DNA of 64,000 nucleotides from Stutzerimonas stutzeri (GTDB lineage: Bacteria > Pseudomonadota > Gammaproteobacteria > Pseudomonadales > Pseudomonadaceae): positions 62,001-126,000 of the forward strand of contig NZ_JAMOIC010000009.1 of the NCBI RefSeq assembly GCF_024448895.1, written 5' to 3'. A program made the translations under genes and the position numbers. Positions 1 through 64,000 of the stretch are shown here, in pieces. Numbering within the stretch: the first letter of the stretch is position 1; each line of letters opens with the position of its first letter. The notes under the pieces are model-generated. The model did not search any database and was not told where the DNA came from. It was given only the letters and a program-made list of their open reading frames with translations.

Positions 1-508
1 TTATCTCTTGGCTCTGCTCGGACTGGCCGCGTTCTATGGCCTTGAACGACTGATCAAGAAACACCGCCGCGAGCTGCCTGAGCATCAGGAGTCGCACGCC
101 GGAGTGTTCTGGCTACATATCGCCGCCTTCGCCATCTACAACGGGCTCATCGGCTATCTACTGGTGCATGGCGAGAATAACGGTCTCAGCACCCTTGTGC
201 TGTACTGCATCGCCATGAGCCTGCATTTTCTGGTCAACGATTTCGCGCTTCAAAATGATCACAAGGACCTGTTCAGGCGTCGGGGGCGATGGTTGCTCGC
301 GATGACGCCTCTTGCTGGGTGGGCCTTGGGGCTTTTTATTGAAGTCTCCGAGCTTGCCGTCTCGGCACTGACCGCGTTTGTGGGGGGCTCGATCATCCTT
401 AACGTGCTGAAAGAGGAATTGCCGGAGGAACGGGACAGCCGTTTCAGCGCCTTTCTGCTTGGCGCTGTCGGGTACTCCCTGTTGCTCCTGGGTTTCCAGG
501 CTGGATAG
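1..508 (+). CDS. Integral membrane protein, 5'-truncated by the window edge
   Basis: The reading frame is open to the first base, so the true start lies upstream of the window. The visible ~168 residues contain five or so hydrophobic segments (roughly residues 33-54, 61-77, 95-113, 117-133 and 147-163) separated by short charged loops, one with several acidic and basic residues (NDHKDLFRRRGR). It ends at a TAG 143 bases before the convergent cus operon. I do not recognise the family with certainty. The layout of short loops and small-residue-rich helices would suit a transporter or a conserved membrane protein of unknown function. Confidence 0.6.
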   Translation, partial: YLLALLGLAAFYGLERLIKKHRRELPEHQESHAGVFWLHIAAFAIYNGLIGYLLVHGENNGLSTLVLYCIAMSLHFLVNDFALQNDHKDLFRRRGRWLLAMTPLAGWALGLFIEVSELAVSALTAFVGGSIILNVLKEELPEERDSRFSAFLLGAVGYSLLLLGFQAG

Positions 509-651
509 ATGCACCCAAGTTGATCGTTTCACTGCCTTGCTGACTGCTGGTACGGGAGTGCCGCAAACGGTGTCTTCGCTCTGTCAGGGGGGCGGCGCTC
601 AGGTGTTGGCGCCATGAATGCCCCTCACGCAGGCATCGCCGGCCAACTAGA

Positions 652-3600
652 TCAGCTGCCGCTACCCTCCGATTCCCCGCGTAATTTCCCTGCGCCAGCC
701 AGAGAGCGGCGCCGCATAAGTCGATACGCCGCCGGAATCACGAACAGCGATAACAATGGCGCGCTGAGCATGCCGCCCACCATCGGCGCGGCGATGCGGC
801 TCATCACTTCGCTGCCGGTGCCGCTGCCCCAAAAGATGGGAAGCAGGCCGGCGACAATCACGGCGACGGTCATCGCTTTGGGCCGCACCCGTTGAACCGC
901 ACCTTCACGTATAGCCGAGCACAATCCAGCCTCATCGGCCCGTCCGGCCTTCTGCTCATCGAACCATGCATTTTTCAGATAGAGCAGCATGATCACGCCG
1001 AACTCTGCGGCCACGCCCGCCAAAGCAATGAAGCCGACGCCGGTCGCGACCGAAAGGTTGAAGCCCATCAGGTAGAGGAACCACACGCCACCCGTAAGGG
1101 CGAACGGCAGCGTCAGCATGATCAGCAGCGCTTCATCGAAACGGCTGAACGTCAGGTACAGCAGCACGAAGATGATCAACAGCGTAGCGGGCACCACCAG
1201 TTTGAGTCGGGCGTTGGCGCGCTCCAGGTACTCGAACTGGCCGGAGTAGCTGAGGCTCATCCCCGGCAGCAAAGGAACGTTGGCGTTAACCTCGTCGCGC
1301 AGGTCGGCCACCACCGAGGCAATGTCGCGACCGCGCACGTCGATGTATACCCAGCCGGTGAGCCGTGCATTTTCGCTGCGCAACATCGGCGGACCGTCGC
1401 TGACCGCTACCCGCGCCACGCTACTTAATGTGATCTGGCTACCCAAAGGCGTGAGGATCGGCAAGTGCTCAAGCGCCTGCGGTGAATCTCGCCACTCCCG
1501 GGGATAACGCACGCTGATGGGATAGCGCGCGAGCCCTTCTACCGTCTCGCCAATGGTCTCCCCGCCGATGGCACTGGCCACGATGGATTGAACATCCGCA
1601 ATATTCAGCCCATAGCGAGCAGCATCCTGACGGTCGATGTCGATGTCGATGTAGCGTCCGCCGACCAGCCGCTCGGCCAGTGCCGAGCTGACGCCTGGCA
1701 CCGTCTTGGCGACCGCTTCGACCTGCTGGCTGACGCGGTCGATTTCCTCCAGATTGGCCCCGGCAATCTTTACCCCGATCGGGCTCTTGATGCCGGTCGC
1801 GAGCATGTCGATACGGTTGCGGATCGGCGGGATCCAGATATTGGTCAAGCCTGGCACTTGCACGGCGCGGTCTAGCTCGTCCACCAGCTTTTCGGGTGTC
1901 ATTCCAGCGCGCCACTGATCTCGCGGCTTGAACTGGATGGTGGTTTCAAACATTTCCAGCGGCGCCGGATCGGTGGCGGATTCGGCGCGACCAGCCTTGC
2001 CGAACACCCGGGCTACCTCCGGCACGCTGCGGATCATTCGATCCGTCTGCTGCAACAGCTGCGAGGCCTTTTGCGCCGAAAGCCCCGGCAGCGCTGACGG
2101 CATGTAGAGCAGATCGCCCTCGTCCATCGGCGGCAGGAACTCACCGCCGAGGCGCGACATAGGCCACAAGGTCGTGGCAAGGACCAGTAGCGCGACGGCG
2201 ATGGTGGCCTTTGGATGATCGAGCACCGCGTCCAGGGCAGGCCGATAGATGCGGATCAGCCCGCGGTTGAGGGGATTGCGCGATTCGTCTGGCAGTTTTC
2301 CACGAATCCAGTAACCCATGAGTACTGGGACCAGCGTGACGGAGAGCCCTGCCGCAGCAGCCATGGCATAGGTCTTGGTGAATGCCAGCGGGCCGAACAG
2401 CCTCCCCTCCTGCGCTTCGAGCGTAAACACCGGAATGAACGACAGTGTGATGATCAACAGGCAGAAGAACAGCGCAGGACCGACTTCCTGCGCGGCTGTG
2501 GTCATCACTCGCCAATGTTCGTCGCCGTCGAGAACCTTCCCCGGATTCGCATGGCGCCAGGCTTCAGCCTTCTTGTGGGCGTTCTCGATCATTACCACGG
2601 CGGCGTCGACCATCGCGCCAATCGCAATTGCAATGCCGCCCAGGGACATGATGTTGGCGTTGATGCCCTGGTAGCGCATCACGGCGAACGCGATCAGTAC
2701 CCCGATCGGCAGGGAAACGATCGCCACCAACGACGAGCGCAAATGCCAGAGGAACAGCCCGCACACCAGTGCAACGACGATGAATTCTTCCAGAAGCTTG
2801 AAGCTGAGGTTCTCTACTGCGCGGTCAATGAGCTGGCTGCGATCGTAGGTGGTGAGGATCTCGACGCCCTTTGGCAGGCTCTTGCGCAACGAATCGAGCT
2901 TGGCGTGGATGGCTGTGAGGGTTTCGCGGGCATTCTTTCCACTGCGCAGGATCACCACACCGCCAACGGTCTCACCCTCCCCGTCGAGTTCGGCTATGCC
3001 CCGTCGCATTTCCGGGCCAAGCTGGATATGCGCCACCTCCCCCAGCGTCACCGGAACGCCGGCAGCACTGAGCTGCAAGGGAATGTTGCGAAAGTCATCC
3101 AGGGTCTTCAGATAGCCAGAGGCACGCACCATGTATTCGGTTTCCGCCAGTTCCAACACCGCGCCGCCGGTTTCCTGATTGGCTCGGCCGATGGCTTCGT
3201 TGACCTGCGCCTGAGTGATACCAAGGCTGGCCATTTTCAGCGGATCGAGCACCACCTGATATTGCTTGACCATTCCGCCGATGGTCGCAACCTCGGCCAC
3301 GTTGGGCAGCGTGATTAGTTCGTACTTGAGAAACCAGTCCTGCAGGCTACGCAGCTGCGCCAGGTCGTGATTGCCGCTGCGATCGACCAGCGCGTATTGG
3401 TAGATCCAGCCGACGCCGGTGGCATCCGGGCCGAGCGACGGCTTGGCACTGGTCGGCAGGCGACTCTGCACCTGGCTGAGGTACTCCAGCACCCGCGAGC
3501 GTGCCCAGTACAGGTCCGTGCCGTCTTCGAACAGCACATAGACATAGCTGTCACCGAAGAATGAATAACCGCGAACCGTCTTCGCACCCGGTACCGAAAG

Positions 3601-3819
3601 CATGGTGGTGGTTAGCGGATAGGTGACCTGATTTTCAACAATCTGCGGCGCCTGGCCTGGATAAGGCGTGCGAATGATCACTTGCACATCGGACAGGTCC
3701 GGCAGCGCATCAATCGGCGTGGTGATCACTGACCAGATGCCGACTGCGGTGATCAGCAGGGTCGCCAGCAACACCAGAAAACGGTTAACCACGGACCAGC
3801 GTATCAGCGCGGCAATCAT
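652..3819 (-). CDS. cusA: Copper/silver efflux RND transporter CusA
   Basis: Inner-membrane proton-driven pump of a tripartite CusCBA system that exports Cu(I)/Ag(I) from periplasm or cytoplasm. At 1055 residues it has the full heavy-metal RND length. The three methionines that bind metal in E. coli CusA are present at identical positions by my count: Met573 (LLYMPS), Met623 (LEMFET) and Met672 (IDMLATG). These favour Cu/Ag over the zinc/cobalt CzcA branch. Transmembrane blocks lie at about 10-30, 340-500, 535-555 and 870-1030. The start ATG overlaps the cusB stop by four bases (ATGA), so the genes are translationally coupled. Function is known from the family; substrate is inferred from the Met triad. 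Confidence 0.93.
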
Positions 3820-5306
3820 GGCTGGTGCTCCTGCTTGCTGAGCTGTTCGATGACCAGACCGTTGTCGGTCTCGCGTACTGCGAACCTCACCCGGTCGCCT
3901 TCAGTAATACCGTGCAGCAGATGTGCGTTTTCCAAATCGAAACGCATCGTCATGCCTGGCATTCCCAGGGTATGAAATGGACCATGGGCGATCTTCACCC
4001 GCTGCTCATCAAGTTCGACGATACGACCTTCCGACTCATGCAGTGCCCGAGCCATGCTGGCTTGATCCGGGTTCTGGAGTTCCTCCGTGACGGCGGCGGT
4101 AATGCCGCGCAAGCTGGCTTCTGAATCGATCAGAAACTGACCGGACGCAACTACCTGTTGACCTTCTTCCAAGCCTTGAAGGATGGCTGTCTGACGGCCA
4201 CTGTCAGCGCCAAGCCGGACTTCGACCGGCCGGTAACGACCACCTGTGTCCGCAACCATCACCAAGGCACGTTTGCCGGTGCGGATTACGGCTTCGCTTG
4301 GAACCAGCAGCACCGGCTCTGCAGCCGCATCCGCTACAGTTACCCGCGCCGTCAACCCGGGACGAAGCTGGCCGTCCGGATTAGGCAATTCAACCCGAAC
4401 ACGCAGGGTGCGACTGGCGGCGGTTGCTTCAGGAAGTATCGCCGTTACGCGGCCGCTAACCGTTTCGCCTGGCAGTGCCGGGAGCTGTGCGGTGGCCTCC
4501 TGACCGACGTGTATCGCGCCGCCCTGTGCTTCAGGGACCGCGATTTCGAGCCAGACGCTGTCCAGCCCGTTGATCAACGCCAACGAAGCGCCAGATGCGA
4601 CGCTCATGCCCTCACGAATATCCAACGCCTGCAGAACACCACCGATGGGCGCTCTGATCGTCAGGTGCGTATGCACCCGTGCAGTGCGCTCCAGCTGGCG
4701 CACGATATCCGCCGGCATCCCAGCGAGGTGCAAACGTTGGCGTGCGCCTTTTAGTAAATGCGGATCGCCAATCCGGCGTAACGCCAGATATTCTTCCTGC
4801 GCTGCTGCCCACTCGGGTATCAGCAAATCCACCAGCGGCGCGCCCTTCTCCACAATATCGCCCGGGGCCAGTTGATAGACACGCTCGACGAACCCTGCCG
4901 CTCTGGCCTGCACCCGAGCCACATCGCGCTCGTTATAGCCGAGCACACCAACCGCCTCGACCTGTCTCGCGATCGAACCTCGACTCACCGTTGCCAGCCG
5001 CACGCCGAGGTTCTGCGTGACGGCCGGGTCGATGCTGATGCTTGCTGAACTGCCGCCCTCGTCGGCGTAGCGCGGAACCAGCTGCATATCCATAAAGGGC
5101 GATTTGCCGGGCTTGTCGAACTTGTGCTGCGGCACCATTGGGTCATACCAATAGAGTACTGTTCGCTCTGTCTGCGTTGGGCCCGGTTTAGCCGAGTCCG
5201 CTGGCAGCGCCGTTGAGTTTGTTTGCGCCAGCCAATAGCCACCGGCCAAACCCAAAACGGCAGCCACACCGGCCGCCGTGATTATCTTCACTGATGCTCG
5301 GCTCAT
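3816..5306 (-). CDS. cusB: Efflux periplasmic adaptor CusB with C-terminal CusF-like domain
   Basis: Membrane-fusion subunit linking CusA to the outer-membrane channel. An N-terminal hydrophobic anchor (about 8-27) is followed by the metal-binding segment YDPMVP...SPFMDM, whose Met57, Met72 and Met74 match the three copper-binding methionines of E. coli CusB. Lipoyl/hairpin and beta-barrel domains fill the centre. Residues from about 421 form an extra CusF-like metallochaperone domain with [16 protein letters not shown]. It keeps the His and two Met ligands of CusF but has Met where CusF has its Trp capping residue. At 496 residues it is longer than E. coli CusB because of this fusion. It overlaps both cusC and cusA by four bases. 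Confidence 0.92.
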
Positions 5307-6553
5307 TGGGCGTCTCCGTAGGCGAAATGCAACCGTGCAGCCGCGATGGCGTGCAGGCCTTCCAGGTCAATCTGTTTCAGGCGGGTTTCGATCAGCTCTC
5401 GACGCGCGTCGAGCACGGTATCCAACTCACTGGTCCCAGCCCTGTAGCCGGCCAGTGCGAGGTCCGCTCGCTCCTGAGCCAGCGGTAAAAAGGTCTCGAC
5501 CGTGCGTGTTAAGGCACGCTGAATCCTCTGCAACTCAGCCAGTTCGACGGAAAGCTGTTCGGCAAAGGCTCGCTGACTGGCTTCGCGCTCGGCTTCCAGC
5601 TGGTTGAGCTGCGCATGTCTGGCGGCGATGCGCGGGCTCTGCCGCGAGCGCTGAAAGATCGGCAGATCAAAACTGAAGGTGAGGTTGATCATGTCGCCGT
5701 ATTCACGGCCACGCTTGAGATAGTCGACCTCCCAACTCCAGTCCGGCTTCGTCTCGGCAGTCGCTTCGCCGATACGCGCCTGAGCCTCGCGCAGCTTCGG
5801 TGCGTAGGCAGCAATCTCGGGGTGTGCCTGCACACTGGAGAGCATGGCCTGCCCGTCCACCGACCAACCGGGCAGGTTGCCGCTCAGTGGTTGCTGCCCG
5901 GCTTCGCCAATCCATCGTGTCAGTGATGCCCGCGCCTGGCTGCGCAATTGGATCAGCTCGTCCTCACGCTCAGCCAGCAACGCCGCCTCTTGACGGGGAA
6001 TGACAACGTCAGCGACTTGTCCGCGACCACCAGCGATCTTCGCCTGCACCGTTTCAGCGAGCAGGCGGTTTTCGTCGTACAGCGTCCTGAGCAGATACTG
6101 CTTGCGCTCGACGGTGTGGGTCGCAATCCAGGCCTGCGCGGTCGCCTGCCGCACCTTCAGCGCTTCGATGTGGCGTTCGGCCTCCGCACGACTGATACCC
6201 GCCTGAGCCAGCTCGACACGCGCTTCACGCTTGTCGCGGTTTGGAACCTCTTGCATCAGGCCGATCATCTGCATGGTCATCCCGTCCTCCCCAGGACGCC
6301 AGGCGGCGTCTCCGTCGATGGGAAGGTTCTGCAGCCCCAACAGCAATTTCGGATCCGGCAGCTCACCGGCAGGCGTCGCGCTCTGCTTCGCAGCGATCAG
6401 TTTTGATGCTTCGGCCTGAAGCGAAGGTGATTGACGCTCAGCGAGCTGCAATGCGTTTTCGAAGGTCAGCGCAGCAGCCGATATGGGCACCAGCATGACG
6501 CAGCAGCACACCGCCGCGCCGAGCAGGCGGGTGCGAGGGTATCGGGATTTCAT
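5303..6553 (-). CDS. cusC: Outer-membrane efflux channel CusC (TolC family)
   Basis: A 416-residue TolC-family protein that should form the trimeric outer-membrane duct of the Cus pump. It begins with a signal peptide (RTRLLGAAVCCCVMLVPISAAA) containing a run of cysteines; whether it is lipidated is uncertain. Long amphipathic helices rich in Ala, Glu, Arg and Gln follow (about residues 30-240 and 260-410), as expected for the two OEP repeats. It is the first of three genes joined by 4-base overlaps, and lies 92 bases after the small CopL-like gene on the same strand. Confidence 0.9.
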   Translation of the reverse strand: MKSRYPRTRLLGAAVCCCVMLVPISAAALTFENALQLAERQSPSLQAEASKLIAAKQSATPAGELPDPKLLLGLQNLPIDGDAAWRPGEDGMTMQMIGLMQEVPNRDKREARVELAQAGISRAEAERHIEALKVRQATAQAWIATHTVERKQYLLRTLYDENRLLAETVQAKIAGGRGQVADVVIPRQEAALLAEREDELIQLRSQARASLTRWIGEAGQQPLSGNLPGWSVDGQAMLSSVQAHPEIAAYAPKLREAQARIGEATAETKPDWSWEVDYLKRGREYGDMINLTFSFDLPIFQRSRQSPRIAARHAQLNQLEAEREASQRAFAEQLSVELAELQRIQRALTRTVETFLPLAQERADLALAGYRAGTSELDTVLDARRELIETRLKQIDLEGLHAIAAARLHFAYGDAQ

Positions 6554-6645
6554 GATTACGATTCCTTTGGAGCGTACGTGCCAAAAGCACGTGTCTTGAG
6601 CCCATCACTTCACGAGGGTGAAAGGCTGCTCAGGTCAGCAAGGAA

Positions 6646-7014
6646 TCAGAAGCGTGGGGGGCGCCAGTGGCTGTCGCCCGTGGGCGTTGGCGTATGGTTG
6701 GACACGTAGGTGGCGAGATTCAGTTCAGGGCCGGAAACAGGCGGCTTGTTGAACTGGGGCAGTAGCAGGCTAGCAGTCTGGCATTGCTGCCCATCGGCGC
6801 AGAGCACGCCGTTATCGTCATGCACGTTCTGGGGTGGGTGGGGGCTCTCAACGCGCGAGTTGTCATGCACTTCATGCACGTCGGATGCGCCATGCGCCAT
6901 ACCCAACTCGCCCATCGCGCACTGCGCCGAAGCCAGCTGTAACGCTGCCATCCCGTTTATGGGAAGCATCAAGCTGATCAACAGAGCGAAAACAAGACGG
7001 AGGCGATGTTTCAT
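6646..7014 (-). CDS. Small periplasmic metal-resistance protein (CopL-like)
   Basis: A 122-residue protein with an N-terminal signal peptide (hydrophobic to about residue 23, ending GMA-A). A mature region rich in His, Cys, Met and Asp follows (CAMGELGMAHG, HEVHDN, CADGQQC) and ends with PTGDSHWRPPRF. Small exported proteins of this composition commonly head copper-efflux operons and are called CopL-like metal-binding or regulatory proteins. Its place directly upstream of cusC on the same strand supports a role in copper binding or control. The family assignment rests on composition and context, not on a strong motif. Confidence 0.7.
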   Translation of the reverse strand: MKHRLRLVFALLISLMLPINGMAALQLASAQCAMGELGMAHGASDVHEVHDNSRVESPHPPQNVHDDNGVLCADGQQCQTASLLLPQFNKPPVSGPELNLATYVSNHTPTPTGDSHWRPPRF

Positions 7015-7067
7015 AACGCGAGTTTATGCGCTGAGTCGGGCACGAATAATTGATCTGGATCGTTTTT

Positions 7068-8756
7068 TCAAAAGTCCGGACGCTCAGGTGTATCAGCCAG
7101 CAAGTGACTCAGGACCGAACGCATCTTCCCGGCCTTGACCGGCTTGTTCAATACCGGCACGCCGAGGCCCTGCAACTGGCGGCGGCACTGGTCGCTGCGG
7201 TCGGCCGTAACCATCACGACCGGGATCGGTTGTCCGAAATGGGCACACAGCGAGGTCGCCACCTCCCAACCCGTCACGCCCTGATCAAGATGGTAATCGG
7301 CGAGGATCACTTCGGGCGGGACGCCATCGAGCACCCTCAGCGCGGCCGCCTCATCCGTCGCTGTCACGACCTCGCAGCCCCACTGTTCGAGCAATGCAGC
7401 CATGCTGTGCAGAATGCTCAGCTCGTTATCCAACACCAGCAACCGCCGGCCTGGGAGCGGGTCGCCCAGCACGGGCACCATCAAAGGCGCCTCGGTTGGC
7501 GACGCTACAGGGTTATCCGCCAGCGGCACGTCGATGCTGAACACCGAACCACGGCCCGGTTGTGAACGCACCTGTACGCGGTAATCCAACATGGAGGCGA
7601 TGCGATCGACGATTGCCAGGCCCAATCCGACTCCCGCTCGCTCGGCTGCGCGTTTGACACCCAGCTGATTGAACTCGAGAAAGATCGACGTGATCTGATC
7701 CGCCTCGATGCCACGGCCGGTGTCCCACACCTCGATGCGCAGGCGGTCGCCACGCTTGCGTGCGCCCAACAGCACCCGCCCCTTGTCCGTGTATCGGCAA
7801 GCATTGCTGAGGAAGTTGCGCAGAATCCGCGTCAGCAGCCGGAAGTCAGTGCGTAGTGCGTATGCCGGAATGTAATGCTCGAAGCCGAGCCCCGCCGCGT
7901 CGGCCACTGATTGAAACTCGGAGACCAGCGGCAGCAGCACTTCATCGAGTCGGTACACATCGATGTCAGGCTTTATTGCCTGCTGATCCAGCTTGGAAAT
8001 ATCCAGCAGATCGGTAAGCAGGTCCTCGGCTCCTTCGAGCGCCTGATGAGCCCGTTCGACCAGGTTTCGCTCGCTGTCCGGGAGCCCCCGCTCACGTAGG
8101 GTGGAGATCAGCAACCGCGCCGCGTTCAGCGGCTGCAAAAGGTCATGGCTGGCCGCGGCCAGGTACTTGTCCTTGCTGTGATTGGCGGCCTCCGCGGCAT
8201 CGCGCGCCTTGCGCAATTCCAGCGTGCGTCCGGTCACCCGCTGCTCAAGCTGCTCGTTGAGCTGCAACAGACGCCGCTGGGCGAGCTTGCGCTCGGTGAT
8301 GTCAGCGACGAAGCCTTCAACCAAGCCTTCTTCGTCCGGTTTGAGGAGGAGGTTCATCATGACGTCGATGGCGCTGCCGTCCTTGCGACGCAGGCGGGTC
8401 TCGTAGCCGAACAGGCCCTGTTGGCTGCTCAGCGTATGGCGGATCTGCCGCAGCTCGTCCTCGCCCCCGATGAACAGATGATGCGAAAGATCGGTGAGTC
8501 GCCAAAGCGCCTCGGATGGATCCTCATAACCGAGCATCCGCGCCAGCGCAGGATTGGCTGCGCGGATACCTTCCTGCAGGCTGGCCTGAAAAATGCCGTG
8601 CACCGCGTGCTCGAACAGCCATTTATAGCGGTTGCGCTCGGCTTCCAGCTCTTCGAGACGCGCGACCAGTTCCGGGTAGTGACTCTTGCGGGCCGAGTAG
8701 GTCCCGAGGCCGAGCAGGCCGGCGAGTGCATCATTTTGCTCAGAGTGCTTCGGCAT
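7068..8756 (-). CDS. ercS: Hybrid sensor histidine kinase ErcS (PAS-HisKA-HATPase-REC)
   Basis: Cytoplasmic hybrid kinase of the ethanol-oxidation regulatory network described in P. aeruginosa. I place the start at the ATG at 8756 (MPKHSEQND), which overlaps the end of ercA by 17 bases; a longer frame runs to 8864 inside ercA. In order there are a coiled coil, a PAS domain (about 45-170), a dimerisation/phosphoacceptor segment with SHDLLQPLNAARLL, an ATPase domain with GVGLGLAI, and a C-terminal receiver with phosphoacceptor Asp in ADYHLDQG. No transmembrane segment is visible, so the signal is intracellular. It closes the pqq-ercA gene string. Confidence 0.88.
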   Translation of the reverse strand: MPKHSEQNDALAGLLGLGTYSARKSHYPELVARLEELEAERNRYKWLFEHAVHGIFQASLQEGIRAANPALARMLGYEDPSEALWRLTDLSHHLFIGGEDELRQIRHTLSSQQGLFGYETRLRRKDGSAIDVMMNLLLKPDEEGLVEGFVADITERKLAQRRLLQLNEQLEQRVTGRTLELRKARDAAEAANHSKDKYLAAASHDLLQPLNAARLLISTLRERGLPDSERNLVERAHQALEGAEDLLTDLLDISKLDQQAIKPDIDVYRLDEVLLPLVSEFQSVADAAGLGFEHYIPAYALRTDFRLLTRILRNFLSNACRYTDKGRVLLGARKRGDRLRIEVWDTGRGIEADQITSIFLEFNQLGVKRAAERAGVGLGLAIVDRIASMLDYRVQVRSQPGRGSVFSIDVPLADNPVASPTEAPLMVPVLGDPLPGRRLLVLDNELSILHSMAALLEQWGCEVVTATDEAAALRVLDGVPPEVILADYHLDQGVTGWEVATSLCAHFGQPIPVVMVTADRSDQCRRQLQGLGVPVLNKPVKAGKMRSVLSHLLADTPERPDF

Positions 8757-9903
8757 AAACCACTTCGACGTCGCGTTGGGTCGAGGAGCGGGGGTTGGTG
8801 AGGATGCAAGGGTCCTGCATCGCATGCTGGGACAGGAATGGAATGTCGGAAATATTGACTCCATGCAGGCTCAGTGTCTCGCTGAAACCAATGGCCTGCT
8901 TGAGGCTGATCAGATGCTGCATGAGCCGTTCGCGGATCTGTCGATGATTCAAACCACGACTGTCGATCCCGAGGGTTTCGGCGACGATCTTGAAGCGATC
9001 CGGCGCGGAGTCGTAGTTGAATGCCACAACGTGCTCGACCAGCACCGCATTGCATAGCCCGTGCGGGAGGTCCAGATATCCTCCGAGACTATGGGACATC
9101 GCGTGCACAGCACCCAGAATGGCGTTGGAAAAGGCTAGGCCGGCCTGCATGCTGCCGAGCATGATCTTCTCGCGAAGCTTGATATCCGACGGATCGGCAA
9201 TCATCTGCACCAGATGGCCATTGATCAGGCGCATGGCCTCAAGTGCATGAGGGTCTGTCAGCGGGCCGTTGCCGGTAGAGACGAAGGCTTCGATGGCATG
9301 CACCAGCGCGTCGATACCCGTACAGGCTGACAGGAACGGATCCATGCTGAGCGTGGTTTCCGGATCGATCAGCGAGACATCCGGTACGGCGCCTTTGCTG
9401 ACGATGGAAAACTTCATCCGCTCCTGCTGATTGGAGATGATCACGAACTGCGACACGTCGGCCGAGGTACCGGCGGTCGTCGGAATCAGAATCAACGGCG
9501 GGCTCGGCACCCTCAACGTATCGACGCCTTCGAACTCGATGATGTTGCGACCATGCGCAACCGCGATACCGATGCCCTTGGCGCAGTCCATCGGGCTGCC
9601 GCCGCCTACCGCGACGATGACGTTGCAGCCCTCGTTGCGGTAGACCTCTGCCCCGATCATCACTTCCTCGGCGCGAGGGTTGGCCGATACCTGGGTAAAC
9701 AGGTGGTAATCGATATCCTGACTGGTCAGGCTGGCTTGAATATCCGCGACCCAACCGGCAGCTACGACGCCCGGGTCGGACACCAGCAAAACTTTGCGGG
9801 CACCGAAATTTTTTGCGTAGTTTCCAGCACTGTGACGGCACCCCGCACCGAAGACGATCTCCGGCGAGACGAACTTGCGCTGCAGGCTAAGGTTTGGGCT
9901 CAT
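8740..9903 (-). CDS. ercA: Iron-containing alcohol dehydrogenase family protein ErcA
   Basis: A 387-residue group III (iron-type) alcohol dehydrogenase homologue. Visible family marks are the GGGSPMDCAKG nucleotide/metal region, TTAGTSADVS, the metal-ligand His segment HAIEAFVS and the HAMSHSLGG motif. In P. aeruginosa this gene is part of the ethanol-oxidation regulon, and its exact reaction is not settled. It follows pqqH after 141 bases and overlaps ercS by 17 bases, so it is probably co-expressed with the kinase. A regulatory rather than bulk catabolic role is possible. Confidence 0.9.
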   Translation of the reverse strand: MSPNLSLQRKFVSPEIVFGAGCRHSAGNYAKNFGARKVLLVSDPGVVAAGWVADIQASLTSQDIDYHLFTQVSANPRAEEVMIGAEVYRNEGCNVIVAVGGGSPMDCAKGIGIAVAHGRNIIEFEGVDTLRVPSPPLILIPTTAGTSADVSQFVIISNQQERMKFSIVSKGAVPDVSLIDPETTLSMDPFLSACTGIDALVHAIEAFVSTGNGPLTDPHALEAMRLINGHLVQMIADPSDIKLREKIMLGSMQAGLAFSNAILGAVHAMSHSLGGYLDLPHGLCNAVLVEHVVAFNYDSAPDRFKIVAETLGIDSRGLNHRQIRERLMQHLISLKQAIGFSETLSLHGVNISDIPFLSQHAMQDPCILTNPRSSTQRDVEVVYAEAL

Positions 9904-10044
9904 ACAACGGCCTATCGTTATTATTTGTTACCGGTGTGCAGCCTACTGCTTTCGGCGACCAAAGCAATTGGCAAAACGGCGCATCCACCCGTCCTCTTAT
10001 GCTCGTTGCCCCGTTTCTATGCAACGGGAAACGGCGCGCGATGG

Positions 10045-11931
10045 CTAAACCAGCAAACGCTGGTAGAACGCGCACTCCTTCTCGAGAGCGTCCGCCAGGT
10101 TGGCGGCCTGCCGAAAGCCGTGGCGCTCGTCGGGATAGAGCTGATACTCCACCTCGACGCCCTGCTCCTTCAATGCCTTGACCATGGACTCGGTTTGTTC
10201 CGGCAGAACCACCACATCTTGACCGCCCTGGAAAAAGATCACCGGCACGCGGATCGACGATGCATTGTTCAGAGGCGTGCGGACACGGAAGCGCTCGGCA
10301 TCTGCTTCCGGATCGCCGATCAGCCAGTCCAGATAGTCTGCCTCGAATTTGTGGGTAACGCGGCGCAACGCCAATGGGTCACTGACTCCGTAAAGGCTGG
10401 CGCCACCGGTAAGGCCGGAGTCGGTTGCCAACGCACAAAGCGCGCTGTAGCCGCCCGCGCTAGAGCCGCGGATGAAGGTTCTTGCGGCGTCGATCTGGCC
10501 GCGCATGGCCAATGACTGCACAGCCGCACAGGCGTCCTCCACGTCGACAACCCCCCACTCGAATCGCAGCCGCTGTCGGTAGGCACGACCAAAGCCGCTG
10601 CTGCCGCGGTAGTTGATGTCGGCAACGGCAAAGCCGCGTTGGGTCCAATACTGGATGCGCGGATCGAAGACGGGATAGCTCGCGGAAGTCGGCCCGCCAT
10701 GCATGAACACCACCAGCGGTGGCTTCGTATCGGCAAGGCCGCGGCATAGCGCGTTGCTGGGCGGATAGAAGAAAGCGTGAGCGACCTCCCCTTTCCCCGT
10801 GGCGAAGGCGAAAGGTTGCGGTCGTGACAGTTCCTCCGCGGGTAACGGCTGTTCACCGCCAGCCAGCACGTCGACCGCCCCGCTAGTGCGGTCTATTGCT
10901 ACCACAGCAGGCGCCTGGATCGGCGAAGAAGCGATGCAGTAATAGCGCCGTGCGTCTGCGGCGAGCTGTCGGCAGCGGCTGTACTCGGTTCCCAGCTGAC
11001 GCTCCTTGCCCTGCGCATCCTGTTCGATCAGTAACCCATAACCATCCACCATGCGAGTCAGCAGCAGACAGCCCTGACCAGCCGGCAGGAAGCTGACAGT
11101 ACCCAGCTGCCAGGGGGCTGGGGCGTGATCGAAGCGTTTGGTGGTGACCCTGTCGCTAATCGGCGCAAGCACGATGCCCTTCATCTGCCAGGGCTGCCAC
11201 CAGCCGTCGCGGTCATTCAGGCAATAGAGGGTGCCGTCTTCAGCAAAGCGTGGCTGCTGCAGCGACTCGCCACCGTCCGCGCCGGCCAGGCATGTGGCGT
11301 GACCGAGCCCTTCGCCTTTGTACTCGGCCAGCCAAAGGCTGGTCGCCGTCCAGGGCTGCTCCGGACGCTGCCACTCAATCCAGGCGAGACGCTCACCCGT
11401 TGCGTCGAGCGCCGGCGATGCATAGAAGTCCGCTCCTTCGGCCAGCACGAGACGCTCGCCATCGCTTAGCGAAACGCTCACCAATCGATGATCGACGCGG
11501 TCCTTTGTATGCGTTTCCTCCACCGCCAGAATCGCATTTCGGCGGCTGTCGAACTGCAGATCGCCATAGCGTGATTCGGCACGTGCGGTCAGTGCTGCCG
11601 GACGGCTCGCGTCAGCAGCTGGCAATTTCTGAAGGTAAATCTGCTGATCCTGCTCGTTGACGAACGCAACGCCGTCTCCGGTCAGGCAGAACGCACCACC
11701 GCCGTATTCGTATACCCGGCTGCGCAAAGAAAACTCGGCAGGCGTCAGGCAGCTCGCTACACCTTCGCGCCAATACCAAAGCGTGCAACGCCCGTCAGCC
11801 GGATCGTACTGAATCCAGAACAACCCATCGTGCCCCGCGCGCAGCTCGGCAAAATCGCGGCTGGAAGACGCAGCTTTTGTTGCCGTCCAGTCACTGGGCC
11901 AGAAGCCGTATGGCGTTTCAGTCTTGGTCAT
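10045..11931 (-). CDS. pqqH: S9-family peptidase PqqH
   Basis: A 628-residue prolyl-oligopeptidase-like protein with an N-terminal beta-propeller (to about residue 370) and a C-terminal alpha/beta-hydrolase domain. The catalytic serine lies in RGSSAGGYS, the acid in GGQDVVVLPEQ and the histidine in DERHGF. In pseudomonads it sits at the end of the pqq cluster and is annotated as a PQQ-biosynthesis-associated peptidase; whether it trims PqqA is not established. It starts 45 bases after pqqE, so it is likely in the same operon. Confidence 0.9.
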   Translation of the reverse strand: MTKTETPYGFWPSDWTATKAASSSRDFAELRAGHDGLFWIQYDPADGRCTLWYWREGVASCLTPAEFSLRSRVYEYGGGAFCLTGDGVAFVNEQDQQIYLQKLPAADASRPAALTARAESRYGDLQFDSRRNAILAVEETHTKDRVDHRLVSVSLSDGERLVLAEGADFYASPALDATGERLAWIEWQRPEQPWTATSLWLAEYKGEGLGHATCLAGADGGESLQQPRFAEDGTLYCLNDRDGWWQPWQMKGIVLAPISDRVTTKRFDHAPAPWQLGTVSFLPAGQGCLLLTRMVDGYGLLIEQDAQGKERQLGTEYSRCRQLAADARRYYCIASSPIQAPAVVAIDRTSGAVDVLAGGEQPLPAEELSRPQPFAFATGKGEVAHAFFYPPSNALCRGLADTKPPLVVFMHGGPTSASYPVFDPRIQYWTQRGFAVADINYRGSSGFGRAYRQRLRFEWGVVDVEDACAAVQSLAMRGQIDAARTFIRGSSAGGYSALCALATDSGLTGGASLYGVSDPLALRRVTHKFEADYLDWLIGDPEADAERFRVRTPLNNASSIRVPVIFFQGGQDVVVLPEQTESMVKALKEQGVEVEYQLYPDERHGFRQAANLADALEKECAFYQRLLV

Positions 11932-11976
11932 TCAATCACTCCGGGTCGGCCAGTCATATGAAGCTAAGCTGCGCCA

Positions 11977-13131
11977 TCAGACCTTGAGGATCAACTTCGA
12001 TGCCTTCTCGTTGCGAAAGGTCAGTTCATCCAGCCCGCGAGGCGAGTGTTCGGCCTCGGTGCGTGCGGCGAGAATCTTGCTGTGATGCGCTGATTTGCTG
12101 CAAACCGGGTCTGCGTTGGTCGCATCGCCGGTAAGCATGAAGGCCTGGCAACGGCAGCCGCCGAAGTCTTTTTCCTTTTCATCGCAGGACTGACAAGGCT
12201 CAGGCATCCAGTCGAAACCGCGAAACTTGTTGAAGCCCATCGAGTGCTTCCAGATCTGCTCGATGCTCTGCTCGCGAACGTTGGGAAAGCTGATCGGCAG
12301 CTGACGCGCGCTGTGGCAAGGCAAGGCCGTGCCGTCCGGAGTGATGTCGAGGAACAGGTTGCCCCAGCCATTCATACAGCCCTTGGGGCGCTCTTCATAA
12401 TAGTCAGGCGTGACGAAGATCAGCTTGCAGGGATGGTTTTGAGCGGCAAGCTTGTCGCGCCACTCGTTGGTGATCCGCTCGGCCCGAACCAGCTGTGCCT
12501 TACTTGGCAGCAGGCCGGCGCGATTGAGCTCGGCCCAGCCGTAGAACTGGCAGGTGGCAAGTTCCACGAAGTCGGCTTCCAGCTCCAGGCAGAGTTCAAT
12601 GATGCGCTCGATATTGTCGATGTTGTGCCGATGGGTAACGAAGTTGAGCACCATCGGGTAGCCGTGCGCCTTGACCGCCCGCGCCATGGCGAGCTTCTGC
12701 GCAAAAGCCTTCTTCGACCCGGCGAGCAGGTTGTTCACCTCTTCGTCGGCGGCTTGAAAGCTGATCTGGATATGGTCGAGCCCGGCATCGGCGAACGAGC
12801 CGATCTTCTCTTCGGTCAGGCCGATGCCGGAGGTGATCAGGTTGGTGTAGTAGCCAAGGTCCCGCGCGCCCTTGATCAGCTCTGCGAGATCTTGCCGAAC
12901 CAAGGGTTCGCCCCCGGAAAAGCCCAGTTGCGCGGCGCCCAGCTCCCGCGCCTGGCGGAACACCTCGATCCATTCGGCGGTGCTCAGCTCGTCATGGCTG
13001 CGGGCAAAATCCAGCGGGTTCGAGCAATAGGGGCACTGCAGTGGGCAGCGATAGGTCAGCTCGGCCAGCAGCCAGAGCGGCGGCCCGGGCTCGAAACCCG
13101 GCTTAGCGAAGCTCGATCCAGAACCGTTCAA
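11977..13131 (-). CDS. pqqE: PqqA peptide cyclase (radical SAM) PqqE
   Basis: Radical-SAM enzyme that joins the Glu and Tyr side chains of PqqA, the first step of PQQ formation, acting with PqqD. The SAM-binding cluster motif is [12 protein letters not shown]-terminal SPASM-type cysteines occur in [13 protein letters not shown] and [17 protein letters not shown] start it at TTG 13131, which has an ideal GGAGG six bases upstream and gives 384 residues, the normal family size. An upstream ATG at 13260 would add an unrelated tail read through pqqD in another frame. The gene overlaps the 3' end of pqqD by 29 bases. Confidence 0.93.
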
Positions 13132-13381
13132 CGGCGACCTCCAGGAATGCGACGATGTCTTCCTCGATACCCTCGGCATCCGGAAAGCGGGCCTGCAAGT
13201 CGGCGACGATGGCGCCGACCGTCCGCGCACCATCCACTTCGCCCAGCACGGCCGATGCACTCTCGTTCAGCTTGATCATGCCTTCGGGATATAGCAGTAC
13301 GTGGCAGTTCTGCGCGGGCTCCCATTGAAAACGGAAACCGCGGCGAAAGACTGGGATCTGGGTCAGTTGGATATTGCTCAT
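13103..13381 (-). CDS. pqqD: PQQ biosynthesis peptide chaperone PqqD
   Basis: A 92-residue RiPP-recognition protein that binds the PqqA precursor and delivers it to PqqE. The sequence [20 protein letters not shown] and the [18 protein letters not shown] segment are typical PqqD. The chosen ATG at 13381 gives normal length; the frame extends 19 codons further without family similarity. It overlaps pqqE by 29 bases and is separated from pqqC by a 116-base gap containing a hairpin. Confidence 0.95.
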
Positions 13382-13421
13382 GGTCCTCTGTCTCGCCAGT
13401 GAAACATCATCGGTACGGGAC

Positions 13422-13439
13422 GGTGGGCTGAAGCCCACC
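13422..13439. repeat. Short REP-like hairpin between pqqC and pqqD
   Basis: GGTGGGC and GCCCACC form a 7-base stem around a TGAA loop. It lies in the only sizeable gap within pqqBCDE and has no T tract. This GGGTGGGCTTCAGCCCACC-type palindrome recurs in pseudomonad genomes, so it is more likely a REP relic or mRNA-stability element than a terminator. Confidence 0.5.
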
Positions 13440-13497
13440 CTAAAGCTTGATATTCGAGCGTTGCTGCCACTCGATCAAAGGTCGCTCAGACAACCAG

Positions 13498-14250
13498 TCA
13501 GAACGTAATGCCCTTGTGCCAGACGCGCTCGCGGGTCACGGTGTGATAAGGCGGACGATCCAGTTCATAGGCCATGCTCATGGCGTCGAGCATGCTCCAG
13601 AGAACGTCGAGCTTGAATTGAAGAATTTCCAGCATGCGTTCCTGATCATCGCGGGTCTTGTAGTGCTCCAAGGTAATTCGCAGGCCATGCTCGACGTCGC
13701 GGCGCGCTTCGCTCAAGCGCTTGCGGAAATAGTCGTAACCGGATGCATCGATCCAGCTGTAGTGCTGCGGCCAGGCATCCAGTCGGGACTGGTGAATGGT
13801 CGGTGCGAACAGCTCGGTCAGCGAGCTGCTGGCCGCCTCCTGCCAGACCGCGCGGCGGGCGAAGTTGACGTAGGCATCCACTGCGAAGCGCACGCCGGGA
13901 AGCACCAGTTCCTGTGACAGCACCTGTTCGCGATCCAGCCCCACGGATTCAGCGAGCCGCAGCCAAGCCTCGATACCGCCCTCCTCGCCTGGGCCGCCAT
14001 CGTGGTCGATGATGCGCTGGACCCATTCGCGGCGGGTGTCACGGTCCGGGCAGTTGGCCATGATTGCGGCATCTTTGACCGGAATGCAGACCTGGTAATA
14101 GAAGCGATTCGCGACCCAGCCCTGAATCTGTTCGCGGGTCGAGCGCCCTTCATACATGGCGCGATGGAACGGGTGATGGATGTGGTAGTAGTCGCCCTTG
14201 GCGCGTAGCGCCGCTTCGAATTCAGCGGGCGTCATGGCTGGCAGAGTCAT
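13498..14250 (-). CDS. pqqC: Pyrroloquinoline-quinone synthase PqqC
   Basis: Cofactor-free oxidase that performs the last ring closure and eight-electron oxidation giving PQQ. Starting at ATG 14250 ([11 protein letters not shown]) gives 250 residues, the family length. Recognisable segments include [30 protein letters not shown] and [12 protein letters not shown], which contain the His, Tyr and Arg residues lining the active site in PqqC structures. An in-frame ATG at 14289 lies further upstream but extends beyond the family N-terminus. Confidence 0.96.
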
Positions 14251-14341
14251 AAGAGCTTCCTTAGGGTGTTGATGCGGGCTGAGCGGCAACAGATAGTGCA
14301 GAGTCCACCGCTGATACCCAGCCGAGTAGCGCTTGGCGGAG

Positions 14342-15253
14342 CTACAGCTCGATGCTCATGCCATCGAACGCCACTTCAATCCCGTGCTCGCCCAGCTCTG
14401 CGCGCTCGGGCGAATCCTCGTCGAGGATCGGATTGGTGTTGTTGATATGGATGAGGATCTTGCGGGAAGCCGACATGCCATCGAGTACTTCGATCATGCC
14501 ACCCGGGCCGCTCTGGTGAAGATGGCCCATCTCGCTACCCAGTTTTGTGCCCACTTCGCGCACGCGCATTTCATCGTCACGCCAGAGCGTGCCATCGACC
14601 AGCAGGCAATCGGCCCGATGCATGATCGCCAGGAGCTCAGGGCTCACCTGCCCCAGCCCTGGCGCATAGAACAGCGTGCCGCCGCTTTGCTGGTCTTCGA
14701 TCAACAGGCCGATATTGTCGCCAGGATGCGGGTCGTTACGATGCGGCGAATAGGGTGGCGCCGAACTGCGTAATGGGATTGGCGTGATCCGCAGATTCGG
14801 GCAAGCCGGAATGTTGAACGTGCCTTCCAACGGAATCGGATTCCAACTCAAGCCCCCGTTCCAATGCTCGAGCATCTTGAAGAGCGGAAACCCGGTGGAA
14901 AGATCCTGATGGACCATTTCGGTACACCAGACATCGTGCGGGCAACCCTCGCGCAATGTCAGCAGGCCGGTGGTGTGGTCGATCTGGCTATCCAGCAGGA
15001 TGATCGCCTTGATTGCGGTATCTCGCGGGCCGCGGCCCGGCTGCAGCTTGGGAAAAGACTCCAGCTGAGCACGGATGTCGGGCGATGCATTGCACAGAAT
15101 CCAGTCCTCGCCATTTTCACTGATGGCTATGGATGACTGCGTACGTGCCTGAGCACGCAGCGTTCCGTTGCGTAGCCCTGCGCAATTGGCGCAGTTGCAG
15201 TTCCACTGTGGGAAGCCGCCGCCAGCAGCCGAACCGAGAATCTGGATGAACAT
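14342..15253 (-). CDS. pqqB: PQQ biosynthesis protein PqqB (metallo-beta-lactamase fold)
   Basis: A 303-residue metallo-hydrolase-fold protein thought to hydroxylate the PqqE-derived intermediate. The N-terminus [20 protein letters not shown] continues into [10 protein letters not shown], giving the cysteine cluster typical of PqqB. Later segments include [16 protein letters not shown] and [13 protein letters not shown]. It begins 49 bases after pqqA, and that gap holds a perfect GC-rich palindrome. Confidence 0.96.
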
Positions 15254-15274
15254 GGGCAGCTCCCTGAAAACGGA

Positions 15275-15288
15275 GCCCCGGCCGGGGC
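15275..15288. promoter_or_regulatory. GC palindrome in the pqqA-pqqB gap (possible processing or attenuator hairpin)
   Basis: GCCCCGGCCGGGGC is a perfect 14-base palindrome embedded in a longer G/C run in the 49-base gap between pqqA and pqqB. It could fold in the mRNA and lower pqqB-E expression relative to the peptide precursor, a pattern seen in other pqq operons. There is no T run, so it would be partial attenuation or an mRNA-stability element. Confidence 0.45.
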
Positions 15289-15302
15289 CGGGGCGGGATC
15301 AA

Positions 15303-15374
15303 TCAGCGATTGGCGAAGTACATGGTGACTTCGAAACCAATGCGCAGGTCGGTAAAAGCGGGTTTGGTCCACAT
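15303..15374 (-). CDS. pqqA: PQQ precursor peptide PqqA (23 aa)
   Basis: The ribosomal peptide whose Glu and Tyr side chains become PQQ. The minus strand translates as [16 protein letters not shown] followed by TMYFANR and a TGA. Glu15 and Tyr19 are spaced E-x3-Y as in all PqqA peptides. It is too short for most ORF callers. It heads the pqqABCDEH string. A CTACTACC-type box lies about 100 bases upstream (15474-15485), which suggests co-regulation with pedH and pedF. Confidence 0.97.
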
Positions 15375-15473
15375 AGGTCGATCCTCTTCTGGTCGTCGGT
15401 TGATCCGACGGTTTCATTAAGCACCCTATTCCGCTGAAAGCAGAATGGTACTTTGGAAGGAGACAGCGCCGTG

Positions 15474-15485
15474 CCTTGGTAGTGC
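15474..15485 (-). promoter_or_regulatory. Putative AgmR-type box upstream of pqqA
   Basis: On the minus strand this reads GCACTACCAAGG, matching CTACTACCWWGG at 10 of 12 positions, centred about 105 bases upstream of pqqA. A second partial element, TTCCAAAGTACC, lies at about 15447-15458. Equivalent boxes occur ahead of exaC, pedH, pedF, the ABC operon, agmR and the porin. The bound protein is inferred, not shown. Confidence 0.5.
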
Positions 15486-15542
15486 CTCAAGACCAGCGCT
15501 GCTATGGCGCGGCTTTCAGAGCAGTGGCGCCGCTCGTCAGGT

Positions 15543-16664
15543 TCAAACGGGCTGGCGGGTCGCCTGCCGGTCATTCGTACCGCGCCAGGCCAGCTCATTG
15601 GTGACGGTCGCCATGGGCGAAAGCATGGCGAAATCGAACTCGGTCATCTCATCCCCGTCACGGGCGCGAATCGGCCAGTCGTGATTGGCCAGTGCCGCCT
15701 TGCCGATCGCGACCATGTCCATCTCACCTTTGTCGAGCAGCTGCTGCGCTTGCGTACCGGTTTTCACACCGCCGTTGCCGATCACGGGTATCGACACGCT
15801 CGCCTTGGCAATTGCAGACAGCGAAGGTCCCTCTGCAAACGCGGGCGCTGCGGCGTCGCCTTCGGTGGTATGCAGATAGTCCAAGCCCGCCCCCGTCAGC
15901 ATGGCGATACGGATTTTCGCTTCTTCGACGCCACCTTCCCATTTCAGGTGGCTGTTGGTGACCATGATTTGCGAAAGGCGCATGCCGACGATGAACTCTG
16001 TCCCAACTGCGTCACGAACGGCTTTGATCACAGCCAGAGGCAACGCGAGGCGCGCCTGATAATCACCGCCCCACCGGTCAGTGCGTTGATTGAACTCCGC
16101 ACTCATGAACTCGTGCAGCAGGTAACCATTGGCACCGTGCAGTTCAACTCCATCGAACCCTGCATCGCGCGCATGTCGTGCCGCTTGAGCGAAACCGGCG
16201 ATGACTTCCTGAATTTCCTCTTCGCTTATCTCGGCAGGCGTCGAATAAGGGCCTTCGCCGCCATAGAACTTCAGCTGAGACCCTTCGGGTTGGACTGCCG
16301 AGGGCGCGACGTGACGGGCATGGTGAATGTTGCCCTGGGTCTGGGCGCCGCCATGCATGAGCTGCGCGATAAAGGCGGCGCCGGCCTGGTGCACAGCCTC
16401 GACCAGGGGGATCCAGCTGTCGCGCTGAACATCGGTCGCCAGGCCTGGCTGGTTCAAATAGCCTTGGCTGAAGGCTGTGTCGGTGTAGATGCCTTCGGAG
16501 ATCAACAGACCGAATCCACCCTCGGCGAATGCCTGGTAGTAGTCGCGCATCAGCTCGTTAGCGGTGCCTTCTGGCTCGGCGCTGACTCGGGTCATCGGTG
16601 CCAGCACCACACGGTTGCGCAGGCGCAGCTGCTTGAGCTGAGTGGGTTCGAGCAATTGGGGCAT
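15543..16664 (-). CDS. NADH:flavin oxidoreductase / Old Yellow Enzyme family
   Basis: A 373-residue FMN-dependent ene-reductase-like protein. Starting at ATG 16664 (MPQLLEPTQLKQLRLRNR) it shows NRVVLAPMTRVSA, the substrate-binding HGANGYLLHEFM segment, the FMN-phosphate region VIGNGGVKTG and DMVAIGKAALANHDW. It lies between exaC and pqqA on the same strand but is separated from exaC by a terminator (16757-16783), so it probably has its own promoter. The substrate is unknown; a role in detoxifying unsaturated aldehydes would fit the context but is only a guess. Confidence 0.88.
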   Translation of the reverse strand: MPQLLEPTQLKQLRLRNRVVLAPMTRVSAEPEGTANELMRDYYQAFAEGGFGLLISEGIYTDTAFSQGYLNQPGLATDVQRDSWIPLVEAVHQAGAAFIAQLMHGGAQTQGNIHHARHVAPSAVQPEGSQLKFYGGEGPYSTPAEISEEEIQEVIAGFAQAARHARDAGFDGVELHGANGYLLHEFMSAEFNQRTDRWGGDYQARLALPLAVIKAVRDAVGTEFIVGMRLSQIMVTNSHLKWEGGVEEAKIRIAMLTGAGLDYLHTTEGDAAAPAFAEGPSLSAIAKASVSIPVIGNGGVKTGTQAQQLLDKGEMDMVAIGKAALANHDWPIRARDGDEMTEFDFAMLSPMATVTNELAWRGTNDRQATRQPV

Positions 16665-16756
16665 TCGGGAAATCCTCGTTAACGCAGATAGTTCTGAATC
16701 TGAGGCATTGGCAGGCTTTGGAGTTCGGCGCGTGCGATGGCTGGTCGCACGCGCGC

Positions 16757-16783
16757 AAAAAAAACGCGGCCCGGAGGCCGCGT
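16757..16783 (-). terminator. Rho-independent terminator of exaC
   Basis: On the minus strand ACGCGGCC and GGCCGCGT form an 8-base stem with a TCCG loop, followed by seven T. It lies 120 bases past the exaC stop and before the Old Yellow Enzyme start. Confidence 0.85.
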
Positions 16784-16903
16784 TGCGTTGATGAATCACC
16801 GGCCGCACCCAAACGGCCTGCAATCCCCGCACTCAGTGTGCGAGCAAGTTATTCCGGCGCGAGGGAGCGGAACGCGCCGGGTCCACCGAGTTGGGTGCCA
16901 GGC

Positions 16904-18424
16904 TTAGAAGAAGCCCAGCGGGTTGATGTCGTAGCTGATCAGCAGGTTCTTGGTTTGTTGATAGTGGTCGAGCATCATCTTGTGGGTTTCGCGGCCGACG
17001 CCGGATTTCTTGTAGCCGCCGAACGCAGCGTGGGCCGGGTATAGGTGATAGCAGTTGGTCCATACGCGACCAGCCTTGATCGCCCGGCCCATGCGGTAGG
17101 CACGGTTGATGTCGCGGGTCCACAGGCCGGCGCCCAGGCCGAACTCGGTGTCGTTGGCGATGGCCAGCGCCTCGGCTTCGTCCTTGAATGTGGTGATGCC
17201 GACCACTGGGCCGAAGATCTCTTCCTGGAACACGCGCATCTTGTTATTGCCCTTGAGCAGGGTCGGCTGGATGTAGTAACCGCTGGCCAGGTCGCCTTCT
17301 AGACGCTCGGCCGCGCCGCCGGTGAGCAGCTCGGCGCCTTCCTGCTGGGCGATTTCCAGGTAGCTGAGGATCTTGTCGTACTGTTGCTCTGAGGCCTGAG
17401 CACCGACCATTGTCTCGGTGTCCAGCGGGTTGCCGCGTTTGATCACCTTGATCTTCTTCATCACCTCGACCATGAAGGCGTCGTAGATAGATTCCTGCAC
17501 CAGGGCGCGGGATGGGCAGGTGCACACTTCGCCCTGGTTGAAGAACGCCAGTACCAGGCCTTCGGCGGCTTTTTCGATGAACTGCGGCTCGGCGTTCATG
17601 ATGTCTTCAAAGAAGATGTTCGGCGACTTGCCGCCCAGCTCCACGGTCGACGGTATGATGTTCTCGGCGGCGCACTTGAGGATGTGCGAACCGACCGGGG
17701 TGGAACCGGTAAAGGCGATCTTGGCGATACGCTTGCTGGTGGCCAGGGCCTCACCGGCTTCGCGGCCGTAGCCCTGCACTACGTTGAGCACGCCTGGCGG
17801 CAGCAGGTCGCCGATCACCTCCATCAGCACGGTGATCGACAGCGGGGTCTGCTCGGCCGGCTTGAGCACGATGCAGTTGCCGGCTGCCAGGGCCGGGGCG
17901 AGTTTCCAGGCGGCCATCAGCAGCGGGAAGTTCCACGGAATGATCTGCCCGACCACACCCAGGGGCTCATGGAAGTGATAGGCGGCGGTGTGTTCGTCGA
18001 TCTCGGCGGCGCTGCCTTCCTGGGCGCGGATGCAGCCGGCGTAATAACGGAAGTGGTCGGCGGCCAGGGGCACATCGGCGTTCAGGGTTTCGCGCACGGC
18101 CTTGCCGTTGTCCCAGGTTTCGGCCACGGCCAGCAGTTCGAGGTTGGCTTCGATACGGTCGGCGATTTTCAGCAGCATCAGAGAGCGGTTCTGCACGCTG
18201 GTCTTACCCCAGGCGTCGGCAGCGGCATGGGCGGCGTCCAGCGCGCGCTCGATGTCCTCGGCGCCGGAACGCGGAAATTCGGCAATGACCTCACCGTTTA
18301 CTGGCGAGGTGTTGACGAAATACTCACCTTTAACCGGCGGAACGAATTCACCGCCGATGTAGTTGCCGTAGCGTGGTTTGAAGGAAATGACGGAGCCTTC
18401 CGTACCGGGTTGGGCGTAAATCAT
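16904..18424 (-). CDS. exaC: NAD-dependent aldehyde dehydrogenase ExaC/PedI
   Basis: A 506-residue aldehyde dehydrogenase that oxidises the acetaldehyde (or other aldehyde) made by the quinoprotein dehydrogenase. Family marks are [11 protein letters not shown], the general base in ELGGKSPNI and the catalytic Cys in [16 protein letters not shown] 18424 gives [12 protein letters not shown], the usual N-terminus; the frame extends 41 codons upstream through the promoter region. A CTACTACCAAAT box lies about 122 bases upstream. The gene ends in its own terminator. Confidence 0.95.
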
Positions 18425-18545
18425 GAGCGGCCTCTCTATTTGTTCTGCTTGGCGGAGCCTGCCTGGGGGATGGACAGGACATGGAACGATCTTAGGCAGC
18501 CCCGCTGTCGCCCCGGAATTCACCCAAGGGACAGATGCCCTCCTC

Positions 18546-18557
18546 ATTTGGTAGTAG
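18546..18557 (-). promoter_or_regulatory. Putative AgmR-type box upstream of exaC
   Basis: The minus strand reads CTACTACCAAAT followed by GAGGAGG, and is centred about 127 bases upstream of the exaC ATG. It matches CTACTACCWWGG at 10 of 12 positions and shares the trailing GAGGAG with the pedH and pedF boxes. Confidence 0.5.
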
Positions 18558-18598
18558 ATCGGGGCATTCCGGTACGCTTGGCAGCGTGATACAGGCCA

Positions 18599-18760
18599 AG
18601 GGCGAACACGTTCGCCCCTACAAGCGTCAGTGCTGGCTTGTCACGAAGTAACCAATTCATAGCGATCACACTGGCCACTTCGAGCCGTCCGCGGCCGAAC
18701 CCATTCGCCTCCACGGCGACACCAGGTCAGGCTGCTTCTGTAGGGGCGAATTCTTCGCCC
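18599..18760. repeat. REPIN-like inverted pair of REP palindromes
   Basis: The left copy is GGGCGAACACGTTCGCCCC followed by TACA; the right copy is TGTAGGGGCGAATTCTTCGC. The two are in opposite orientation about 120 bases apart, the arrangement of a REP doublet mobilised by RAYT enzymes. Related copies occur at 50690-50955. Confidence 0.6.
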
Positions 18761-18820
18761 AATGCCAGCAAAGCCAGCGCCTGCGATGGCCGAACCGAGC
18801 CCTGCAGGCCCAACGAAAGA

Positions 18821-18839
18821 CCCCGCCATGGGCGGGGTC
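18821..18839 (-). terminator. Probable terminator of pedH
   Basis: ACCCCGCC and GGCGGGGT form an 8-base stem with a 3-base loop about 50 bases past the pedH stop. The minus-strand tail TCTTTCG is only moderately T-rich. An outer AAAG/CTTT pair could extend the stem and make it bidirectional. Confidence 0.6.
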
Positions 18840-18889
18840 CGTTCTTTGTCAGCGCAAGGCTGCATGTCGCTGGTTGACCTGTGAGGCAA

Positions 18890-20668
18890 TCAGCGCTTGG
18901 CGACGACCTGATCCTTCGGCAGCTTGAAGGTCCAGACCATTCCGCCCTGGTTGAAGTCCTTCACGCGTTTGGCCACTTCACCGCCCCACAGCGGTACCGC
19001 GCCGCCCCAGCCGGAAAGCACGGAGACATACTGCTCGCCGTCCATTTCCCAGGTGATCGGCGAGCCGACGATGCCCGAGCCGGTGTTGAATTCGTAAACC
19101 TTCTTGCCGGTCTTGGCATCGAACGCCATCAGGAAGCCTTCCGGGTTACCGGTGAACACAAGGTTGCCCTTGGTGGCCAACACCCCGCCCCATAGCGGCG
19201 CGTAGTTTTCATAACGCCACACTTCCTTGCCGGTCTTGGGATCGACGGCCCGCAGCACACCGATGTAATCCTCGTTCAGCGGATGAATGGTGAAGCCTGC
19301 ACCGAGATAGGCCGCGCCCTTTTTGTAGGCAACACTCTCGTTCCAGATGTCCATGCTCCACTCGTTGGACGGGACGTAAAACAGGCCGGTGTCCTGACTG
19401 TAGGCCATTGGCATCCAGTTCTTTCCACCCAGGAACGACGGCGCAACCGTTACTGACTTGCCCTTGTCGGCATCGCCTGGCGCGCCAGGTCGATTGGCGT
19501 CGTCGTAGATCGGCCGACCGTCCTTATCCAGACCCTTGGCCCAGGTGATCTTGTCCACGAAGGGGAAACCGCGGATGAATTTGCCATTGGTGCGATCGAG
19601 TACGTAGAAGAACCCGTTACGGTCGGCGGTGCCGGCAGCCTTGATGGTTTTGCCGCCGTCTTCGTAATCGAAGGAGATGAGCTCATTCACTCCGTCATAG
19701 TCCCAACCGTCATGCGGCGTCGACTGGAAGTGCCACTTGATCGAGCCATCGTCCGGATCCAGTGCCAGACGAGACGACGAGAACAGGTTGTCGCCCGGGC
19801 GCAGGTGGGAGTTCCAGGGTGACGGGTTACCGGTGCCGAACAGCAGCGAGTCCGTGTCCGGATCGTAATACCCACCGAGCCAGGGCGCGGCGCCGCCGGT
19901 CTTCCAAAGGTCGCCCGGCCAGGTTTTGCCGGCTTCGCCGCCGGAAATACCGTTGTCGACCTTTTTGCCGTCTTTCATCACAAAGCCCATGTGACCTTCG
20001 ACAGTTGGGCGTGACCAAAGAACTTCACCATTCTTCGGGTCATAAGCTTCGATCTTGCCGACCACACCGAACTCGCCACCGGCCACGCCGGTGATCAGCT
20101 TGCCTTTGACCACCAGCGGCGCAGCGGAGATTGAGTAGCCGGCCTTATAGTCTGCGACAGTCTTTTTCCAGACGACCTTGCCGGTGTCCTTGTTCAGCGC
20201 AACCAGCTTGGCATCCAGCGTGCCGAAGATGACGAGGTCGTCATAGAGCGCCACGCCGCGGTTGATCACGTCGCAGCACGGCATGATGCCGTCGGGCAGG
20301 CGCGCGTCGTATTGCCAGAGTTCCTTGCCCGTGCGCGCATCCACGGCAAATACACGCGAGTAGGAACCCGTGAGGTACATGACGCCGTCCTTGATCAACG
20401 GCTGAGATTCCTGGCCACGCTGTTTCTCGCCGCCTAGCGAGTATCCCCACACCGGCCGCAGTTCGGTCACGTTGCCAACGTTGAGCGTATCGAGGGTGCT
20501 GTAGCGCTGGCCTTGCAGCCCCATGCCGTTGGTCACGATCTGATCAGTGGACTTGGCGTCATCGAGAATTTCCTGATCGGTGACTGCCCATGCCGACACG
20601 CTGGAGACGGCCATGGCGGCGCAAAGCGCAGTCAGGGCGAAGGGCTTGCGAAGGCCGGTGTGCTTCAT
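18890..20668 (-). CDS. pedH: PQQ-dependent alcohol dehydrogenase, lanthanide (PedH) type
   Basis: Periplasmic quinoprotein that oxidises ethanol and other alcohols and passes electrons to cytochrome c550. It is 592 residues with a signal peptide to about residue 28, eight propeller blades (repeated GxLxAxDxxTGKxxW motifs) and the vicinal disulfide Cys131-Cys132. The active-site segment [11 protein letters not shown] has the catalytic Asp323 and an additional Asp325. That second Asp marks lanthanide-dependent XoxF/PedH enzymes and is absent from calcium enzymes. Length and sequence match P. putida PedH (595 aa) better than ExaA/PedE (623-631 aa). The metal preference is inferred. Confidence 0.9.
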
Positions 20669-21119
20669 TGCGGCTACCTCTACGGGTTCATTGTTATGTC
20701 GCCGGGAAGTCTTCCCGGTCTAGTGCCGATTCTTGGATCTGGCCGCAGCCGCAACAATTACACGCAGTACCGATTTTTCTCCTCCCTTGGTAGCAATACT
20801 CCACCCAAGCCGCGACATTCCCGGGTCTCAGGAGGAGCGATACAGCACTGCCGTCGGCGTTACATGGATCAGTGCGTGGCCCTCGGTCGAGATCTCGCCG
20901 CCTGACCTCGCCGGCCTGCCCTGTTCCGGCCGTCGCACAGAAGCGATCCAAATCAGCGCGACCGCGCGACCTCATGAGCTGTCAATCATGGAACGAATTG
21001 ATGCCCCCGAGACCACGCCAAGTCGATACAGTAGGCGCCTATCGATCCACGGCCTCATCCATCCACCGCCCTCAGGGCGGCAGGCGAAGCCATTCCGAAT
21101 TCGAGTTCAGGCGTACGAC
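20669..21119. other. Divergent pedH / MFS intergenic region
   Basis: This 451-base gap carries the pedH promoter side with the CTACC box at 20785-20796. I see no convincing second box for the MFS gene. Open frames continue upstream of the MFS start to 20733 but look like random coding without family similarity. Confidence 0.5.
20785..20796 (-). promoter_or_regulatory. Putative AgmR-type box upstream of pedH
   Basis: The minus strand reads TTGCTACCAAGG and continues GAGGAGA. The 16-mer CTACCAAGGGAGGAGA is identical to that at the pedF promoter. The box lies about 117 bases upstream of the pedH ATG. Confidence 0.55.
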
Positions 21120-22319
21120 ATGAAACAGAGCTGGTCCGCGTTTCCCTGGGTGTGCTTCGCGATGTGCGTGGGCGTGATGGGCACCGCGCTCATTTCTCCG
21201 CTGTACCCGCTTTACCAGCAGGCGTGGCAGTTGCGTACCAGCGAAATTTCGTTGATTTACGTGGTGTACATGGTGGGCGCGCTGTTCGGCCTGCTGTTCA
21301 TGGGGCGTCTGTCGGATACGCTTGGTTTCCGCAGGGTCATGCTGACCGGCCTGATACTCGGCTGGGGCGGGACGCTGGTGACGATGCTTGCGTGGAACCT
21401 GCCGAGTCTGAACATCGGTCGCTTTGCGGTGGGGCTGTCATCCAGCCTGATCGTCACCAGCGCCTCGGTGGGCCTGGTGCAGATATCCCGCGATGGGGCC
21501 TCCCAGCGGATATCAATGATCACCAGTTTCCTGCTGGCCTTAGGCTTCGGTCTCGGCCCGCTCACCGGTGGCGTTATTGGCCAGTGGCTGCCGTACCCAT
21601 TGGTCGTTACCTACCTGCCCTCTCTAGGCCTTGGCGTGCTGGCTGTCTTTGCCTTGCTGCGGGTGCAGCTCAAACCTCACCCGGAACTCGCCGCCGCATC
21701 ACCGCTTGGCTGGCGCACCTTCATTCCGCGCCTGACCTGGGCCAAACGAAGCGACGCATTGGCCTTCCTGCTTACCTGCGCCTGCCCTTTTTTCGCCTTT
21801 GGCGTGTTTGGCATCTACGCGTCGATGGCACCGTTGTTCCTGGAAAAGATGCTGCCGTGGCATGGCCCAGTGGTCAGCGGCACGTCCATCGGCGTAATCC
21901 TGCTGGCATCTGCCATGGTGCAACTTGCCTGCGCCCCGATGAGCTTGCGCTGGTGCGGTCTGCTTGGATTGCTGGCGGTGGTGTTGAGCAACGCGATGCT
22001 GGTGCTCAACTTTGCGGTCGGCTCCTCGCTGGTGTTCATCATCGGCGTTTGCGCTGCTGCCGCGGCCCACGGGATGTGCCTCCTGGCCGGCATCAGCATG
22101 GTCAACCGCATCGCCAGTCCAGCCGAGCGCTCGGGACTGATATCGACTTATCTGGTATGCGGCTACGTTGGCGCCATCGCACCGCTGCTTGGCGCTGGCT
22201 GGGTCGCGGACCATTACGGGCTGCCCATGGCGATCAGCCTTCTGGGCTGGGTGGTCATCGCGCTTGCCACGCCGCTTGCTGTCTGGTTTTTTCTGCACCC
22301 ACGGATGCAAGCGAGGTGA
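21120..22319 (+). CDS. MFS transporter
   Basis: A 399-residue major-facilitator protein with about twelve hydrophobic helices. The loop 2-3 signature is GRLSDTLGFRRVM. I start at ATG 21120 (MKQSWSAFPWVCF), because the longer frame to 20733 adds a non-hydrophobic tail unlike any MFS N-terminus. It is divergent from pedH and convergent with kdpE. An MFS gene also follows the erc genes in P. aeruginosa, so it may belong to the alcohol regulon. The substrate cannot be read from the sequence. Confidence 0.85.
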   Translation: MKQSWSAFPWVCFAMCVGVMGTALISPLYPLYQQAWQLRTSEISLIYVVYMVGALFGLLFMGRLSDTLGFRRVMLTGLILGWGGTLVTMLAWNLPSLNIGRFAVGLSSSLIVTSASVGLVQISRDGASQRISMITSFLLALGFGLGPLTGGVIGQWLPYPLVVTYLPSLGLGVLAVFALLRVQLKPHPELAAASPLGWRTFIPRLTWAKRSDALAFLLTCACPFFAFGVFGIYASMAPLFLEKMLPWHGPVVSGTSIGVILLASAMVQLACAPMSLRWCGLLGLLAVVLSNAMLVLNFAVGSSLVFIIGVCAAAAAHGMCLLAGISMVNRIASPAERSGLISTYLVCGYVGAIAPLLGAGWVADHYGLPMAISLLGWVVIALATPLAVWFFLHPRMQAR

Positions 22320-22388
22320 AGGCCGTTGTGAGCCGTTCCAGACGCGAAGCGCATCGGAACAACTACGCAGATCGTCCAGTGGACGAGC

Positions 22389-23081
22389 TTATTGATCAGC
22401 AACCAGACGGTAACCAACCCCAGCCTCGGTAACGATGAACCGGGGTGCCGCCGGATCGTCCCCGAGCTTGCGCCTGAGATGCCCGACAACGACCCGCAGG
22501 TAGTGAGTGTCGCCGCTGTGGCTTGGCCCCCATATGTCCTTGAGCAACTGTTGCTGAGTTACGACCCGGCCAATGTGATGAGCGAGCGCAGCCAGGACTG
22601 CATATTCCTTGCGGGTCAGGCTGATTTCCTGCCCATCCAGGCTGACGCGCCTGTAGGCAAAGTCGATGCATAGCGGGCCTGACAAGGTTTGAGCTGCGCC
22701 GGTGGCCGCGGGTTGCTTGTCGCGCAGCAGCACTCTGACCCGCGCGAGAAACTCCTGAATTCCGAAGGGTTTGGTCACGTAGTCGTTCGCGCCGCCATCA
22801 AGGGCCATCACCTTTTCCGCTTCGCTGGAGCGTACGGACAGGACGAGCACCGGGACCTGCGTCCACTCGCGCAGTTCGCGCAGCACCGCCTGGCCGTCCA
22901 GATCTGGCAGCCCCAGGTCGAGCACGACAAGGTCGGGCTTTTCCAGCGCAGCGCAGGCCAACCCATCCCGACCATTACCGCCTTCGATCACGCGATAACC
23001 CTGGGAGCCAAGGCTGATACGCAGAAACTTCCGGATCTGCGGCTCGTCATCGATGATCAGGATGGTTGCTTGCTGACTCAA
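22389..23081 (-). CDS. kdpE: Response regulator KdpE
   Basis: A 230-residue OmpR-family regulator that activates kdpFABC when phosphorylated by KdpD. The receiver (1-115) has the acidic pocket IIDDE, phosphoacceptor Asp in VVLDLGLPDLDG and Lys in VTKPF. The winged-helix DNA-binding domain follows, with LTRKEYAVLAALA and SHSGDTHYLRVVVGHLRRKL. Its ATG overlaps the kdpD stop by four bases. Confidence 0.95.
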   Translation of the reverse strand: MSQQATILIIDDEPQIRKFLRISLGSQGYRVIEGGNGRDGLACAALEKPDLVVLDLGLPDLDGQAVLRELREWTQVPVLVLSVRSSEAEKVMALDGGANDYVTKPFGIQEFLARVRVLLRDKQPAATGAAQTLSGPLCIDFAYRRVSLDGQEISLTRKEYAVLAALAHHIGRVVTQQQLLKDIWGPSHSGDTHYLRVVVGHLRRKLGDDPAAPRFIVTEAGVGYRLVADQ

Positions 23082-25750
23082 GAAAGATCGTTCTCCAAAT
23101 GAGGCTGGGGCTGCAATGGCAGCTCCAGTGTGACACTCGTCCCGCGGCCGTCGAGACCTTCTCCAACCGACACGCGCCCGCCATGCGTCCCAATCATGCC
23201 CTGGCAGATGGCAAGCCCCAGACCGGTGCCAGGCCCGCCTCGGTCGCCGCGCGCAGCGGTGTAGAACATATCGAAGATTTTCGCGCGCTCGGCCTCGGGC
23301 ACGCCCGGCCCCTCGTCACTGACGATGAAGCGCAGGCTGCTGGCATCAACATGCACGGCGATCTGCAGTCGCCCATTAGGTGGCGAGAACCGCGCAGCGT
23401 TCTCCAATACATTGACCAGCGCCTGTTCGATCAGCGCCGGATGCACGAACAACAGTGGCAGCGAATCGGGTAGCAGCACCTCGACCCGCAGCTCGGCGAG
23501 CACGCGCTGCAGGCGCTGCAGTGCGCTGGCGATGATATCGGCTGGTGTGGTCCAGTCCCTGATCAGCTTCAAGCCGCCATGCCCGAGCCGCGTCATGTCC
23601 AGCAGATTCTGGATGTATCGATCCAGACGCTCGGCTTCATCACGCGTTGCCTCCAGAAGCTCCTGTCGGTCAGCCTCGCTCATGCTGTGGCCCAGACTCG
23701 CCAGGCTGTCGATGGAGCCCCGCATGGCCGTGAGCGGTGTGCGCAGATCATGAGAAACGGATGCCAGTAGCGCACTTCGCAGTTCCTCTGTTTGACCATG
23801 CAGGCGCGCCGCCTCCAACTCTTCGGCCAGGGTGGCGCGCCCAAGAGCCTGCGCGATGGGCTGAGCCAGCGCGGCGATAAGGCGCCGCCTTGAGGGCCCC
23901 GGAGCTGTTCCCACAGAACGAATGCCCAGCAACCCCAGCGGCTGCCCGTCGGCGTTTAGCGGCTGCCACCACCATCGACTGTTCGGTAGCGTATCGGTGC
24001 CCTGCCCCGCTGGCTGCCCGTGCTTCAACGACCAGTCGGCCGCCGCCTGCTCTTCATCGTTCAGAACCGGAGTAGCGTCAGAGACGTACGACCAGTGCCC
24101 ATGCGCGCCAGGCGCTGCGTCACTGCGCGTTGCGACCACAGCTTCCGTGTTTGCCAGCTGTTGCAATTGACGGACCGCCGCCGAAGCGACCGCCCGCACA
24201 TCGGTCGCGGCGCCGAGCTGACGGGAAAGATCGAGCAATGCTGTGGTTTCAGCCTGCGTCTGGCGCAGCGCTTGAACCTGGCGACGTTGCCGGCTGGCGA
24301 GATTGCCAGCGAGGACGGCCATCAGAAGGAAAAACAGGAGGGTCAGTACGTCCTCCTGCCGAGCGACGATGAAGGTGAACGTCGGCGGAATGAACAGAAA
24401 GTCGTACAACAGAAACGAAAGGCCCGCGCAGGCCAATGCAGGCCCAAGGCTGCTCCGCACCGCCACCACCAGCACGGCAGCCAGGAAAACCAGCGATATG
24501 TTGGGCAACGCCAGGTAGCGTGCCAACAGCAGCGCGACGGCCGTGGCTGCTACGGTCGCCAACCCGGCAAGCAGGTAATCATGCCAATCCGCTGGGGGTT
24601 GTACGCGCCTTTTTGGCGCGGTCTTAGCTGGTTCCTGAGCAAGCACGCTGATCTCAAGCCCGCGGCCCGCTTTGATCAATTGCTCCGCGACCGAGCCCTT
24701 GAGCCACACCTTCCACCCAAAGCGTGATTGATCACGTCGGCCGACCAGCACGAGGGTGGCGCGGCGCTCAACGGCATGATCCAGCAGTGATCGCGCGACT
24801 CGCTCGGCGCGCAGCTCCACGACTTCACCGCCAAGACGCTCGGCGAGCTGCTGGGCCGATTGCAGATAGCCAAGCTGAAGCTCGTCCTTGCTCGTGCCCG
24901 TATCTATGTGGACCACCGACCAGGGTAGATGCCGCCGCTCGGCGACCCTGGCAGCGTGACGCACCAAGCCCTCGGCGTGGACATCCCCATCGATTCCCAC
25001 CAGCAGGCGGCCCCTGACGGCCGGCGCGGTTTGCCCCAACAGACGATGGCGCCGATGCAGGTCGGCATCGACCCGCGCAGCTGCTGTCTGCATGGCCAGC
25101 TCGCGTAGAGCGGTCAGGTTGGTCTGAGTGAAGAAGGCATCAATTGCCGCACGTGCCTGCTCCGGAACGTAGACCTTGCCTTCGCGCAGGCGCTCCAGCA
25201 GCTCACGCGGCGGCAGGTCGATCAGCAGGATGTCGTCGGCCTGCTGAAGGATCCAGTCAGGCACGGTCTCCCTGACCTGCACCCCGGTGATTGCACGCAC
25301 CTGATCGTTGAGGCTTTCCAGATGCTGCACGTTGACGGTGGTGTAGACATCGAGACCGGCGTCGAGCAGCTCCAGTACATCCTGCCAGCGTTTGCTGTGC
25401 CGGCTACCAGGCGCGTTGCTGTGGGCCAGCTCGTCAACCAGAATCAGCCCCGGACGCGCTTCGAGCAATCCGTCCAGGTCCATTTCGACCAGGCTAACGC
25501 CCCGATAGTCGCTGCGGGTCATGGGCTGTTCCGCCAGGCCGACGCACATCGCCTCGGTTTCGGAACGCCCATGGGTCTCGACGACGCCAATCCGCACGTC
25601 GCGACCCGACTGCCGCTGACGCTGGGCGGCCTGGAGCATGGCGTAGGTCTTGCCGACGCCGGGCGCGGCGCCGAGAAAGACCTTGAGCCGCCCGCGTCCT
25701 TCTCGGGGCGTGTCGTCTAGAAACGCATCCGCACGCTGGGCATTGCTCAT
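23078..25750 (-). CDS. kdpD: Sensor histidine kinase KdpD
   Basis: An 890-residue potassium/turgor sensor kinase. The N-terminal KdpD domain has a Walker A motif GAAPGVGKTYAML and LVDELAHSNAPG. A universal-stress-protein-like domain (about 250-375) is followed by four closely spaced transmembrane helices (about 395-490). After a GAF-like region come SHDLRTPLTAMRGS, with the phosphorylated His, and an ATPase domain with DEGPGVP and GTGLGLAI. It lies 5 bases after kdpC and overlaps kdpE. Confidence 0.96.
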   Translation of the reverse strand: MSNAQRADAFLDDTPREGRGRLKVFLGAAPGVGKTYAMLQAAQRQRQSGRDVRIGVVETHGRSETEAMCVGLAEQPMTRSDYRGVSLVEMDLDGLLEARPGLILVDELAHSNAPGSRHSKRWQDVLELLDAGLDVYTTVNVQHLESLNDQVRAITGVQVRETVPDWILQQADDILLIDLPPRELLERLREGKVYVPEQARAAIDAFFTQTNLTALRELAMQTAAARVDADLHRRHRLLGQTAPAVRGRLLVGIDGDVHAEGLVRHAARVAERRHLPWSVVHIDTGTSKDELQLGYLQSAQQLAERLGGEVVELRAERVARSLLDHAVERRATLVLVGRRDQSRFGWKVWLKGSVAEQLIKAGRGLEISVLAQEPAKTAPKRRVQPPADWHDYLLAGLATVAATAVALLLARYLALPNISLVFLAAVLVVAVRSSLGPALACAGLSFLLYDFLFIPPTFTFIVARQEDVLTLLFFLLMAVLAGNLASRQRRQVQALRQTQAETTALLDLSRQLGAATDVRAVASAAVRQLQQLANTEAVVATRSDAAPGAHGHWSYVSDATPVLNDEEQAAADWSLKHGQPAGQGTDTLPNSRWWWQPLNADGQPLGLLGIRSVGTAPGPSRRRLIAALAQPIAQALGRATLAEELEAARLHGQTEELRSALLASVSHDLRTPLTAMRGSIDSLASLGHSMSEADRQELLEATRDEAERLDRYIQNLLDMTRLGHGGLKLIRDWTTPADIIASALQRLQRVLAELRVEVLLPDSLPLLFVHPALIEQALVNVLENAARFSPPNGRLQIAVHVDASSLRFIVSDEGPGVPEAERAKIFDMFYTAARGDRGGPGTGLGLAICQGMIGTHGGRVSVGEGLDGRGTSVTLELPLQPQPHLENDLS

Positions 25751-25755
25751 TCATA

Positions 25756-26322
25756 TCACTCGTCTGGATCGGGCCGTGGATTGTCCGCCAACGCCAGGTT
25801 CAGAGCCAGTACGTTGACCACGGCAGGCCCCACCAGCGGCGTCACTTTCAGGGCGTCGATCAGGTCATTCAGGCGCTCTTGCGGCAGACCACGCGCGGCT
25901 GAAACACGTGCTGCCTGGAATCTGGCTGCAGCCACCGAGAGGTGTGGGTCAAGGCCGCTGCCGGAGGTTGTCACCAACTCGATCGGGACTGGCCGCTCAG
26001 CCGTGCCGCCCCATTGGCTCGCGTATTCACGGACCTTGTCAGCAAGCTCAGGGTTGCTTGGGGCCAGGTTACTGGCACCACTTGCCACAGTTGCGTAATC
26101 GCCTGCGGACGGGCGCGGTTGAAACCATTCCGAGCCAGCGAACGGCTGCGCCAGTAGGTTACTGCCCCTGACCTGCCCCGCTGCATCTCGGACCAAGCTG
26201 CCATTGGCCTGGTCAGCAAATGCCAGCTGCGCCACTGCGGTAACGGTCAGGGGATAAATGACGCCGGTAATCAGCGTCATCAGGATCAGCGCGGCAAGCG
26301 CTGGGCGGAAGTGCATGAACAT
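25756..26322 (-). CDS. kdpC: Potassium-transporting ATPase subunit KdpC
   Basis: A 188-residue single-pass subunit that assists potassium binding and ATP affinity of KdpB. The N-terminal helix is at about 5-28 ([20 protein letters not shown]). The periplasmic domain contains [20 protein letters not shown] and [10 protein letters not shown], all typical of KdpC. An alternative start two codons downstream (26316) is equally possible. Confidence 0.95.
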
Positions 26323-26365
26323 GTGCGTTTCTCCAAATGGTCGCGCCGCCTGGGCGCGGCGAGAC

Positions 26366-28420
26366 TCAGACCAGACCCAGTCCGGTCAGAAGCAGATCGA
26401 TGAGTTTGATACCGACAAAGGGTGCGACCAGCCCGCCCAGGCCGTAGATCACCAGGTTGCGGCGCAACAGGCTGGCCGAGTCGACGGCTTTCACGTTAAC
26501 GCCGCGCAGCGCCAGCGGAATCAGGGCGACGATGATCAGCGCGTTGAACACGATCGCAGACAGAATTGCACTGGCAGAGCTGTGAAGTTGCACCACGTTC
26601 AGTGCCGATAGCTGCGGATAGATGCCTATGAACAGTGCCGGCAGGATCGCGAAGTATTTCGCCACATCGTTGGCTATCGAGAACGTCGTCAGCGCACCCC
26701 GTGTGACCAGCAACTGCTTACCGACCTGCACCACATCCAGCAGCTTGGTCGGGTCCGAATCCAGGTCCACCAGGTTGGCAGCCTCACGTGCAGCCTGGGT
26801 GCCGTCATTCATTGCCATGCCCACATCAGCCTGTGCCAGGGCCGGTGCGTCATTGGCCCCGTCGCCACACATCGCAACCATCTTGCCTTCGGCCTGTTCC
26901 TGGCGAATCCGCTGCAACTTCTTTTCCGGCGTCGCTTCGGCAATGAGGTCATCGACACCAGCCTCGGCAGCGATTGCGGCCGCGGTCAGAGGATTGTCAC
27001 CCGTGACCATCACGGTACGGATGCCCAGCTGGCGCAGCTCGGCAAAGCGCTCGCGGATGCCAGGCTTGACCACATCCTTGAGGTGAATCGCGCCCAGCAA
27101 GCGATCGTCGGCGCATACCAGCAGCGGGGTTCCTCCGCTCTTCGCGATGGACTGCACCTCTCGGGCCAGCACTGCCGGCATCTGCTCGCGATCCATGCCC
27201 AGATGGCCGAGCACGGCGTCTACCGCACCCTTTCTATAACGTCGGCCTTCGTGATCGGCACCGGACAGACGGGTTTCGGCGGTAAAGGGAATGGCCGTGC
27301 ACTCATGGCCAACAGGTTCTTTTACCGGGGCCAGCCCACGCAGGTATTCGACGATGGATTTACCTTCGACGGTATCGTCGGCCAGAGAGGACAACAGTGC
27401 CGCCCAGGACAGCTCCGTTGCCGTGACGCCTTGCGCCTTGACCATCGCCGTGCAGCGGCGATTACCAAAAGTGATGGTCCCGGTCTTGTCCAGCAGCAAC
27501 ACCTGCACGTCACCGGCAGCCTCCACCGCCCGTCCCGACTTGGCGATCACGTTGAGGCGTACCAGCCTGTCCATACCCGCGATGCCGATCGCAGAGAGCA
27601 GCCCGCCGATGGTCGTTGGGATGAGCGTCACCAGCAGAGCCACCAGGTACACCAGTGGAAGGTCGCCGCCGGCAAATCGGGCGAAAGGTTGTAGCGTCGC
27701 CACCACCAGCAGGAAGATCAGGGTCAGCCCGATCAGCAGTACGTCGAGTGCGACCTCGTTGGGAGTCTTCTGGCGCTTGGCGCCTTCTACCAGTGCGATC
27801 ATCCGGTCCAGCGTCGATTCACCTGGATCGCTGCTGATCCGCACGAGCAGCCAGTCCGACACGACGCGGGTATTGCCGGTTACCGCTGAACGATCCCCGC
27901 CCGACTCTCGGATGACCGGAGCCGACTCGCCCGTGATGGCGGCCTCGTTCACCGCCGCAATGCCTTCGATGACTTCGCCGTCGCCCGGGATCAGTTCACC
28001 GGCAACCACTCGCACCACATCACCGCGCCGCAAGCTGCTGGCGGCAACACTGCGAAACTCACCGGTATCGGTTTGCAAGCGGGCTTCGAGGCCCTGCGAT
28101 CCCGCTTTCAAGCTGTCAGCACGGGCTTTGCCTCGCCCTTCTGCCAGCGCTTCGGCAAAGTTGGCGAAGAGCACCGTGAACCAGAGCCAGAATGCGATCT
28201 GAACGGCTACACCCGTGCTGACTGCGGCGCTGGGAATCAGGCACAGCGCAGTCGTGAGCACAGCTGTTAGCTCGACCACCAACATGACCGGCGAGCGCGA
28301 CAGCGTGCGCGGATCGAGCTTGACGAAAGCCTGGCGCAGCGCCGGCTTGCACAGCGAAGCGAAGGAGGTAGAAGTGGGTTGCTCGGCACCTTCGAGTGCC
28401 GTTTGATGGACGTTCATCAT
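26366..28420 (-). CDS. kdpB: Potassium-transporting P-type ATPase KdpB
   Basis: A 684-residue catalytic subunit that hydrolyses ATP to drive high-affinity K+ uptake. The phosphorylation motif is DKTGTIT, the actuator motif is TGES, and hinge and metal motifs MVTGDN and [14 protein letters not shown] are present. Membrane helices lie at about 45-90, 230-280 and 590-680. It is preceded by GGAG and lies 8 bases after kdpA. Confidence 0.97.
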
Positions 28421-28428
28421 GACGCTCC

Positions 28429-30129
28429 TCAGAAGCCCTGCAGCAGGAAGAAATGTTCAGCGACCGGCCCCAGTGCCAGTACCGGCAGGAATGTGAGCCC
28501 ACCGACCAGCAGGATCACCAGGGTCAGCAGCACCACGAACAGCGGGCCGTGGGTGGGGAAGTTGTTGGCATCGACCGGTGCGCGGTTCTTGGCTGCCAGG
28601 CCACCGGCGATTGCCAGCACGGGCAGGATGAAACCGAAGCGGCCCAGCAACATGGCGAATGCGATCATCAGGTTGTGGTAAGGCGTACCGGCTCCGAACC
28701 CGGCGAAGGCCGACCCGTTGTTGCCCGTGCCAGAGGTGTAGGCGTAGAGGATCTGGCTGAGGCCGTGAGGCCCCGGATTGGCAATCGACTCGGCAGGCCC
28801 TGACAAACTGACGCCGAGCGCCGTGAGCACAAGCACACCCACGGGCATCACCAGCAGCGTCGCGACCAGCAGGCGAACCTCGCGCGCTTCCAGTTTCTTG
28901 CCCAAGTACTCCGGCGTGCGACCAATCATCAGGCCAGCCAGGAACACCGTGATCAGGACGAACAGCAGCATGCCGTACAGCCCGGCGCCGACGCCGCCGA
29001 AGATGATTTCGCCGAGCATCATGTTGACGAGCGGCACCATGCCACCCAGCGCACTGAAGCTGTCATGCATGGCATTGACTGAGCCATTGGACGCTGCACT
29101 CGTGGTGGTCGCCCATAGCGCGGATGCCGCGACGCCGAACCGACTTTCCTTGCCCTCGAGCGAGCCACCCTGCTCCACCGCCAGGCCCGCAAGAGCCGGG
29201 TTCGCCTGATGTTCCGCTACCAGCGTGACACCTAACCCGAGGGTGAATACGAGCAGCATGCAGGCCAGGATCGCTCGGCTCTGACGCAAGTCGCGCACGT
29301 AGTGCCCGAACATGAAGACCAGCGCTGCGGGAATCAGGATGATCGATACGACTTCGAACAGATTGCTCCACGCGGTCGGGTTCTCGAAGGGGTGCGCCGA
29401 GTTGACGCCAAAGAAGCCGCCGCCATTGGTGCCAAGCTGTTTGATGGCGATCTGGCTGGCCGCAGGGCCCAGGGGAATGCTCTGCTCGCCACCTTGCATT
29501 GTGACGGCCTGAACATAACTGGCCAGGCTTTGCGGAACGCCCTGCCAGACGAGCAGCAGCGCAAGCACCAGGCAGAACGGCAACAGGCCATAGAGGACGG
29601 CTCGGGTCAGATCGACCCAGAAGTTGCCAATTTCCTTGGCGGAGCGACGCGAGAGTGCTCGACAAAACACCACCAGCACCGCAAGGCCAACCGCAGGACT
29701 GACGAAGTTCTGTACGCCCAGGCCCAGCATCTGGCTGAAATAGCTGAGCTGGGATTCCCCGCTGTAAGCCTGCCAGTTGGTGTTGGTCACGAAGCTCACG
29801 GCGGTGTTGAGCGCGAGATGCCATTCCATGCCGGGAATGCCTTGCGGATTCAGCGGAAGGCTCGCCTGCAACATCAGGATCGCGAACAGCACGATCAGGC
29901 TGACAGCGGTCAAGGCCAACAGCGCCAGGCTATAGCCCTTCCAATCCTGCTCACGGTTTTCGTCGACGCCTGCAACCCGATAACACAGGCGTTCGACTGG
30001 CAGGAGCAATGGGGTTAGCCAGGTGCGTTCACCCTCCATGACTCGGAACAGGTAACGCCCCAGCCAGGTTGCCGGCAACAGCACCAGTATGAAAAAGGCC
30101 GCAATCAGCCAGTAATCGTTGGCGTGCAT
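28429..30129 (-). CDS. kdpA: Potassium-transporting ATPase subunit KdpA
   Basis: A 566-residue K+-selective channel subunit of the superfamily of K+ transporters. All four selectivity-loop motifs are readable: [35 protein letters not shown] and [13 protein letters not shown]. About ten hydrophobic helices are present. It follows kdpF by 8 bases. Confidence 0.97.
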
Positions 30130-30137
30130 GCGACCTC

Positions 30138-30227
30138 CTAGCTGCGTTCGGTGCGCAGCAGCGCGACCAGAAGGTAGATGAACAAAATGATTGCCAGGCC
30201 CAGCGAGAGCCCGTCGAGGAATGTCAT
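30138..30227 (-). CDS. kdpF: Kdp complex small subunit KdpF (29 aa)
   Basis: A 29-residue single-helix peptide that stabilises the Kdp complex. The minus strand reads MTFLDGLSLGLAIILFIYLL and then VALLRTERS before TAG. It lies directly before kdpA, with the GGAGG for kdpA overlapping its stop region. It is too short for most ORF callers. Confidence 0.92.
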   Translation of the reverse strand: MTFLDGLSLGLAIILFIYLLVALLRTERS

Positions 30228-30278
30228 GGGTGCTGTACTCCGAATTCGCATCAGTGCGGTACGGAGATTTTCAGAGCG

Positions 30279-30326
30279 GGGGGCGTAAAGATTCGATTGC
30301 GTGACCAACGCAGCGGCGTAAAGAAA
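30279..30326 (-). promoter_or_regulatory. Two KdpE-like boxes upstream of kdpF
   Basis: The minus strand carries TTTCTTTACGCCGC (30313-30326) and AATCTTTACGCCCCC (about 30279-30293), two copies of TCTTTACGCC about 34 bases apart. They resemble the T-rich TTTTTACACCCC core of the E. coli KdpE site. They lie 52-99 bases upstream of kdpF. The assignment is inferred by resemblance. Confidence 0.4.
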
Positions 30327-30486
30327 GCGTATTTTTTTGGGATCAGCGATCAGCGAACCCTGGTGGCCGTGGCGTAACGGCTAGCCCGCTATTAGCAGTT
30401 CATGGACAGGAAGCCGTTGCGACGCTTGGCGGATCAAGCCCGTGTCGGCTTCTGACGGCGGGCCATTTCATCAGCCTGAACGGGCA

Positions 30487-31383
30487 TCACTTGTCGTCAG
30501 GTTGCACCTGATACAGCTCCGGTAGTTCGTAGCGCAGGCCGTAGCTGGCGTAGATGCGCTCCACTACACCGTCCTTTATCAGCCCTTCCAACTCGCCCTC
30601 CAGTGCGTAGGCCAGTTGGCGGTTGGACTCGTGAACCGCCATGCCGAGGTCCCAGACCTGCTTGCCCATGTTCGGGTAGGCGTTGTCAGCGAGCTTGATA
30701 TGCTCGTCCGCCGCCTGGCCGAGCATCCATTCAATCTCGCCGCGCATGGCCATGGTCGCATCCACATCGCCAGCACGCATGGCCGCGAAGGCGCCCTGTG
30801 CGGTCGGATAGTGGTGCAGCATTTTGGCGATGCTGCCGTTGAATACGGACGCCAGATAGAACGACGGCACGCTTTCAACTTCCACCCCGACCGGGTGGTA
30901 ACGCAGCACGCCGACGCTTGATAGCTCGTCGATGCGTCGATCGTCATAGGCCGTCTGCCAGCGCTCATGCTGATAGGGACCGAACATCACGACCAGCTCG
31001 TTGATCAGCTCGCCCAGCTCGTTCTGCTTGTAGGAAAACTCGCGGTCGTAGGGCACCCGCATCATCACGTCGGCGAGCACGTTCGGACGCAGGTAATGCC
31101 CTTTCCAGATGAAGTTGCGCAGGTCGCCGTCCAGCGTCTCGTCCGGCGTGACCCATAGCAGTTCCAGCTCCAGATCGAGTCCGGCGGCCAGCTTGCGCGC
31201 CAGATCGACATCCACACCGCGCGCCTCGCCGTCAGCCATGAAGCTGTAGGGCGGGAAGTTCTCGTACATCGCGACCTTGAGGGTGCCCGAATCGATGATG
31301 TCGTCGAATGCGCGCACCTTGACCACATCGGCCTGGGCCAGGACACAGAAGAACAGGCAGAAACCCGCGAGTAACTGGCGCAT
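30487..31383 (-). CDS. pedG: Quinoprotein-associated periplasmic binding protein (PedG/XoxJ-like)
   Basis: A 298-residue exported protein of the family-3 solute-binding fold. The signal peptide covers about residues 1-20 (RQLLAGFCLFFCVLAQA). The mature part opens with VRAFDDIIDSGTLKVAMYEN and PPYSF, typical of amino-acid-type binding proteins. Homologues always accompany quinoprotein alcohol dehydrogenases (MoxJ, XoxJ, PedG), and XoxJ is thought to help activate the enzyme rather than feed a transporter. It begins 5 bases after pedF. I start it at ATG 31383; the frame extends upstream into pedF without similarity. Confidence 0.85.
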   Translation of the reverse strand: MRQLLAGFCLFFCVLAQADVVKVRAFDDIIDSGTLKVAMYENFPPYSFMADGEARGVDVDLARKLAAGLDLELELLWVTPDETLDGDLRNFIWKGHYLRPNVLADVMMRVPYDREFSYKQNELGELINELVVMFGPYQHERWQTAYDDRRIDELSSVGVLRYHPVGVEVESVPSFYLASVFNGSIAKMLHHYPTAQGAFAAMRAGDVDATMAMRGEIEWMLGQAADEHIKLADNAYPNMGKQVWDLGMAVHESNRQLAYALEGELEGLIKDGVVERIYASYGLRYELPELYQVQPDDK

Positions 31384-31388
31384 GGCAA

Positions 31389-31826
31389 TCACTGCTTGGC
31401 AGCTTCGCTTTCGATGTAGGTTCGGATTGCCCAGAGCGCTTCCTGGCTCAGGTAGTCGGCCATGCGTGGCATGTATACGGCACCGTCGCGAACCGCGCCG
31501 TTGATTACACGCTCCCTGTACCACTCGTCACCGTCGTAACTGGCCTCCAGCTCACGCAGATCGGGCGCAATACCGCCGGAGATCGCTTCAAGCCCGTGGC
31601 AGCGGGCGCAGTTCTGGTTATAGGCTGAGGCGCCGATTTCGACGGCCTTGTCATGGTCTTCACTGGGTGCGCGATACGGGTTCTCTTCCACCCACTCTTC
31701 GCCCAGCGGCGAAAGGCCTTTGGTTTCTACCTTCTGGGGCGTGACGTCGCCATGAGCCAGGGCCAGGCCGGCAAACCCGAGCAGTCCAGCAGCAAAGAAA
31801 GCGCGCAGTGCAATTTTATTATTCAT
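31389..31826 (-). CDS. pedF: Cytochrome c550 (PedF/ExaB-like)
   Basis: A 145-residue periplasmic c-type cytochrome, the electron acceptor of the PQQ alcohol dehydrogenase. The signal peptide ends near LALAHG, the haem site is CARCHGLE, and the axial Met is probably in VYMPRMADY. The ATG at 31826 follows GGTGGTGG; a GTG three codons upstream is an alternative. In P. putida pedF follows pedE. Here the gene upstream is a pectate lyase and pedE is absent. Confidence 0.9.
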   Translation of the reverse strand: MNNKIALRAFFAAGLLGFAGLALAHGDVTPQKVETKGLSPLGEEWVEENPYRAPSEDHDKAVEIGASAYNQNCARCHGLEAISGGIAPDLRELEASYDGDEWYRERVINGAVRDGAVYMPRMADYLSQEALWAIRTYIESEAAKQ

Positions 31827-32151
31827 GACCACCACCGTTGATTTCGATTACCTGAGCAAGGCAGCCCCAGCTGGAGCGCATGCTGGTCATCTTGGCGGTG
31901 GCGTGGCGACGGCAGAATCCTGCTTTGGTGGTCGGCGTCTCCTCCCTTGGTAGTAGGCACGTATGGACGCGCCAACGGGCCGCAAGCGAATGCGGGTGCC
32001 ATCCAAGGCAACAGGTTTTGACCGTCGAGTCGGTGGGCGCCTTCCGTTGCCCTGCGGTGCGGGCCGCAAAATACCGGGTGTCGCGTGGCTAGCCGAGCCG
32101 AGGCTTTTGCAGCCCCGGCCCAGCGTTGAGCCCATCGGATAGGGCGATTCT
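31827..32151. other. pedF promoter region
   Basis: This 325-base gap holds the CTACTACCAAGG box at 31945-31956, 119 bases from the pedF start. I see no gene and no terminator for the upstream pectate lyase. Confidence 0.5.
31945..31956 (-). promoter_or_regulatory. Putative AgmR-type box upstream of pedF
   Basis: The minus strand reads CTACTACCAAGG, a perfect match to the consensus, followed by GAGGAGA. The 16 bases CTACCAAGGGAGGAGA are the same as at pedH, and distance to the start codon is also the same within a few bases. Confidence 0.6.
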
Positions 32152-33501
32152 TCAGTGAGGGCGACTGCCGGGTTTGCCAAGCGTCATTACGGGACCAACC
32201 CGTCGCTTGAGCAGCCCCGGGATCGCCTGAGCAGGATGCACCCGCGTGCGCAGCGTCGGCTGCCACGAGGTGTCGGTCACCAGCTGCAGATCAGCCGGCG
32301 CCTGGGCGTTGTAGGCCGCAAGCAGGTCGACCTTGCGCCGATTGATGACGTTGTCCTTGGTCGTGATCGCCTGCCCTTTCCAGTGCTTGATGATCCGTTC
32401 CTGCTTGACCGATGGACTGAAGGTAAAGGCATTTGCCTCTGCCCAGATGTGGGAGTCGTAGCCCACGCCAAACACGTAGCCAAACGAAACGCGGGCATCG
32501 TCATTGCGGACGAAATGGTTGTTGTAGACGTCCGCCTGCCCCCAACGCAGGCGGGGTGCGCGCTGCCCGACGTTGACGAATTCGTTGTGGTGAATGGTGA
32601 CCCGCAGCTTGCCCGGATCGCCCGCCGCCGGAGAATCGGTGGAGCCGATCAGCATCAGCTTGTCGCGGTTCTCGAAGCGGTTGTATGAAACGGTGACAAG
32701 GTCCGATCCGTAGGTGATGTCCACCGACCCGTCGTGCTGCTGGAACGGCCGGCCGAAATACGACGGCGAGAGGTCATCGAAGTCAGGCTCGTCACTGTAA
32801 TAGTTGTGGTCGATCCAGATATTCGACGAGCCATTGATGATCTGGACCATGTCGTATTCGCTGTTCCAGTTCCCGGCCGATCCATCGGTTGGGTCCCACT
32901 GCGGAAAGCAGTCGCTCACGGCCAGATGGTTCAGGTTGCGGACGATAACGTTGCGTTCGCCGTCGATTCTCAGCGACAGGCCGATAAGGCTCGCTTCGGG
33001 GCTCGCGCCAATGATCGTCGTATTGCTGGGCACTTGGAGCAGCATGGTCTGCCGTTGATTCTCGGCTGCCTGCACGCGCGCGCTTTCCGGGCCGCCTGAC
33101 GGCTCGGTGTCCCAACCCCACACTGCCGGGTCGTAAGTGGCCAGGTAGCTTTCGAGGGTATAGCCGGTACCTCGCGCATAGTCATCGCAGCTTAGCGGAT
33201 TGCCCGAATCGTCCGAATTCCCCAGTAGCGTGCCGTGAACCCGGACGATCTTTGGCTGATCGCCGGCCTCGTCGAAGGCGGCCTTCATCTGCGCACGTGT
33301 GGTGACGTCATACACCCGAGCAGGCGTGGCGAACGCACCACCGGTAGTGCCCGCGCCCATGGAAGCGAAGCCGTCCCGAGCCGGTAGCGTCTGTCGTTCC
33401 AAAGGGATCTTGCCCGAATGGGCGACCGTTGATGCAGCAACCGCAATTGGCGACAGTGCGACGCCGAGCGACATAGCCATGAGTGTCACAACATTCCGCA
33501 T
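32152..33501 (-). CDS. Secreted pectate lyase (polysaccharide lyase family 1)
   Basis: A 449-residue exported beta-helix enzyme expected to cleave polygalacturonate by beta-elimination. The start is ATG 33501, with AAGGA seven bases upstream; the signal peptide runs to about VAAS. The family motifs are IWIDHNYYSD (Ca2+ and substrate region) and RAPRLRWG, which contains the RxPxxR catalytic arginine. Plant polymer degradation is not part of the neighbouring pathways, so the gene is out of context between pedF and housekeeping genes. Extracellular action is inferred. Confidence 0.85.
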   Translation of the reverse strand: MRNVVTLMAMSLGVALSPIAVAASTVAHSGKIPLERQTLPARDGFASMGAGTTGGAFATPARVYDVTTRAQMKAAFDEAGDQPKIVRVHGTLLGNSDDSGNPLSCDDYARGTGYTLESYLATYDPAVWGWDTEPSGGPESARVQAAENQRQTMLLQVPSNTTIIGASPEASLIGLSLRIDGERNVIVRNLNHLAVSDCFPQWDPTDGSAGNWNSEYDMVQIINGSSNIWIDHNYYSDEPDFDDLSPSYFGRPFQQHDGSVDITYGSDLVTVSYNRFENRDKLMLIGSTDSPAAGDPGKLRVTIHHNEFVNVGQRAPRLRWGQADVYNNHFVRNDDARVSFGYVFGVGYDSHIWAEANAFTFSPSVKQERIIKHWKGQAITTKDNVINRRKVDLLAAYNAQAPADLQLVTDTSWQPTLRTRVHPAQAIPGLLKRRVGPVMTLGKPGSRPH

Positions 33502-33764
33502 GTTCTTATCCTTATTCTGATTGTTGTCATACTTCACTGGACCGGACTGACCAAAGGGGTCACGCCATCAGCCGATCGTCAGTCTAGGCGGCATTCAGCT
33601 GTCGTCCAGATTGAGATATGACGTCATACCTTACAAAGTGGCTATTTCCGACGAAATGCGTTCTCCTCCGCTGTGCGCTAGGCTCATACGGCGATGAGCA
33701 ACGGCCCCGTCCGTTTCGCGGTTATCTCCAATGCCCGTTTCGACATATCCCCTGGAATTCTTTG

Positions 33765-34409
33765 ATGCCCCTTATTCGTATTCCTCAGGTCGCTGACCTC
33801 GATGCCCTGCCCCGTTTTGATGGGTTGTCGCTTGATCAGATCGTCAGCCCGGAGACACCGGCGGACTTCCAAGAGGCGCAGCAGGAAATACTTTCATGGC
33901 CGCATCTGGGATTTGATACCGAATCAAAACCCACCTTCCGAGCTGGCGAGGTCTCCACAGGGCCTCACCTCATTCAGTTTGCAACGCCGGAACGGGCGTA
34001 CCTGTTCAAGGTAGGGATGGACGGCTGCATCGAAGCCGCCAAGGCAATACTCGAATCAGATCGGGTGCTGAAGGTGGGCTTCGGGTTGAGCTCCGACCGC
34101 AGCCGACTGCGTACTCGACTGGGAATCGAACTGCGTCACTTCATCGATCTCGGCACCACGCTGCGCTATCAAGGCAAGAAGGGTCAGGTCGGACTGCGGG
34201 GGGCAGTTGCAGCTGTACTTGAGGCACGCGTGAGCAAATCGCGTAGCGTATCGACATCCAATTGGGCCAATCGCACGCTTACCGACGCTCAACGGGCCTA
34301 TGCCGCGAATGACGCCTATGCGGCGCTCAGGGTATTTCTGGCACTGGGCGATGACGCCGAGCAGGCACTGGCAGACCGCATCTTGCCGGCGAAGCAGGAA
34401 AGCGCCTGA
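33765..34409 (+). CDS. 3'-5' exonuclease (DEDDy family, RNase D-like domain)
   Basis: A 214-residue stand-alone exonuclease domain. The metal-binding acidic residues appear in FDTES (Asp and Glu), in LSSDRSRL (second Asp) and in the final YAANDAY, the Yx3D signature of the DEDDy class. The start is ATG 33765 (MPLIRIPQVADLD); the frame continues 49 codons upstream without similarity. The natural substrate (RNA or DNA) cannot be decided. Confidence 0.82.
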   Translation: MPLIRIPQVADLDALPRFDGLSLDQIVSPETPADFQEAQQEILSWPHLGFDTESKPTFRAGEVSTGPHLIQFATPERAYLFKVGMDGCIEAAKAILESDRVLKVGFGLSSDRSRLRTRLGIELRHFIDLGTTLRYQGKKGQVGLRGAVAAVLEARVSKSRSVSTSNWANRTLTDAQRAYAANDAYAALRVFLALGDDAEQALADRILPAKQESA

Positions 34410-34502
34410 GGCCCGTTTCTACGACATAGGCAATCGCGCACATGGTGCAACGCATCGCTTCCAGCGGCGTCTACCTCAGAGACGTTCCCTTAGGAGATAG
34501 AT

Positions 34503-35042
34503 GTGGAAGGCATGTTTTTCAGCGGCTGGTCAACACTTGTAAGAACCCTGGTCATCGGTGTACTGGCCTATATCAACCTCATCGTGCTGCTGCGTATTTC
34601 CGGCAGGCGGACGCTCTCGAAAATGAATGCGTTCGACCTCATCGTCACGGTTGCCCTCGGCTCGACTTTTGCCACCATATTGCTCAATCGCGACGTCTCG
34701 CTCGCCGAAGGCACGCTGGCGCTCGCCCTGTTGATTGGCCTGCAGTACCTGGTGACCTGGTCGAGCGTGCGGGTCGGCTGGATTCGCAAATTGGTGACCG
34801 GCGAGCCCGCCCTGTTGTTCTACCAAGGGCAAGTGCTGAAAAGTGCCATGCGTGCTGCGCGGGTGACCGAGGATGAGGTGCGCTCGGCGATTCGCTCCAG
34901 CGGCCTCTCGGCGCTGGATGAAGTGGACGCCGTGATCTTGGAAACGGACGGCAGTTTCAGCGTTGTCAAAAAAGGCTCCGGTGAGAGCCGGTCCAGTCTG
35001 TCCGGTGTGACGACGCCCGGACCGCGCGACGTACAGCTATAG
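34503..35042 (+). CDS. DUF421 (YcaP-like) membrane protein
   Basis: A 179-residue protein with three N-terminal hydrophobic helices (about 10-30, 45-65 and 70-90) and a soluble C-terminal domain. RISGRRTLSKMNAFDLIVTVALG is the hallmark YcaP/YetF segment; its Arg/Lys-rich turn is conserved. The GTG at 34503 is preceded by AGGAG at ideal spacing. An ATG three codons on is the alternative. Function is unknown in the family. Confidence 0.85.
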   Translation: MEGMFFSGWSTLVRTLVIGVLAYINLIVLLRISGRRTLSKMNAFDLIVTVALGSTFATILLNRDVSLAEGTLALALLIGLQYLVTWSSVRVGWIRKLVTGEPALLFYQGQVLKSAMRAARVTEDEVRSAIRSSGLSALDEVDAVILETDGSFSVVKKGSGESRSSLSGVTTPGPRDVQL

Positions 35043-35072
35043 CCCAACGGTTCAACCAGCGAGGTGCTTGGT

Positions 35073-35495
35073 ATGCAGATTCTGCTCAATGTCGATGTCA
35101 GCGATCTGCAGCGCGCGATCACGTTCTACTGCAACGCGCTTGGTTTGCGCCACGCGCGGACCCTGTTCGACGAGTCCGTCGCCGAAATGCTGGGTGCCGG
35201 ATGCAGGATCTATCTCATAGAACGCGAGACGCCCGAGCCAGCCGTGAAGTCGGACGACGCGCTGCGTACCTACGACCGGCACTGGACGCCTATTCATCCG
35301 GACTTCGTCGTTGCTGATATCGACAGTGCGCTGGCCCAAGCCGTGTCGGCAGGTGCGATAGCGGAGACGCCTGTGCGTACGTTCGATTGGGGCAGACTGG
35401 TCACCCTCAGCGACCCTTTTGGCAACGGCTTCTGCCTGATCGAATTTCCAGGCGAGCCTTATGCGCTGCCAACCGATACCAATCCAGCCGGCTGA
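35073..35495 (+). CDS. VOC-family (glyoxalase/bleomycin resistance) protein
   Basis: A 140-residue protein with the paired beta-alpha-beta-beta-beta modules of vicinal-oxygen-chelate proteins: VDVSDLQRAITFYCNALGL near the start and DPFGNGFCLIEF near the end. The ATG 35073 is preceded by GAGG. It lies 30 bases after the DUF421 gene and may be co-transcribed. The metal ligands and substrate cannot be assigned with confidence. Confidence 0.8.
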   Translation: MQILLNVDVSDLQRAITFYCNALGLRHARTLFDESVAEMLGAGCRIYLIERETPEPAVKSDDALRTYDRHWTPIHPDFVVADIDSALAQAVSAGAIAETPVRTFDWGRLVTLSDPFGNGFCLIEFPGEPYALPTDTNPAG

Positions 35496-35593
35496 TTTTT
35501 CGTACGGCCCCCATACGCCCCGCCCGTTGCAGCTCCAGCTCTGGGAAGTACTGATAGACGGCTTTGCAGAAAGCGCCAGCGCTGCCGAGAAGC

Positions 35594-35618
35594 TTGGTGA
35601 GCAAGCATTGCTCACCAA
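35594..35618. promoter_or_regulatory. Perfect 11-base inverted repeat before the PAS chemoreceptor
   Basis: TTGGTGAGCAA and TTGCTCACCAA flank a 3-base GCA centre. The element ends 17 bases before the ATG at 35636 and has no T tract. It could be an operator or an mRNA hairpin hiding the ribosome site. Confidence 0.5.
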
Positions 35619-35635
35619 TTCATCGGGTACGGACC

Positions 35636-36952
35636 ATGTTCAACAAGAAGCTAAAGCAGGAGCTGGCGGAGCTGCGCGAAGAAGTCGCGACGAACCGGCA
35701 GATCAGGGAGTCGTTATATAGGGAAATGATGGTGCTGGAAGTTGACCCGCAAGGTCATGTTCAACACGCCAACCCGCTGTTCCTCAGCGAGATGGGTTTT
35801 CGCCTGGACGAACTCGTCGGTCGCCCGATCGATAGCTTCTTCACCGATGAATTCAAGAGAGAGCCCAATTACACGAATCTCAAGACCGCAATGCAACGCG
35901 GCGAGCACATGAGCGGCGCATTCCGTCTGCGTACCGCCTGTGGTGATGAGGCGTGGCTCCGTTCGATCTGGCAGCCTATCAAAGCGGCCGACGGGTCGTT
36001 GCGTCACTTCACGCTCTGCGCCAATAACCTCACCCGCACCATCGCCGCATCCCGCGAGCATGACAGCATCATCAGTGCGCTGAAGCGCTCTACTGCGGTC
36101 ATCGAATTCGACCTGAGCGGGCACGTCATCACCGCGAACCAGCCGTTTCTCGATGGAATGGGCTATCGACTGGAACAGATCAAGGGCAAGCACCACCGGA
36201 TGTTCTGCGAGCGGGAGGAGACAGAAACGACGGCATACCGAGACTTCTGGGCGCGTTTGAATCGAGGCGATTTCGTTGTGGACCGGTTCAAGCGTATCGA
36301 CGCCCATGGTCGGGAGGTTTGGCTGGAGGCGTCCTACAATCCGGTACACGACGTTTACGGCAAGTTATACAAAGTCATCAAGTTCGCGACCGTAATCACC
36401 GATCAGGTCAATCGCGAACTGGCGGTATCAGAGGCTGCCACCATCGCCTTCAGCACCTCCCAGCAGACCGATCTGAGCGCCCAGCAGGGTGCTGCTGTCG
36501 TGCAACAGACCGTGGATGTGATGCGCAAGATAGCTCTGCAGATGCAGGACGCATCGGACGGCATCGAGGCGCTGGACAAACAGTCCCAGCTCATCAGCGC
36601 CATTCTTAAGACCATCAGCGATATCGCCGATCAGACGAACCTGCTGGCGCTGAATGCCGCCATCGAAGCCGCACGAGCGGGCGACCAGGGACGAGGCTTT
36701 GCCGTAGTTGCAGACGAAGTTCGCCAGCTTGCCGCACGTACTAGCAAGGCTGCTGGAGAAATCGTCGGCGTGGTTGGAAAGAACCAGGACCTCGCTCAGG
36801 CCGCCGTCCAGAGCATGACGACCAGCCGCAGCCAGGCCGAGCTTGGGTTGGATTTTGCCAATCAGGCGGGCGCCGTGATCGTCGAGATTCAGGACGGTGC
36901 GAAGCGTGTCGTCAGTGCCGTGGGTCAGTTCACCAGTCAGCTGAAGCAGTAG
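35636..36952 (+). CDS. Cytoplasmic PAS-PAS methyl-accepting chemotaxis protein (BdlA-like)
   Basis: A 438-residue soluble chemoreceptor-like protein. A short N-terminal coiled coil is followed by two PAS domains (about 30-140 and 155-265), the second ending [11 protein letters not shown], and a signalling domain. The conserved hairpin tip reads [20 protein letters not shown] and is followed by [20 protein letters not shown]. No transmembrane helix is present. This architecture and size match BdlA, the P. aeruginosa biofilm-dispersion regulator, and Aer-like soluble receptors. The BdlA link is inferred from architecture. Confidence 0.85.
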
Positions 36953-37015
36953 GTATTAGCGCAAGCGGGTGCTGTGGCTCTCTGCGCAGATTGGTTGTCG
37001 GGTCGTTATGAGCGG

Positions 37016-38026
37016 TCAGCCTGATCGCTTAGCCGGATGACCATAGACATGCGGCCATTGCCAGCCGTCTGAGCCCAGCAGCGCATCCAGCACCGCGTGT
37101 CGTTCGTCCGCCCTGCTCTGGCGCTCAGCGGCCCTATCAAGCGGTATGCCGGCATCGGTAACGGACGTCATGTCTGGCTCTACAGGCTCGGGGGCCGACG
37201 TGATCACTCCTAGATAATTGGAGCGCTGCATCTCGAGGTGCTGATCCAGCGCGTCTCCGAGCATGCGGCGCTTGAGGCGGTCCTGCGGCACCTCGGACCC
37301 CACGCAGTCGAGCAGACGCAAGACTTCGGCGAGATTAGCGATGGCCGGGACGATGTTCTTCTCCGCCCGGCTGTTGTGAAAGCAGCGGATCACGGGATAG
37401 GCGTGATGATTGAGGGTGTGTTCCACGAGCATTTGCCTGATGTCGGTGGCGCTGTCATAGAAGGAGGAAAAGTCCGAACCGTTCCAGCTGTTGACGAGAA
37501 TCTCTTGCGGCGTGCGCCCCATGCTGCTGATTAACAGGCTGAGCTGATTTTGCAGGCTGACTGCCGACAGTACCGGAACGATGTAGGTGATCGCCGCGGT
37601 GATCAGCGTAAGCCCGCAAAAAGCCGCGGCGCTGGTCAGTACTCGCCAGCCATCCCCAGCCGCCGAGTAGTCGCCAACACCCAGTGTCGAAAGCGTGAAT
37701 CCTGAGTAATAGAACGTCTCCCAAAGATCGGCAGCAACTTTGGTCGTCCCGTCCTGCACTGAGCCTGGATGGGAGGCAAACATCAGAAACAGGCTTAGCC
37801 ACAGGCAGCCAATCCAGAGCAGCAAGACAGAGACCAACACGCACTGCCCTGCATACTCAAGCAGCTTCGACTCCCCTCGCCGGCCAGCTGCCTGAAAGAA
37901 GCAGCGCCACACCAGGCGTGACATCCCATTGGTCAACGTGCCCCCGCCGCGAGTCGACAGCGTTGTCTTGGTTACATCGAGCACCGTTGCCAGGAAGAGC
38001 ACGATCCCCAGAATCAGAAATGCCAT
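37016..38026 (-). CDS. Two-TM-type potassium ion channel family protein
   Basis: A 336-residue membrane protein with a pore loop containing the selectivity filter STLGVGDYS, between hydrophobic helices near residues 65-90 and 135-165, plus an N-terminal helix (1-18). The long C-terminal half is soluble. ATG 38026 (MAFLILGIVLFLAT) starts with a natural membrane helix; the frame extends 19 codons upstream with charged residues. A role in K+ flux is inferred from the filter. Confidence 0.8.
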   Translation of the reverse strand: MAFLILGIVLFLATVLDVTKTTLSTRGGGTLTNGMSRLVWRCFFQAAGRRGESKLLEYAGQCVLVSVLLLWIGCLWLSLFLMFASHPGSVQDGTTKVAADLWETFYYSGFTLSTLGVGDYSAAGDGWRVLTSAAAFCGLTLITAAITYIVPVLSAVSLQNQLSLLISSMGRTPQEILVNSWNGSDFSSFYDSATDIRQMLVEHTLNHHAYPVIRCFHNSRAEKNIVPAIANLAEVLRLLDCVGSEVPQDRLKRRMLGDALDQHLEMQRSNYLGVITSAPEPVEPDMTSVTDAGIPLDRAAERQSRADERHAVLDALLGSDGWQWPHVYGHPAKRSG

Positions 38027-38204
38027 ACGACCCGCTTCACCTCTATCTGAACGTTCATCAGTTATGAAGCGGACCGGCCCCATGAAGTTCAGATAAGCGC
38101 TTGAGTCAGCCGTTACGGTGATGCGAACCGGTTCACATTCAGGTATCGTCGCTGTTCAAATTTTGCGCACCCGCTGCCTATCGATTCGCCAAAGGATGGC
38201 CCCG

Positions 38205-39866
38205 ATGTTCGCCTGTGCAGGTTCAGGTTGGAGTTTCTCAGCGCCGGTTCTACTGACGCTGCTGGTTGGTCTGGGTGTGACGGTGCTGGCGCGCTGGATC
38301 GGGCTGCGCCGACGTTTCGCCGGCAGTGGTGCATTCAAGCTGATGCACCTCGCCATCCTCTGGTGGCTTGCCGCAGCAGCGCTTGAAATGAGCTTCTACC
38401 AGCAGGACTGCAAGATGTTCTGGGCTGGCATGGCGTGGCCCGCGATCCTGGCAGTGCCGACGTTCTGGGCAATCTTTCTCTGGCAGTACATCAACAGCAT
38501 CCACACGCCGATCAAGCGCCTCACGATTGTGGGCCTGCTAGCGATACCGGCCCTATTCTGGCTGCTGGCGATGACCAATCCCTGGCACTGGCAGTTCTAC
38601 GGGCCGGGCAGCGCGCCGATGACAGCAGAAGTCGGTGCGCCCATTGCTTATGAGCATCAATGGCTGTTCTACCTTGCAGCGGCTTACGGCTACCCCTTCA
38701 TGCTGTTCTGTATCGGCATCACGCTGCGCGCTTCGATGGCCAGCAAGGGCGTCCATCGCCGGCAATATCTGATCTTTCTGATCCTGACGACTGTCCCCTG
38801 GATCGCCAACATCGGTTACATCGCCTTCGACTGGATGCTGTTCGGCTTCGACCCGACGCCGTTCAGCTTTGCGATCACGTTGGCGGGTTTCGGCTGGCTG
38901 ATCACCGGTATGCGGCTATTCGATTTGCTGCCCGTCGCACGTCATCTGCTGCTCGATGCGCTGATCGATCCGGTGCTGGTGGTCGATCCACAACGCCGCG
39001 TGATCGAAGCGAACCCCGCAGCGCTGCGGCTGGCAAAGCTGGATCGCAGCTGGCAAGGCCGCACACTGGCCAGCTGGCCGGTCGTTGGCGAAGCGCTGGA
39101 CACCCTGTTGCGGCACGACACGCTTGCAGAAGCGTCCCATGCGCTGAATCTCGAGGCGCGCGGGCAGCATTTCGAGGTCCGCGTGCGTGAAATATCAAAG
39201 GCCGAAACCGACGGCACGCGGGTACTTGGGCAGATGCTCTACCTTCGCGATGTGACCGAGTACCAGCACAGCCAGCGGCAACTTGCCGAGTCGCTGGCGT
39301 TAAGCAAGCAACAGCTGGAAACCATCTCTGCCCTGCTCGATACCCTACAGAGCCAGGCCCTCCGCGATCCACTCACGGGTCTGTTCAATCGGCGTTATCT
39401 GGATGAGTTTTTTACGTTGGAGCTGGCCCGGGCTCAGCGTGATGCAGCACCCATCTCCCTGGCGATGCTTGATCTTGACCACTTCAAACAGCTGAATGAT
39501 ACCCACGGCCACGGTGCCGGTGACGACGCGCTCAAAGGTGTCGCCGCGTTTCTGCTGGAAGGTTTGCGTACTACCGATGCGGTATTCCGGATTGGCGGCG
39601 AGGAGTTTCTTCTGGTTCTGCCTCGCACCCGTGGCCCCGAAGCGCTGGAAAAACTACAGCACCTGTGTAGCCAGTTCGCCGAACTGGACATCCAGACCCG
39701 CGCCGGCCCATTGAGGTTGACCATGTCGGTCGGGCTGGCGCTTTATCCGTGCCATGCCACTGACCTGGACGGGTTGATGCAACAGGCAGACGCTCAGCTC
39801 TACCGAGCCAAGCGTCACGGCCGAAATCGTGTTGCTCTCTGCCTTGAGGGCGAACCTCAGGCTTAG
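38205..39866 (+). CDS. Membrane diguanylate cyclase (7TM histidine-kinase-N-type sensor, PAS, GGDEF)
   Basis: Makes cyclic-di-GMP. Seven hydrophobic helices (to about residue 225) form a histidine-kinase N-terminal 7TM type sensor. A PAS-like domain and coiled coil lead to a GGDEF domain with an active GGEEF signature. An inhibitory I-site RTTD lies five residues before it, so product feedback is expected. There is a choice of ATG at 38196 or 38205; AAGGA at 38192-38196 is better spaced for 38205. It is divergent from the potassium channel gene. Confidence 0.85.
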   Translation: MFACAGSGWSFSAPVLLTLLVGLGVTVLARWIGLRRRFAGSGAFKLMHLAILWWLAAAALEMSFYQQDCKMFWAGMAWPAILAVPTFWAIFLWQYINSIHTPIKRLTIVGLLAIPALFWLLAMTNPWHWQFYGPGSAPMTAEVGAPIAYEHQWLFYLAAAYGYPFMLFCIGITLRASMASKGVHRRQYLIFLILTTVPWIANIGYIAFDWMLFGFDPTPFSFAITLAGFGWLITGMRLFDLLPVARHLLLDALIDPVLVVDPQRRVIEANPAALRLAKLDRSWQGRTLASWPVVGEALDTLLRHDTLAEASHALNLEARGQHFEVRVREISKAETDGTRVLGQMLYLRDVTEYQHSQRQLAESLALSKQQLETISALLDTLQSQALRDPLTGLFNRRYLDEFFTLELARAQRDAAPISLAMLDLDHFKQLNDTHGHGAGDDALKGVAAFLLEGLRTTDAVFRIGGEEFLLVLPRTRGPEALEKLQHLCSQFAELDIQTRAGPLRLTMSVGLALYPCHATDLDGLMQQADAQLYRAKRHGRNRVALCLEGEPQA

Positions 39867-40180
39867 TGACCCACCACTACCTCACTGATCTGCCTCACTG
39901 GGCTCAGATCGGTGTAATTGGCGATATCGGCAACGATCTCCTCTGCATGGGGTGCAATGCCGGCCTGAAACGCCTCCAGTGACTCACAGAAGATGTGGCA
40001 CATCGCGATATAGGGTGCTGGGGTATCAGGCGCGCCGCCCGATATTGCCTTGTCGATCGTGTAATACAGGCAGGCATCGCCCATGCGAGCCTTGAGCAAC
40101 GGCAGATGCTTGTCGCGATAGTAGTCGTGATCGAACCGCGCGCCGGGTGTGTTGGGGTACATCACGCTGACTTTGATCAT
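39863..40180 (-). CDS. EthD-family protein
   Basis: A 105-residue ferredoxin-like dimeric alpha/beta barrel protein. MIKVSVMYPNTPGARFDHDYY continues to the HLPL segment, which is the typical EthD opening with its conserved His. EthD proteins assist ether and alcohol catabolic enzymes in actinobacteria, but many stand-alone copies have no known role. It ends convergent with the diguanylate cyclase, overlapping it by four bases. Confidence 0.8.
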   Translation of the reverse strand: MIKVSVMYPNTPGARFDHDYYRDKHLPLLKARMGDACLYYTIDKAISGGAPDTPAPYIAMCHIFCESLEAFQAGIAPHAEEIVADIANYTDLSPVRQISEVVVGH

Positions 40181-40284
40181 GCGTCTTGGGTCCTTGTGAA
40201 CTGGTTAGGCGACCTGCCCGGAGCTGAAAGCTCCAGCACCGAACGGTAGCACGCAGCCTGCCCGTTCGGTCGCCTTCATCGGCT

Positions 40285-40722
40285 CTACCTGACAACGAAC
40301 GTGCCTTCCATTCCCTTGTTCTGCAGCCCGTTGCAGTAGAACGGGTAACGACCCGGCTTGATCGGCAGGAAAAAGATCTCCGCTTCGCCCGCCTCTTCGA
40401 ATTCCAGTTCGACCAGGGTGATTGCCTTGATCTCCACGCCACCGGCCTCGACCTTGCGCAGGAAGATCGAACGTGCAAACTCCGGAGCCTGAAACGCGCA
40501 TTCCTTCTGCCCGTCGGTGACGATCTTGAGCTGATAGGCAACGCCGGTTTCCAGTTCGTACTCTTTTTGCGAGACCGCGTAGTCCGTCTCTTCGGATCCG
40601 AATTTGAGGTCAGGCAACGACTGGGTGCGCAGGGTCAGGTCGCCAGCGGCGAACACCTGATCGAAGCCAATCAGGCTGCCGAGCAACAACAGGTTGAGGG
40701 TCAGTGCTTTGAAGGGAGGCAT
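40285..40722 (-). CDS. Exported cupredoxin-like protein lacking the usual copper His
   Basis: A 145-residue periplasmic protein with a signal peptide (to about FAA) and a cupredoxin-like beta-sandwich. The C-terminal loop is FYCNGLQNKGMEGTF. It keeps Cys and Met but has Asn/Gln where cupredoxins have the second His (C-x-x-x-x-H). Electron transfer by a normal type 1 copper centre is therefore doubtful. It is divergent from the PQQ-linked ABC operon and shares the intergenic CTACTACC box. A GTG three codons upstream is an alternative start. Confidence 0.75.
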   Translation of the reverse strand: MPPFKALTLNLLLLGSLIGFDQVFAAGDLTLRTQSLPDLKFGSEETDYAVSQKEYELETGVAYQLKIVTDGQKECAFQAPEFARSIFLRKVEAGGVEIKAITLVELEFEEAGEAEIFFLPIKPGRYPFYCNGLQNKGMEGTFVVR

Positions 40723-40782
40723 GGCATTCACTCGTTCTTGTTATGGACGACCTCATGCTAGGGGCCGCCAATCGTGGCCGAA

Positions 40783-40794
40783 TTACTACCTTGG
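40783..40794 (+). promoter_or_regulatory. Putative AgmR-type box of the PQQ-linked ABC operon
   Basis: TTACTACCTTGG, 11 of 12 to consensus, lies 82 bases upstream of the operon's first ATG and 61 bases from the divergent cupredoxin-like gene. It is followed by TACACAGTGCCTGGTAC, in which GGTAC repeats. Confidence 0.5.
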
Positions 40795-40875
40795 TACACA
40801 GTGCCTGGTACTTTCTGCATATTTCGCCGCAGCGACAGGGTTCCTATGCTGGCCGCAACGCCATAGGAGTCGCCC

Positions 40876-42066
40876 ATGTCCCGTCCTTACCTGAGAGCCG
40901 GTTGCCTGCTCGCCCTTGCCTGCTTCACGGCTTTGGCGAACGCCGCATCAACTGATCCGGTGCTGGACGTGAAGATCGGCTATCTCGGCTTTCGGCCGGA
41001 CACAGGCCCCCTGCTCTCCAACGTCATCCCGGAACCCGAAGACACCGGCCTGCGAGGCGCCGAGCTGGCGATTACCGACAGCAACTCCACAGGCCGCTTT
41101 CTCAAGCATCGTTACGCACTACAGAGTCATGCAGCCGATTCGAGCGACCAGCTGATCGAGGACGCTCGCCGGCTGCACGCCGAAGGGTTGCGACTGTTCA
41201 TCGTGAACGCCCCGGCCAGCACCTTGCAGGAGCTCGCCGAGGCGATGCCCGACAGCCTGCTGATCAATGCCGGCAGCGCCAGTGATGAACTCAGGACCAG
41301 CACGTGCCTGGCCAACGTCCTGCATACCCTGCCCAGCCGCAGCATGCTGGCCGACGCGCTGGGGCAATTTCTCGCGGTACGTCGCTGGAACCGCTGGCTG
41401 CTGATCAGCGGGCCGACCGAGGAGGATAAGGCATACGCCGCCGCCCTCAAGCGCGCCGCCAAGCGCTTCGGGCACAGGATCGTCGAAGAGAAACCCTGGT
41501 CGTTCGATAACGATCAGCGCCGCAGCGCCCAGGCGGAGATGCCGGTCTTCACCCAGGCGGATGATTACGATGTGGTGGTTGTCGCTGACGAGCGCGGCGA
41601 TTTCGGTGAATACGTGCCCTATCACACCTGGCTACCGCGTCCGGTAGTCGGTACCCAGGGGCTGACGCCGACCGGCTGGCATAAGACGGTCGAAACCTAC
41701 GGCGCCGCGCAGTTGCAGAAGCGCTTCGAAGCCCATGCCAGTCGCTGGATGAACGACCGGGACTTCGCTGCGTGGATCGGTGTACGCAGCCTTGCCACGG
41801 CGATCACCAAACTTGGCGCCTCGGACCCGCAAGCCATCCGCCAGCTTTTCCTGAGCGAGACCTTGCCGGTGGATGGCTTCAAGGGGCGCAAGCTCACGTT
41901 CCGCCCCTGGAATGGCCAGTTACGCCAGCCCGTTGCGCTGGTGCATCCCCGGGGCCTGGTGACCAACTCGCCGCAGGATGGCTTTCTGCACCCCACCAGC
42001 GAATTGGACACGTTGGGCTTCGATCGGCCCGAAAGCCGGTGTCGGCTAAGCGAGGCGACCCTATGA
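40876..42066 (+). CDS. ABC system periplasmic binding protein, PQQ-alcohol-dehydrogenase associated
   Basis: A 396-residue exported protein of the type 1 periplasmic-binding (branched-chain amino acid receptor) fold. The signal peptide ends near ALANAAS. It matches the PQQ_ABC_bind family (TIGR03863 as I recall), found only beside quinoprotein dehydrogenases. The ligand is unknown. It overlaps the next gene by ATGA and starts a five-gene operon whose ATPase and permease resemble PedB and PedC of P. putida, part of a system reported for growth at low lanthanide. Confidence 0.82.
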   Translation: MSRPYLRAGCLLALACFTALANAASTDPVLDVKIGYLGFRPDTGPLLSNVIPEPEDTGLRGAELAITDSNSTGRFLKHRYALQSHAADSSDQLIEDARRLHAEGLRLFIVNAPASTLQELAEAMPDSLLINAGSASDELRTSTCLANVLHTLPSRSMLADALGQFLAVRRWNRWLLISGPTEEDKAYAAALKRAAKRFGHRIVEEKPWSFDNDQRRSAQAEMPVFTQADDYDVVVVADERGDFGEYVPYHTWLPRPVVGTQGLTPTGWHKTVETYGAAQLQKRFEAHASRWMNDRDFAAWIGVRSLATAITKLGASDPQAIRQLFLSETLPVDGFKGRKLTFRPWNGQLRQPVALVHPRGLVTNSPQDGFLHPTSELDTLGFDRPESRCRLSEATL

Positions 42067-42554
42067 AAGCCTTGTTTCTCTGTGCCTCCTCGCTTGTCTT
42101 CGCCGGGCTGGCGCAAACAGCGAGCGCCAGTGAGCTGGGCTATGACGCCTATATCGACAGCCCGAAGCGAATCAAATGCATGTACGGATACGTCACCGCC
42201 AAGACCGGAAACTTCGACGCCGCCAAGCAGATATTCGAAGACTGCATCGCGCGCTGGGATGACGTGTACTCGATGATCTGGCTGGCCCAGATGTACGAGT
42301 CCGGCTCTGGCGTACCGGTAGACCCGGACAAGGCTGCGGCCCTCATGGAGCGCGGCGCCAATCAACCGGATGACGCCAGCTACGTGAGCCTTGCGCGCTA
42401 TCACTGGGGTACGGCCTTAGCCGAAGGGCGCGGCGTGAAGATGGATCGCCAGGCAGCTCGGCGCTGGCTGCAGCGAGCGTCCGAAGGCGGCCAGACCGAG
42501 GCAGACGAATACCTGGAGCGCATGAATCAGGCGCCTGACCAAAACGCCCACTGA
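42063..42554 (+). CDS. Small exported Sel1/TPR-like repeat protein
   Basis: A 163-residue protein with a signal peptide (ending ASAS). The helical repeats are AKTGNFDAAKQIFEDC, MIWLAQMYESGSGVPVDPDKAAALMERGA, and ARYHWGTALAEGRGVKMDRQAARRWLQRA. These are Sel1-like repeats, which act as protein-binding scaffolds. Its ATG overlaps the stop of the binding-protein gene. In related loci this position can hold a CXXCW-motif protein, which I do not see here. Confidence 0.75.
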   Translation: MKALFLCASSLVFAGLAQTASASELGYDAYIDSPKRIKCMYGYVTAKTGNFDAAKQIFEDCIARWDDVYSMIWLAQMYESGSGVPVDPDKAAALMERGANQPDDASYVSLARYHWGTALAEGRGVKMDRQAARRWLQRASEGGQTEADEYLERMNQAPDQNAH

Positions 42555-42578
42555 CTACAACAACAAGAGAGTCCCACA

Positions 42579-43550
42579 ATGACCCGAACGATCCTTGCTG
42601 CGTCCATCGCCTTCACGCTGGTCTGCGCCAGCGCATCCAGTTCTGCCGCCACCGCCTACGTTTCCAACGAAAAGGACGACACCATCAGCGTGATCGATCT
42701 GGCCACACTGGAAACGGTCGAGACCCTGGAAGTAGGCCAGCGTCCGCGCGGGCTTACGCTTTCTCGCGACAACAAGCTGCTCTACATATGCGCCAGCGAC
42801 TCGGACACCGTTCAGGTCATGGATCTGGCGACGCGACAGATCATCAAACAGTTGCCATCCGGCGCTGACCCCGAGCAGTTCGCCCTGCATCCCAATAACA
42901 AGTGGCTATACATCTCCAACGAGGACGACGCACTGGTCACCGTGGTGGATGTCGATAACGAAAAGGTGCTTGCGCAGATCGATGTCGGCGTGGAACCGGA
43001 AGGCATGGGCGTCAGCCCGGACGGCAAATGGGCCGTGAACACCAGTGAAACCACCAACATGCTGCACTGGATCGACACGGCCACCAACGAGCTGGTGGAC
43101 AACACCCTGGTCGACCAGCGCCCCCGGCATGTGGAATTCACGAAGGACAGCAAGTTGCTCTGGGCCTCGTCGGAAATCGGCGGCACCGTCAGCGTCGTCG
43201 ATGTGGAAACGCGCCAGATCATCAAGACCCTGAATTTCAAGATCAAGGGCGTGCACCCGGACAAGGTGCAGCCGGTGGGCATCAAGCTCAGTTCGGACGG
43301 CAAATACGCTTTCGTCGCCCTCGGCCCGGCCAACCACATTGCCGTGGTCGATGCGCAAAGCTACGAAGTTCTCGATTACCTGCTGGTTGGGCGTCGAGTC
43401 TGGCACATGGCGTTCAACCTCGACGAGAGCCAGCTGCTGACCACCAATGGCGTCAGCGGCGATGTTTCAGTAATCGACGTCGGCTCGCTCAAGGTGATGA
43501 AGTCGATAAAGGTCGGCCGTTATCCCTGGGGCGTGGTGGTTGCGCCATGA
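42579..43550 (+). CDS. PQQ-catabolism-associated YVTN beta-propeller protein
   Basis: A 323-residue periplasmic protein with a signal peptide (to SSSAA) and about seven repeats of the type AYVSNEKDDTISVIDLATLE ... GxxPRGLTLS, giving a YVTN beta-propeller. The family always travels with PQQ alcohol dehydrogenase ABC loci (TIGR03866 as I recall). It ends in ATGA shared with the ATPase gene. Likely roles are binding a metal or metal-ligand complex, or scaffolding; none is proven from sequence. Confidence 0.85.
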   Translation: MTRTILAASIAFTLVCASASSSAATAYVSNEKDDTISVIDLATLETVETLEVGQRPRGLTLSRDNKLLYICASDSDTVQVMDLATRQIIKQLPSGADPEQFALHPNNKWLYISNEDDALVTVVDVDNEKVLAQIDVGVEPEGMGVSPDGKWAVNTSETTNMLHWIDTATNELVDNTLVDQRPRHVEFTKDSKLLWASSEIGGTVSVVDVETRQIIKTLNFKIKGVHPDKVQPVGIKLSSDGKYAFVALGPANHIAVVDAQSYEVLDYLLVGRRVWHMAFNLDESQLLTTNGVSGDVSVIDVGSLKVMKSIKVGRYPWGVVVAP

Positions 43551-44275
43551 GCGCGCTGCAGGTCGAGCAGGTCCACTTCGGTTATGGCCCGCGTGAAGCG
43601 TTGCAGGACGTGAGTTTCACCACGCTGGAAGGGCGATTTACCGCTTTGCTGGGCCCGAACGGCGCAGGCAAATCAACATTGATCGCATTGCTCACGCGGC
43701 TGTACGACCTGCAGCAGGGCGACATCCAGGTCACGGGCTTCAGTCTGCGCCGCCAACCACGCGAGGCATTGCGTCGGCTTGGCGTGGTGTTTCAGCAGAG
43801 CACCCTGGATCTGGATCTCAGCGTGGAGCAGAACCTGCGCTACCACGCCGCTTTGCATGGCATGCCGCGCAAGGTGGCCAATGACCGTATCGAGCTGGAG
43901 TTGCAGCGCCAGCAACTGAGTGACCGCCGCAAGAGCAAGGTGCGCGAACTCAATGGCGGCCATCGCCGGCGTGTGGAGATTGCCCGCGCGCTGCTGCACA
44001 AGCCCAGTCTGCTGCTGCTCGATGAAGCCAGCGCCGGGCTTGATCCCGCCAGCCGTCAGGGACTGAACGATCATGTGCGATCCCTCTGTCAGGACCAGGG
44101 CATGAGCGTGCTCTGGACGACCCATCTACTCGATGAGATCAAACCCGACGACGACTTGCTCATTCTCAACCGAGGGGTGCTAGTCGCTCAGGGTCGCGCC
44201 GATGCGTTATCTGCCGCAGATGGCAGTCTTCAGCAGACATTTGCACGATACACACGCGCTGCGGTGCCGGCCTGA
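43547..44275 (+). CDS. pedB: ABC transporter ATP-binding protein, PQQ-dependent alcohol dehydrogenase system
   Basis: A 242-residue ATPase subunit. Walker A is GPNGAGKST, the Q-loop is VVFQQSTLDLDLS, Walker B is LLLLDEASAGLDP and the switch His is TTHLLDE. The signature normally reading LSGGQ is LNGGH here, an unusual variant. It resembles exporter-type (DrrA/NatA) ATPases more than importers. It is coupled to the propeller gene by a 4-base overlap. The PedB label follows the P. putida locus and is by analogy. Confidence 0.85.
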   Translation: MSALQVEQVHFGYGPREALQDVSFTTLEGRFTALLGPNGAGKSTLIALLTRLYDLQQGDIQVTGFSLRRQPREALRRLGVVFQQSTLDLDLSVEQNLRYHAALHGMPRKVANDRIELELQRQQLSDRRKSKVRELNGGHRRRVEIARALLHKPSLLLLDEASAGLDPASRQGLNDHVRSLCQDQGMSVLWTTHLLDEIKPDDDLLILNRGVLVAQGRADALSAADGSLQQTFARYTRAAVPA

Positions 44276-44336
44276 TGAGTCTCTACGCGTCGATTTTGCC
44301 CTGCCTCGCTCCATTCTCAGATCAGGAGCCACTGCC

Positions 44337-45128
44337 ATGAGCGCTTACTGGGAATGCCTGCGGGCAATCGTCTCCCGCGAATGGCTGAGGTTCGTGCAGC
44401 AACGCTCGCGATTCTTCAGCGCCCTGGTGCGGCCGCTGTTATGGCTGGTGGTGTTCGCCGCCGGTTTTCGCGCCGCGCTCGGCATCGCCATCATTGAGCC
44501 GTACGAAACCTACATCACCTATGAGACCTACATCGTCCCAGGCCTGGCGTGCATGATCCTGTTGTTCAATGGCATGCAGGGCTCGCTGTCGATGGTCTAC
44601 GACCGCGAGATGGGCAGCATGCGAGTCCTGCTGACCAGCCCGCTGCCGCGCAGTTTTCTGTTGGCAAGCAAGCTGCTCGCGACCGCGCTTATCTCGCTGC
44701 TGCAGGTCTATGCCTTTCTCGTGATTGCCTGGTTCTACGGCGTGCAACCCCCTGCGGCCGGGCTGCTGACCGCACTCCCCGCGCTATTGCTGGTAGCTTT
44801 GTTGCTGAGTGCGCTGGGATTGCTGCTCTCGAACGGCATTCGCCAGTTGGAGAACTTCGCGGGCGTGATGAATTTCGTGATCTTCCCGATGTTTTTTCTT
44901 TCGTCGGCGCTCTACCCGCTGTGGAAAATGCGCGAGGCCAATGAATGGCTGTACTGGATCTGTTCGATCAACCCCTTCACCTACGCGGTAGAGCTGGTGC
45001 GCTACGCGCTCTACGAGCGCCTCGATCCGTTGTCGTTGGCCGTCTGCGTCGGATTGACGCTCGCGTTCAGCCTGCTGGCCGTGCTGAGCTTCAATCCGCA
45101 GCACGCCGCGCTGCGACGGGCGACCTGA
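44337..45128 (+). CDS. pedC: ABC-2 type permease, PQQ-dependent alcohol dehydrogenase system
   Basis: A 263-residue ABC-2 (exporter-type) membrane subunit with six hydrophobic helices. Typical segments are QRSRFFSALVRPLLW, MVYDREMGSMRVLLTSPLPR and FPMFFLSSALYPLW. The start ATG 44337 has AGGAG ten bases upstream. It contains a tandem YETYITYETY. Combined with a periplasmic binding protein this is an odd mix of exporter-type core and importer-type receptor. The symbol is by analogy. Confidence 0.85.
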   Translation: MSAYWECLRAIVSREWLRFVQQRSRFFSALVRPLLWLVVFAAGFRAALGIAIIEPYETYITYETYIVPGLACMILLFNGMQGSLSMVYDREMGSMRVLLTSPLPRSFLLASKLLATALISLLQVYAFLVIAWFYGVQPPAAGLLTALPALLLVALLLSALGLLLSNGIRQLENFAGVMNFVIFPMFFLSSALYPLWKMREANEWLYWICSINPFTYAVELVRYALYERLDPLSLAVCVGLTLAFSLLAVLSFNPQHAALRRAT

Positions 45129-45449
45129 GCAAATCTACTACTTTGGTACTGGTTTTCATGTCCAACGTAGGATTCCAAACAGCTTCGCATTGCTCTGTAA
45201 TGTGGCAGACGGAAGTACTAAAAAAGCCGGATATGCACGTCTTGCAGCGTGGTTGAATTCAAGCCCAGCTTGCCGATCAACACCTTCCGCGCGTGACTGC
45301 CAGCGCTGTTCGTGCGCAGCATTCGGGACGTAAGAGTAAACCGTGCCGAATGGCCCCAGCAGACGCAGAGGCAAGGCTTTGATACGCAACGGATGGCCCA
45401 GCTTATCCCGATCTCTCCCACCATAATCACAACAACGAGGTGACCGGCC
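45129..45449. other. Long region upstream of agmR
   Basis: This 321-base gap holds a CTACTACTTTGG box (45135-45146) immediately after the permease stop. A 32-codon frame at 45158-45256 (MSNVGFQTASHCS...) lacks a ribosome site and similarity. If the box drives agmR, the transcript has a leader near 250-300 bases. Confidence 0.4.
45135..45146 (+). promoter_or_regulatory. Putative AgmR-type box upstream of agmR
   Basis: CTACTACTTTGG, 11 of 12 to consensus and followed by TACTGG. It lies about 304 bases upstream of the agmR ATG, much farther than at the other genes. It could mediate autoregulation. Confidence 0.45.
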
Positions 45450-46115
45450 ATGTACAAGATTCTGATTGCTGATGACCACCCGCTATTTCGCGAAGCCATC
45501 CATAACGTCATCCAGGACGGCTTCCCAGGCAGCGAGATACTTGAAACCGCCGACCTCGACAGCGCCCTGGCAATGACGCTGGAACACGACGACCTGGATC
45601 TGGTCCTGCTCGACCTCAACATGCCGGGCATGCACGGGCTGAACGGGCTGATCAATCTGCGCAACGAAGCGCCAACCATCCCCGTGGTGATCGTCTCCGC
45701 CGAACAGGACAAGCAGGTGGTGCTGCAGGCCATCACCTATGGCGCCTGCGGGTTCATCACCAAATCCTCGCCGCGCGCCCAGATGACCGAGGCCATCGAG
45801 CAGATTCTCAATGGCAATGTCTACCTGCCCTCCGACATCATTCGGAGCCAGAAAGCGACCACTCGCCGCTCCCAGCACAACGAACAGAGCATCGCGCCGG
45901 AGCTGCTGCAGGCACTGACGCGTAAGCAGCTATTGGTGCTGGAACGTATGACCAAGGGCGAATCCAACAAACAGATCGCCTACAACCTGGACATCGCCGA
46001 AACCACCGTCAAAGCCCATGTATCGGCTATTCTGCGAAAGCTCAATGTGCACAACCGGGTGCAGGCCATCCTCTCGGCGGGCGACATCGATTTCACCGCG
46101 TATCTGCGCAGGTGA
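45450..46115 (+). CDS. agmR: LuxR/NarL-family response regulator AgmR (ErbR)
   Basis: A 221-residue activator of PQQ-dependent alcohol oxidation genes. The receiver has the acidic pair in IADDHP, phosphoacceptor Asp in [11 protein letters not shown] and Lys in FITKSSPR. The C-terminal helix-turn-helix is [20 protein letters not shown] followed by [20 protein letters not shown]. The sequence is close to AgmR/ErbR of P. aeruginosa and P. putida as I remember it. The order agmR-nahK-nosP matches PA1978-PA1976-PA1975. It is preceded by GAGGTG. Confidence 0.92.
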
Positions 46116-46780
46116 TTACCAACACCCACGCAGCTATGCTCGCCTCCAGCGATAAACAATGATCCCTTGCAGAACCCCAATCACCGGCCGACGCCACATC
46201 CCGTAGGACCCAGCTTGCTGGCGATCACCGGAATCCAGCGCAGCAGCGGATCGCGAGCAAGCTCGCTCCTACGAAACTGCGCTGCTCTACCGTCCGCTTT
46301 GTGCGTTACGCTCGCCTAGCCGCGAACTCGGGGCCTCCCCGCAATACGCCACGGCCTTCGCCACCCCATGTAGGAGCCAGCTTGCTGGCGATCACCGGAA
46401 TTCAACGTAGCCGCGGATCGCGAGCAAGCTCGCTCCTACGAGACTGCACTGTCCTACCGTCTACTGTGTGCGTGACATTCGCCAAGCCGCAAACGCAGGA
46501 CCTCCCGCAATACGCCACGGCCTTCGCCACCCTATGTAGGAGCCAGCTTGCTGGCGATCACCGGAATCCAGCGCAGCAGCGGCTTTTACGAGACTGCACT
46601 GCCCCGCCGTCTACTGTGTGCGTGACATTCGCCAAGCCGTAAACGCAGGTCCACCCGCAATACGCCACGGCCTTCGCCACCCCATGTAGGAGCCAGCTTG
46701 CTGGCGATCACGGGGCGCGCGCCTAGCGATTGGCCAACGGCGTCAGCGCCGCCGGGCGCTTGCGGATCAAGCCTGACGCT
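46116..46780. other. REPIN-filled gap between agmR and nahK
   Basis: This 665-base non-coding stretch between convergent genes is mostly the tandem array at 46201-46712. Frames within it are repeats of the array and not genes. I see no separate T-tailed terminator. Confidence 0.7.
46201..46712. repeat. Tandem array of ~166-base REPIN units
   Basis: The left REP (GTAGGAGCCAGCTTGCTGGC; the first copy has GTAGGACCCAGC) starts at about 46203, 46370, 46536 and 46686, giving periods of 167, 166 and 150 bases. Units 1 and 2 also contain the inverted REP GCGAGCAAGCTCGCTCCTAC. Unit 3 has lost about 16 bases of it, and unit 4 is only the left REP. Spacer text (AATACGCCACGGCCTTCGCC) is nearly identical between units, so the whole unit was duplicated in tandem. 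Confidence 0.85.
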
Positions 46781-49357
46781 CTAGGAATGGCCCTGTTCCA
46801 TCATGTGGCACATGGCGGTCTTCAGTTTCATCGGGCGAACCGGCTTGTGCATCAGCATATGGCCCAGCTCACGCACCTGCAGCTTGAGCTCGTTGCTGTA
46901 ATTGGCAGTGATCATCAGTGCCGGCAGCGGGCTCGCTCGCCGCGCGTTGACGGTCTCGACCACATCCACGCCGTTGCAGCCGTTATCCAGGTGGTAGTCG
47001 GCGATGATCAGGTCAGCGTCGGCATGGAAGTTGTCCACCTGGCCGGCAAGATCCTGCTCTGATAAAGCGGTGATGACATGGCAACCCCAGCCTTCGAGCA
47101 GCGTGCGCATCCCCGCGCAGATGGCCGTGTCGTTATCGATCACCCAAACGCGCGCACCCTTGAGCCGTTCGAGCAAAAGATCCGTCGTGGCGGGCTCGAC
47201 CGCAGCCTTGGGCGCGCGTCTGGCCAGAGGCACTTCGATGGCGAACTTCGAGCCGCGGCCCGGTACGGACTTGACCTGGATACGGTGACCGAGAATGCGC
47301 GCGATTTTTTCCACGATCGCCAGCCCCAGCCCAAGCCCGCGATCCTGCTGCGGACGCACACCCTCCCCGCGTTTGAATTCGTGAAAGATCTCTTCGAGCT
47401 TGTCCTCCGGGATGCCAATGCCGGTATCCCAAACTTCGATCGACAAACTCTGGCGACGGCGGCGACAACCCAGCATCACGCGGCCATGGGGCGTGTAGCG
47501 GATGGCATTGGTCAGCAGATTGCGCAGGATGCGCGCGAGCAGTTGGATGTCACTGCGCACCAGCGCTGAGCAGGGAATGAAGTCCAGTTGCAGCCGTTCG
47601 CTGCCGGCCAGCTGACGAAACTCGACCGCCAGGTTTTCCAGCAATTCGCTGACAGCGAAAGGCGCGATATCCGGTTTGATGACCCCGGCGTCGAGCTTTG
47701 AGATGTCGACCAGCGTTCCGAGCAGGTTCTCCACGTCTTCCAGTGAATTGCTGATATTGCGGATCAACCCGCCGCTGGGCGCCGTCGGCTGTTCCAGTAA
47801 CGCACTGGTGAACAGCCGCGCGGCGTTGAGCGGCTGCAGCAGGTCGTGGCTCACCGCTGCGAGAAACTTGGTCTTCGACAGGTTGGCCAGTTCGGCTTCA
47901 CGCTTGGCCTCGCGCAGCCGCGCTTCGGCATGGGCACGCTCGTCGATCTCGCACAGCAGCTGGTCGTTGAGGCTGGTCAATTCCGCCGTGCGCTCGCGCA
48001 CCCGCTGTTCGAGATTCTGGTAGGCCTGATGGAGCGCTTCGGCGGTGCGGCGGCGGTCGGTGATGTCCTGGATCAGCACGAAGATGCCCACCACTTCACC
48101 GGCGGCCTGCCGATTCGGCACATAGGAACGCAGCATGTAACGCTGTTGCCCGGAATGGTTGTGCTCGGCCATCTCGAAGCTGACGCTCTCGCCGGACAGT
48201 GCGCGATCGATGTAGGGCTCCAGCTCTCGCCAGTGTTCGCCGCTGTGAATATCACGCAGCGACTGGCCGAGCATGCCGTCGCTGGGCCAGCGGTACCATT
48301 CCTCATACACCTTGTTGGTGAATTCGTAGGTCAGGTCCGCGGAAACGTAGGCGATCAACGCCGGAACGTGGTCGGTGATCAGGCGAATCCAACGCTCGCT
48401 TTCGCGAAGCGCTTCGGCGTGACGATAACGCTCAGTGATGTCGGTGAAGGTATTAACGAAGCCGCCGGTAGGCAGCGGGTGCGTGCGGATCTCCAGCGTG
48501 CGGCCATCGAACAGGTGCTGTTCCATCTCGGCCAGTGGCTGGCCGTTGGCGTCGAATGTGTTTGGCGTGAGGAGTTTCAATTCACTATCGGCCATCACCT
48601 CTTCGAAAGGACGATGCGCCTCGATCGGCGCCAAACCACAGAGTTCGAGGAAGCGGCCGTTCCACAACTCCAGACTGCCATCGGCGCTGACCATGGCCAC
48701 GCCCTGGGACAGGTTGTCCACGGCACGTTGCAGCAGGCGGGACTTCTGTGCCAGAGCCTGTTCACGGCGCATGGTCTCGCTGATCTTCACCTCGGTAATG
48801 TCGGTATAAAGCATCACCAGGCCGCCCTCCCGGGTCGGCCGCTCGCTGACCTGAACCCAGCGCCCAGTGTGCAGACGGTAAACGGTGGGCTCGTTGGCCT
48901 TGCCACGGTGCTCTTCGGCAATCAGGCCGCTGCTTTCGGCCAGCCGCTTGAGCTCCGACAGACGTGTGCCGCTGTTGATGCGCGCTCGGGTACGGCTCCA
49001 AAGTGATTTGAAGCGCTTGTTGAACAGGACGATGCGCTGATCCTTGTCGAACAGCACGAAGGCGTCGGAAATGCTTTCGATGGCGTCCACCAGATGCTGG
49101 TGAGCCGTTTCCGCCCGCAGGCGCGCGTCGCTGAGCAAGCGGTTACTGGCTTTGAGTTCGGCCATCGCCTGGTTGAGCGCATCGGTACGCTCACGAACCT
49201 GCTCGGCCAGCTCCACCGAGTGCTGGAAGGCCGCGTAGGACGCATCGCGACCGGTTCCACTGGATTCGATACGTTCGATCAGCGCAGCATTGATTCGCCG
49301 CAGCTTGTGGTTCTCGCGTTCGAGCTCCGCTTGTCTGTCGAGCTGTTCAGCGAGCAC
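46781..49357 (-). CDS. nahK: Multi-PAS hybrid histidine kinase NahK (ErcS')
   Basis: An 858-residue soluble hybrid kinase. In P. aeruginosa NahK is controlled by the nitric-oxide sensor NosP and is also known as ErcS' in ethanol-oxidation control. A coiled coil and PAS domains (about 80-550) precede SHDLLQPLNAARLF with the phosphorylated His, an ATPase domain (GLGLGLAIVEK) and a receiver with Asp in IIADYHLDNG. I start at GTG 49357, with GGGAGG upstream and an 11-base overlap with nosP. The ATG at 49432 would overlap nosP by 86 bases. Confidence 0.88.
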   Translation of the reverse strand: MLAEQLDRQAELERENHKLRRINAALIERIESSGTGRDASYAAFQHSVELAEQVRERTDALNQAMAELKASNRLLSDARLRAETAHQHLVDAIESISDAFVLFDKDQRIVLFNKRFKSLWSRTRARINSGTRLSELKRLAESSGLIAEEHRGKANEPTVYRLHTGRWVQVSERPTREGGLVMLYTDITEVKISETMRREQALAQKSRLLQRAVDNLSQGVAMVSADGSLELWNGRFLELCGLAPIEAHRPFEEVMADSELKLLTPNTFDANGQPLAEMEQHLFDGRTLEIRTHPLPTGGFVNTFTDITERYRHAEALRESERWIRLITDHVPALIAYVSADLTYEFTNKVYEEWYRWPSDGMLGQSLRDIHSGEHWRELEPYIDRALSGESVSFEMAEHNHSGQQRYMLRSYVPNRQAAGEVVGIFVLIQDITDRRRTAEALHQAYQNLEQRVRERTAELTSLNDQLLCEIDERAHAEARLREAKREAELANLSKTKFLAAVSHDLLQPLNAARLFTSALLEQPTAPSGGLIRNISNSLEDVENLLGTLVDISKLDAGVIKPDIAPFAVSELLENLAVEFRQLAGSERLQLDFIPCSALVRSDIQLLARILRNLLTNAIRYTPHGRVMLGCRRRRQSLSIEVWDTGIGIPEDKLEEIFHEFKRGEGVRPQQDRGLGLGLAIVEKIARILGHRIQVKSVPGRGSKFAIEVPLARRAPKAAVEPATTDLLLERLKGARVWVIDNDTAICAGMRTLLEGWGCHVITALSEQDLAGQVDNFHADADLIIADYHLDNGCNGVDVVETVNARRASPLPALMITANYSNELKLQVRELGHMLMHKPVRPMKLKTAMCHMMEQGHS

Positions 49358-50540
49358 CGCGCCCTCCCGGCCGGCCGATGGCGACGCCAGTGAAGGTCTG
49401 GTTGATGTGCATGCCATTGAACTGCTCTCCATAGGTGTTGAAGCCGATCACCTGCTGGCGTTGAAGAAAGGCGGAAACGTCGTCGGCCGAGCCGTGGCCG
49501 TCGATTTCCAGCCGCCGCAGAAAGCAATCACAGCCAATGGTCAGCAATGGCGATCCCAGTCGCTGCTCGAGGCGCTCGAACAGGGCTTCGAGATTGGGCA
49601 TCAGCGGGCCGGGGCGCATCGCGGTGAGAACGATGCCGTTCTCCACGGCGCAGTAGAAGGTCAGGCTGAGATCGTCATTGACCTTCTGGATCGAGCGCAC
49701 GTAGTAGTGCTCGTTGATGCGCACCGCCAAGGGGTGTGCGGCGAAGAGCAGATGATCGAGATCGCTCACCTCGACGCCGATCAGCCGGGCGTACTCCTCA
49801 GCCGCCGGCTCGGCGTTGAGTTCATAAACACGCCGGGCATGGCTGTCGACGCGGGTCACAACCAGCTTTTCGCTGCGCGGCAAGATGTGGTGCGTGGTGA
49901 ACACCTCGAAATCCAGCCAGGTGTTGATCAGCACGACGATGGCCGCCCCGCTGTGGAATTTGCCGTCGTAGTACACGTGGGTATCGGTCAGGTGATTGTC
50001 GTCCCCAGCCGAACCGCCAAAATGCGGGATGCTGCCGAACGCCGCGCTGAGCGCGGACAGCACCACCTCTTCTCGACTGGACAAGCCGTCAAGCAGCGTC
50101 AGCGCGAAGCTGTGGTCCTTGATCGGTGCCAGGGAATTGCTGCGGCAATCGCTGCCCAGTCGCTCGACCAGTTGCTGCGCATCGATGAGGCTGAAACGAT
50201 CCATCTCGTCGATCAGCTCGCAGGCAATGGAAAAGCTGCGGTGATCGAAGCCTACGGCCGTCACGCAGCTGCGGCCGTAGCCTTGGGAGGTGATCTCACC
50301 GGCTGACGTGCAACCGACCATACGCACGCCGCCGAAATACTGATGCAGCGCATCGCCGAGGGCTGGCAGGTCGTACTCGGCCGAGCAGAAAAACAACACG
50401 AAACCCAGATGCGGATGGATAAGCTGGCGCGCGAGGTCCTGGGCTACCGTCTCGGCATCACGGGCTTCGGACATCGCTGTGCGTACTACCGATTCATGCT
50501 CCACGCCCCAACCCCGCACACCGTTATCGTATGACCCCAT
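49347..50540 (-). CDS. nosP: FIST-domain haem protein NosP (nitric-oxide sensor)
   Basis: A 397-residue FIST N- plus C-terminal domain protein. Orthologues in pseudomonads (PA1975) bind haem, sense NO and inhibit the adjacent kinase NahK, controlling biofilm dispersal. Readable segments are GGVRMVGCTSAGEI, FGGSAGDD and IGCDCFLRRLE, typical of FIST proteins. The first ATG is at 50540; GTG 50504 or ATG 50474 are possible later starts and no clear ribosome site decides. It overlaps nahK. Confidence 0.85.
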   Translation of the reverse strand: MGSYDNGVRGWGVEHESVVRTAMSEARDAETVAQDLARQLIHPHLGFVLFFCSAEYDLPALGDALHQYFGGVRMVGCTSAGEITSQGYGRSCVTAVGFDHRSFSIACELIDEMDRFSLIDAQQLVERLGSDCRSNSLAPIKDHSFALTLLDGLSSREEVVLSALSAAFGSIPHFGGSAGDDNHLTDTHVYYDGKFHSGAAIVVLINTWLDFEVFTTHHILPRSEKLVVTRVDSHARRVYELNAEPAAEEYARLIGVEVSDLDHLLFAAHPLAVRINEHYYVRSIQKVNDDLSLTFYCAVENGIVLTAMRPGPLMPNLEALFERLEQRLGSPLLTIGCDCFLRRLEIDGHGSADDVSAFLQRQQVIGFNTYGEQFNGMHINQTFTGVAIGRPGGRGAR

Positions 50541-50586
50541 TCTTGGTCAGGCCATTGGGTACGAAAATGCTACTTCAGTACCGGCT

Positions 50587-50924
50587 GCGGCCTGCCAAGG
50601 TCGCAAAGTGATGAAGAGCGGGAGCTGGATCGCTGATATTGGTAGGCCCAGCTCCGTCCGAAAGCCAGGGCGGCTGGATGACCAAGCGGGCGAATAAATT
50701 CGCCCCTACGGTGACGCCGTGGACTTTCGCTGGCGGTCGGAGCCGTGCTTGAGGACTGGCAGCGGCCTGCCGAGATCACAAAGTGATGAAGAGCGGGAGG
50801 CTGGATCGTTTTTAATGGTGGGGCACAGCTCCGTCCGAAACCCAGGACGGATGGATGACCAAGCGGGCGAATAAATTCGCTTCTACAGTGACGCCATGGA
50901 CTTTCGCCGGCGGTCGGAGCCGTG
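50587..50924. repeat. Direct duplication of a ~161-base REP-containing unit
   Basis: Copy 1 runs about 50587-50747 and copy 2 about 50762-50924, a period of 175 bases. Both begin GCGGCCTGCC, share AAAGTGATGAAGAGCGGGA and CGGGCGAATAAATTCGC, and end GCGGTCGGAGCCGTG. A further inverted REP, TGTAGGGGCGAACTTGTTCG, follows at about 50933-50954. Confidence 0.75.
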
Positions 50925-50994
50925 CAGCTCATGTAGGGGCGAACTTGTTCGCCCGAACGATGCAGCGTCAGCCGCGATTGGATGCGTTCTACGC

Positions 50995-51024
50995 AAAAAA
51001 AACGGACGCCTTCGAGGCGTCCGT
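50995..51024 (-). terminator. Rho-independent terminator of the porin gene
   Basis: On the minus strand ACGGACGCCT and AGGCGTCCGT form a 10-base stem with a 3-base loop, followed by seven T. It begins 18 bases after the porin stop. Confidence 0.9.
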
Positions 51025-51041
51025 CTGTGTCGCGGGTTGGC

Positions 51042-52229
51042 TTAGAAGCTCAGCGCGGCGCCGATGGCGTAGGTTCGTGTGTCTTCGTCGATGGCGTCGG
51101 TATCCCGGCCGGTCAACTCGAACTGATTCACCTCGGCAACCAGCTTCAGGTTGTCGTTGATGGTGCGGAAATACGCGATGCCTCGGGTTTCGTAATCGGC
51201 GGCTGTGCCCAGCCCGTTGCCGTCATCCTTGGTCTTGCCTGTTGAAAGTGCGATGCGATTCTTGCCGAAGCTGTAGGAGCCCTGCAGCAGATAGCCGTCG
51301 CTGTCTACGTCACGCAACTGCGCTTCGCCGGCGTTGTTGGTATAGAACGGGTTGATACCTTCGGCCTGGAAGCCCGACGCCGTAACAGAGAAAGCGCCCA
51401 TCTTGGCCTGCACGCCGTAACCAATGCCCTTCGAATCGATTTCCTCGACCGTGCTGTCGGTGTTCTTGGAGGTCTGTTGCATGCCGTTGACCCAGGAATA
51501 GATCTGGGCGCCCGCAAGATCGAACTGGTAAGTGATCTCCGTTTCGAAGCGCGGGCTGTCCTGATAGGCCTCGTCCAGCGCGCTGCTCGCATCGTCTGTC
51601 GTATCGACCGGATCCATGATGCCGGCAGCGATACGCAGGCCGCTCATGACAGGCGAGCGATAGGTTATCTGCGAAGTCGGGAACGGGTATGGGTAGCCCG
51701 TACCGATGTTGCCGAACGAAACGCCGCCAAAATCGACCAGCCCAAGGGTGTCGCTGACCTGACCGTAACCGGCGAGCATCTCGTCGAGAAAGATGTTCGA
51801 CCGACCGAACAGGCCGAAATCCTTACCGAAAAGCACTTCACCCCACTGGTCGTTGGCTGCTGTGCCGTAGAACTGGCGAACGTCGATGCCGGTCTCGGTG
51901 CCATTGGTGTCGCTGTCGTTGATCGAGACCCAGAACGAGGAGCGACCTCCGATCTTCAGCTCATCGAGCTGTTTGCCAAAGTTGAACCCGATGTAGTTGG
52001 GTAGAAAGCCCATTTTCACCCGCGACTGGTCGCGGTCGAACTGCTCACCGGCTCGATCGACATCGCTGCTGACGTAAAAGGTATTGAAATAACCGTCGAC
52101 CGAGAACGTGGTGTCGTCCTTGTCGTACAGCTTTATCTCGGCGACCGCCGACTGGCTGAGGCTCATGGCAATCGCGCTGGCCAGGGCCATTGGCAATAGA
52201 GTGGTAACCGTTTTCTTGTTGTTCTGCAT
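51042..52229 (-). CDS. Outer-membrane porin (Gram-negative general porin family)
   Basis: A 395-residue exported beta-barrel with a signal peptide ending QSAVA-E and a C-terminal strand finishing YAIGAALSF, with the terminal Phe required for barrel assembly. Strand patterns such as FNTFYVSSDVD and KMGFLPNYIGFNFGK are present. It probably admits small substrates. A CTACTAC box and 11-base direct repeats lie upstream, so it may belong to the alcohol regulon. The substrate is unknown. Confidence 0.85.
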   Translation of the reverse strand: MQNNKKTVTTLLPMALASAIAMSLSQSAVAEIKLYDKDDTTFSVDGYFNTFYVSSDVDRAGEQFDRDQSRVKMGFLPNYIGFNFGKQLDELKIGGRSSFWVSINDSDTNGTETGIDVRQFYGTAANDQWGEVLFGKDFGLFGRSNIFLDEMLAGYGQVSDTLGLVDFGGVSFGNIGTGYPYPFPTSQITYRSPVMSGLRIAAGIMDPVDTTDDASSALDEAYQDSPRFETEITYQFDLAGAQIYSWVNGMQQTSKNTDSTVEEIDSKGIGYGVQAKMGAFSVTASGFQAEGINPFYTNNAGEAQLRDVDSDGYLLQGSYSFGKNRIALSTGKTKDDGNGLGTAADYETRGIAYFRTINDNLKLVAEVNQFELTGRDTDAIDEDTRTYAIGAALSF

Positions 52230-52323
52230 GGCGCTCTCCGCTGATGTGACGACGGGCAGTCGTGTCGAGGCGGATTATCGAAAGCGCGGCTGCAGGCACA
52301 TACGCTGCGATAGCGGCGACTGG

Positions 52324-52335
52324 CTACTACTTTGG
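52324..52335 (+). promoter_or_regulatory. Putative AgmR-type box upstream of the porin (reversed)
   Basis: CTACTACTTTGG, identical to the agmR box, lies 95 bases from the porin start but on the opposite strand from its transcription, unlike the other members. It is followed by CCTTGG. Confidence 0.4.
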
Positions 52336-52388
52336 CCTTGGCGCCTGGCTTGCTTACCCGGACCAGTGTCACCGTTCCGAGCGAACTA

Positions 52389-52420
52389 GCGCTTAGGTAT
52401 TACGCCGTTGCGCTTAGGTA
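52389..52420. repeat. Two 11-base direct repeats, 21-base period
   Basis: GCGCTTAGGTA occurs at 52389-52399 and 52410-52420. The spacing of two helical turns suits a dimeric regulator binding one DNA face, about 160-190 bases upstream of the porin start. Confidence 0.45.
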
Positions 52421-52529
52421 GGCCGCCATCACGACGCGCTGGCGTAACGTCGTGGATTCGGCAGGTCCGCAGCCATGTGGTGGGTGAGGTTTTAGTTGAG
52501 CCAGCAACGAAAGGCGCGGTATCAGGCGC

Positions 52530-55067
52530 TCAAGGGGCGACGGACCAGCTCGCGTCCGGCGCGCGAGCGTTCGCCACCGCTACCCAGCCACCGGCAGCAC
52601 TGCGCAATTCATCCAGCGCGGCGATCAGATCGTTCGGGCTGAGGACGCGCATGGCGGCGGCGACTTGCGTCGGGTGGTCGATTTCAAGCCCTGACAGGAA
52701 GCCTTGCCAGGCCTGGCCGGCTCGGGCGCGAAGTTCGCTGTCGGCAACATGCCTTTCACTCGCTTCACGCGCGGCTTGCTCCGACACCTCGCCCGGCTGA
52801 TGGGACAGTGCCTCGGAGAACGTCGAAAGGAAGGCATCGACATGTTCGAGAATCTGCGCAGCAGACGCGGTAGGTGACTGCACCCCGAAGACGATGCCGG
52901 CGTAGCTGCCGAACTGACTGAAGCGGCTGAAGACTGCGTACCCCAACTGCAACTCACTGCGCAGCCGGCGAAAGAACGGCCCTTCGATCAGCTGTGCCAA
53001 TACCCGCCATGCGGCTTCGCACTCCGGCGTTGGATCCGGCAGTGGGCAGAACAGCAGAAAAGCCGTCTCGTTCGTGAATTGCTCAACGCCAATCGAATGC
53101 CAAAGCTTATGCGCCCTGAACACGGTGCCGGCGACTGCCGATGGCGCCGGTTCACCTGGCAAGATTTTGAGGGCGTTGACGAGCGGCCCGCTCATGTCTT
53201 TGGCGAAGCCGACAGCCATTGCTTGCCATCGGGCGCTTTGCCAGATTCGGATCAGCTCGGCAGCGTCATCGTACGAGACCGTTCCCGCATTCGCCGGGCC
53301 TAGCGCAAGCAGCCGTGGCAGGCGATCGAGCAGTTGCCTGAGCAGCATTTCGTCACCCCGCAGCGAGGCCTGTTTGTCGGCGTGACGCCTGCCCTCAACG
53401 ATTGCTCGGGCAGGTGGTGCAGTGAAGAGCCCAATGATCTCGTCGAGAATGGACGGTACGGCCTCGGCATAGCCTTCCAGACGTAGCACCCAAGCGCTGC
53501 CAAAGTCTTCGAATCGCAGCGACACACCAGCCTGCCGCGCCGCCCAGATGCTTGGTTGGAGAGTCTGGGAAAGCGCATGCCACAGACCCGTTGGCGGTTG
53601 GCCATCGGTGAATTGCCATTTCAGGAACAGTGCGCCCTGCCCGCTTTTGTCTTGCGGCCCGCTCCAGCGCAATGCAGTCGGGAAATCGCGCGCCTCGTGG
53701 CGCTGGACGTCCAGGTTTAACCACGGATTACGCGCCGGCCTCTGCCACGCCCAATCGACCGGGCTCGACTGCTGCGGAGATTCGACCCCCAGCCGCAGGG
53801 AAAAGCCGCTGGTGTCGACGGGGTCCAGATCAATTCCGTCTGCCGTGAGGACCAGAGGAGCAGAGTCAAGCATCCCGGCCATGAGTGCCACAAAGGCTTG
53901 CCGAATCGCCGCCTTATCGCTGCTAGTGCTCCAGGCGAGTGGCTCTACCCAGTGCCGCAGCTGCGCTAACGGCTCGGCACCCTGCAGGCTGCGGAGACAG
54001 ACGCGTCGATACTCATCGAAGCACGGCACCCAGTGTGCTTCCGAGGAGAAGAAGCGAAGCCAGTCGAGAACCGCATCGACGAGGGTGGCTCGTCTGCTCA
54101 GCCCCTCCTCTGTCGGCAACAGTTCGATCACCGCGACGCCCTGCCCCTCATGCCAGTAGGGCATGCGCAGCTTGACCGAGCGACACAACCCAGTCTCGCG
54201 CAGCCGCTGAGCGAGCCCCCCATGTGCTTCGGATGCGAGCCAAAGGCCCAGATAATCCAGAGCAAGCGCCGAGTGGCCCGATAGACCGTCAAGAACGAAC
54301 GCCAGCAACAGCCGCGGTTGTGCATTGTCGAGCTGCAACCGAAGCCACTGATTACTGCTGCGACGCAGCGGTAAGACGCGCTGCGAAAAGCTGCTGCCTG
54401 ATGAAAGCGTTGCATCAGCCCGTTCTGCCAATTGCAGCAATTGCTCGGCCGTCTGAGGCCCGGCCAGTAATAGCTCGATCTCACTGGCCTGATAGAAGCG
54501 TCGGTGATAGCCCGTCAGCGCCTGCTGGAATGCTGGATCCTCGACCGGCAAGGTATCGCGGTTGCCAGCGTGGAAACCGCTGAAGGGATGTGACGCCTCG
54601 ATTCCGAAGCCGAGCGCGGCATCACAAAGCGTTTCGGCATCCTGGGCGCGCGCCTGGAATTCCGCATCCAGCACCTCGCGCTCACGTAGCTGAGCGTCTG
54701 GGTCGAGCAGAGGATTGGCAAGCATGTCCAGCAGCCGGAGCATCGCTTCCCGAAAATGGCTGGCGGGCAGTTGGAAGAAGAAGTCGGTATGTCGCTCACG
54801 CGTCGAGGCATTCAGCTGGCCCCCGCAACCCTGCACAAACGGCATCAGACTTTGCGCAGCGTGATAGTCCCGGCTACCCAGAAACAGCAGATGTTCGAGA
54901 AAGTGGGCCAGACCTGGGTAGGCTGTCGGCGCATCATGCGAGCCCGCATGCACGCGGATCAGCGCTGCCGATTGCGAGCTGGCCGTTAGCGGTAGCAGTC
55001 GCACCCGCAATCCATTGGTGAGGATCAGCTGGGCTGGGCGCTGAGCGGGGTCGGCTGGCGAGGGCAT
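52530..55067 (-). CDS. pqqF: M16 peptidase PqqF (PQQ biosynthesis)
   Basis: An ~845-residue insulinase-family zinc protease that frees the crosslinked dipeptide from PqqA. The inverted zinc motif is HFLEH within LAHFLEHLLFLGS, and the third ligand Glu lies in REVLDAEFQAR. Start ATG 55067 (MPSPADPAQRP) is close to the expected N-terminus; 55100 and 55142 are in-frame alternatives and no ribosome site is strong. It lies away from pqqABCDEH, as in other pseudomonads. Confidence 0.88.
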   Translation of the reverse strand: MPSPADPAQRPAQLILTNGLRVRLLPLTASSQSAALIRVHAGSHDAPTAYPGLAHFLEHLLFLGSRDYHAAQSLMPFVQGCGGQLNASTRERHTDFFFQLPASHFREAMLRLLDMLANPLLDPDAQLREREVLDAEFQARAQDAETLCDAALGFGIEASHPFSGFHAGNRDTLPVEDPAFQQALTGYHRRFYQASEIELLLAGPQTAEQLLQLAERADATLSSGSSFSQRVLPLRRSSNQWLRLQLDNAQPRLLLAFVLDGLSGHSALALDYLGLWLASEAHGGLAQRLRETGLCRSVKLRMPYWHEGQGVAVIELLPTEEGLSRRATLVDAVLDWLRFFSSEAHWVPCFDEYRRVCLRSLQGAEPLAQLRHWVEPLAWSTSSDKAAIRQAFVALMAGMLDSAPLVLTADGIDLDPVDTSGFSLRLGVESPQQSSPVDWAWQRPARNPWLNLDVQRHEARDFPTALRWSGPQDKSGQGALFLKWQFTDGQPPTGLWHALSQTLQPSIWAARQAGVSLRFEDFGSAWVLRLEGYAEAVPSILDEIIGLFTAPPARAIVEGRRHADKQASLRGDEMLLRQLLDRLPRLLALGPANAGTVSYDDAAELIRIWQSARWQAMAVGFAKDMSGPLVNALKILPGEPAPSAVAGTVFRAHKLWHSIGVEQFTNETAFLLFCPLPDPTPECEAAWRVLAQLIEGPFFRRLRSELQLGYAVFSRFSQFGSYAGIVFGVQSPTASAAQILEHVDAFLSTFSEALSHQPGEVSEQAAREASERHVADSELRARAGQAWQGFLSGLEIDHPTQVAAAMRVLSPNDLIAALDELRSAAGGWVAVANARAPDASWSVAP

Positions 55068-55171
55068 TGATGTGCGTTCCGTCTGTGGATCTGGAAGCAT
55101 CGCGTCGCCACTGCGTGATCGCAATGCCCTTTCAGCATCCAACCCTGAGCTGCGCTCGGCAAGCGAGTTTG

Positions 55172-56131
55172 CTAGGTGTCCAGATGCCCGTCGAGGAACT
55201 GCAGCATACGACGCTGCATCAGCTTGCCGGCGTTACCCAGGCAGGCGATGGGTGATCCCCTAAGCCCTTCCTGAGAAAACTCGGCCGCTTCGCCCGCCAT
55301 GGCCAGGGGGCAGTCGAGGCTCAGGGCCAATTTGGCCAGCTGTTTAAGCAGCGCAGCATTGGGCGGGACGTTGGAATACAGCACCAGTGCCCGAGGCCGC
55401 ACCTTCTGGCACACCAGCGTCAACTCATCGAGTGGCTGACCGATGGATAACACGTTCACCGCGACCTGCTCGCTGGACAGCAGCAACCCCGCGATCATCA
55501 GTTCGAGCTCCCGGCACTGGCCCGGAACCGCGGCGAGCAGCACACGGCCTTCTGCCTGTGAGCGGCCGAGTTGCAGGCGCTGCAGTACGCGGGCACGCAG
55601 AAAGCTGTCGAGGAATAACCATTCGCTGGTCTGGCCGAATTCGTCCTGGCGCAGCAGCAACTGCTGCCATAGCGGCAACAGGACATCCTGGAAAACCACC
55701 GGAAGTGGATAAGTCGAGAAGATCTGTCCGTACACCTGATCGAGGCGGTTCTCGTCGAAGCTGCTCACCGCGCGCTGAACCTGCACCTGCCATTCACCCC
55801 ACTCACCCGCCACCGCTTCCTGCTGCTCCGGTAGCGCTGACGCTCTGGTTGCCGCGCTGCGGGAGAGGATGCTGCCCACTTTGCTGACCGCAACACCACG
55901 TTCCGTCCACGCCAGGATGCTGCGCACCGACTCGACGTCGGCCATGGAATAAAGGCGGTGCCCACTCTCCGTGCGGGTGGGCTGAATCAACCCATACCGC
56001 CTCTCCCATGCGCGCAAGGTCACCGGATTGACACCGGTCAGGCGCGACACCTCTCGAATTGGGAAAAGCTCCTCACGCTTGAGCGGTTCGGAAGAAAGCA
56101 GCGTGGCAGCAGCACGGGCGGATTCGGTCAT
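55172..56131 (-). CDS. MerR-family class II LitR-type regulator (PplR-like)
   Basis: A 319-residue regulator. A MerR helix-turn-helix (about 21-90: LFPIREVSRLTGVNPVTLRAW) is followed by a region shaped like the cobalamin-binding domain of CarH/LitR. The cobalamin marks are gone: the Wx9EH site reads Lx9EW (160-171), and the His-containing GExH segment reads VPGQCRELE, with Arg207 where the ligand His would be. This fits class II LitR (P. putida PplR1/PplR2, as I recall), which does not bind B12 and responds through a LOV protein. It is divergent from the DCC gene with tandem boxes between. Confidence 0.85.
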   Translation of the reverse strand: MTESARAAATLLSSEPLKREELFPIREVSRLTGVNPVTLRAWERRYGLIQPTRTESGHRLYSMADVESVRSILAWTERGVAVSKVGSILSRSAATRASALPEQQEAVAGEWGEWQVQVQRAVSSFDENRLDQVYGQIFSTYPLPVVFQDVLLPLWQQLLLRQDEFGQTSEWLFLDSFLRARVLQRLQLGRSQAEGRVLLAAVPGQCRELELMIAGLLLSSEQVAVNVLSIGQPLDELTLVCQKVRPRALVLYSNVPPNAALLKQLAKLALSLDCPLAMAGEAAEFSQEGLRGSPIACLGNAGKLMQRRMLQFLDGHLDT

Positions 56132-56191
56132 GACGCAGGCAGCTCATGCAAAGGAAGGCGGCATTGTAACTCAGGGCCTGCAGGCATAGGC

Positions 56192-56209
56192 TATACAAGA
56201 GCTATACAA
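56192..56209. promoter_or_regulatory. Tandem TATACAA boxes between litR-like gene and DCC gene
   Basis: TATACAA occurs at 56192-56198 and 56203-56209, an 11-base period; the minus strand reads TTGTATAGCTCTTGTATAGC. They lie 61-78 bases upstream of the regulator start and 16-33 upstream of the DCC start, so both genes could be controlled. Bound protein is inferred to be the LitR-like product. Confidence 0.55.
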
Positions 56210-56224
56210 ATCGAGGGCTGTGCG

Positions 56225-56626
56225 ATGCATCCGAAATTGCCGCTTACGCTCTATGTCGATGGCGCGTGCCCCCTCTGCGCACGTGAGATCATCTGGCTGC
56301 GACGCCATGCCACTGCCGACCAACTGGTGTTGGCAGACGTAAGCGCGCCCGGCTTAGTTTGCGATGGCCGATCAAGCGACCAGCTCAGGGAAAAACTACA
56401 CGCGCGCACTGCAGACGGCGAGTGGCTGACGGGTATCGATGCTACCTACTGGAGCTGGCGCGCAGCAGGACGAGGCCGCTGGGCAGCGCCGCTGGGCTGG
56501 CGCCCGCTTCGACCGTTTCTCCTGCTGACCTATTGGCTGTTCAGCCTCGCACGCCCTCACCTTGGCTGGTTGCCCCATCCAGAAGGATCGAAGCGCTGTG
56601 CCGAGCGGTGCGACCTCGATTCCTGA
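56225..56626 (+). CDS. DCC-family (DUF393) thiol-disulfide oxidoreductase-like protein
   Basis: A 133-residue small protein with the DCC signature: LYVDGACPLCAREIIWLRRH contains the CxxC pair. Later come VLADVSAPG and the TYWSWRAAGRG segment. The fold is thioredoxin-like, but the substrate is unknown. In P. putida this type of gene lies with light-induced genes. The ATG 56225 sits right after the tandem TATACAA boxes. The frame upstream of it is open but runs antisense through the regulator. Confidence 0.82.
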   Translation: MHPKLPLTLYVDGACPLCAREIIWLRRHATADQLVLADVSAPGLVCDGRSSDQLREKLHARTADGEWLTGIDATYWSWRAAGRGRWAAPLGWRPLRPFLLLTYWLFSLARPHLGWLPHPEGSKRCAERCDLDS

Positions 56627-56752
56627 GCCGCGTTACTGAAAAGCTCTACAACAGCTCGGCAGGCGAGATCTTCTGGCGCATGTCTGATGCAAATTCGTGC
56701 GCGATATTGGGCGTTCAATCGCCAGTTACCGGACGCTAGGCGTCTTTATTTC

Positions 56753-56779
56753 TTGTACAAAAAAATCATCTGGTATAGC
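56753..56779 (+). promoter_or_regulatory. Proposed light-responsive promoter of folE
   Basis: TTGTACAA (56753-56760) is followed 13 bases after TACAA by TATAGC (56774-56779), with an extended -10 TGG just before it. The same TACA-N13-TATAG spacing is found on both strands at 63463-63489. A LitR-controlled promoter is inferred. Confidence 0.55.
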
Positions 56780-56874
56780 TTTGCCATCACCGGTAGGAAG
56801 CTAGCATGCAGCTCTGCAGCAGTGACCGCCCAATTCCACGCATGGCTACTGACACGCTGTCAAAGGACCGCCTG

Positions 56875-57432
56875 ATGAACGATATGCCCAACCATTTCCG
56901 CGAAATTCTCCTGGGTGTCGGCGAAGACCCGCAGCGAGAAGGGCTGCTCGATACCCCGAAACGTGCTGCCAAGGCCATGCAGTATCTGTGCAATGGCTAC
57001 GACAAGAGTTTGGAAGAAGTCGTGAACGGTGCGCTGTTCACCTCCACGAACGATGAAATGGTCATTGTCCGTGACGTGGAGCTGTATTCGCTCTGCGAAC
57101 ACCACATGCTGCCCTTCATCGGCAAGGCGCATGTCGCGTACATCCCAACCGGCAAGGTACTTGGGCTGTCCAAGGTCGCGCGTATCGTCGATATGTACGC
57201 ACGCCGATTGCAGATCCAGGAAAATCTGACCCGCCAGATTGCCGAGGCTATTCAGGAAGTCACTCAGGCAGCTGGAGTCGCGGTCGTCATCGAGGCGAAG
57301 CACATGTGCATGATGATGCGCGGTGTGGAGAAGCAGAACTCGTTGATGAACACGTCAGTAATGCTGGGAGCGTTCCGCGAATCCTGCACCACTCGAATGG
57401 AATTCCTGCAACTGATCGGAGGCAATCGCTGA
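56875..57432 (+). CDS. folE: GTP cyclohydrolase I FolE
   Basis: Converts GTP to dihydroneopterin triphosphate, the first pterin step. It is 185 residues from ATG 56875 ([14 protein letters not shown]), with AAGGA seven bases upstream. ATG 56806 also has AGGA upstream and would add 23 residues. The zinc site is read in LCEHHMLPF (Cys and His) and KHMCMMMRG (second Cys); [20 protein letters not shown] is conserved. It is a second-copy-type FolE beside folX, downstream of a TTGTACAA promoter, so it may supply pterin for a photolyase or cryptochrome antenna. Confidence 0.92.
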
Positions 57433-57803
57433 TGCCCAGACTGGAACCCGGTATGGCACGCATACGTGTGAAAGACCTGCGTCTGCGCACCTACATCGGT
57501 ATCAACGAGGACGAAATCCTCAACAAGCAGGACGTGCTGATTAACCTGACTGTTTTCTACAAGGCGGTGGATGCCGTCCGGGATAACGACATTGATACCG
57601 CGCTCAACTACCGGACCATCACCAAGGCCGTGATCGCCCATGTAGAGAACAACCGCTTCAGCCTGCTCGAGCGCCTGACCCAGGAAATCCTCGACCTGGT
57701 AATGAGTCGACCCAGCGTCGAGTACGCCGAAGTGGAAGTAGATAAGCCGCACGCGTTGCGATTCGCCGAATCGGTTTCGATCACGCTTGCCGGTAGCCGT
57801 TGA
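57432..57803 (+). CDS. folX: Dihydroneopterin triphosphate 2'-epimerase FolX
   Basis: A 123-residue FolB-like enzyme that epimerises dihydroneopterin triphosphate to the monapterin form. [37 protein letters not shown] and [12 protein letters not shown] are typical. Its ATG overlaps the folE stop by one base (TGATG), so the genes are co-translated. The pair implies production of tetrahydromonapterin or another modified pterin. Confidence 0.92.
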
Positions 57804-58053
57804 TAAGCCGCTGGCAGCAAACTCATCCATCTCAGCCCGGACGCGTAAGAATCTGAACACCCTTAATGGCGTCGGTCGGTAGAGCGTTCGGATCTGGCGG
57901 GGCCGGCGCGGTTCATATGCCACCGTCGATGCCGGCCCGCCAGTCGTCGGCCCATGGAGATATCAGCAAGCGAAACAGCCACGCTACAAAAGCGTTGTGC
58001 CGCGCCTGAAGAACTTGTTCTAGAATGCGGCGAAACGAACAAGAGACACCCAG

Positions 58054-58500
58054 ATGATCAATGCCAAGCTGCTGCAACTGGTAATCGAAGCCTCCAACGA
58101 CGGAATCGTGGTAGCCGAGCAGGAAGGCGACGACAACATCCTCATCTACGCCAACCCCGCTTTTCAGCGACTGACCGGCTACAAGATCGACGACATCCTC
58201 TATCAGGATTGCCGCTTCCTCCAGGCAGACGACCGTGACCAACCGGGCCTGGATGCCATACGCGAAGCCGTCCGGTCCAATACCCCATGCCGTCAGATCA
58301 TCCGCAACTATCGAAAGGATGGCAGTGCGTTCTGGAATGAACTGTCCATTACGCCGGTCTTCAACGAAGGCGATCAGCTCACCTATTACATCGGCATCCA
58401 AAAGGACGTCACCCCTGAAGTCGAAGCCAAGCAGCGTGTGCGTGAACTGGAAGCCGAGGTTCAGGAACTCCGCGACAAGCTCAATGCACTGAAAGGCTAG
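58054..58500 (+). CDS. Short LOV blue-light photoreceptor (PpSB1-LOV-like)
   Basis: A 148-residue single LOV domain with a C-terminal coiled helix and no effector. The photoactive Cys53 lies in the motif QDCRFLQADDRDQ; the usual GNCRFLQ has Asp for Asn, as in P. putida PpSB1-LOV. The flavin pocket residues include NYRKDGSAFWNELSI and YYIGIQKDVT. In P. putida such proteins convey blue light to class II LitR. The gene stands alone; I see no TTGTACA box in front of it. Confidence 0.93.
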   Translation: MINAKLLQLVIEASNDGIVVAEQEGDDNILIYANPAFQRLTGYKIDDILYQDCRFLQADDRDQPGLDAIREAVRSNTPCRQIIRNYRKDGSAFWNELSITPVFNEGDQLTYYIGIQKDVTPEVEAKQRVRELEAEVQELRDKLNALKG

Positions 58501-58714
58501 CCCCCTCCTCCGGTCTCTTTCTGACCTCCGACATTTCAGTTCGACACATCGCCGCCGACACTCTGCGCACGAGGCCTGCAAACAAGCACGCCTCCACGTC
58601 GCATTGCGCGTGGAACGAGCTCCTCACTATGCAGGCGCCTCGTAAATACGAATAATAGCTATCTGCCATTAATCTACCGCCAACCCGGACGGCGGTTGTA
58701 CTCGGACTGGCTCC

Positions 58715-61351
58715 TTGACCACCTATGCTTTCGTTGAAAACGCTTTCGTGTTGCTTGCACTCTGCTGGCTGCTGTCGTTCACAGCACGACATTGGGGGCA
58801 GAGCCACCAGCGGTGGGCGCAATGCACGGCCGGCGTCTGGTTCGGAGGGGCTTGCATCGTCGGCATGTTGATGCCGATTTCCGTTCAATCCGGAATCATC
58901 TTTGACGCACGCTCGGTCGTGCTGAGCATGGCCGCTCTGTTCGGGGGACCACTTGTGGCGGGTATTGCCGGACTATTGGCGGGCAGTTACCGGGCTTGGC
59001 TGGGTGGCTCGGGCGTCTGGGTCGGCCTGTTGAACGTTCTGCTGCCAATCGCGCTCGGACTGGCCTATCGGCATTACCATCGTCGCGGACAGGTCGGCAT
59101 TGGCTTGCTGCAACTGTTGCCGTTTGGCCTGTTGCTGCATGCATGCGTCGTGGCATCGCTGCTGCTCCTTCCCGCTCCGTTCGTGAGACCGACCCTGGAT
59201 CAGGTCGCCCTGCCGATGCTCCTGGTACTGCCAACCGCGGTGGTTCTGCTCGGCCTATTGCTGGCCGACCTTCTCAATCGAGCACAAATAGAGCGAGCGA
59301 TGCATCTCAGTGAGGCCCGTCTGCGCGCCATCGCTCAGGCCATCCCGGATGTTTTGCTAGTGGTCGACGAAGACGGCCGCTACCTGGAAGTGGTCGCCAA
59401 CGATGACACCCTGATTCACGGTACTGACAAAACGCTGGTAGGCAAAACGCTCGACGACGTCCTTCCAGCCCCACAGGCGCAGCGGTTTCGTGAATTGATT
59501 CAGCAGACGCTCGCTAGCGATTCCCCCGGTCTGCTTGAATATTCCGTCCAGACCAAGGACGGGCTAAGGGTCTTCGAAGTACGCGCCCAGCGCCTGCAGC
59601 TGGCGCAACCTTACAAACCGGCAGTGGTGTGCCTGAGCAGAGACATTAGCGACCGTGCTAATGCCGAGCAGGAGCGCCGCATCGCATCGATCGCGTTCGA
59701 GTGTCAGCAGGGCATGATCATTACCGATGCTGGAAACCGCATTCTGCGGGTGAATCAGGCATTCAGCGATATCAGTGGCTACAGCGCGGAGGAAGCGATA
59801 GGCAGGGACACACGCCTGTTAGCCTCCGGCCGGCATTCGCCCGACTTCTACCAGGCAATGTGGGAGAGTCTCGAGCGGAGCGGCGCCTGGCAAGGCGAGA
59901 TCTGGAACCGCCGCAAGGGTGGCGAGGTGTACCCCGAGTGGCTGTCGATCAGCACGGTGCTCGACGCACAAGGCTGTGTCTCCAACTACGTTGCGGCGTT
60001 CACCGATATTACCGAGCGCAAGGCTGCCGAAGAACGCATCCACCATCTGGCCTTTTATGATCCGTTGAGTGGCCTGCCCAACCGAAGGCTGTTGCTTGAT
60101 CGTGTCAGGCAGGCGTTGGCCGCTACCGAGCGCAGTCAGCACTACGGCGCACTGATGTTCATCGACCTCGACAATTTCAAGAACATCAATGACCTTCATG
60201 GCCACCAGGCAGGTGACCAGTTGCTCTGCATGGTCGCCGAACGGTTGAACCGTGAGGTTCGCAGCACCGATACAGTGGCCCGACTGGGTGGTGACGAGTT
60301 CGTGGTGATGCTCGAGGGTCTGGAATACAACGCCGAGTATGCCGCCGCACAGGCCGAGCACATTGGCGACAAGATTCTCTCGGCGCTCGCCCAGCCCTAC
60401 CCGCTTGGCTCCCTCTTGCTGCATAGCAGTGCCAGTGTCGGCGTGGTGCTGCTCAATGCCGGCGAGGGCGACGCCGAGGAGCTCATGAAGCGCGCCGACA
60501 TGTCCATGTACGAGGCCAAGCAAGCCGGCAAGAACGCGCTGCGATTCTTTGACCCTCGGATGCAGCAGGCGGTACAGGAGCGCCTGCGCCTGGAGGATGA
60601 AATACGGCGGGGTCTTGGTGCCGGAGAATTCGTGATCCACTTCCAGCCGCAGATCCAACGGCATCATGGCCTGGTCGGCGCAGAAGTGCTGGTGCGCTGG
60701 CAGCACCCGCAACGCGGCCTGCTATCACCCTTCCATTTCATTGGCCCAGCGGAACGTGCAGGGCTGATCGAGATGCTGGACTTCATCGTGTTGACCCAGG
60801 CGTGCGAACAACTCGCTGCCTGGGCTGGCCACCCTCGTTGGAGCAGACTGACACTGGCTGTCAACCTCAGCGCGAGCCTGCTGTATCAGCCTGACTTCGT
60901 CGCTCGCCTGTTGCAGATGCTGGGGCACAGCGGCGCCGATCCGCGGCTGCTCAAACTTGAAATCACCGAGTCACTGCTGCTGGACGACATGGAAGAAGCC
61001 GTTGTGCGAATGACGACCTTGAAAGCGCATGGGATTCGTTTTTCCATCGATGACTTCGGGACGGGTTATTCCTCGATGGCTTACCTGCAACAGCTGCCAC
61101 TTGACCAGTTGAAGATCGATCAATCATTCGTGCGCCAGCTGGTGGATGACGCCAGCAGCCAGACCATCATCCGCGCCACCTGTGCGCTGGCAGCCGGGCT
61201 CAACCTTGAGGTCATTGCCGAGGGTGTGGAAACCGAAGCGCAGCGCCAGTTACTGATCGCCAACGGCTGCGAAATGTTCCAGGGCTACCTGTTCAGCCGC
61301 CCTGTGTCGCTGCTCGAATTCGAAGCCTTGGACCTCGAAGCAGTCGCATGA
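58715..61351 (+). CDS. Membrane 5TM-PAS-PAS-GGDEF-EAL cyclic-di-GMP enzyme
   Basis: An 878-residue protein with five or six N-terminal helices (about 5-200; the GGPLVAGIAGLLAGSYRAWLGG segment is like 5TM-5TMR-LYT sensors), two PAS domains (about 205-460), a GGDEF domain and an EAL domain. The cyclase signature reads RLGGDEF and should be active. The phosphodiesterase motif reads EVLVRW where EALVRW is usual, with downstream NLSA, DDFGTGYSS and EGVE conserved, so activity needs testing. The start is TTG 58715; no in-frame ATG precedes the first helix. Confidence 0.85.
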   Translation: MTTYAFVENAFVLLALCWLLSFTARHWGQSHQRWAQCTAGVWFGGACIVGMLMPISVQSGIIFDARSVVLSMAALFGGPLVAGIAGLLAGSYRAWLGGSGVWVGLLNVLLPIALGLAYRHYHRRGQVGIGLLQLLPFGLLLHACVVASLLLLPAPFVRPTLDQVALPMLLVLPTAVVLLGLLLADLLNRAQIERAMHLSEARLRAIAQAIPDVLLVVDEDGRYLEVVANDDTLIHGTDKTLVGKTLDDVLPAPQAQRFRELIQQTLASDSPGLLEYSVQTKDGLRVFEVRAQRLQLAQPYKPAVVCLSRDISDRANAEQERRIASIAFECQQGMIITDAGNRILRVNQAFSDISGYSAEEAIGRDTRLLASGRHSPDFYQAMWESLERSGAWQGEIWNRRKGGEVYPEWLSISTVLDAQGCVSNYVAAFTDITERKAAEERIHHLAFYDPLSGLPNRRLLLDRVRQALAATERSQHYGALMFIDLDNFKNINDLHGHQAGDQLLCMVAERLNREVRSTDTVARLGGDEFVVMLEGLEYNAEYAAAQAEHIGDKILSALAQPYPLGSLLLHSSASVGVVLLNAGEGDAEELMKRADMSMYEAKQAGKNALRFFDPRMQQAVQERLRLEDEIRRGLGAGEFVIHFQPQIQRHHGLVGAEVLVRWQHPQRGLLSPFHFIGPAERAGLIEMLDFIVLTQACEQLAAWAGHPRWSRLTLAVNLSASLLYQPDFVARLLQMLGHSGADPRLLKLEITESLLLDDMEEAVVRMTTLKAHGIRFSIDDFGTGYSSMAYLQQLPLDQLKIDQSFVRQLVDDASSQTIIRATCALAAGLNLEVIAEGVETEAQRQLLIANGCEMFQGYLFSRPVSLLEFEALDLEAVA

Positions 61352-61397
61352 CCGGCTGCGCATCACATGCTCGCAGCCAGCCACACGCAACGGCTCA

Positions 61398-62423
61398 CTA
61401 GAGCGATAGAGGGGCGCGACGACACAGATCCACCAGCGCCTGCACCCACTGGTCATGGGTGTTCAGGCACGGGATCAATTGCAGTTCTTCGCCACCGGCC
61501 TCGATGAATTGCTCGCGACCACGATCTCCAATCTCTTCCAGCGTCTCAATGCAGTCGGCGACAAATGCCGGGCACATCACCAGCAGTTTCTTCACGCCCT
61601 GAGCAGCCAACTCTTCCAGATGAGCTTCGGTATAGGGCTCGATCCACTTGGCCCGACCGAGGCGCGACTGGAATGACACCGACCATTGATCCGCACGCAA
61701 TCCGGCACGCTCGGCGAATGCCGCTGCACTCTGTATGCACTGTGCGCGGTAGCAACTCGCGAGCACCGGGCCTTCGGCTCGCTGGCAGCAGTCGGAACTC
61801 TTCAAGCAATGCGACCCTGTCGGGTCCGTCTTGTGCAGATGGCGCTCCGGCAGGCCGTGGAAGCTCAGCAGCAGGTGGTCGAACGACTGCGACAGATGCG
61901 GCTTCGCGCTGGCGACAAGGGCGTCCAGATATTCTGGCTGATCGTAGAACGGTTGAAGGATCGACAGCTGAATGCTGAGGCCATGATCGCGGATCACGCG
62001 CCGCGCCTCTTCAATCGCGGTGGTCGTGGTGCTATCGGCAAACTGCGGATACAGCGGAGCAAAGGTCACCTTGCCAATGCCCTGGTCAGCCAGTTTCAGC
62101 AGAGACGTCTCGATGGAAGGCTCGCCATAACGCATCGCGAGCTCGACCGGGCCGTCTTTCCAGTACGGGCGTACGGCGTCTGTCAGACGCCGGCTCAGCA
62201 CTACCAGCGGAGAGCCTTCGGGCCACCAGATCGACGCATAGGCGTGTGCGGACTGCTCAGGACGCTTGATCAGAATCAGCGAGACCAACAAGCGGCGCAC
62301 GGGCCACGGCAGGTCAATGACATAAGGGTCCATCAGAAACTGATTAAGATAGCGGCGCACATCGGCCACTTCCGTGGAGGCCGGTGACCCCAGATTGACC
62401 AACAACAACGCCTGCTCTGACAT
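61398..62423 (-). CDS. hemH: Ferrochelatase HemH
   Basis: Inserts iron into protoporphyrin IX, the last step of haem synthesis. It is 341 residues from ATG 62423 ([14 protein letters not shown]), with AGGA six bases upstream; an ATG at 62438 is out of line with the family. Catalytic signatures are [14 protein letters not shown] (His) and [15 protein letters not shown] (Glu). It lies 71 bases after the TIGR01777 gene and is probably in the same light-controlled transcript. Confidence 0.95.
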
Positions 62424-62494
62424 GCACATTCCTGACAACTGATTAAGGATCGCGCCGCGACCTGCTGGACGGCGGCGCCATTTTCACACAGCGG

Positions 62495-63394
62495 TTACGC
62501 CTTGCGCAGGTCCGCCAATGCCGCATCCAGGGTGTCGAACTGGAAGTTGTAGCCTGCGGCGAGCAACCGTGACGGCTGCGCTTTCTGTCCGCCGAGGATC
62601 AAGCCCGAGAGCTCACCCAACCCGACCCTCAGCGCCAAAGCCGGTACCGGGAGAATTGCCGGGCGCCCCAAACTCTTCGCATAGGCTTTGGCAAAGTCCG
62701 CATTGCGCTCCGGGTGCGGTGCGCAGGCATTGTAGGGGCCAGCTGCATCGCTCTGCCGTAACAGAAAATCTATCAGGCCGATCTGGTCATCAATGTGAAT
62801 CCAGGGCATCCACTGGCGACCATTACCCTGTCTACCACCCAGGCCCAATGCGAACAGCGGCTTGAGTCGCTGCAGAAAACCGCCGTGTGGCGCGAGCACC
62901 AGCCCAGTCCTGACCAGCGCCACTCGGATACCAAACTGTTCGGCAACCATGGCGCTCTCTTCCCAGGCGACGCACAGCTGACTGGCAAAGTCATTGGTGA
63001 CCGGCATGTCTTCTTCATTCAGCTCCCGCTCGCCACCGTTGCCATACCAACCAACGGCCGAGCCCGAAATCAGCAGCTTCGGCTTGTGCTCACGCATCGA
63101 CAGCCACCCGACCAGTTGCTCAGTCAGCTTGATGCGGCTGTTCCATAACAAGAGTCGACGAGATTTGGTCCAGGGGCGGTCTGCAATCGGCGCACCGGCC
63201 AGATTGACCACAGCATCGAGCGATACCTCGTCGAGCTCGTTCAGCGCGCCGACTCCAGTGACCGCAGATCCGCACCGCTCATGAACCTCCTGCGGCGACC
63301 TGCTCCAAACCCAAAGACGATGGCCCTGTTCCAGCCAGCGCTTGCAAAGCGCTCGACCGATCAGACCCGTGCCACCAGTGATCAGAATGTTCAT
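62495..63394 (-). CDS. TIGR01777-family NAD(P)-dependent epimerase (YfcH-like)
   Basis: A 299-residue short-chain dehydrogenase/epimerase-fold protein. The Rossmann motif is ILITGGTGLIGRAL; VVNLAGAPIADRPW and SGSAVGWYGNGGE with the catalytic Tyr follow, and the C-terminal DUF1731 region ends GAALADLRKA-like. Orthologues lie beside hemH and photolyase genes in light-regulated loci of pseudomonads. The substrate is unknown. Its start is 69 bases from the divergent promoter region. Confidence 0.88.
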   Translation of the reverse strand: MNILITGGTGLIGRALCKRWLEQGHRLWVWSRSPQEVHERCGSAVTGVGALNELDEVSLDAVVNLAGAPIADRPWTKSRRLLLWNSRIKLTEQLVGWLSMREHKPKLLISGSAVGWYGNGGERELNEEDMPVTNDFASQLCVAWEESAMVAEQFGIRVALVRTGLVLAPHGGFLQRLKPLFALGLGGRQGNGRQWMPWIHIDDQIGLIDFLLRQSDAAGPYNACAPHPERNADFAKAYAKSLGRPAILPVPALALRVGLGELSGLILGGQKAQPSRLLAAGYNFQFDTLDAALADLRKA

Positions 63395-63462
63395 GGCGCC
63401 TCCTCTAGTCAGACGCAGCCCGCGCCGACGATCAGCCTGCAAGCGTGGAACCGATAGTACAC

Positions 63463-63497
63463 CTATACATGTGAATAATGTTGTATAGCTTTGTACG
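63463..63497. promoter_or_regulatory. Divergent overlapping light-type promoters
   Basis: CTATACA (63463-63469) and TGTATAG (63482-63488) form an inverted repeat. On the plus strand TACAT-N13-TATAGC ends at 63489; on the minus strand TACAA-N13-TATAGG ends at 63462. Each arm is thus the -10 of one promoter and the upstream box of the other. An additional TTGTACG follows at 63491-63497. The genes served are the TIGR01777-hemH pair and the Trp-rich gene. Confidence 0.6.
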
Positions 63498-63592
63498 GCA
63501 AGCGTAGCCTATGTCCACACATCACCGGAGCGGCTCTAAGCCCCTAGAGCAGGTTATACCTGCGATCACAGCCTCTCATTCCTGGAGTCGCC

Positions 63593-63808
63593 ATGAATCG
63601 TTTCAACCCGGACAAGCTGCTGTTATCCAAGTGGACTGCCACACAACCGCAGAATAAAGAGAAGCACTTTCTCATTACCGAGCTTCAGCGCGACGAGGAA
63701 GGCGTCGTGCTCCAGGTCGAATTGCAGGCCGTCTACAGCAAGCGCAGTCAATGGCTGGACTGGCGCGAGCTGCGGGACGACCAGATCTGGCGACTTGGCT
63801 GGCAATAG
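63593..63808 (+). CDS. Trp-rich TIGR02450 family small protein
   Basis: A 71-residue protein with five tryptophans: SKWTA, QWLDW, IWRLGW. The sequence matches the TIGR02450 family, short proteins of unknown function usually encoded near photolyase genes. It is preceded by GGAG and divergent from the epimerase gene. Confidence 0.88.
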   Translation: MNRFNPDKLLLSKWTATQPQNKEKHFLITELQRDEEGVVLQVELQAVYSKRSQWLDWRELRDDQIWRLGWQ

Positions 63809-63818
63809 ATCCATGATG

Positions 63819-63927
63819 TTGTACAAGGCAACACTGAACCCTCGCGTTTCTTATACGTACTCTATTGACTTGTACAAGTAAGCCCCTATGATTGCCTCAT
63901 GTTGTACAGACAAATTGATCTGTACAA
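63819..63927 (+). promoter_or_regulatory. Promoter and four TTGTACA boxes upstream of the DUF523 gene
   Basis: TTGTACAA occurs at 63819-63826. ACTTGTACAAGT (63868-63879), a perfect 12-base palindrome, lies mainly in the 16-base spacer between TTGACT (63865-63870) and TATGAT (63887-63892). TTGTACAGA (63902-63910) and TCTGTACAA (63919-63927) form a 9-base inverted repeat. An operator inside the -35/-10 spacer is the classic MerR-family position. Confidence 0.6.
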
Positions 63928-63946
63928 GACACCATGAGGTCGTCCT

Positions 63947-64000
63947 ATGCCCAATACCCCTCGCCCACACATCAAGGTTGGTATCAGTGCCTGCCTACTC
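63947..64000 (+). CDS. DUF523 protein, 3'-truncated by the window edge
   Basis: Only 18 codons are visible, MPNTPRPHIKVGISACLL, after GAGGT six bases upstream. KVGISACLLG is the conserved start of DUF523/DUF1722 (YbgA-type) proteins, often encoded next to deoxyribodipyrimidine photolyase. The family function is not established. Confidence 0.75.
   Translation, partial: MPNTPRPHIKVGISACLL

Follow-up and report, generated by a model that had tools for sequence, protein, structure and literature searches.

Results

Eight promoters in the PQQ/alcohol region of Stutzerimonas stutzeri share a composite element, in which two 18-bp boxes are followed by a -10-like hexamer (cf. Table 1). We consider it probable, at roughly 0.7, that this element is a regulon-wide promoter with two operators, most likely bound twice by AgmR, the response regulator encoded in the same region. 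The analysis covered a stretch of 64,000 nucleotides (contig NZ_JAMOIC010000009.1, positions 62,001 to 126,000), referred to below as the window.

Table 1 Boxes, -10 candidates and regulatory genes in the window. Positions are counted from the first nucleotide of the window; LOGO, leave-one-gene-out composite score.
Feature	Position	Strand	Remark
pqqA box 1 (upstream, 7-2-7 type; originally predicted site)	15468..15485	-	LOGO 16.8, null maximum 9.5
pqqA box 2 CTCCTTCCAAAGTACCAT	15445..15462	-	23 bp centre to centre from box 1
pqqA -10 candidate CTTAAT	15416..15421	-	
exaC box 1	18540..18557	-	
exaC box 2	18518..18535	-	LOGO 41.0
exaC -10 candidate TAAGAT	18489..18494	-	
pedH-type alcohol dehydrogenase box 1	20779..20796	-	
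pedH box 2	20757..20774	-	LOGO 20.3
pedH -10 candidate AAGAAT	20729..20734	-	
pedF box 1 CTACTACCAAGGGAGGAG	31939..31956	-	best palindrome
pedF box 2	31917..31934	-	LOGO 28.0
pedF -10 candidate CAAGAT	31889..31894	-	
ABC (pedA-type) operon box 1	40783..40800	+	
ABC operon box 2	40805..40822	+	LOGO 19.2
ABC operon -10 candidate TATGCT	40845..40850	+	
agmR box 1	45135..45152	+	
agmR box 2	45157..45174	+	placed by eye, 22 bp; model prefers 45156-45173, 21 bp
agmR -10 candidate TGTAAT	45196..45201	+	
nosP-nahK box 1	50589..50606	-	LOGO 24.5; absent from the original prediction
nosP-nahK box 2	50567..50584	-	
nosP -10 candidate AAGAAT	50539..50544	-	
porin box 1	52324..52341	-	originally given on the opposite strand
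porin box 2	52302..52319	-	LOGO 16.1
porin -10 candidate GATAAT	52274..52279	-	
AgmR (PedR1/ErbR), response regulator with GerE/LuxR-type HTH; proposed binder	45450..46115	+	
nosP and hybrid histidine kinase	46781..50540	-	behind the eighth composite

From a 12-mer to a two-box composite

The original prediction was that a 12-mer shared by seven promoters marks a PQQ/alcohol regulon. A window scan recovered all seven copies in place, and the 12-mer or a one- or two-base variant of it is common to all (no mismatch at pedF; one at the ABC operon, agmR and the porin gene; two at pqqA, exaC and pedH). The predicted distance of about 80-122 bases to the start codon at six of the seven agrees with the 75-115 found between the 18-bp box and the assigned start codon (pqqA 93, exaC 115, pedH 110, pedF 112, ABC operon 75, porin 94); at agmR the distance is 297. 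With up to two mismatches the 12-mer has 16 matches in the window against 4.84 expected, a number reached in none of 100 shuffles, and two of the 16 (20779 and 31939, plus strand) are the opposite arms of the pedH and pedF palindromes.

Genome-wide, however, no enrichment was seen: there were 48 matches with at most one mismatch, compared with 104 for the backwards pattern, a control that differs from the 12-mer in word content, for which reason composite scoring was adopted. Four of these 48 matches carry the composite, all of them in the regulon, and the other 44 lack it at a score of 12. The full palindrome gave 38 rows versus 90 in the control at up to three mismatches, and a second IUPAC variant 13 versus 84; at up to two mismatches the palindrome has three sites, those of pedF, exaC and pedH, and agmR has three mismatches. 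The bare 12-mer is non-specific and fails on its own to find the regulon in the genome.

The idea of a shared cis-regulatory code is strongly supported, but the 12-mer forms just a single arm of an imperfect 18-bp palindrome with the 7-2-7 layout of NarL sites, and two such boxes stand in each promoter. At pedF box 1 the arms (TACTACC-AA-GGGAGGA) form a 7-base inverted repeat with 2 bp between. The consensus of a NarL arm is TACYYMT, and TACTACC agrees with it at five of seven positions, as read off without scoring. A full fit to CTMCTMCCWWGGKAGKAG was found in 11 of 32 pedF loci; several box-2 sequences are weaker, and those of pedH, porin and agmR look by eye like poor palindromes. The second box lies 22 bp downstream of the first (23 at pqqA, 21 or 22 at agmR), and at all eight composites a -10-like hexamer begins 30-32 bp beyond the centre of box 2.

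All seven predicted sites are confirmed; an eighth promoter, that of nosP-nahK, had been overlooked. Its -10 candidate shares bases with the ATG that opens the longest ORF, so translation probably begins further in, at about codon 23; the NosP model match begins at residue 22. The hybrid kinase owes its nahK/pedS1-type label to its domains and its position beside nosP. The pedH label fits, since the nearest PDB entries to the enzyme are 6zcv/6zcw, which we take to be PedH, and since it carries D-Y-D where these have D-F-D and 1flg has D-F-S; D-x-D marks lanthanide use.

Significance and conservation of the composite

An ungapped scan of the window gave seven matches scoring at least 25.1, while nothing in 20 shuffles of the window scored above 12.9. 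When the spacing was allowed to vary by ±1 and each gene was left out in turn, the eight composites scored 15.3-41.0 (agmR, at 15.3, being the weakest), compared with at most 9.5 for the full model in 300 shuffled pieces. Conserved blocks stand at the same offset in six gene groups, an agreement that none of 2000 random shifts equalled; for pqqA, box 2 served as the anchor and one base of the spacer was omitted, so that only five groups are independent of this choice.

In relatives, the leave-one-gene-out test was passed at pedF (32/32), the ABC operon (59/60), pedH (8/8), exaC (2/3), porin (39/42) and nosP (28/43, 15 failing), versus 4/249 for control genes (pedA2 1/60, pedB 3/60, pedC 0/59, pqqF 0/27, nahK 0/43); these counts cover loci with at least 170 bp upstream and matches that begin no later than residue 60 and reach the identity limits. 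The gene pedG (16/16) was not used as a control, since its upstream region takes in the pedF promoter. At agmR a rigid model over 500 bp passed only 3 of 80 loci, likely because a rhodanese-domain gene intervenes. The predicted agmR site is present, but it precedes this rhodanese-type gene, itself 5' of agmR, in 62 of the 80 related loci. Upstream of the rhodanese-type gene, 20 of 64 promoters passed the rigid model and 59 of 64 passed with ±1 spacing, 39 of these 59 being fitted best by 21 bp between centres. We also considered whether a pedS2-like gene uses the ABC boxes in the divergent direction, which is not general: 6 of 36 loci exceeded the 99% null on that strand, in a model trained on the same ABC sites.

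Co-occurrence of the pqqA composite with AgmR

The 120 pqqA stretches examined come from 100 genomes that we chose among the 318 having a match; the search was limited to -160..-45, and matches at -19 to -25 were dropped as presumed ribosome-binding-site (RBS) artefacts. The composite precedes 51 of 55 pqqA copies from genomes with AgmR (agmR-linked or the only fetched copy) versus 2 of 40 from genomes without it. Outside these counts stand six stretches of uncertain linkage (three pass) and 19 'unlinked' copies, among which the three that pass come from the draft genomes G007 and G135 and lie on contigs other than that of agmR. In 15 two-copy genomes the agmR-linked pqqA passed in every case and the other copy in none; among single copies in AgmR-containing genomes, 4 of 40 failed. 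The box-2 pattern was present in 52 of 61 pqqA upstream regions from AgmR-containing genomes, unlinked copies excluded. Two of the four AgmR-lacking congeners with pqqA (G117 and G129) passed the composite test, and a single-box test was passed by a third, G229, and by G130 from another genus.

Candidate readers of the boxes

AgmR, the binder originally proposed, is the likeliest one judging from these sequence patterns. Its name here comes from domains and cluster context, proteins 87-98% identical to it occur in 80 related loci, and its closest solved structure is NarL. Besides the co-occurrence at pqqA, the proposal is favored by published dependence on PedR1 in KT2440, described for pedE, pedF, pedI and pedS2R2, deletion of pedR1 abolishing induction of the pedE and pedS2R2 promoters (PMC13390443), and by the reported dependence of the pqq operon on AgmR (review PMC12997753). 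The three sensor constructs studied in E. coli all gave a response, which was strongest for the one with added PedR1, and since those without added PedR1 responded too, these data are weaker than a PedR1-only effect (PMC13390443). Against AgmR as the binder stand the near-identical recognition helix of its paralogue ErdR and the pqqA composites retained by the two AgmR-lacking congeners.

It is accordingly conceivable, though unlikely, that the boxes are operators of ErdR (CrbR, the acetate regulator and partner of MxtR/CrbS), or of ErdR and AgmR together, joining the alcohol genes to acetate sensing. The recognition helix shared almost identically by the two proteins (TIKAHVTAIFRKL in the comparison) is matched by a likeness of sites: the CrbR motif ACTU, e.g. 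TACTACCATCGTCGAAT at acs, is described as an imperfect palindrome of related sequence with a 17-bp consensus, located at -52 to -36 (PMC5715377), the place inferred for box 2. A five-site ACTU model gave box-1 medians of 9.0-10.2 for pedF, the ABC operon and agmR (95% null 3.1-6.1), and a review places CrbRS upstream of agmR in P. aeruginosa as a proposal (PMC12997753). Other boxes, however, score no better than chance (e.g. pedH 3.4 and -0.4, 95% null 6.7; pqqA box 1 0.5), and group medians span -4.1 to 10.2, compared with 16.6-23.6 for the five published sites, which themselves trained the model. At acs of the same genome no ErdR box was recognized by eye. Moreover, pqqA lacks the composite in 38 of the 40 genomes without AgmR, and an ErdR-like protein was present in all seven AgmR-lacking congeners examined, four of which belong to these 40. 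In KT2440, deletion of erdR is reported to affect growth on acetate and not on ethanol (PMC12997753), and an AIDmut-Seq study of ErdR is reported to have identified acsA as a target, and neither ercS nor agmR (PMC9927353).

Somewhat less probable still is that two paralogues, AgmR and ErdR, each read one of the boxes, at least at the agmR promoter. Of the 40 rows listed from 70 'other' matches, 10 have a box 2 there that ends in ACGTCGAAT, resembling the right arm of ACTU at acs. The tandem would then act as an AND gate joining alcohol and acetate signals on one DNA face.

We regard it as improbable that the boxes belong, at least at pedH, to the lanthanide-responsive LuxR-type regulator PedR2/ExaE. 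A LuxR-type regulator that we assign as PedR2 from its position (G000:C25:46556) has a counterpart near agmR, at 60-90% identity, in 53 of 80 related loci, and PedR2 is described as controlling pedE and pedH in KT2440. Its recognition helix GKTVSNYLTLLKSKL is nevertheless unlike that of AgmR, the KT2440 pedS2R2 promoter is reported to require PedR1 only (PMC13390443), and pedE-type genes themselves lack a composite (the 21 usable matches score 3.1 at best, a 22nd row being an artefact).

Chance likeness, common promoter ancestry or RBS-like sequence (GGAGGAG) is a very improbable source of the boxes despite the absent genome-wide enrichment of the bare 12-mer and the pqqA matches near -20 read as RBS artefacts, given three aligned conserved blocks across gene groups with differing upstream regions, 258 composite matches in 1.6 Mb against one in shuffles of half the loci, and boxes lying upstream of the proposed -10; GGAGGAG as an RBS was ruled out, since a -10-like hexamer follows it and the arm varies among species.

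Discussion

With AgmR as the preferred reader, the 12-mer would be the better-conserved arm of the upstream operator of a pair. Each operator, with 7-base arms 2 bp apart, would have the geometry of NarL-type dimer sites, and centres about 22 bp (two helical turns) apart would place two regulator dimers, which may cooperate, on one DNA face. If the hexamer starts at -12 relative to the predicted transcript start, the operators would be near -43.5 and -65.5, and a good -35 would not be needed. Once alcohol is sensed, phosphorylated AgmR would most likely bind both operators and recruit RNA polymerase, switching on pqqA-E, exaC, pedH, pedF, the ABC operon and the porin gene, as well as agmR itself and the operon of its probable kinase, nosP-nahK.

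Whether PedR1/AgmR acts on alcohol genes directly or only via PedR2 is disputed (PMC13390443), and the activator of lanthanide-dependent pedH was termed unknown in 2018. A defined operator pair predicts direct targets, including pedH, porin and nosP-nahK, gives the exact bases to mutate, and lends itself to engineering P. putida with a compact alcohol-responsive promoter. No published AgmR operator was found in the text passages searched; the main text of an HT-SELEX study (PMC8041468) mentions neither AgmR nor PA1978.

Among known systems, the boxes resemble ACTU of CrbR/ErdR as described by Sepulveda and Lupas in 2017 (PMC5715377), an imperfect inverted repeat whose left arm at acs is like TACTACC. 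It lies immediately upstream of the promoter, and the protein that reads it is a paralogue of AgmR whose recognition helix is nearly the same. At acetate genes, however, ACTU is described as a single site in each promoter, its right arm being of the GTC type, whereas here two sites about 22 bp apart precede PQQ/alcohol genes and score from chance to intermediate with the ACTU model. The E. coli ogt promoter likewise has two NarL 7-2-7 operators, one at -44.5, and NarL also activates from -67.5 in a construct; the natural ogt sites, at -44.5 and -77.5, are nonetheless 33 bp apart (PMC7419079), unlike the spacing of about 22 bp repeated here over eight promoters. EmaR of Acinetobacter baumannii (PMC9603970) likewise belongs to a two-component system and regulates ethanol metabolism, and PMC13390443 compares it with PedS1R1, but its MEME-predicted motif, CTTATxxxxAT(A)xAT, differs from our boxes. 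The gene content resembles that of the AgmR/PedR1/ErbR regulon of P. putida and P. aeruginosa, with the pqq operon, the ped cluster, aldehyde dehydrogenase and the system's own regulators (PMC12997753; PMC13390443). The alcohol regulon itself is already known, and the tandem composite is what is added here.

Composite promoter element of the PQQ/alcohol genes

The window, part of a 5.39-Mb genome, encodes members of the PqqB, PqqC, PqqE, ExaC, PQQ alcohol dehydrogenase, KdpABC, PedF, alcohol-type ABC operon, AgmR, hybrid kinase, NosP, porin and PqqF families, together with KdpDE-like regulators; its AgmR shares 95-98% identity with the AgmR proteins of several Stutzerimonas genomes. The dehydrogenase carries D-Y-D where PDB 6zcv/6zcw, which we take to be PedH structures, have D-F-D and 1flg has D-F-S. 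D-x-D is the mark of lanthanide use in these enzymes, and by its sequence the window enzyme looks like PedH.

Copies of a 12-mer had been noted upstream of pqqA, exaC, pedH, pedF, the ABC operon, agmR and the porin gene, and all seven are present. With at most two mismatches, the window holds 16 matches against 4.84 expected, a number reached in none of 100 shuffles. The genome-wide scan proposed as a check revealed that the word by itself is not specific (48 matches with at most one mismatch versus 104 for the backwards control). When these 48 own-genome matches were scored for the composite element described below, only four, all in the window, reached at least 12, and the best of the other 44 scored 7.1.

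At pedF, pedH and exaC the 12-mer runs on into GGGAGGAG or ATGAGGAG, and together they form an imperfect palindrome of 18 bp (box 1). On a simple score (matches out of 18, cut-off 14), the palindrome was found about 100-140 bp upstream of pedF in all 32 named loci with this gene (18/18 in 11), before the ABC operon in 41/60, and before the internal operon genes pedA2, pedB and pedC in 0/60, 0/60 and 0/59, respectively; agmR (12/80), the porin gene (5/42) and nosP (14/43) were weaker. When relatives were aligned on box 1, a second conserved block (box 2) and a -10-like block emerged, each at a roughly constant offset across the gene groups. A scripted check agreed, with high homozygosity in three column ranges (0-18, about 24-44 and about 57-67). 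None of 2000 random shifts applied to six gene groups equalled the best block; here pqqA was anchored on box 2 with one spacer base omitted, and the exaC and porin groups were left out for having too few sequences. Box centres in the window lie 22 bp apart at six promoters, 23 bp at pqqA and 21 or 22 bp at agmR, where placing by eye and by model differ. The -10 candidate (CTTAAT at pqqA) begins 30-32 bp past the box-2 centre, and we infer box centres near -43.5 and -65.5.

Leave-one-gene-out scoring of the composite (both boxes plus the -10-like hexamer) in relatives gave 32/32 for pedF, 59/60 for the ABC operon, 8/8 for pedH, 2/3 for exaC, 39/42 for the porin gene, 28/43 for nosP and 3/80 for agmR; control genes gave 1/60 (pedA2), 3/60 (pedB), 0/59 (pedC), 0/27 (pqqF) and 0/43 (nahK). 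The upstream stretch of pedG, which scored 16/16, takes in the pedF promoter. In 80 loci (1,596,126 bases), 258 matches scored at least 15, 188 of them within 420 bp upstream of a query gene; a shuffled control of 40 loci gave one. Among 40 listed of the 70 lying elsewhere, 32 are, by reading, roughly 0.5-0.8 kb upstream of agmR, mostly before a rhodanese-type gene, five are pedF-type at locus edges and three are other. A shared cis element of the PQQ/alcohol genes is strongly supported, and the putative tandem operator is a real, regulon-wide feature.

A rhodanese-domain gene (PP_2666-like by position) stands between the agmR promoter and agmR in 62/80 related loci. Under a model trained on these ABC sites, the boxes on the ABC side also form a composite facing a pedS2-like gene at L093, L085, L057, L075 and L097 (about 220-260 bp upstream of it) and at L104 (-75); there a single pair of boxes may act in both directions. 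A decayed ABC-operon promoter in another part of the genome adjoins a PedR2-like regulator, whose relatives lie near agmR in 53/80 related loci, and a histidine kinase; the arrangement resembles a ped locus that has been broken or moved.

Coordinates of individual features
Feature	Position	Strand	Remark
AgmR gene	window 45450-46115	+	
Stretch searched for a rhodanese-domain gene remnant	window 45153-45449		none significant
Pectate lyase domain ORF (PF00544, E 3.6e-42)	window 32152-33537	minus	upstream of pedF
Decayed ABC-operon promoter copy	G000:C25:48684 (L293 about 1001-1070)		outside window; box 1 intact, box 2 half preserved

Probable dependence on AgmR

AgmR (E up to 1e-60) is present in 209 of 398 family genomes, and since pqqA occurs also without it, pqqA offers a natural experiment. 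Under a model trained without pqqA, the composite passed in 36/40 AgmR-containing genomes with one fetched copy, in 15/15 agmR-linked copies and in 2/40 genomes without AgmR, while the other copy passed in 0/15 genomes with a linked one; because the genomes are related, Fisher values on these counts are not true probabilities. Many AgmR-containing genomes of the g15 genus (e.g. G271, G268) have two pqqA copies; the composite promoter precedes the copy near agmR and is lacking at the other, which lies elsewhere.

The composite thus tracks AgmR, the proposed binder, at pqqA, but two congeners without AgmR, G117 and G129, still pass, and a third, G229, passes a single-box test. These three (L279, L280, L281) keep pqq and pqqF, with flanking parts collinear with the window, and the alcohol module is missing from their 20-kb pqq regions as several distinct segments, a pattern suggestive of piecemeal loss or gain: these regions gave no match for exaC, the dehydrogenase, pedF, pedG, the ABC operon, agmR, nahK, nosP or the porin, and the search beyond them covered AgmR only. 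Their pqqA box 2 is one base off CTCCTTCCAAAGTACCAT in each, a sequence unchanged in six AgmR-containing congeners; other such congeners deviate too. We read this as recent loss with decay.

The boxes may instead have been retained for ErdR (CrbR), the acetate regulator. An ErdR-like protein is the closest own-genome regulator after AgmR (46% identity), with a recognition helix, TIKAHVTAIFRKL, nearly identical to the 13-residue one in AgmR; those of three other own regulators compared are different. Scores under the ACTU model, the CrbR/ErdR motif defined in PMC5715377, were 9-10 at box 1 of pedF, ABC and agmR, and at chance level at pedH, pqqA box 1 and porin box 2.

Comparison with known systems

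No AgmR operator is reported in the available portions of PMC13390443, PMC5715377, PMC7419079, PMC12997753, PMC9927353, PMC8402216, PMC8041468, PMC9603970, PMC9927547, PMC13086498 and PMC6115532. According to PMC13390443, PedR1 acts directly on ped genes, the KT2440 pedS2R2 promoter requires only PedR1, and in E. coli all three sensors were responsive, most strongly with added PedR1. The AgmR/PedR1 regulon is reviewed in PMC12997753, where a KT2440 pair (PP_2663 and PedS1) similar to nosP and its kinase gene belongs to the ped cluster; an eighth composite (score 32.5) precedes nosP and the kinase gene in the window, so that the regulator would activate its own probable kinase as well. NarL is the top match of AgmR among solved structures, and tandem NarL sites are described in PMC7419079. 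The predicted tandem operator is of this NarL/ACTU kind, with AgmR as its most likely regulator.
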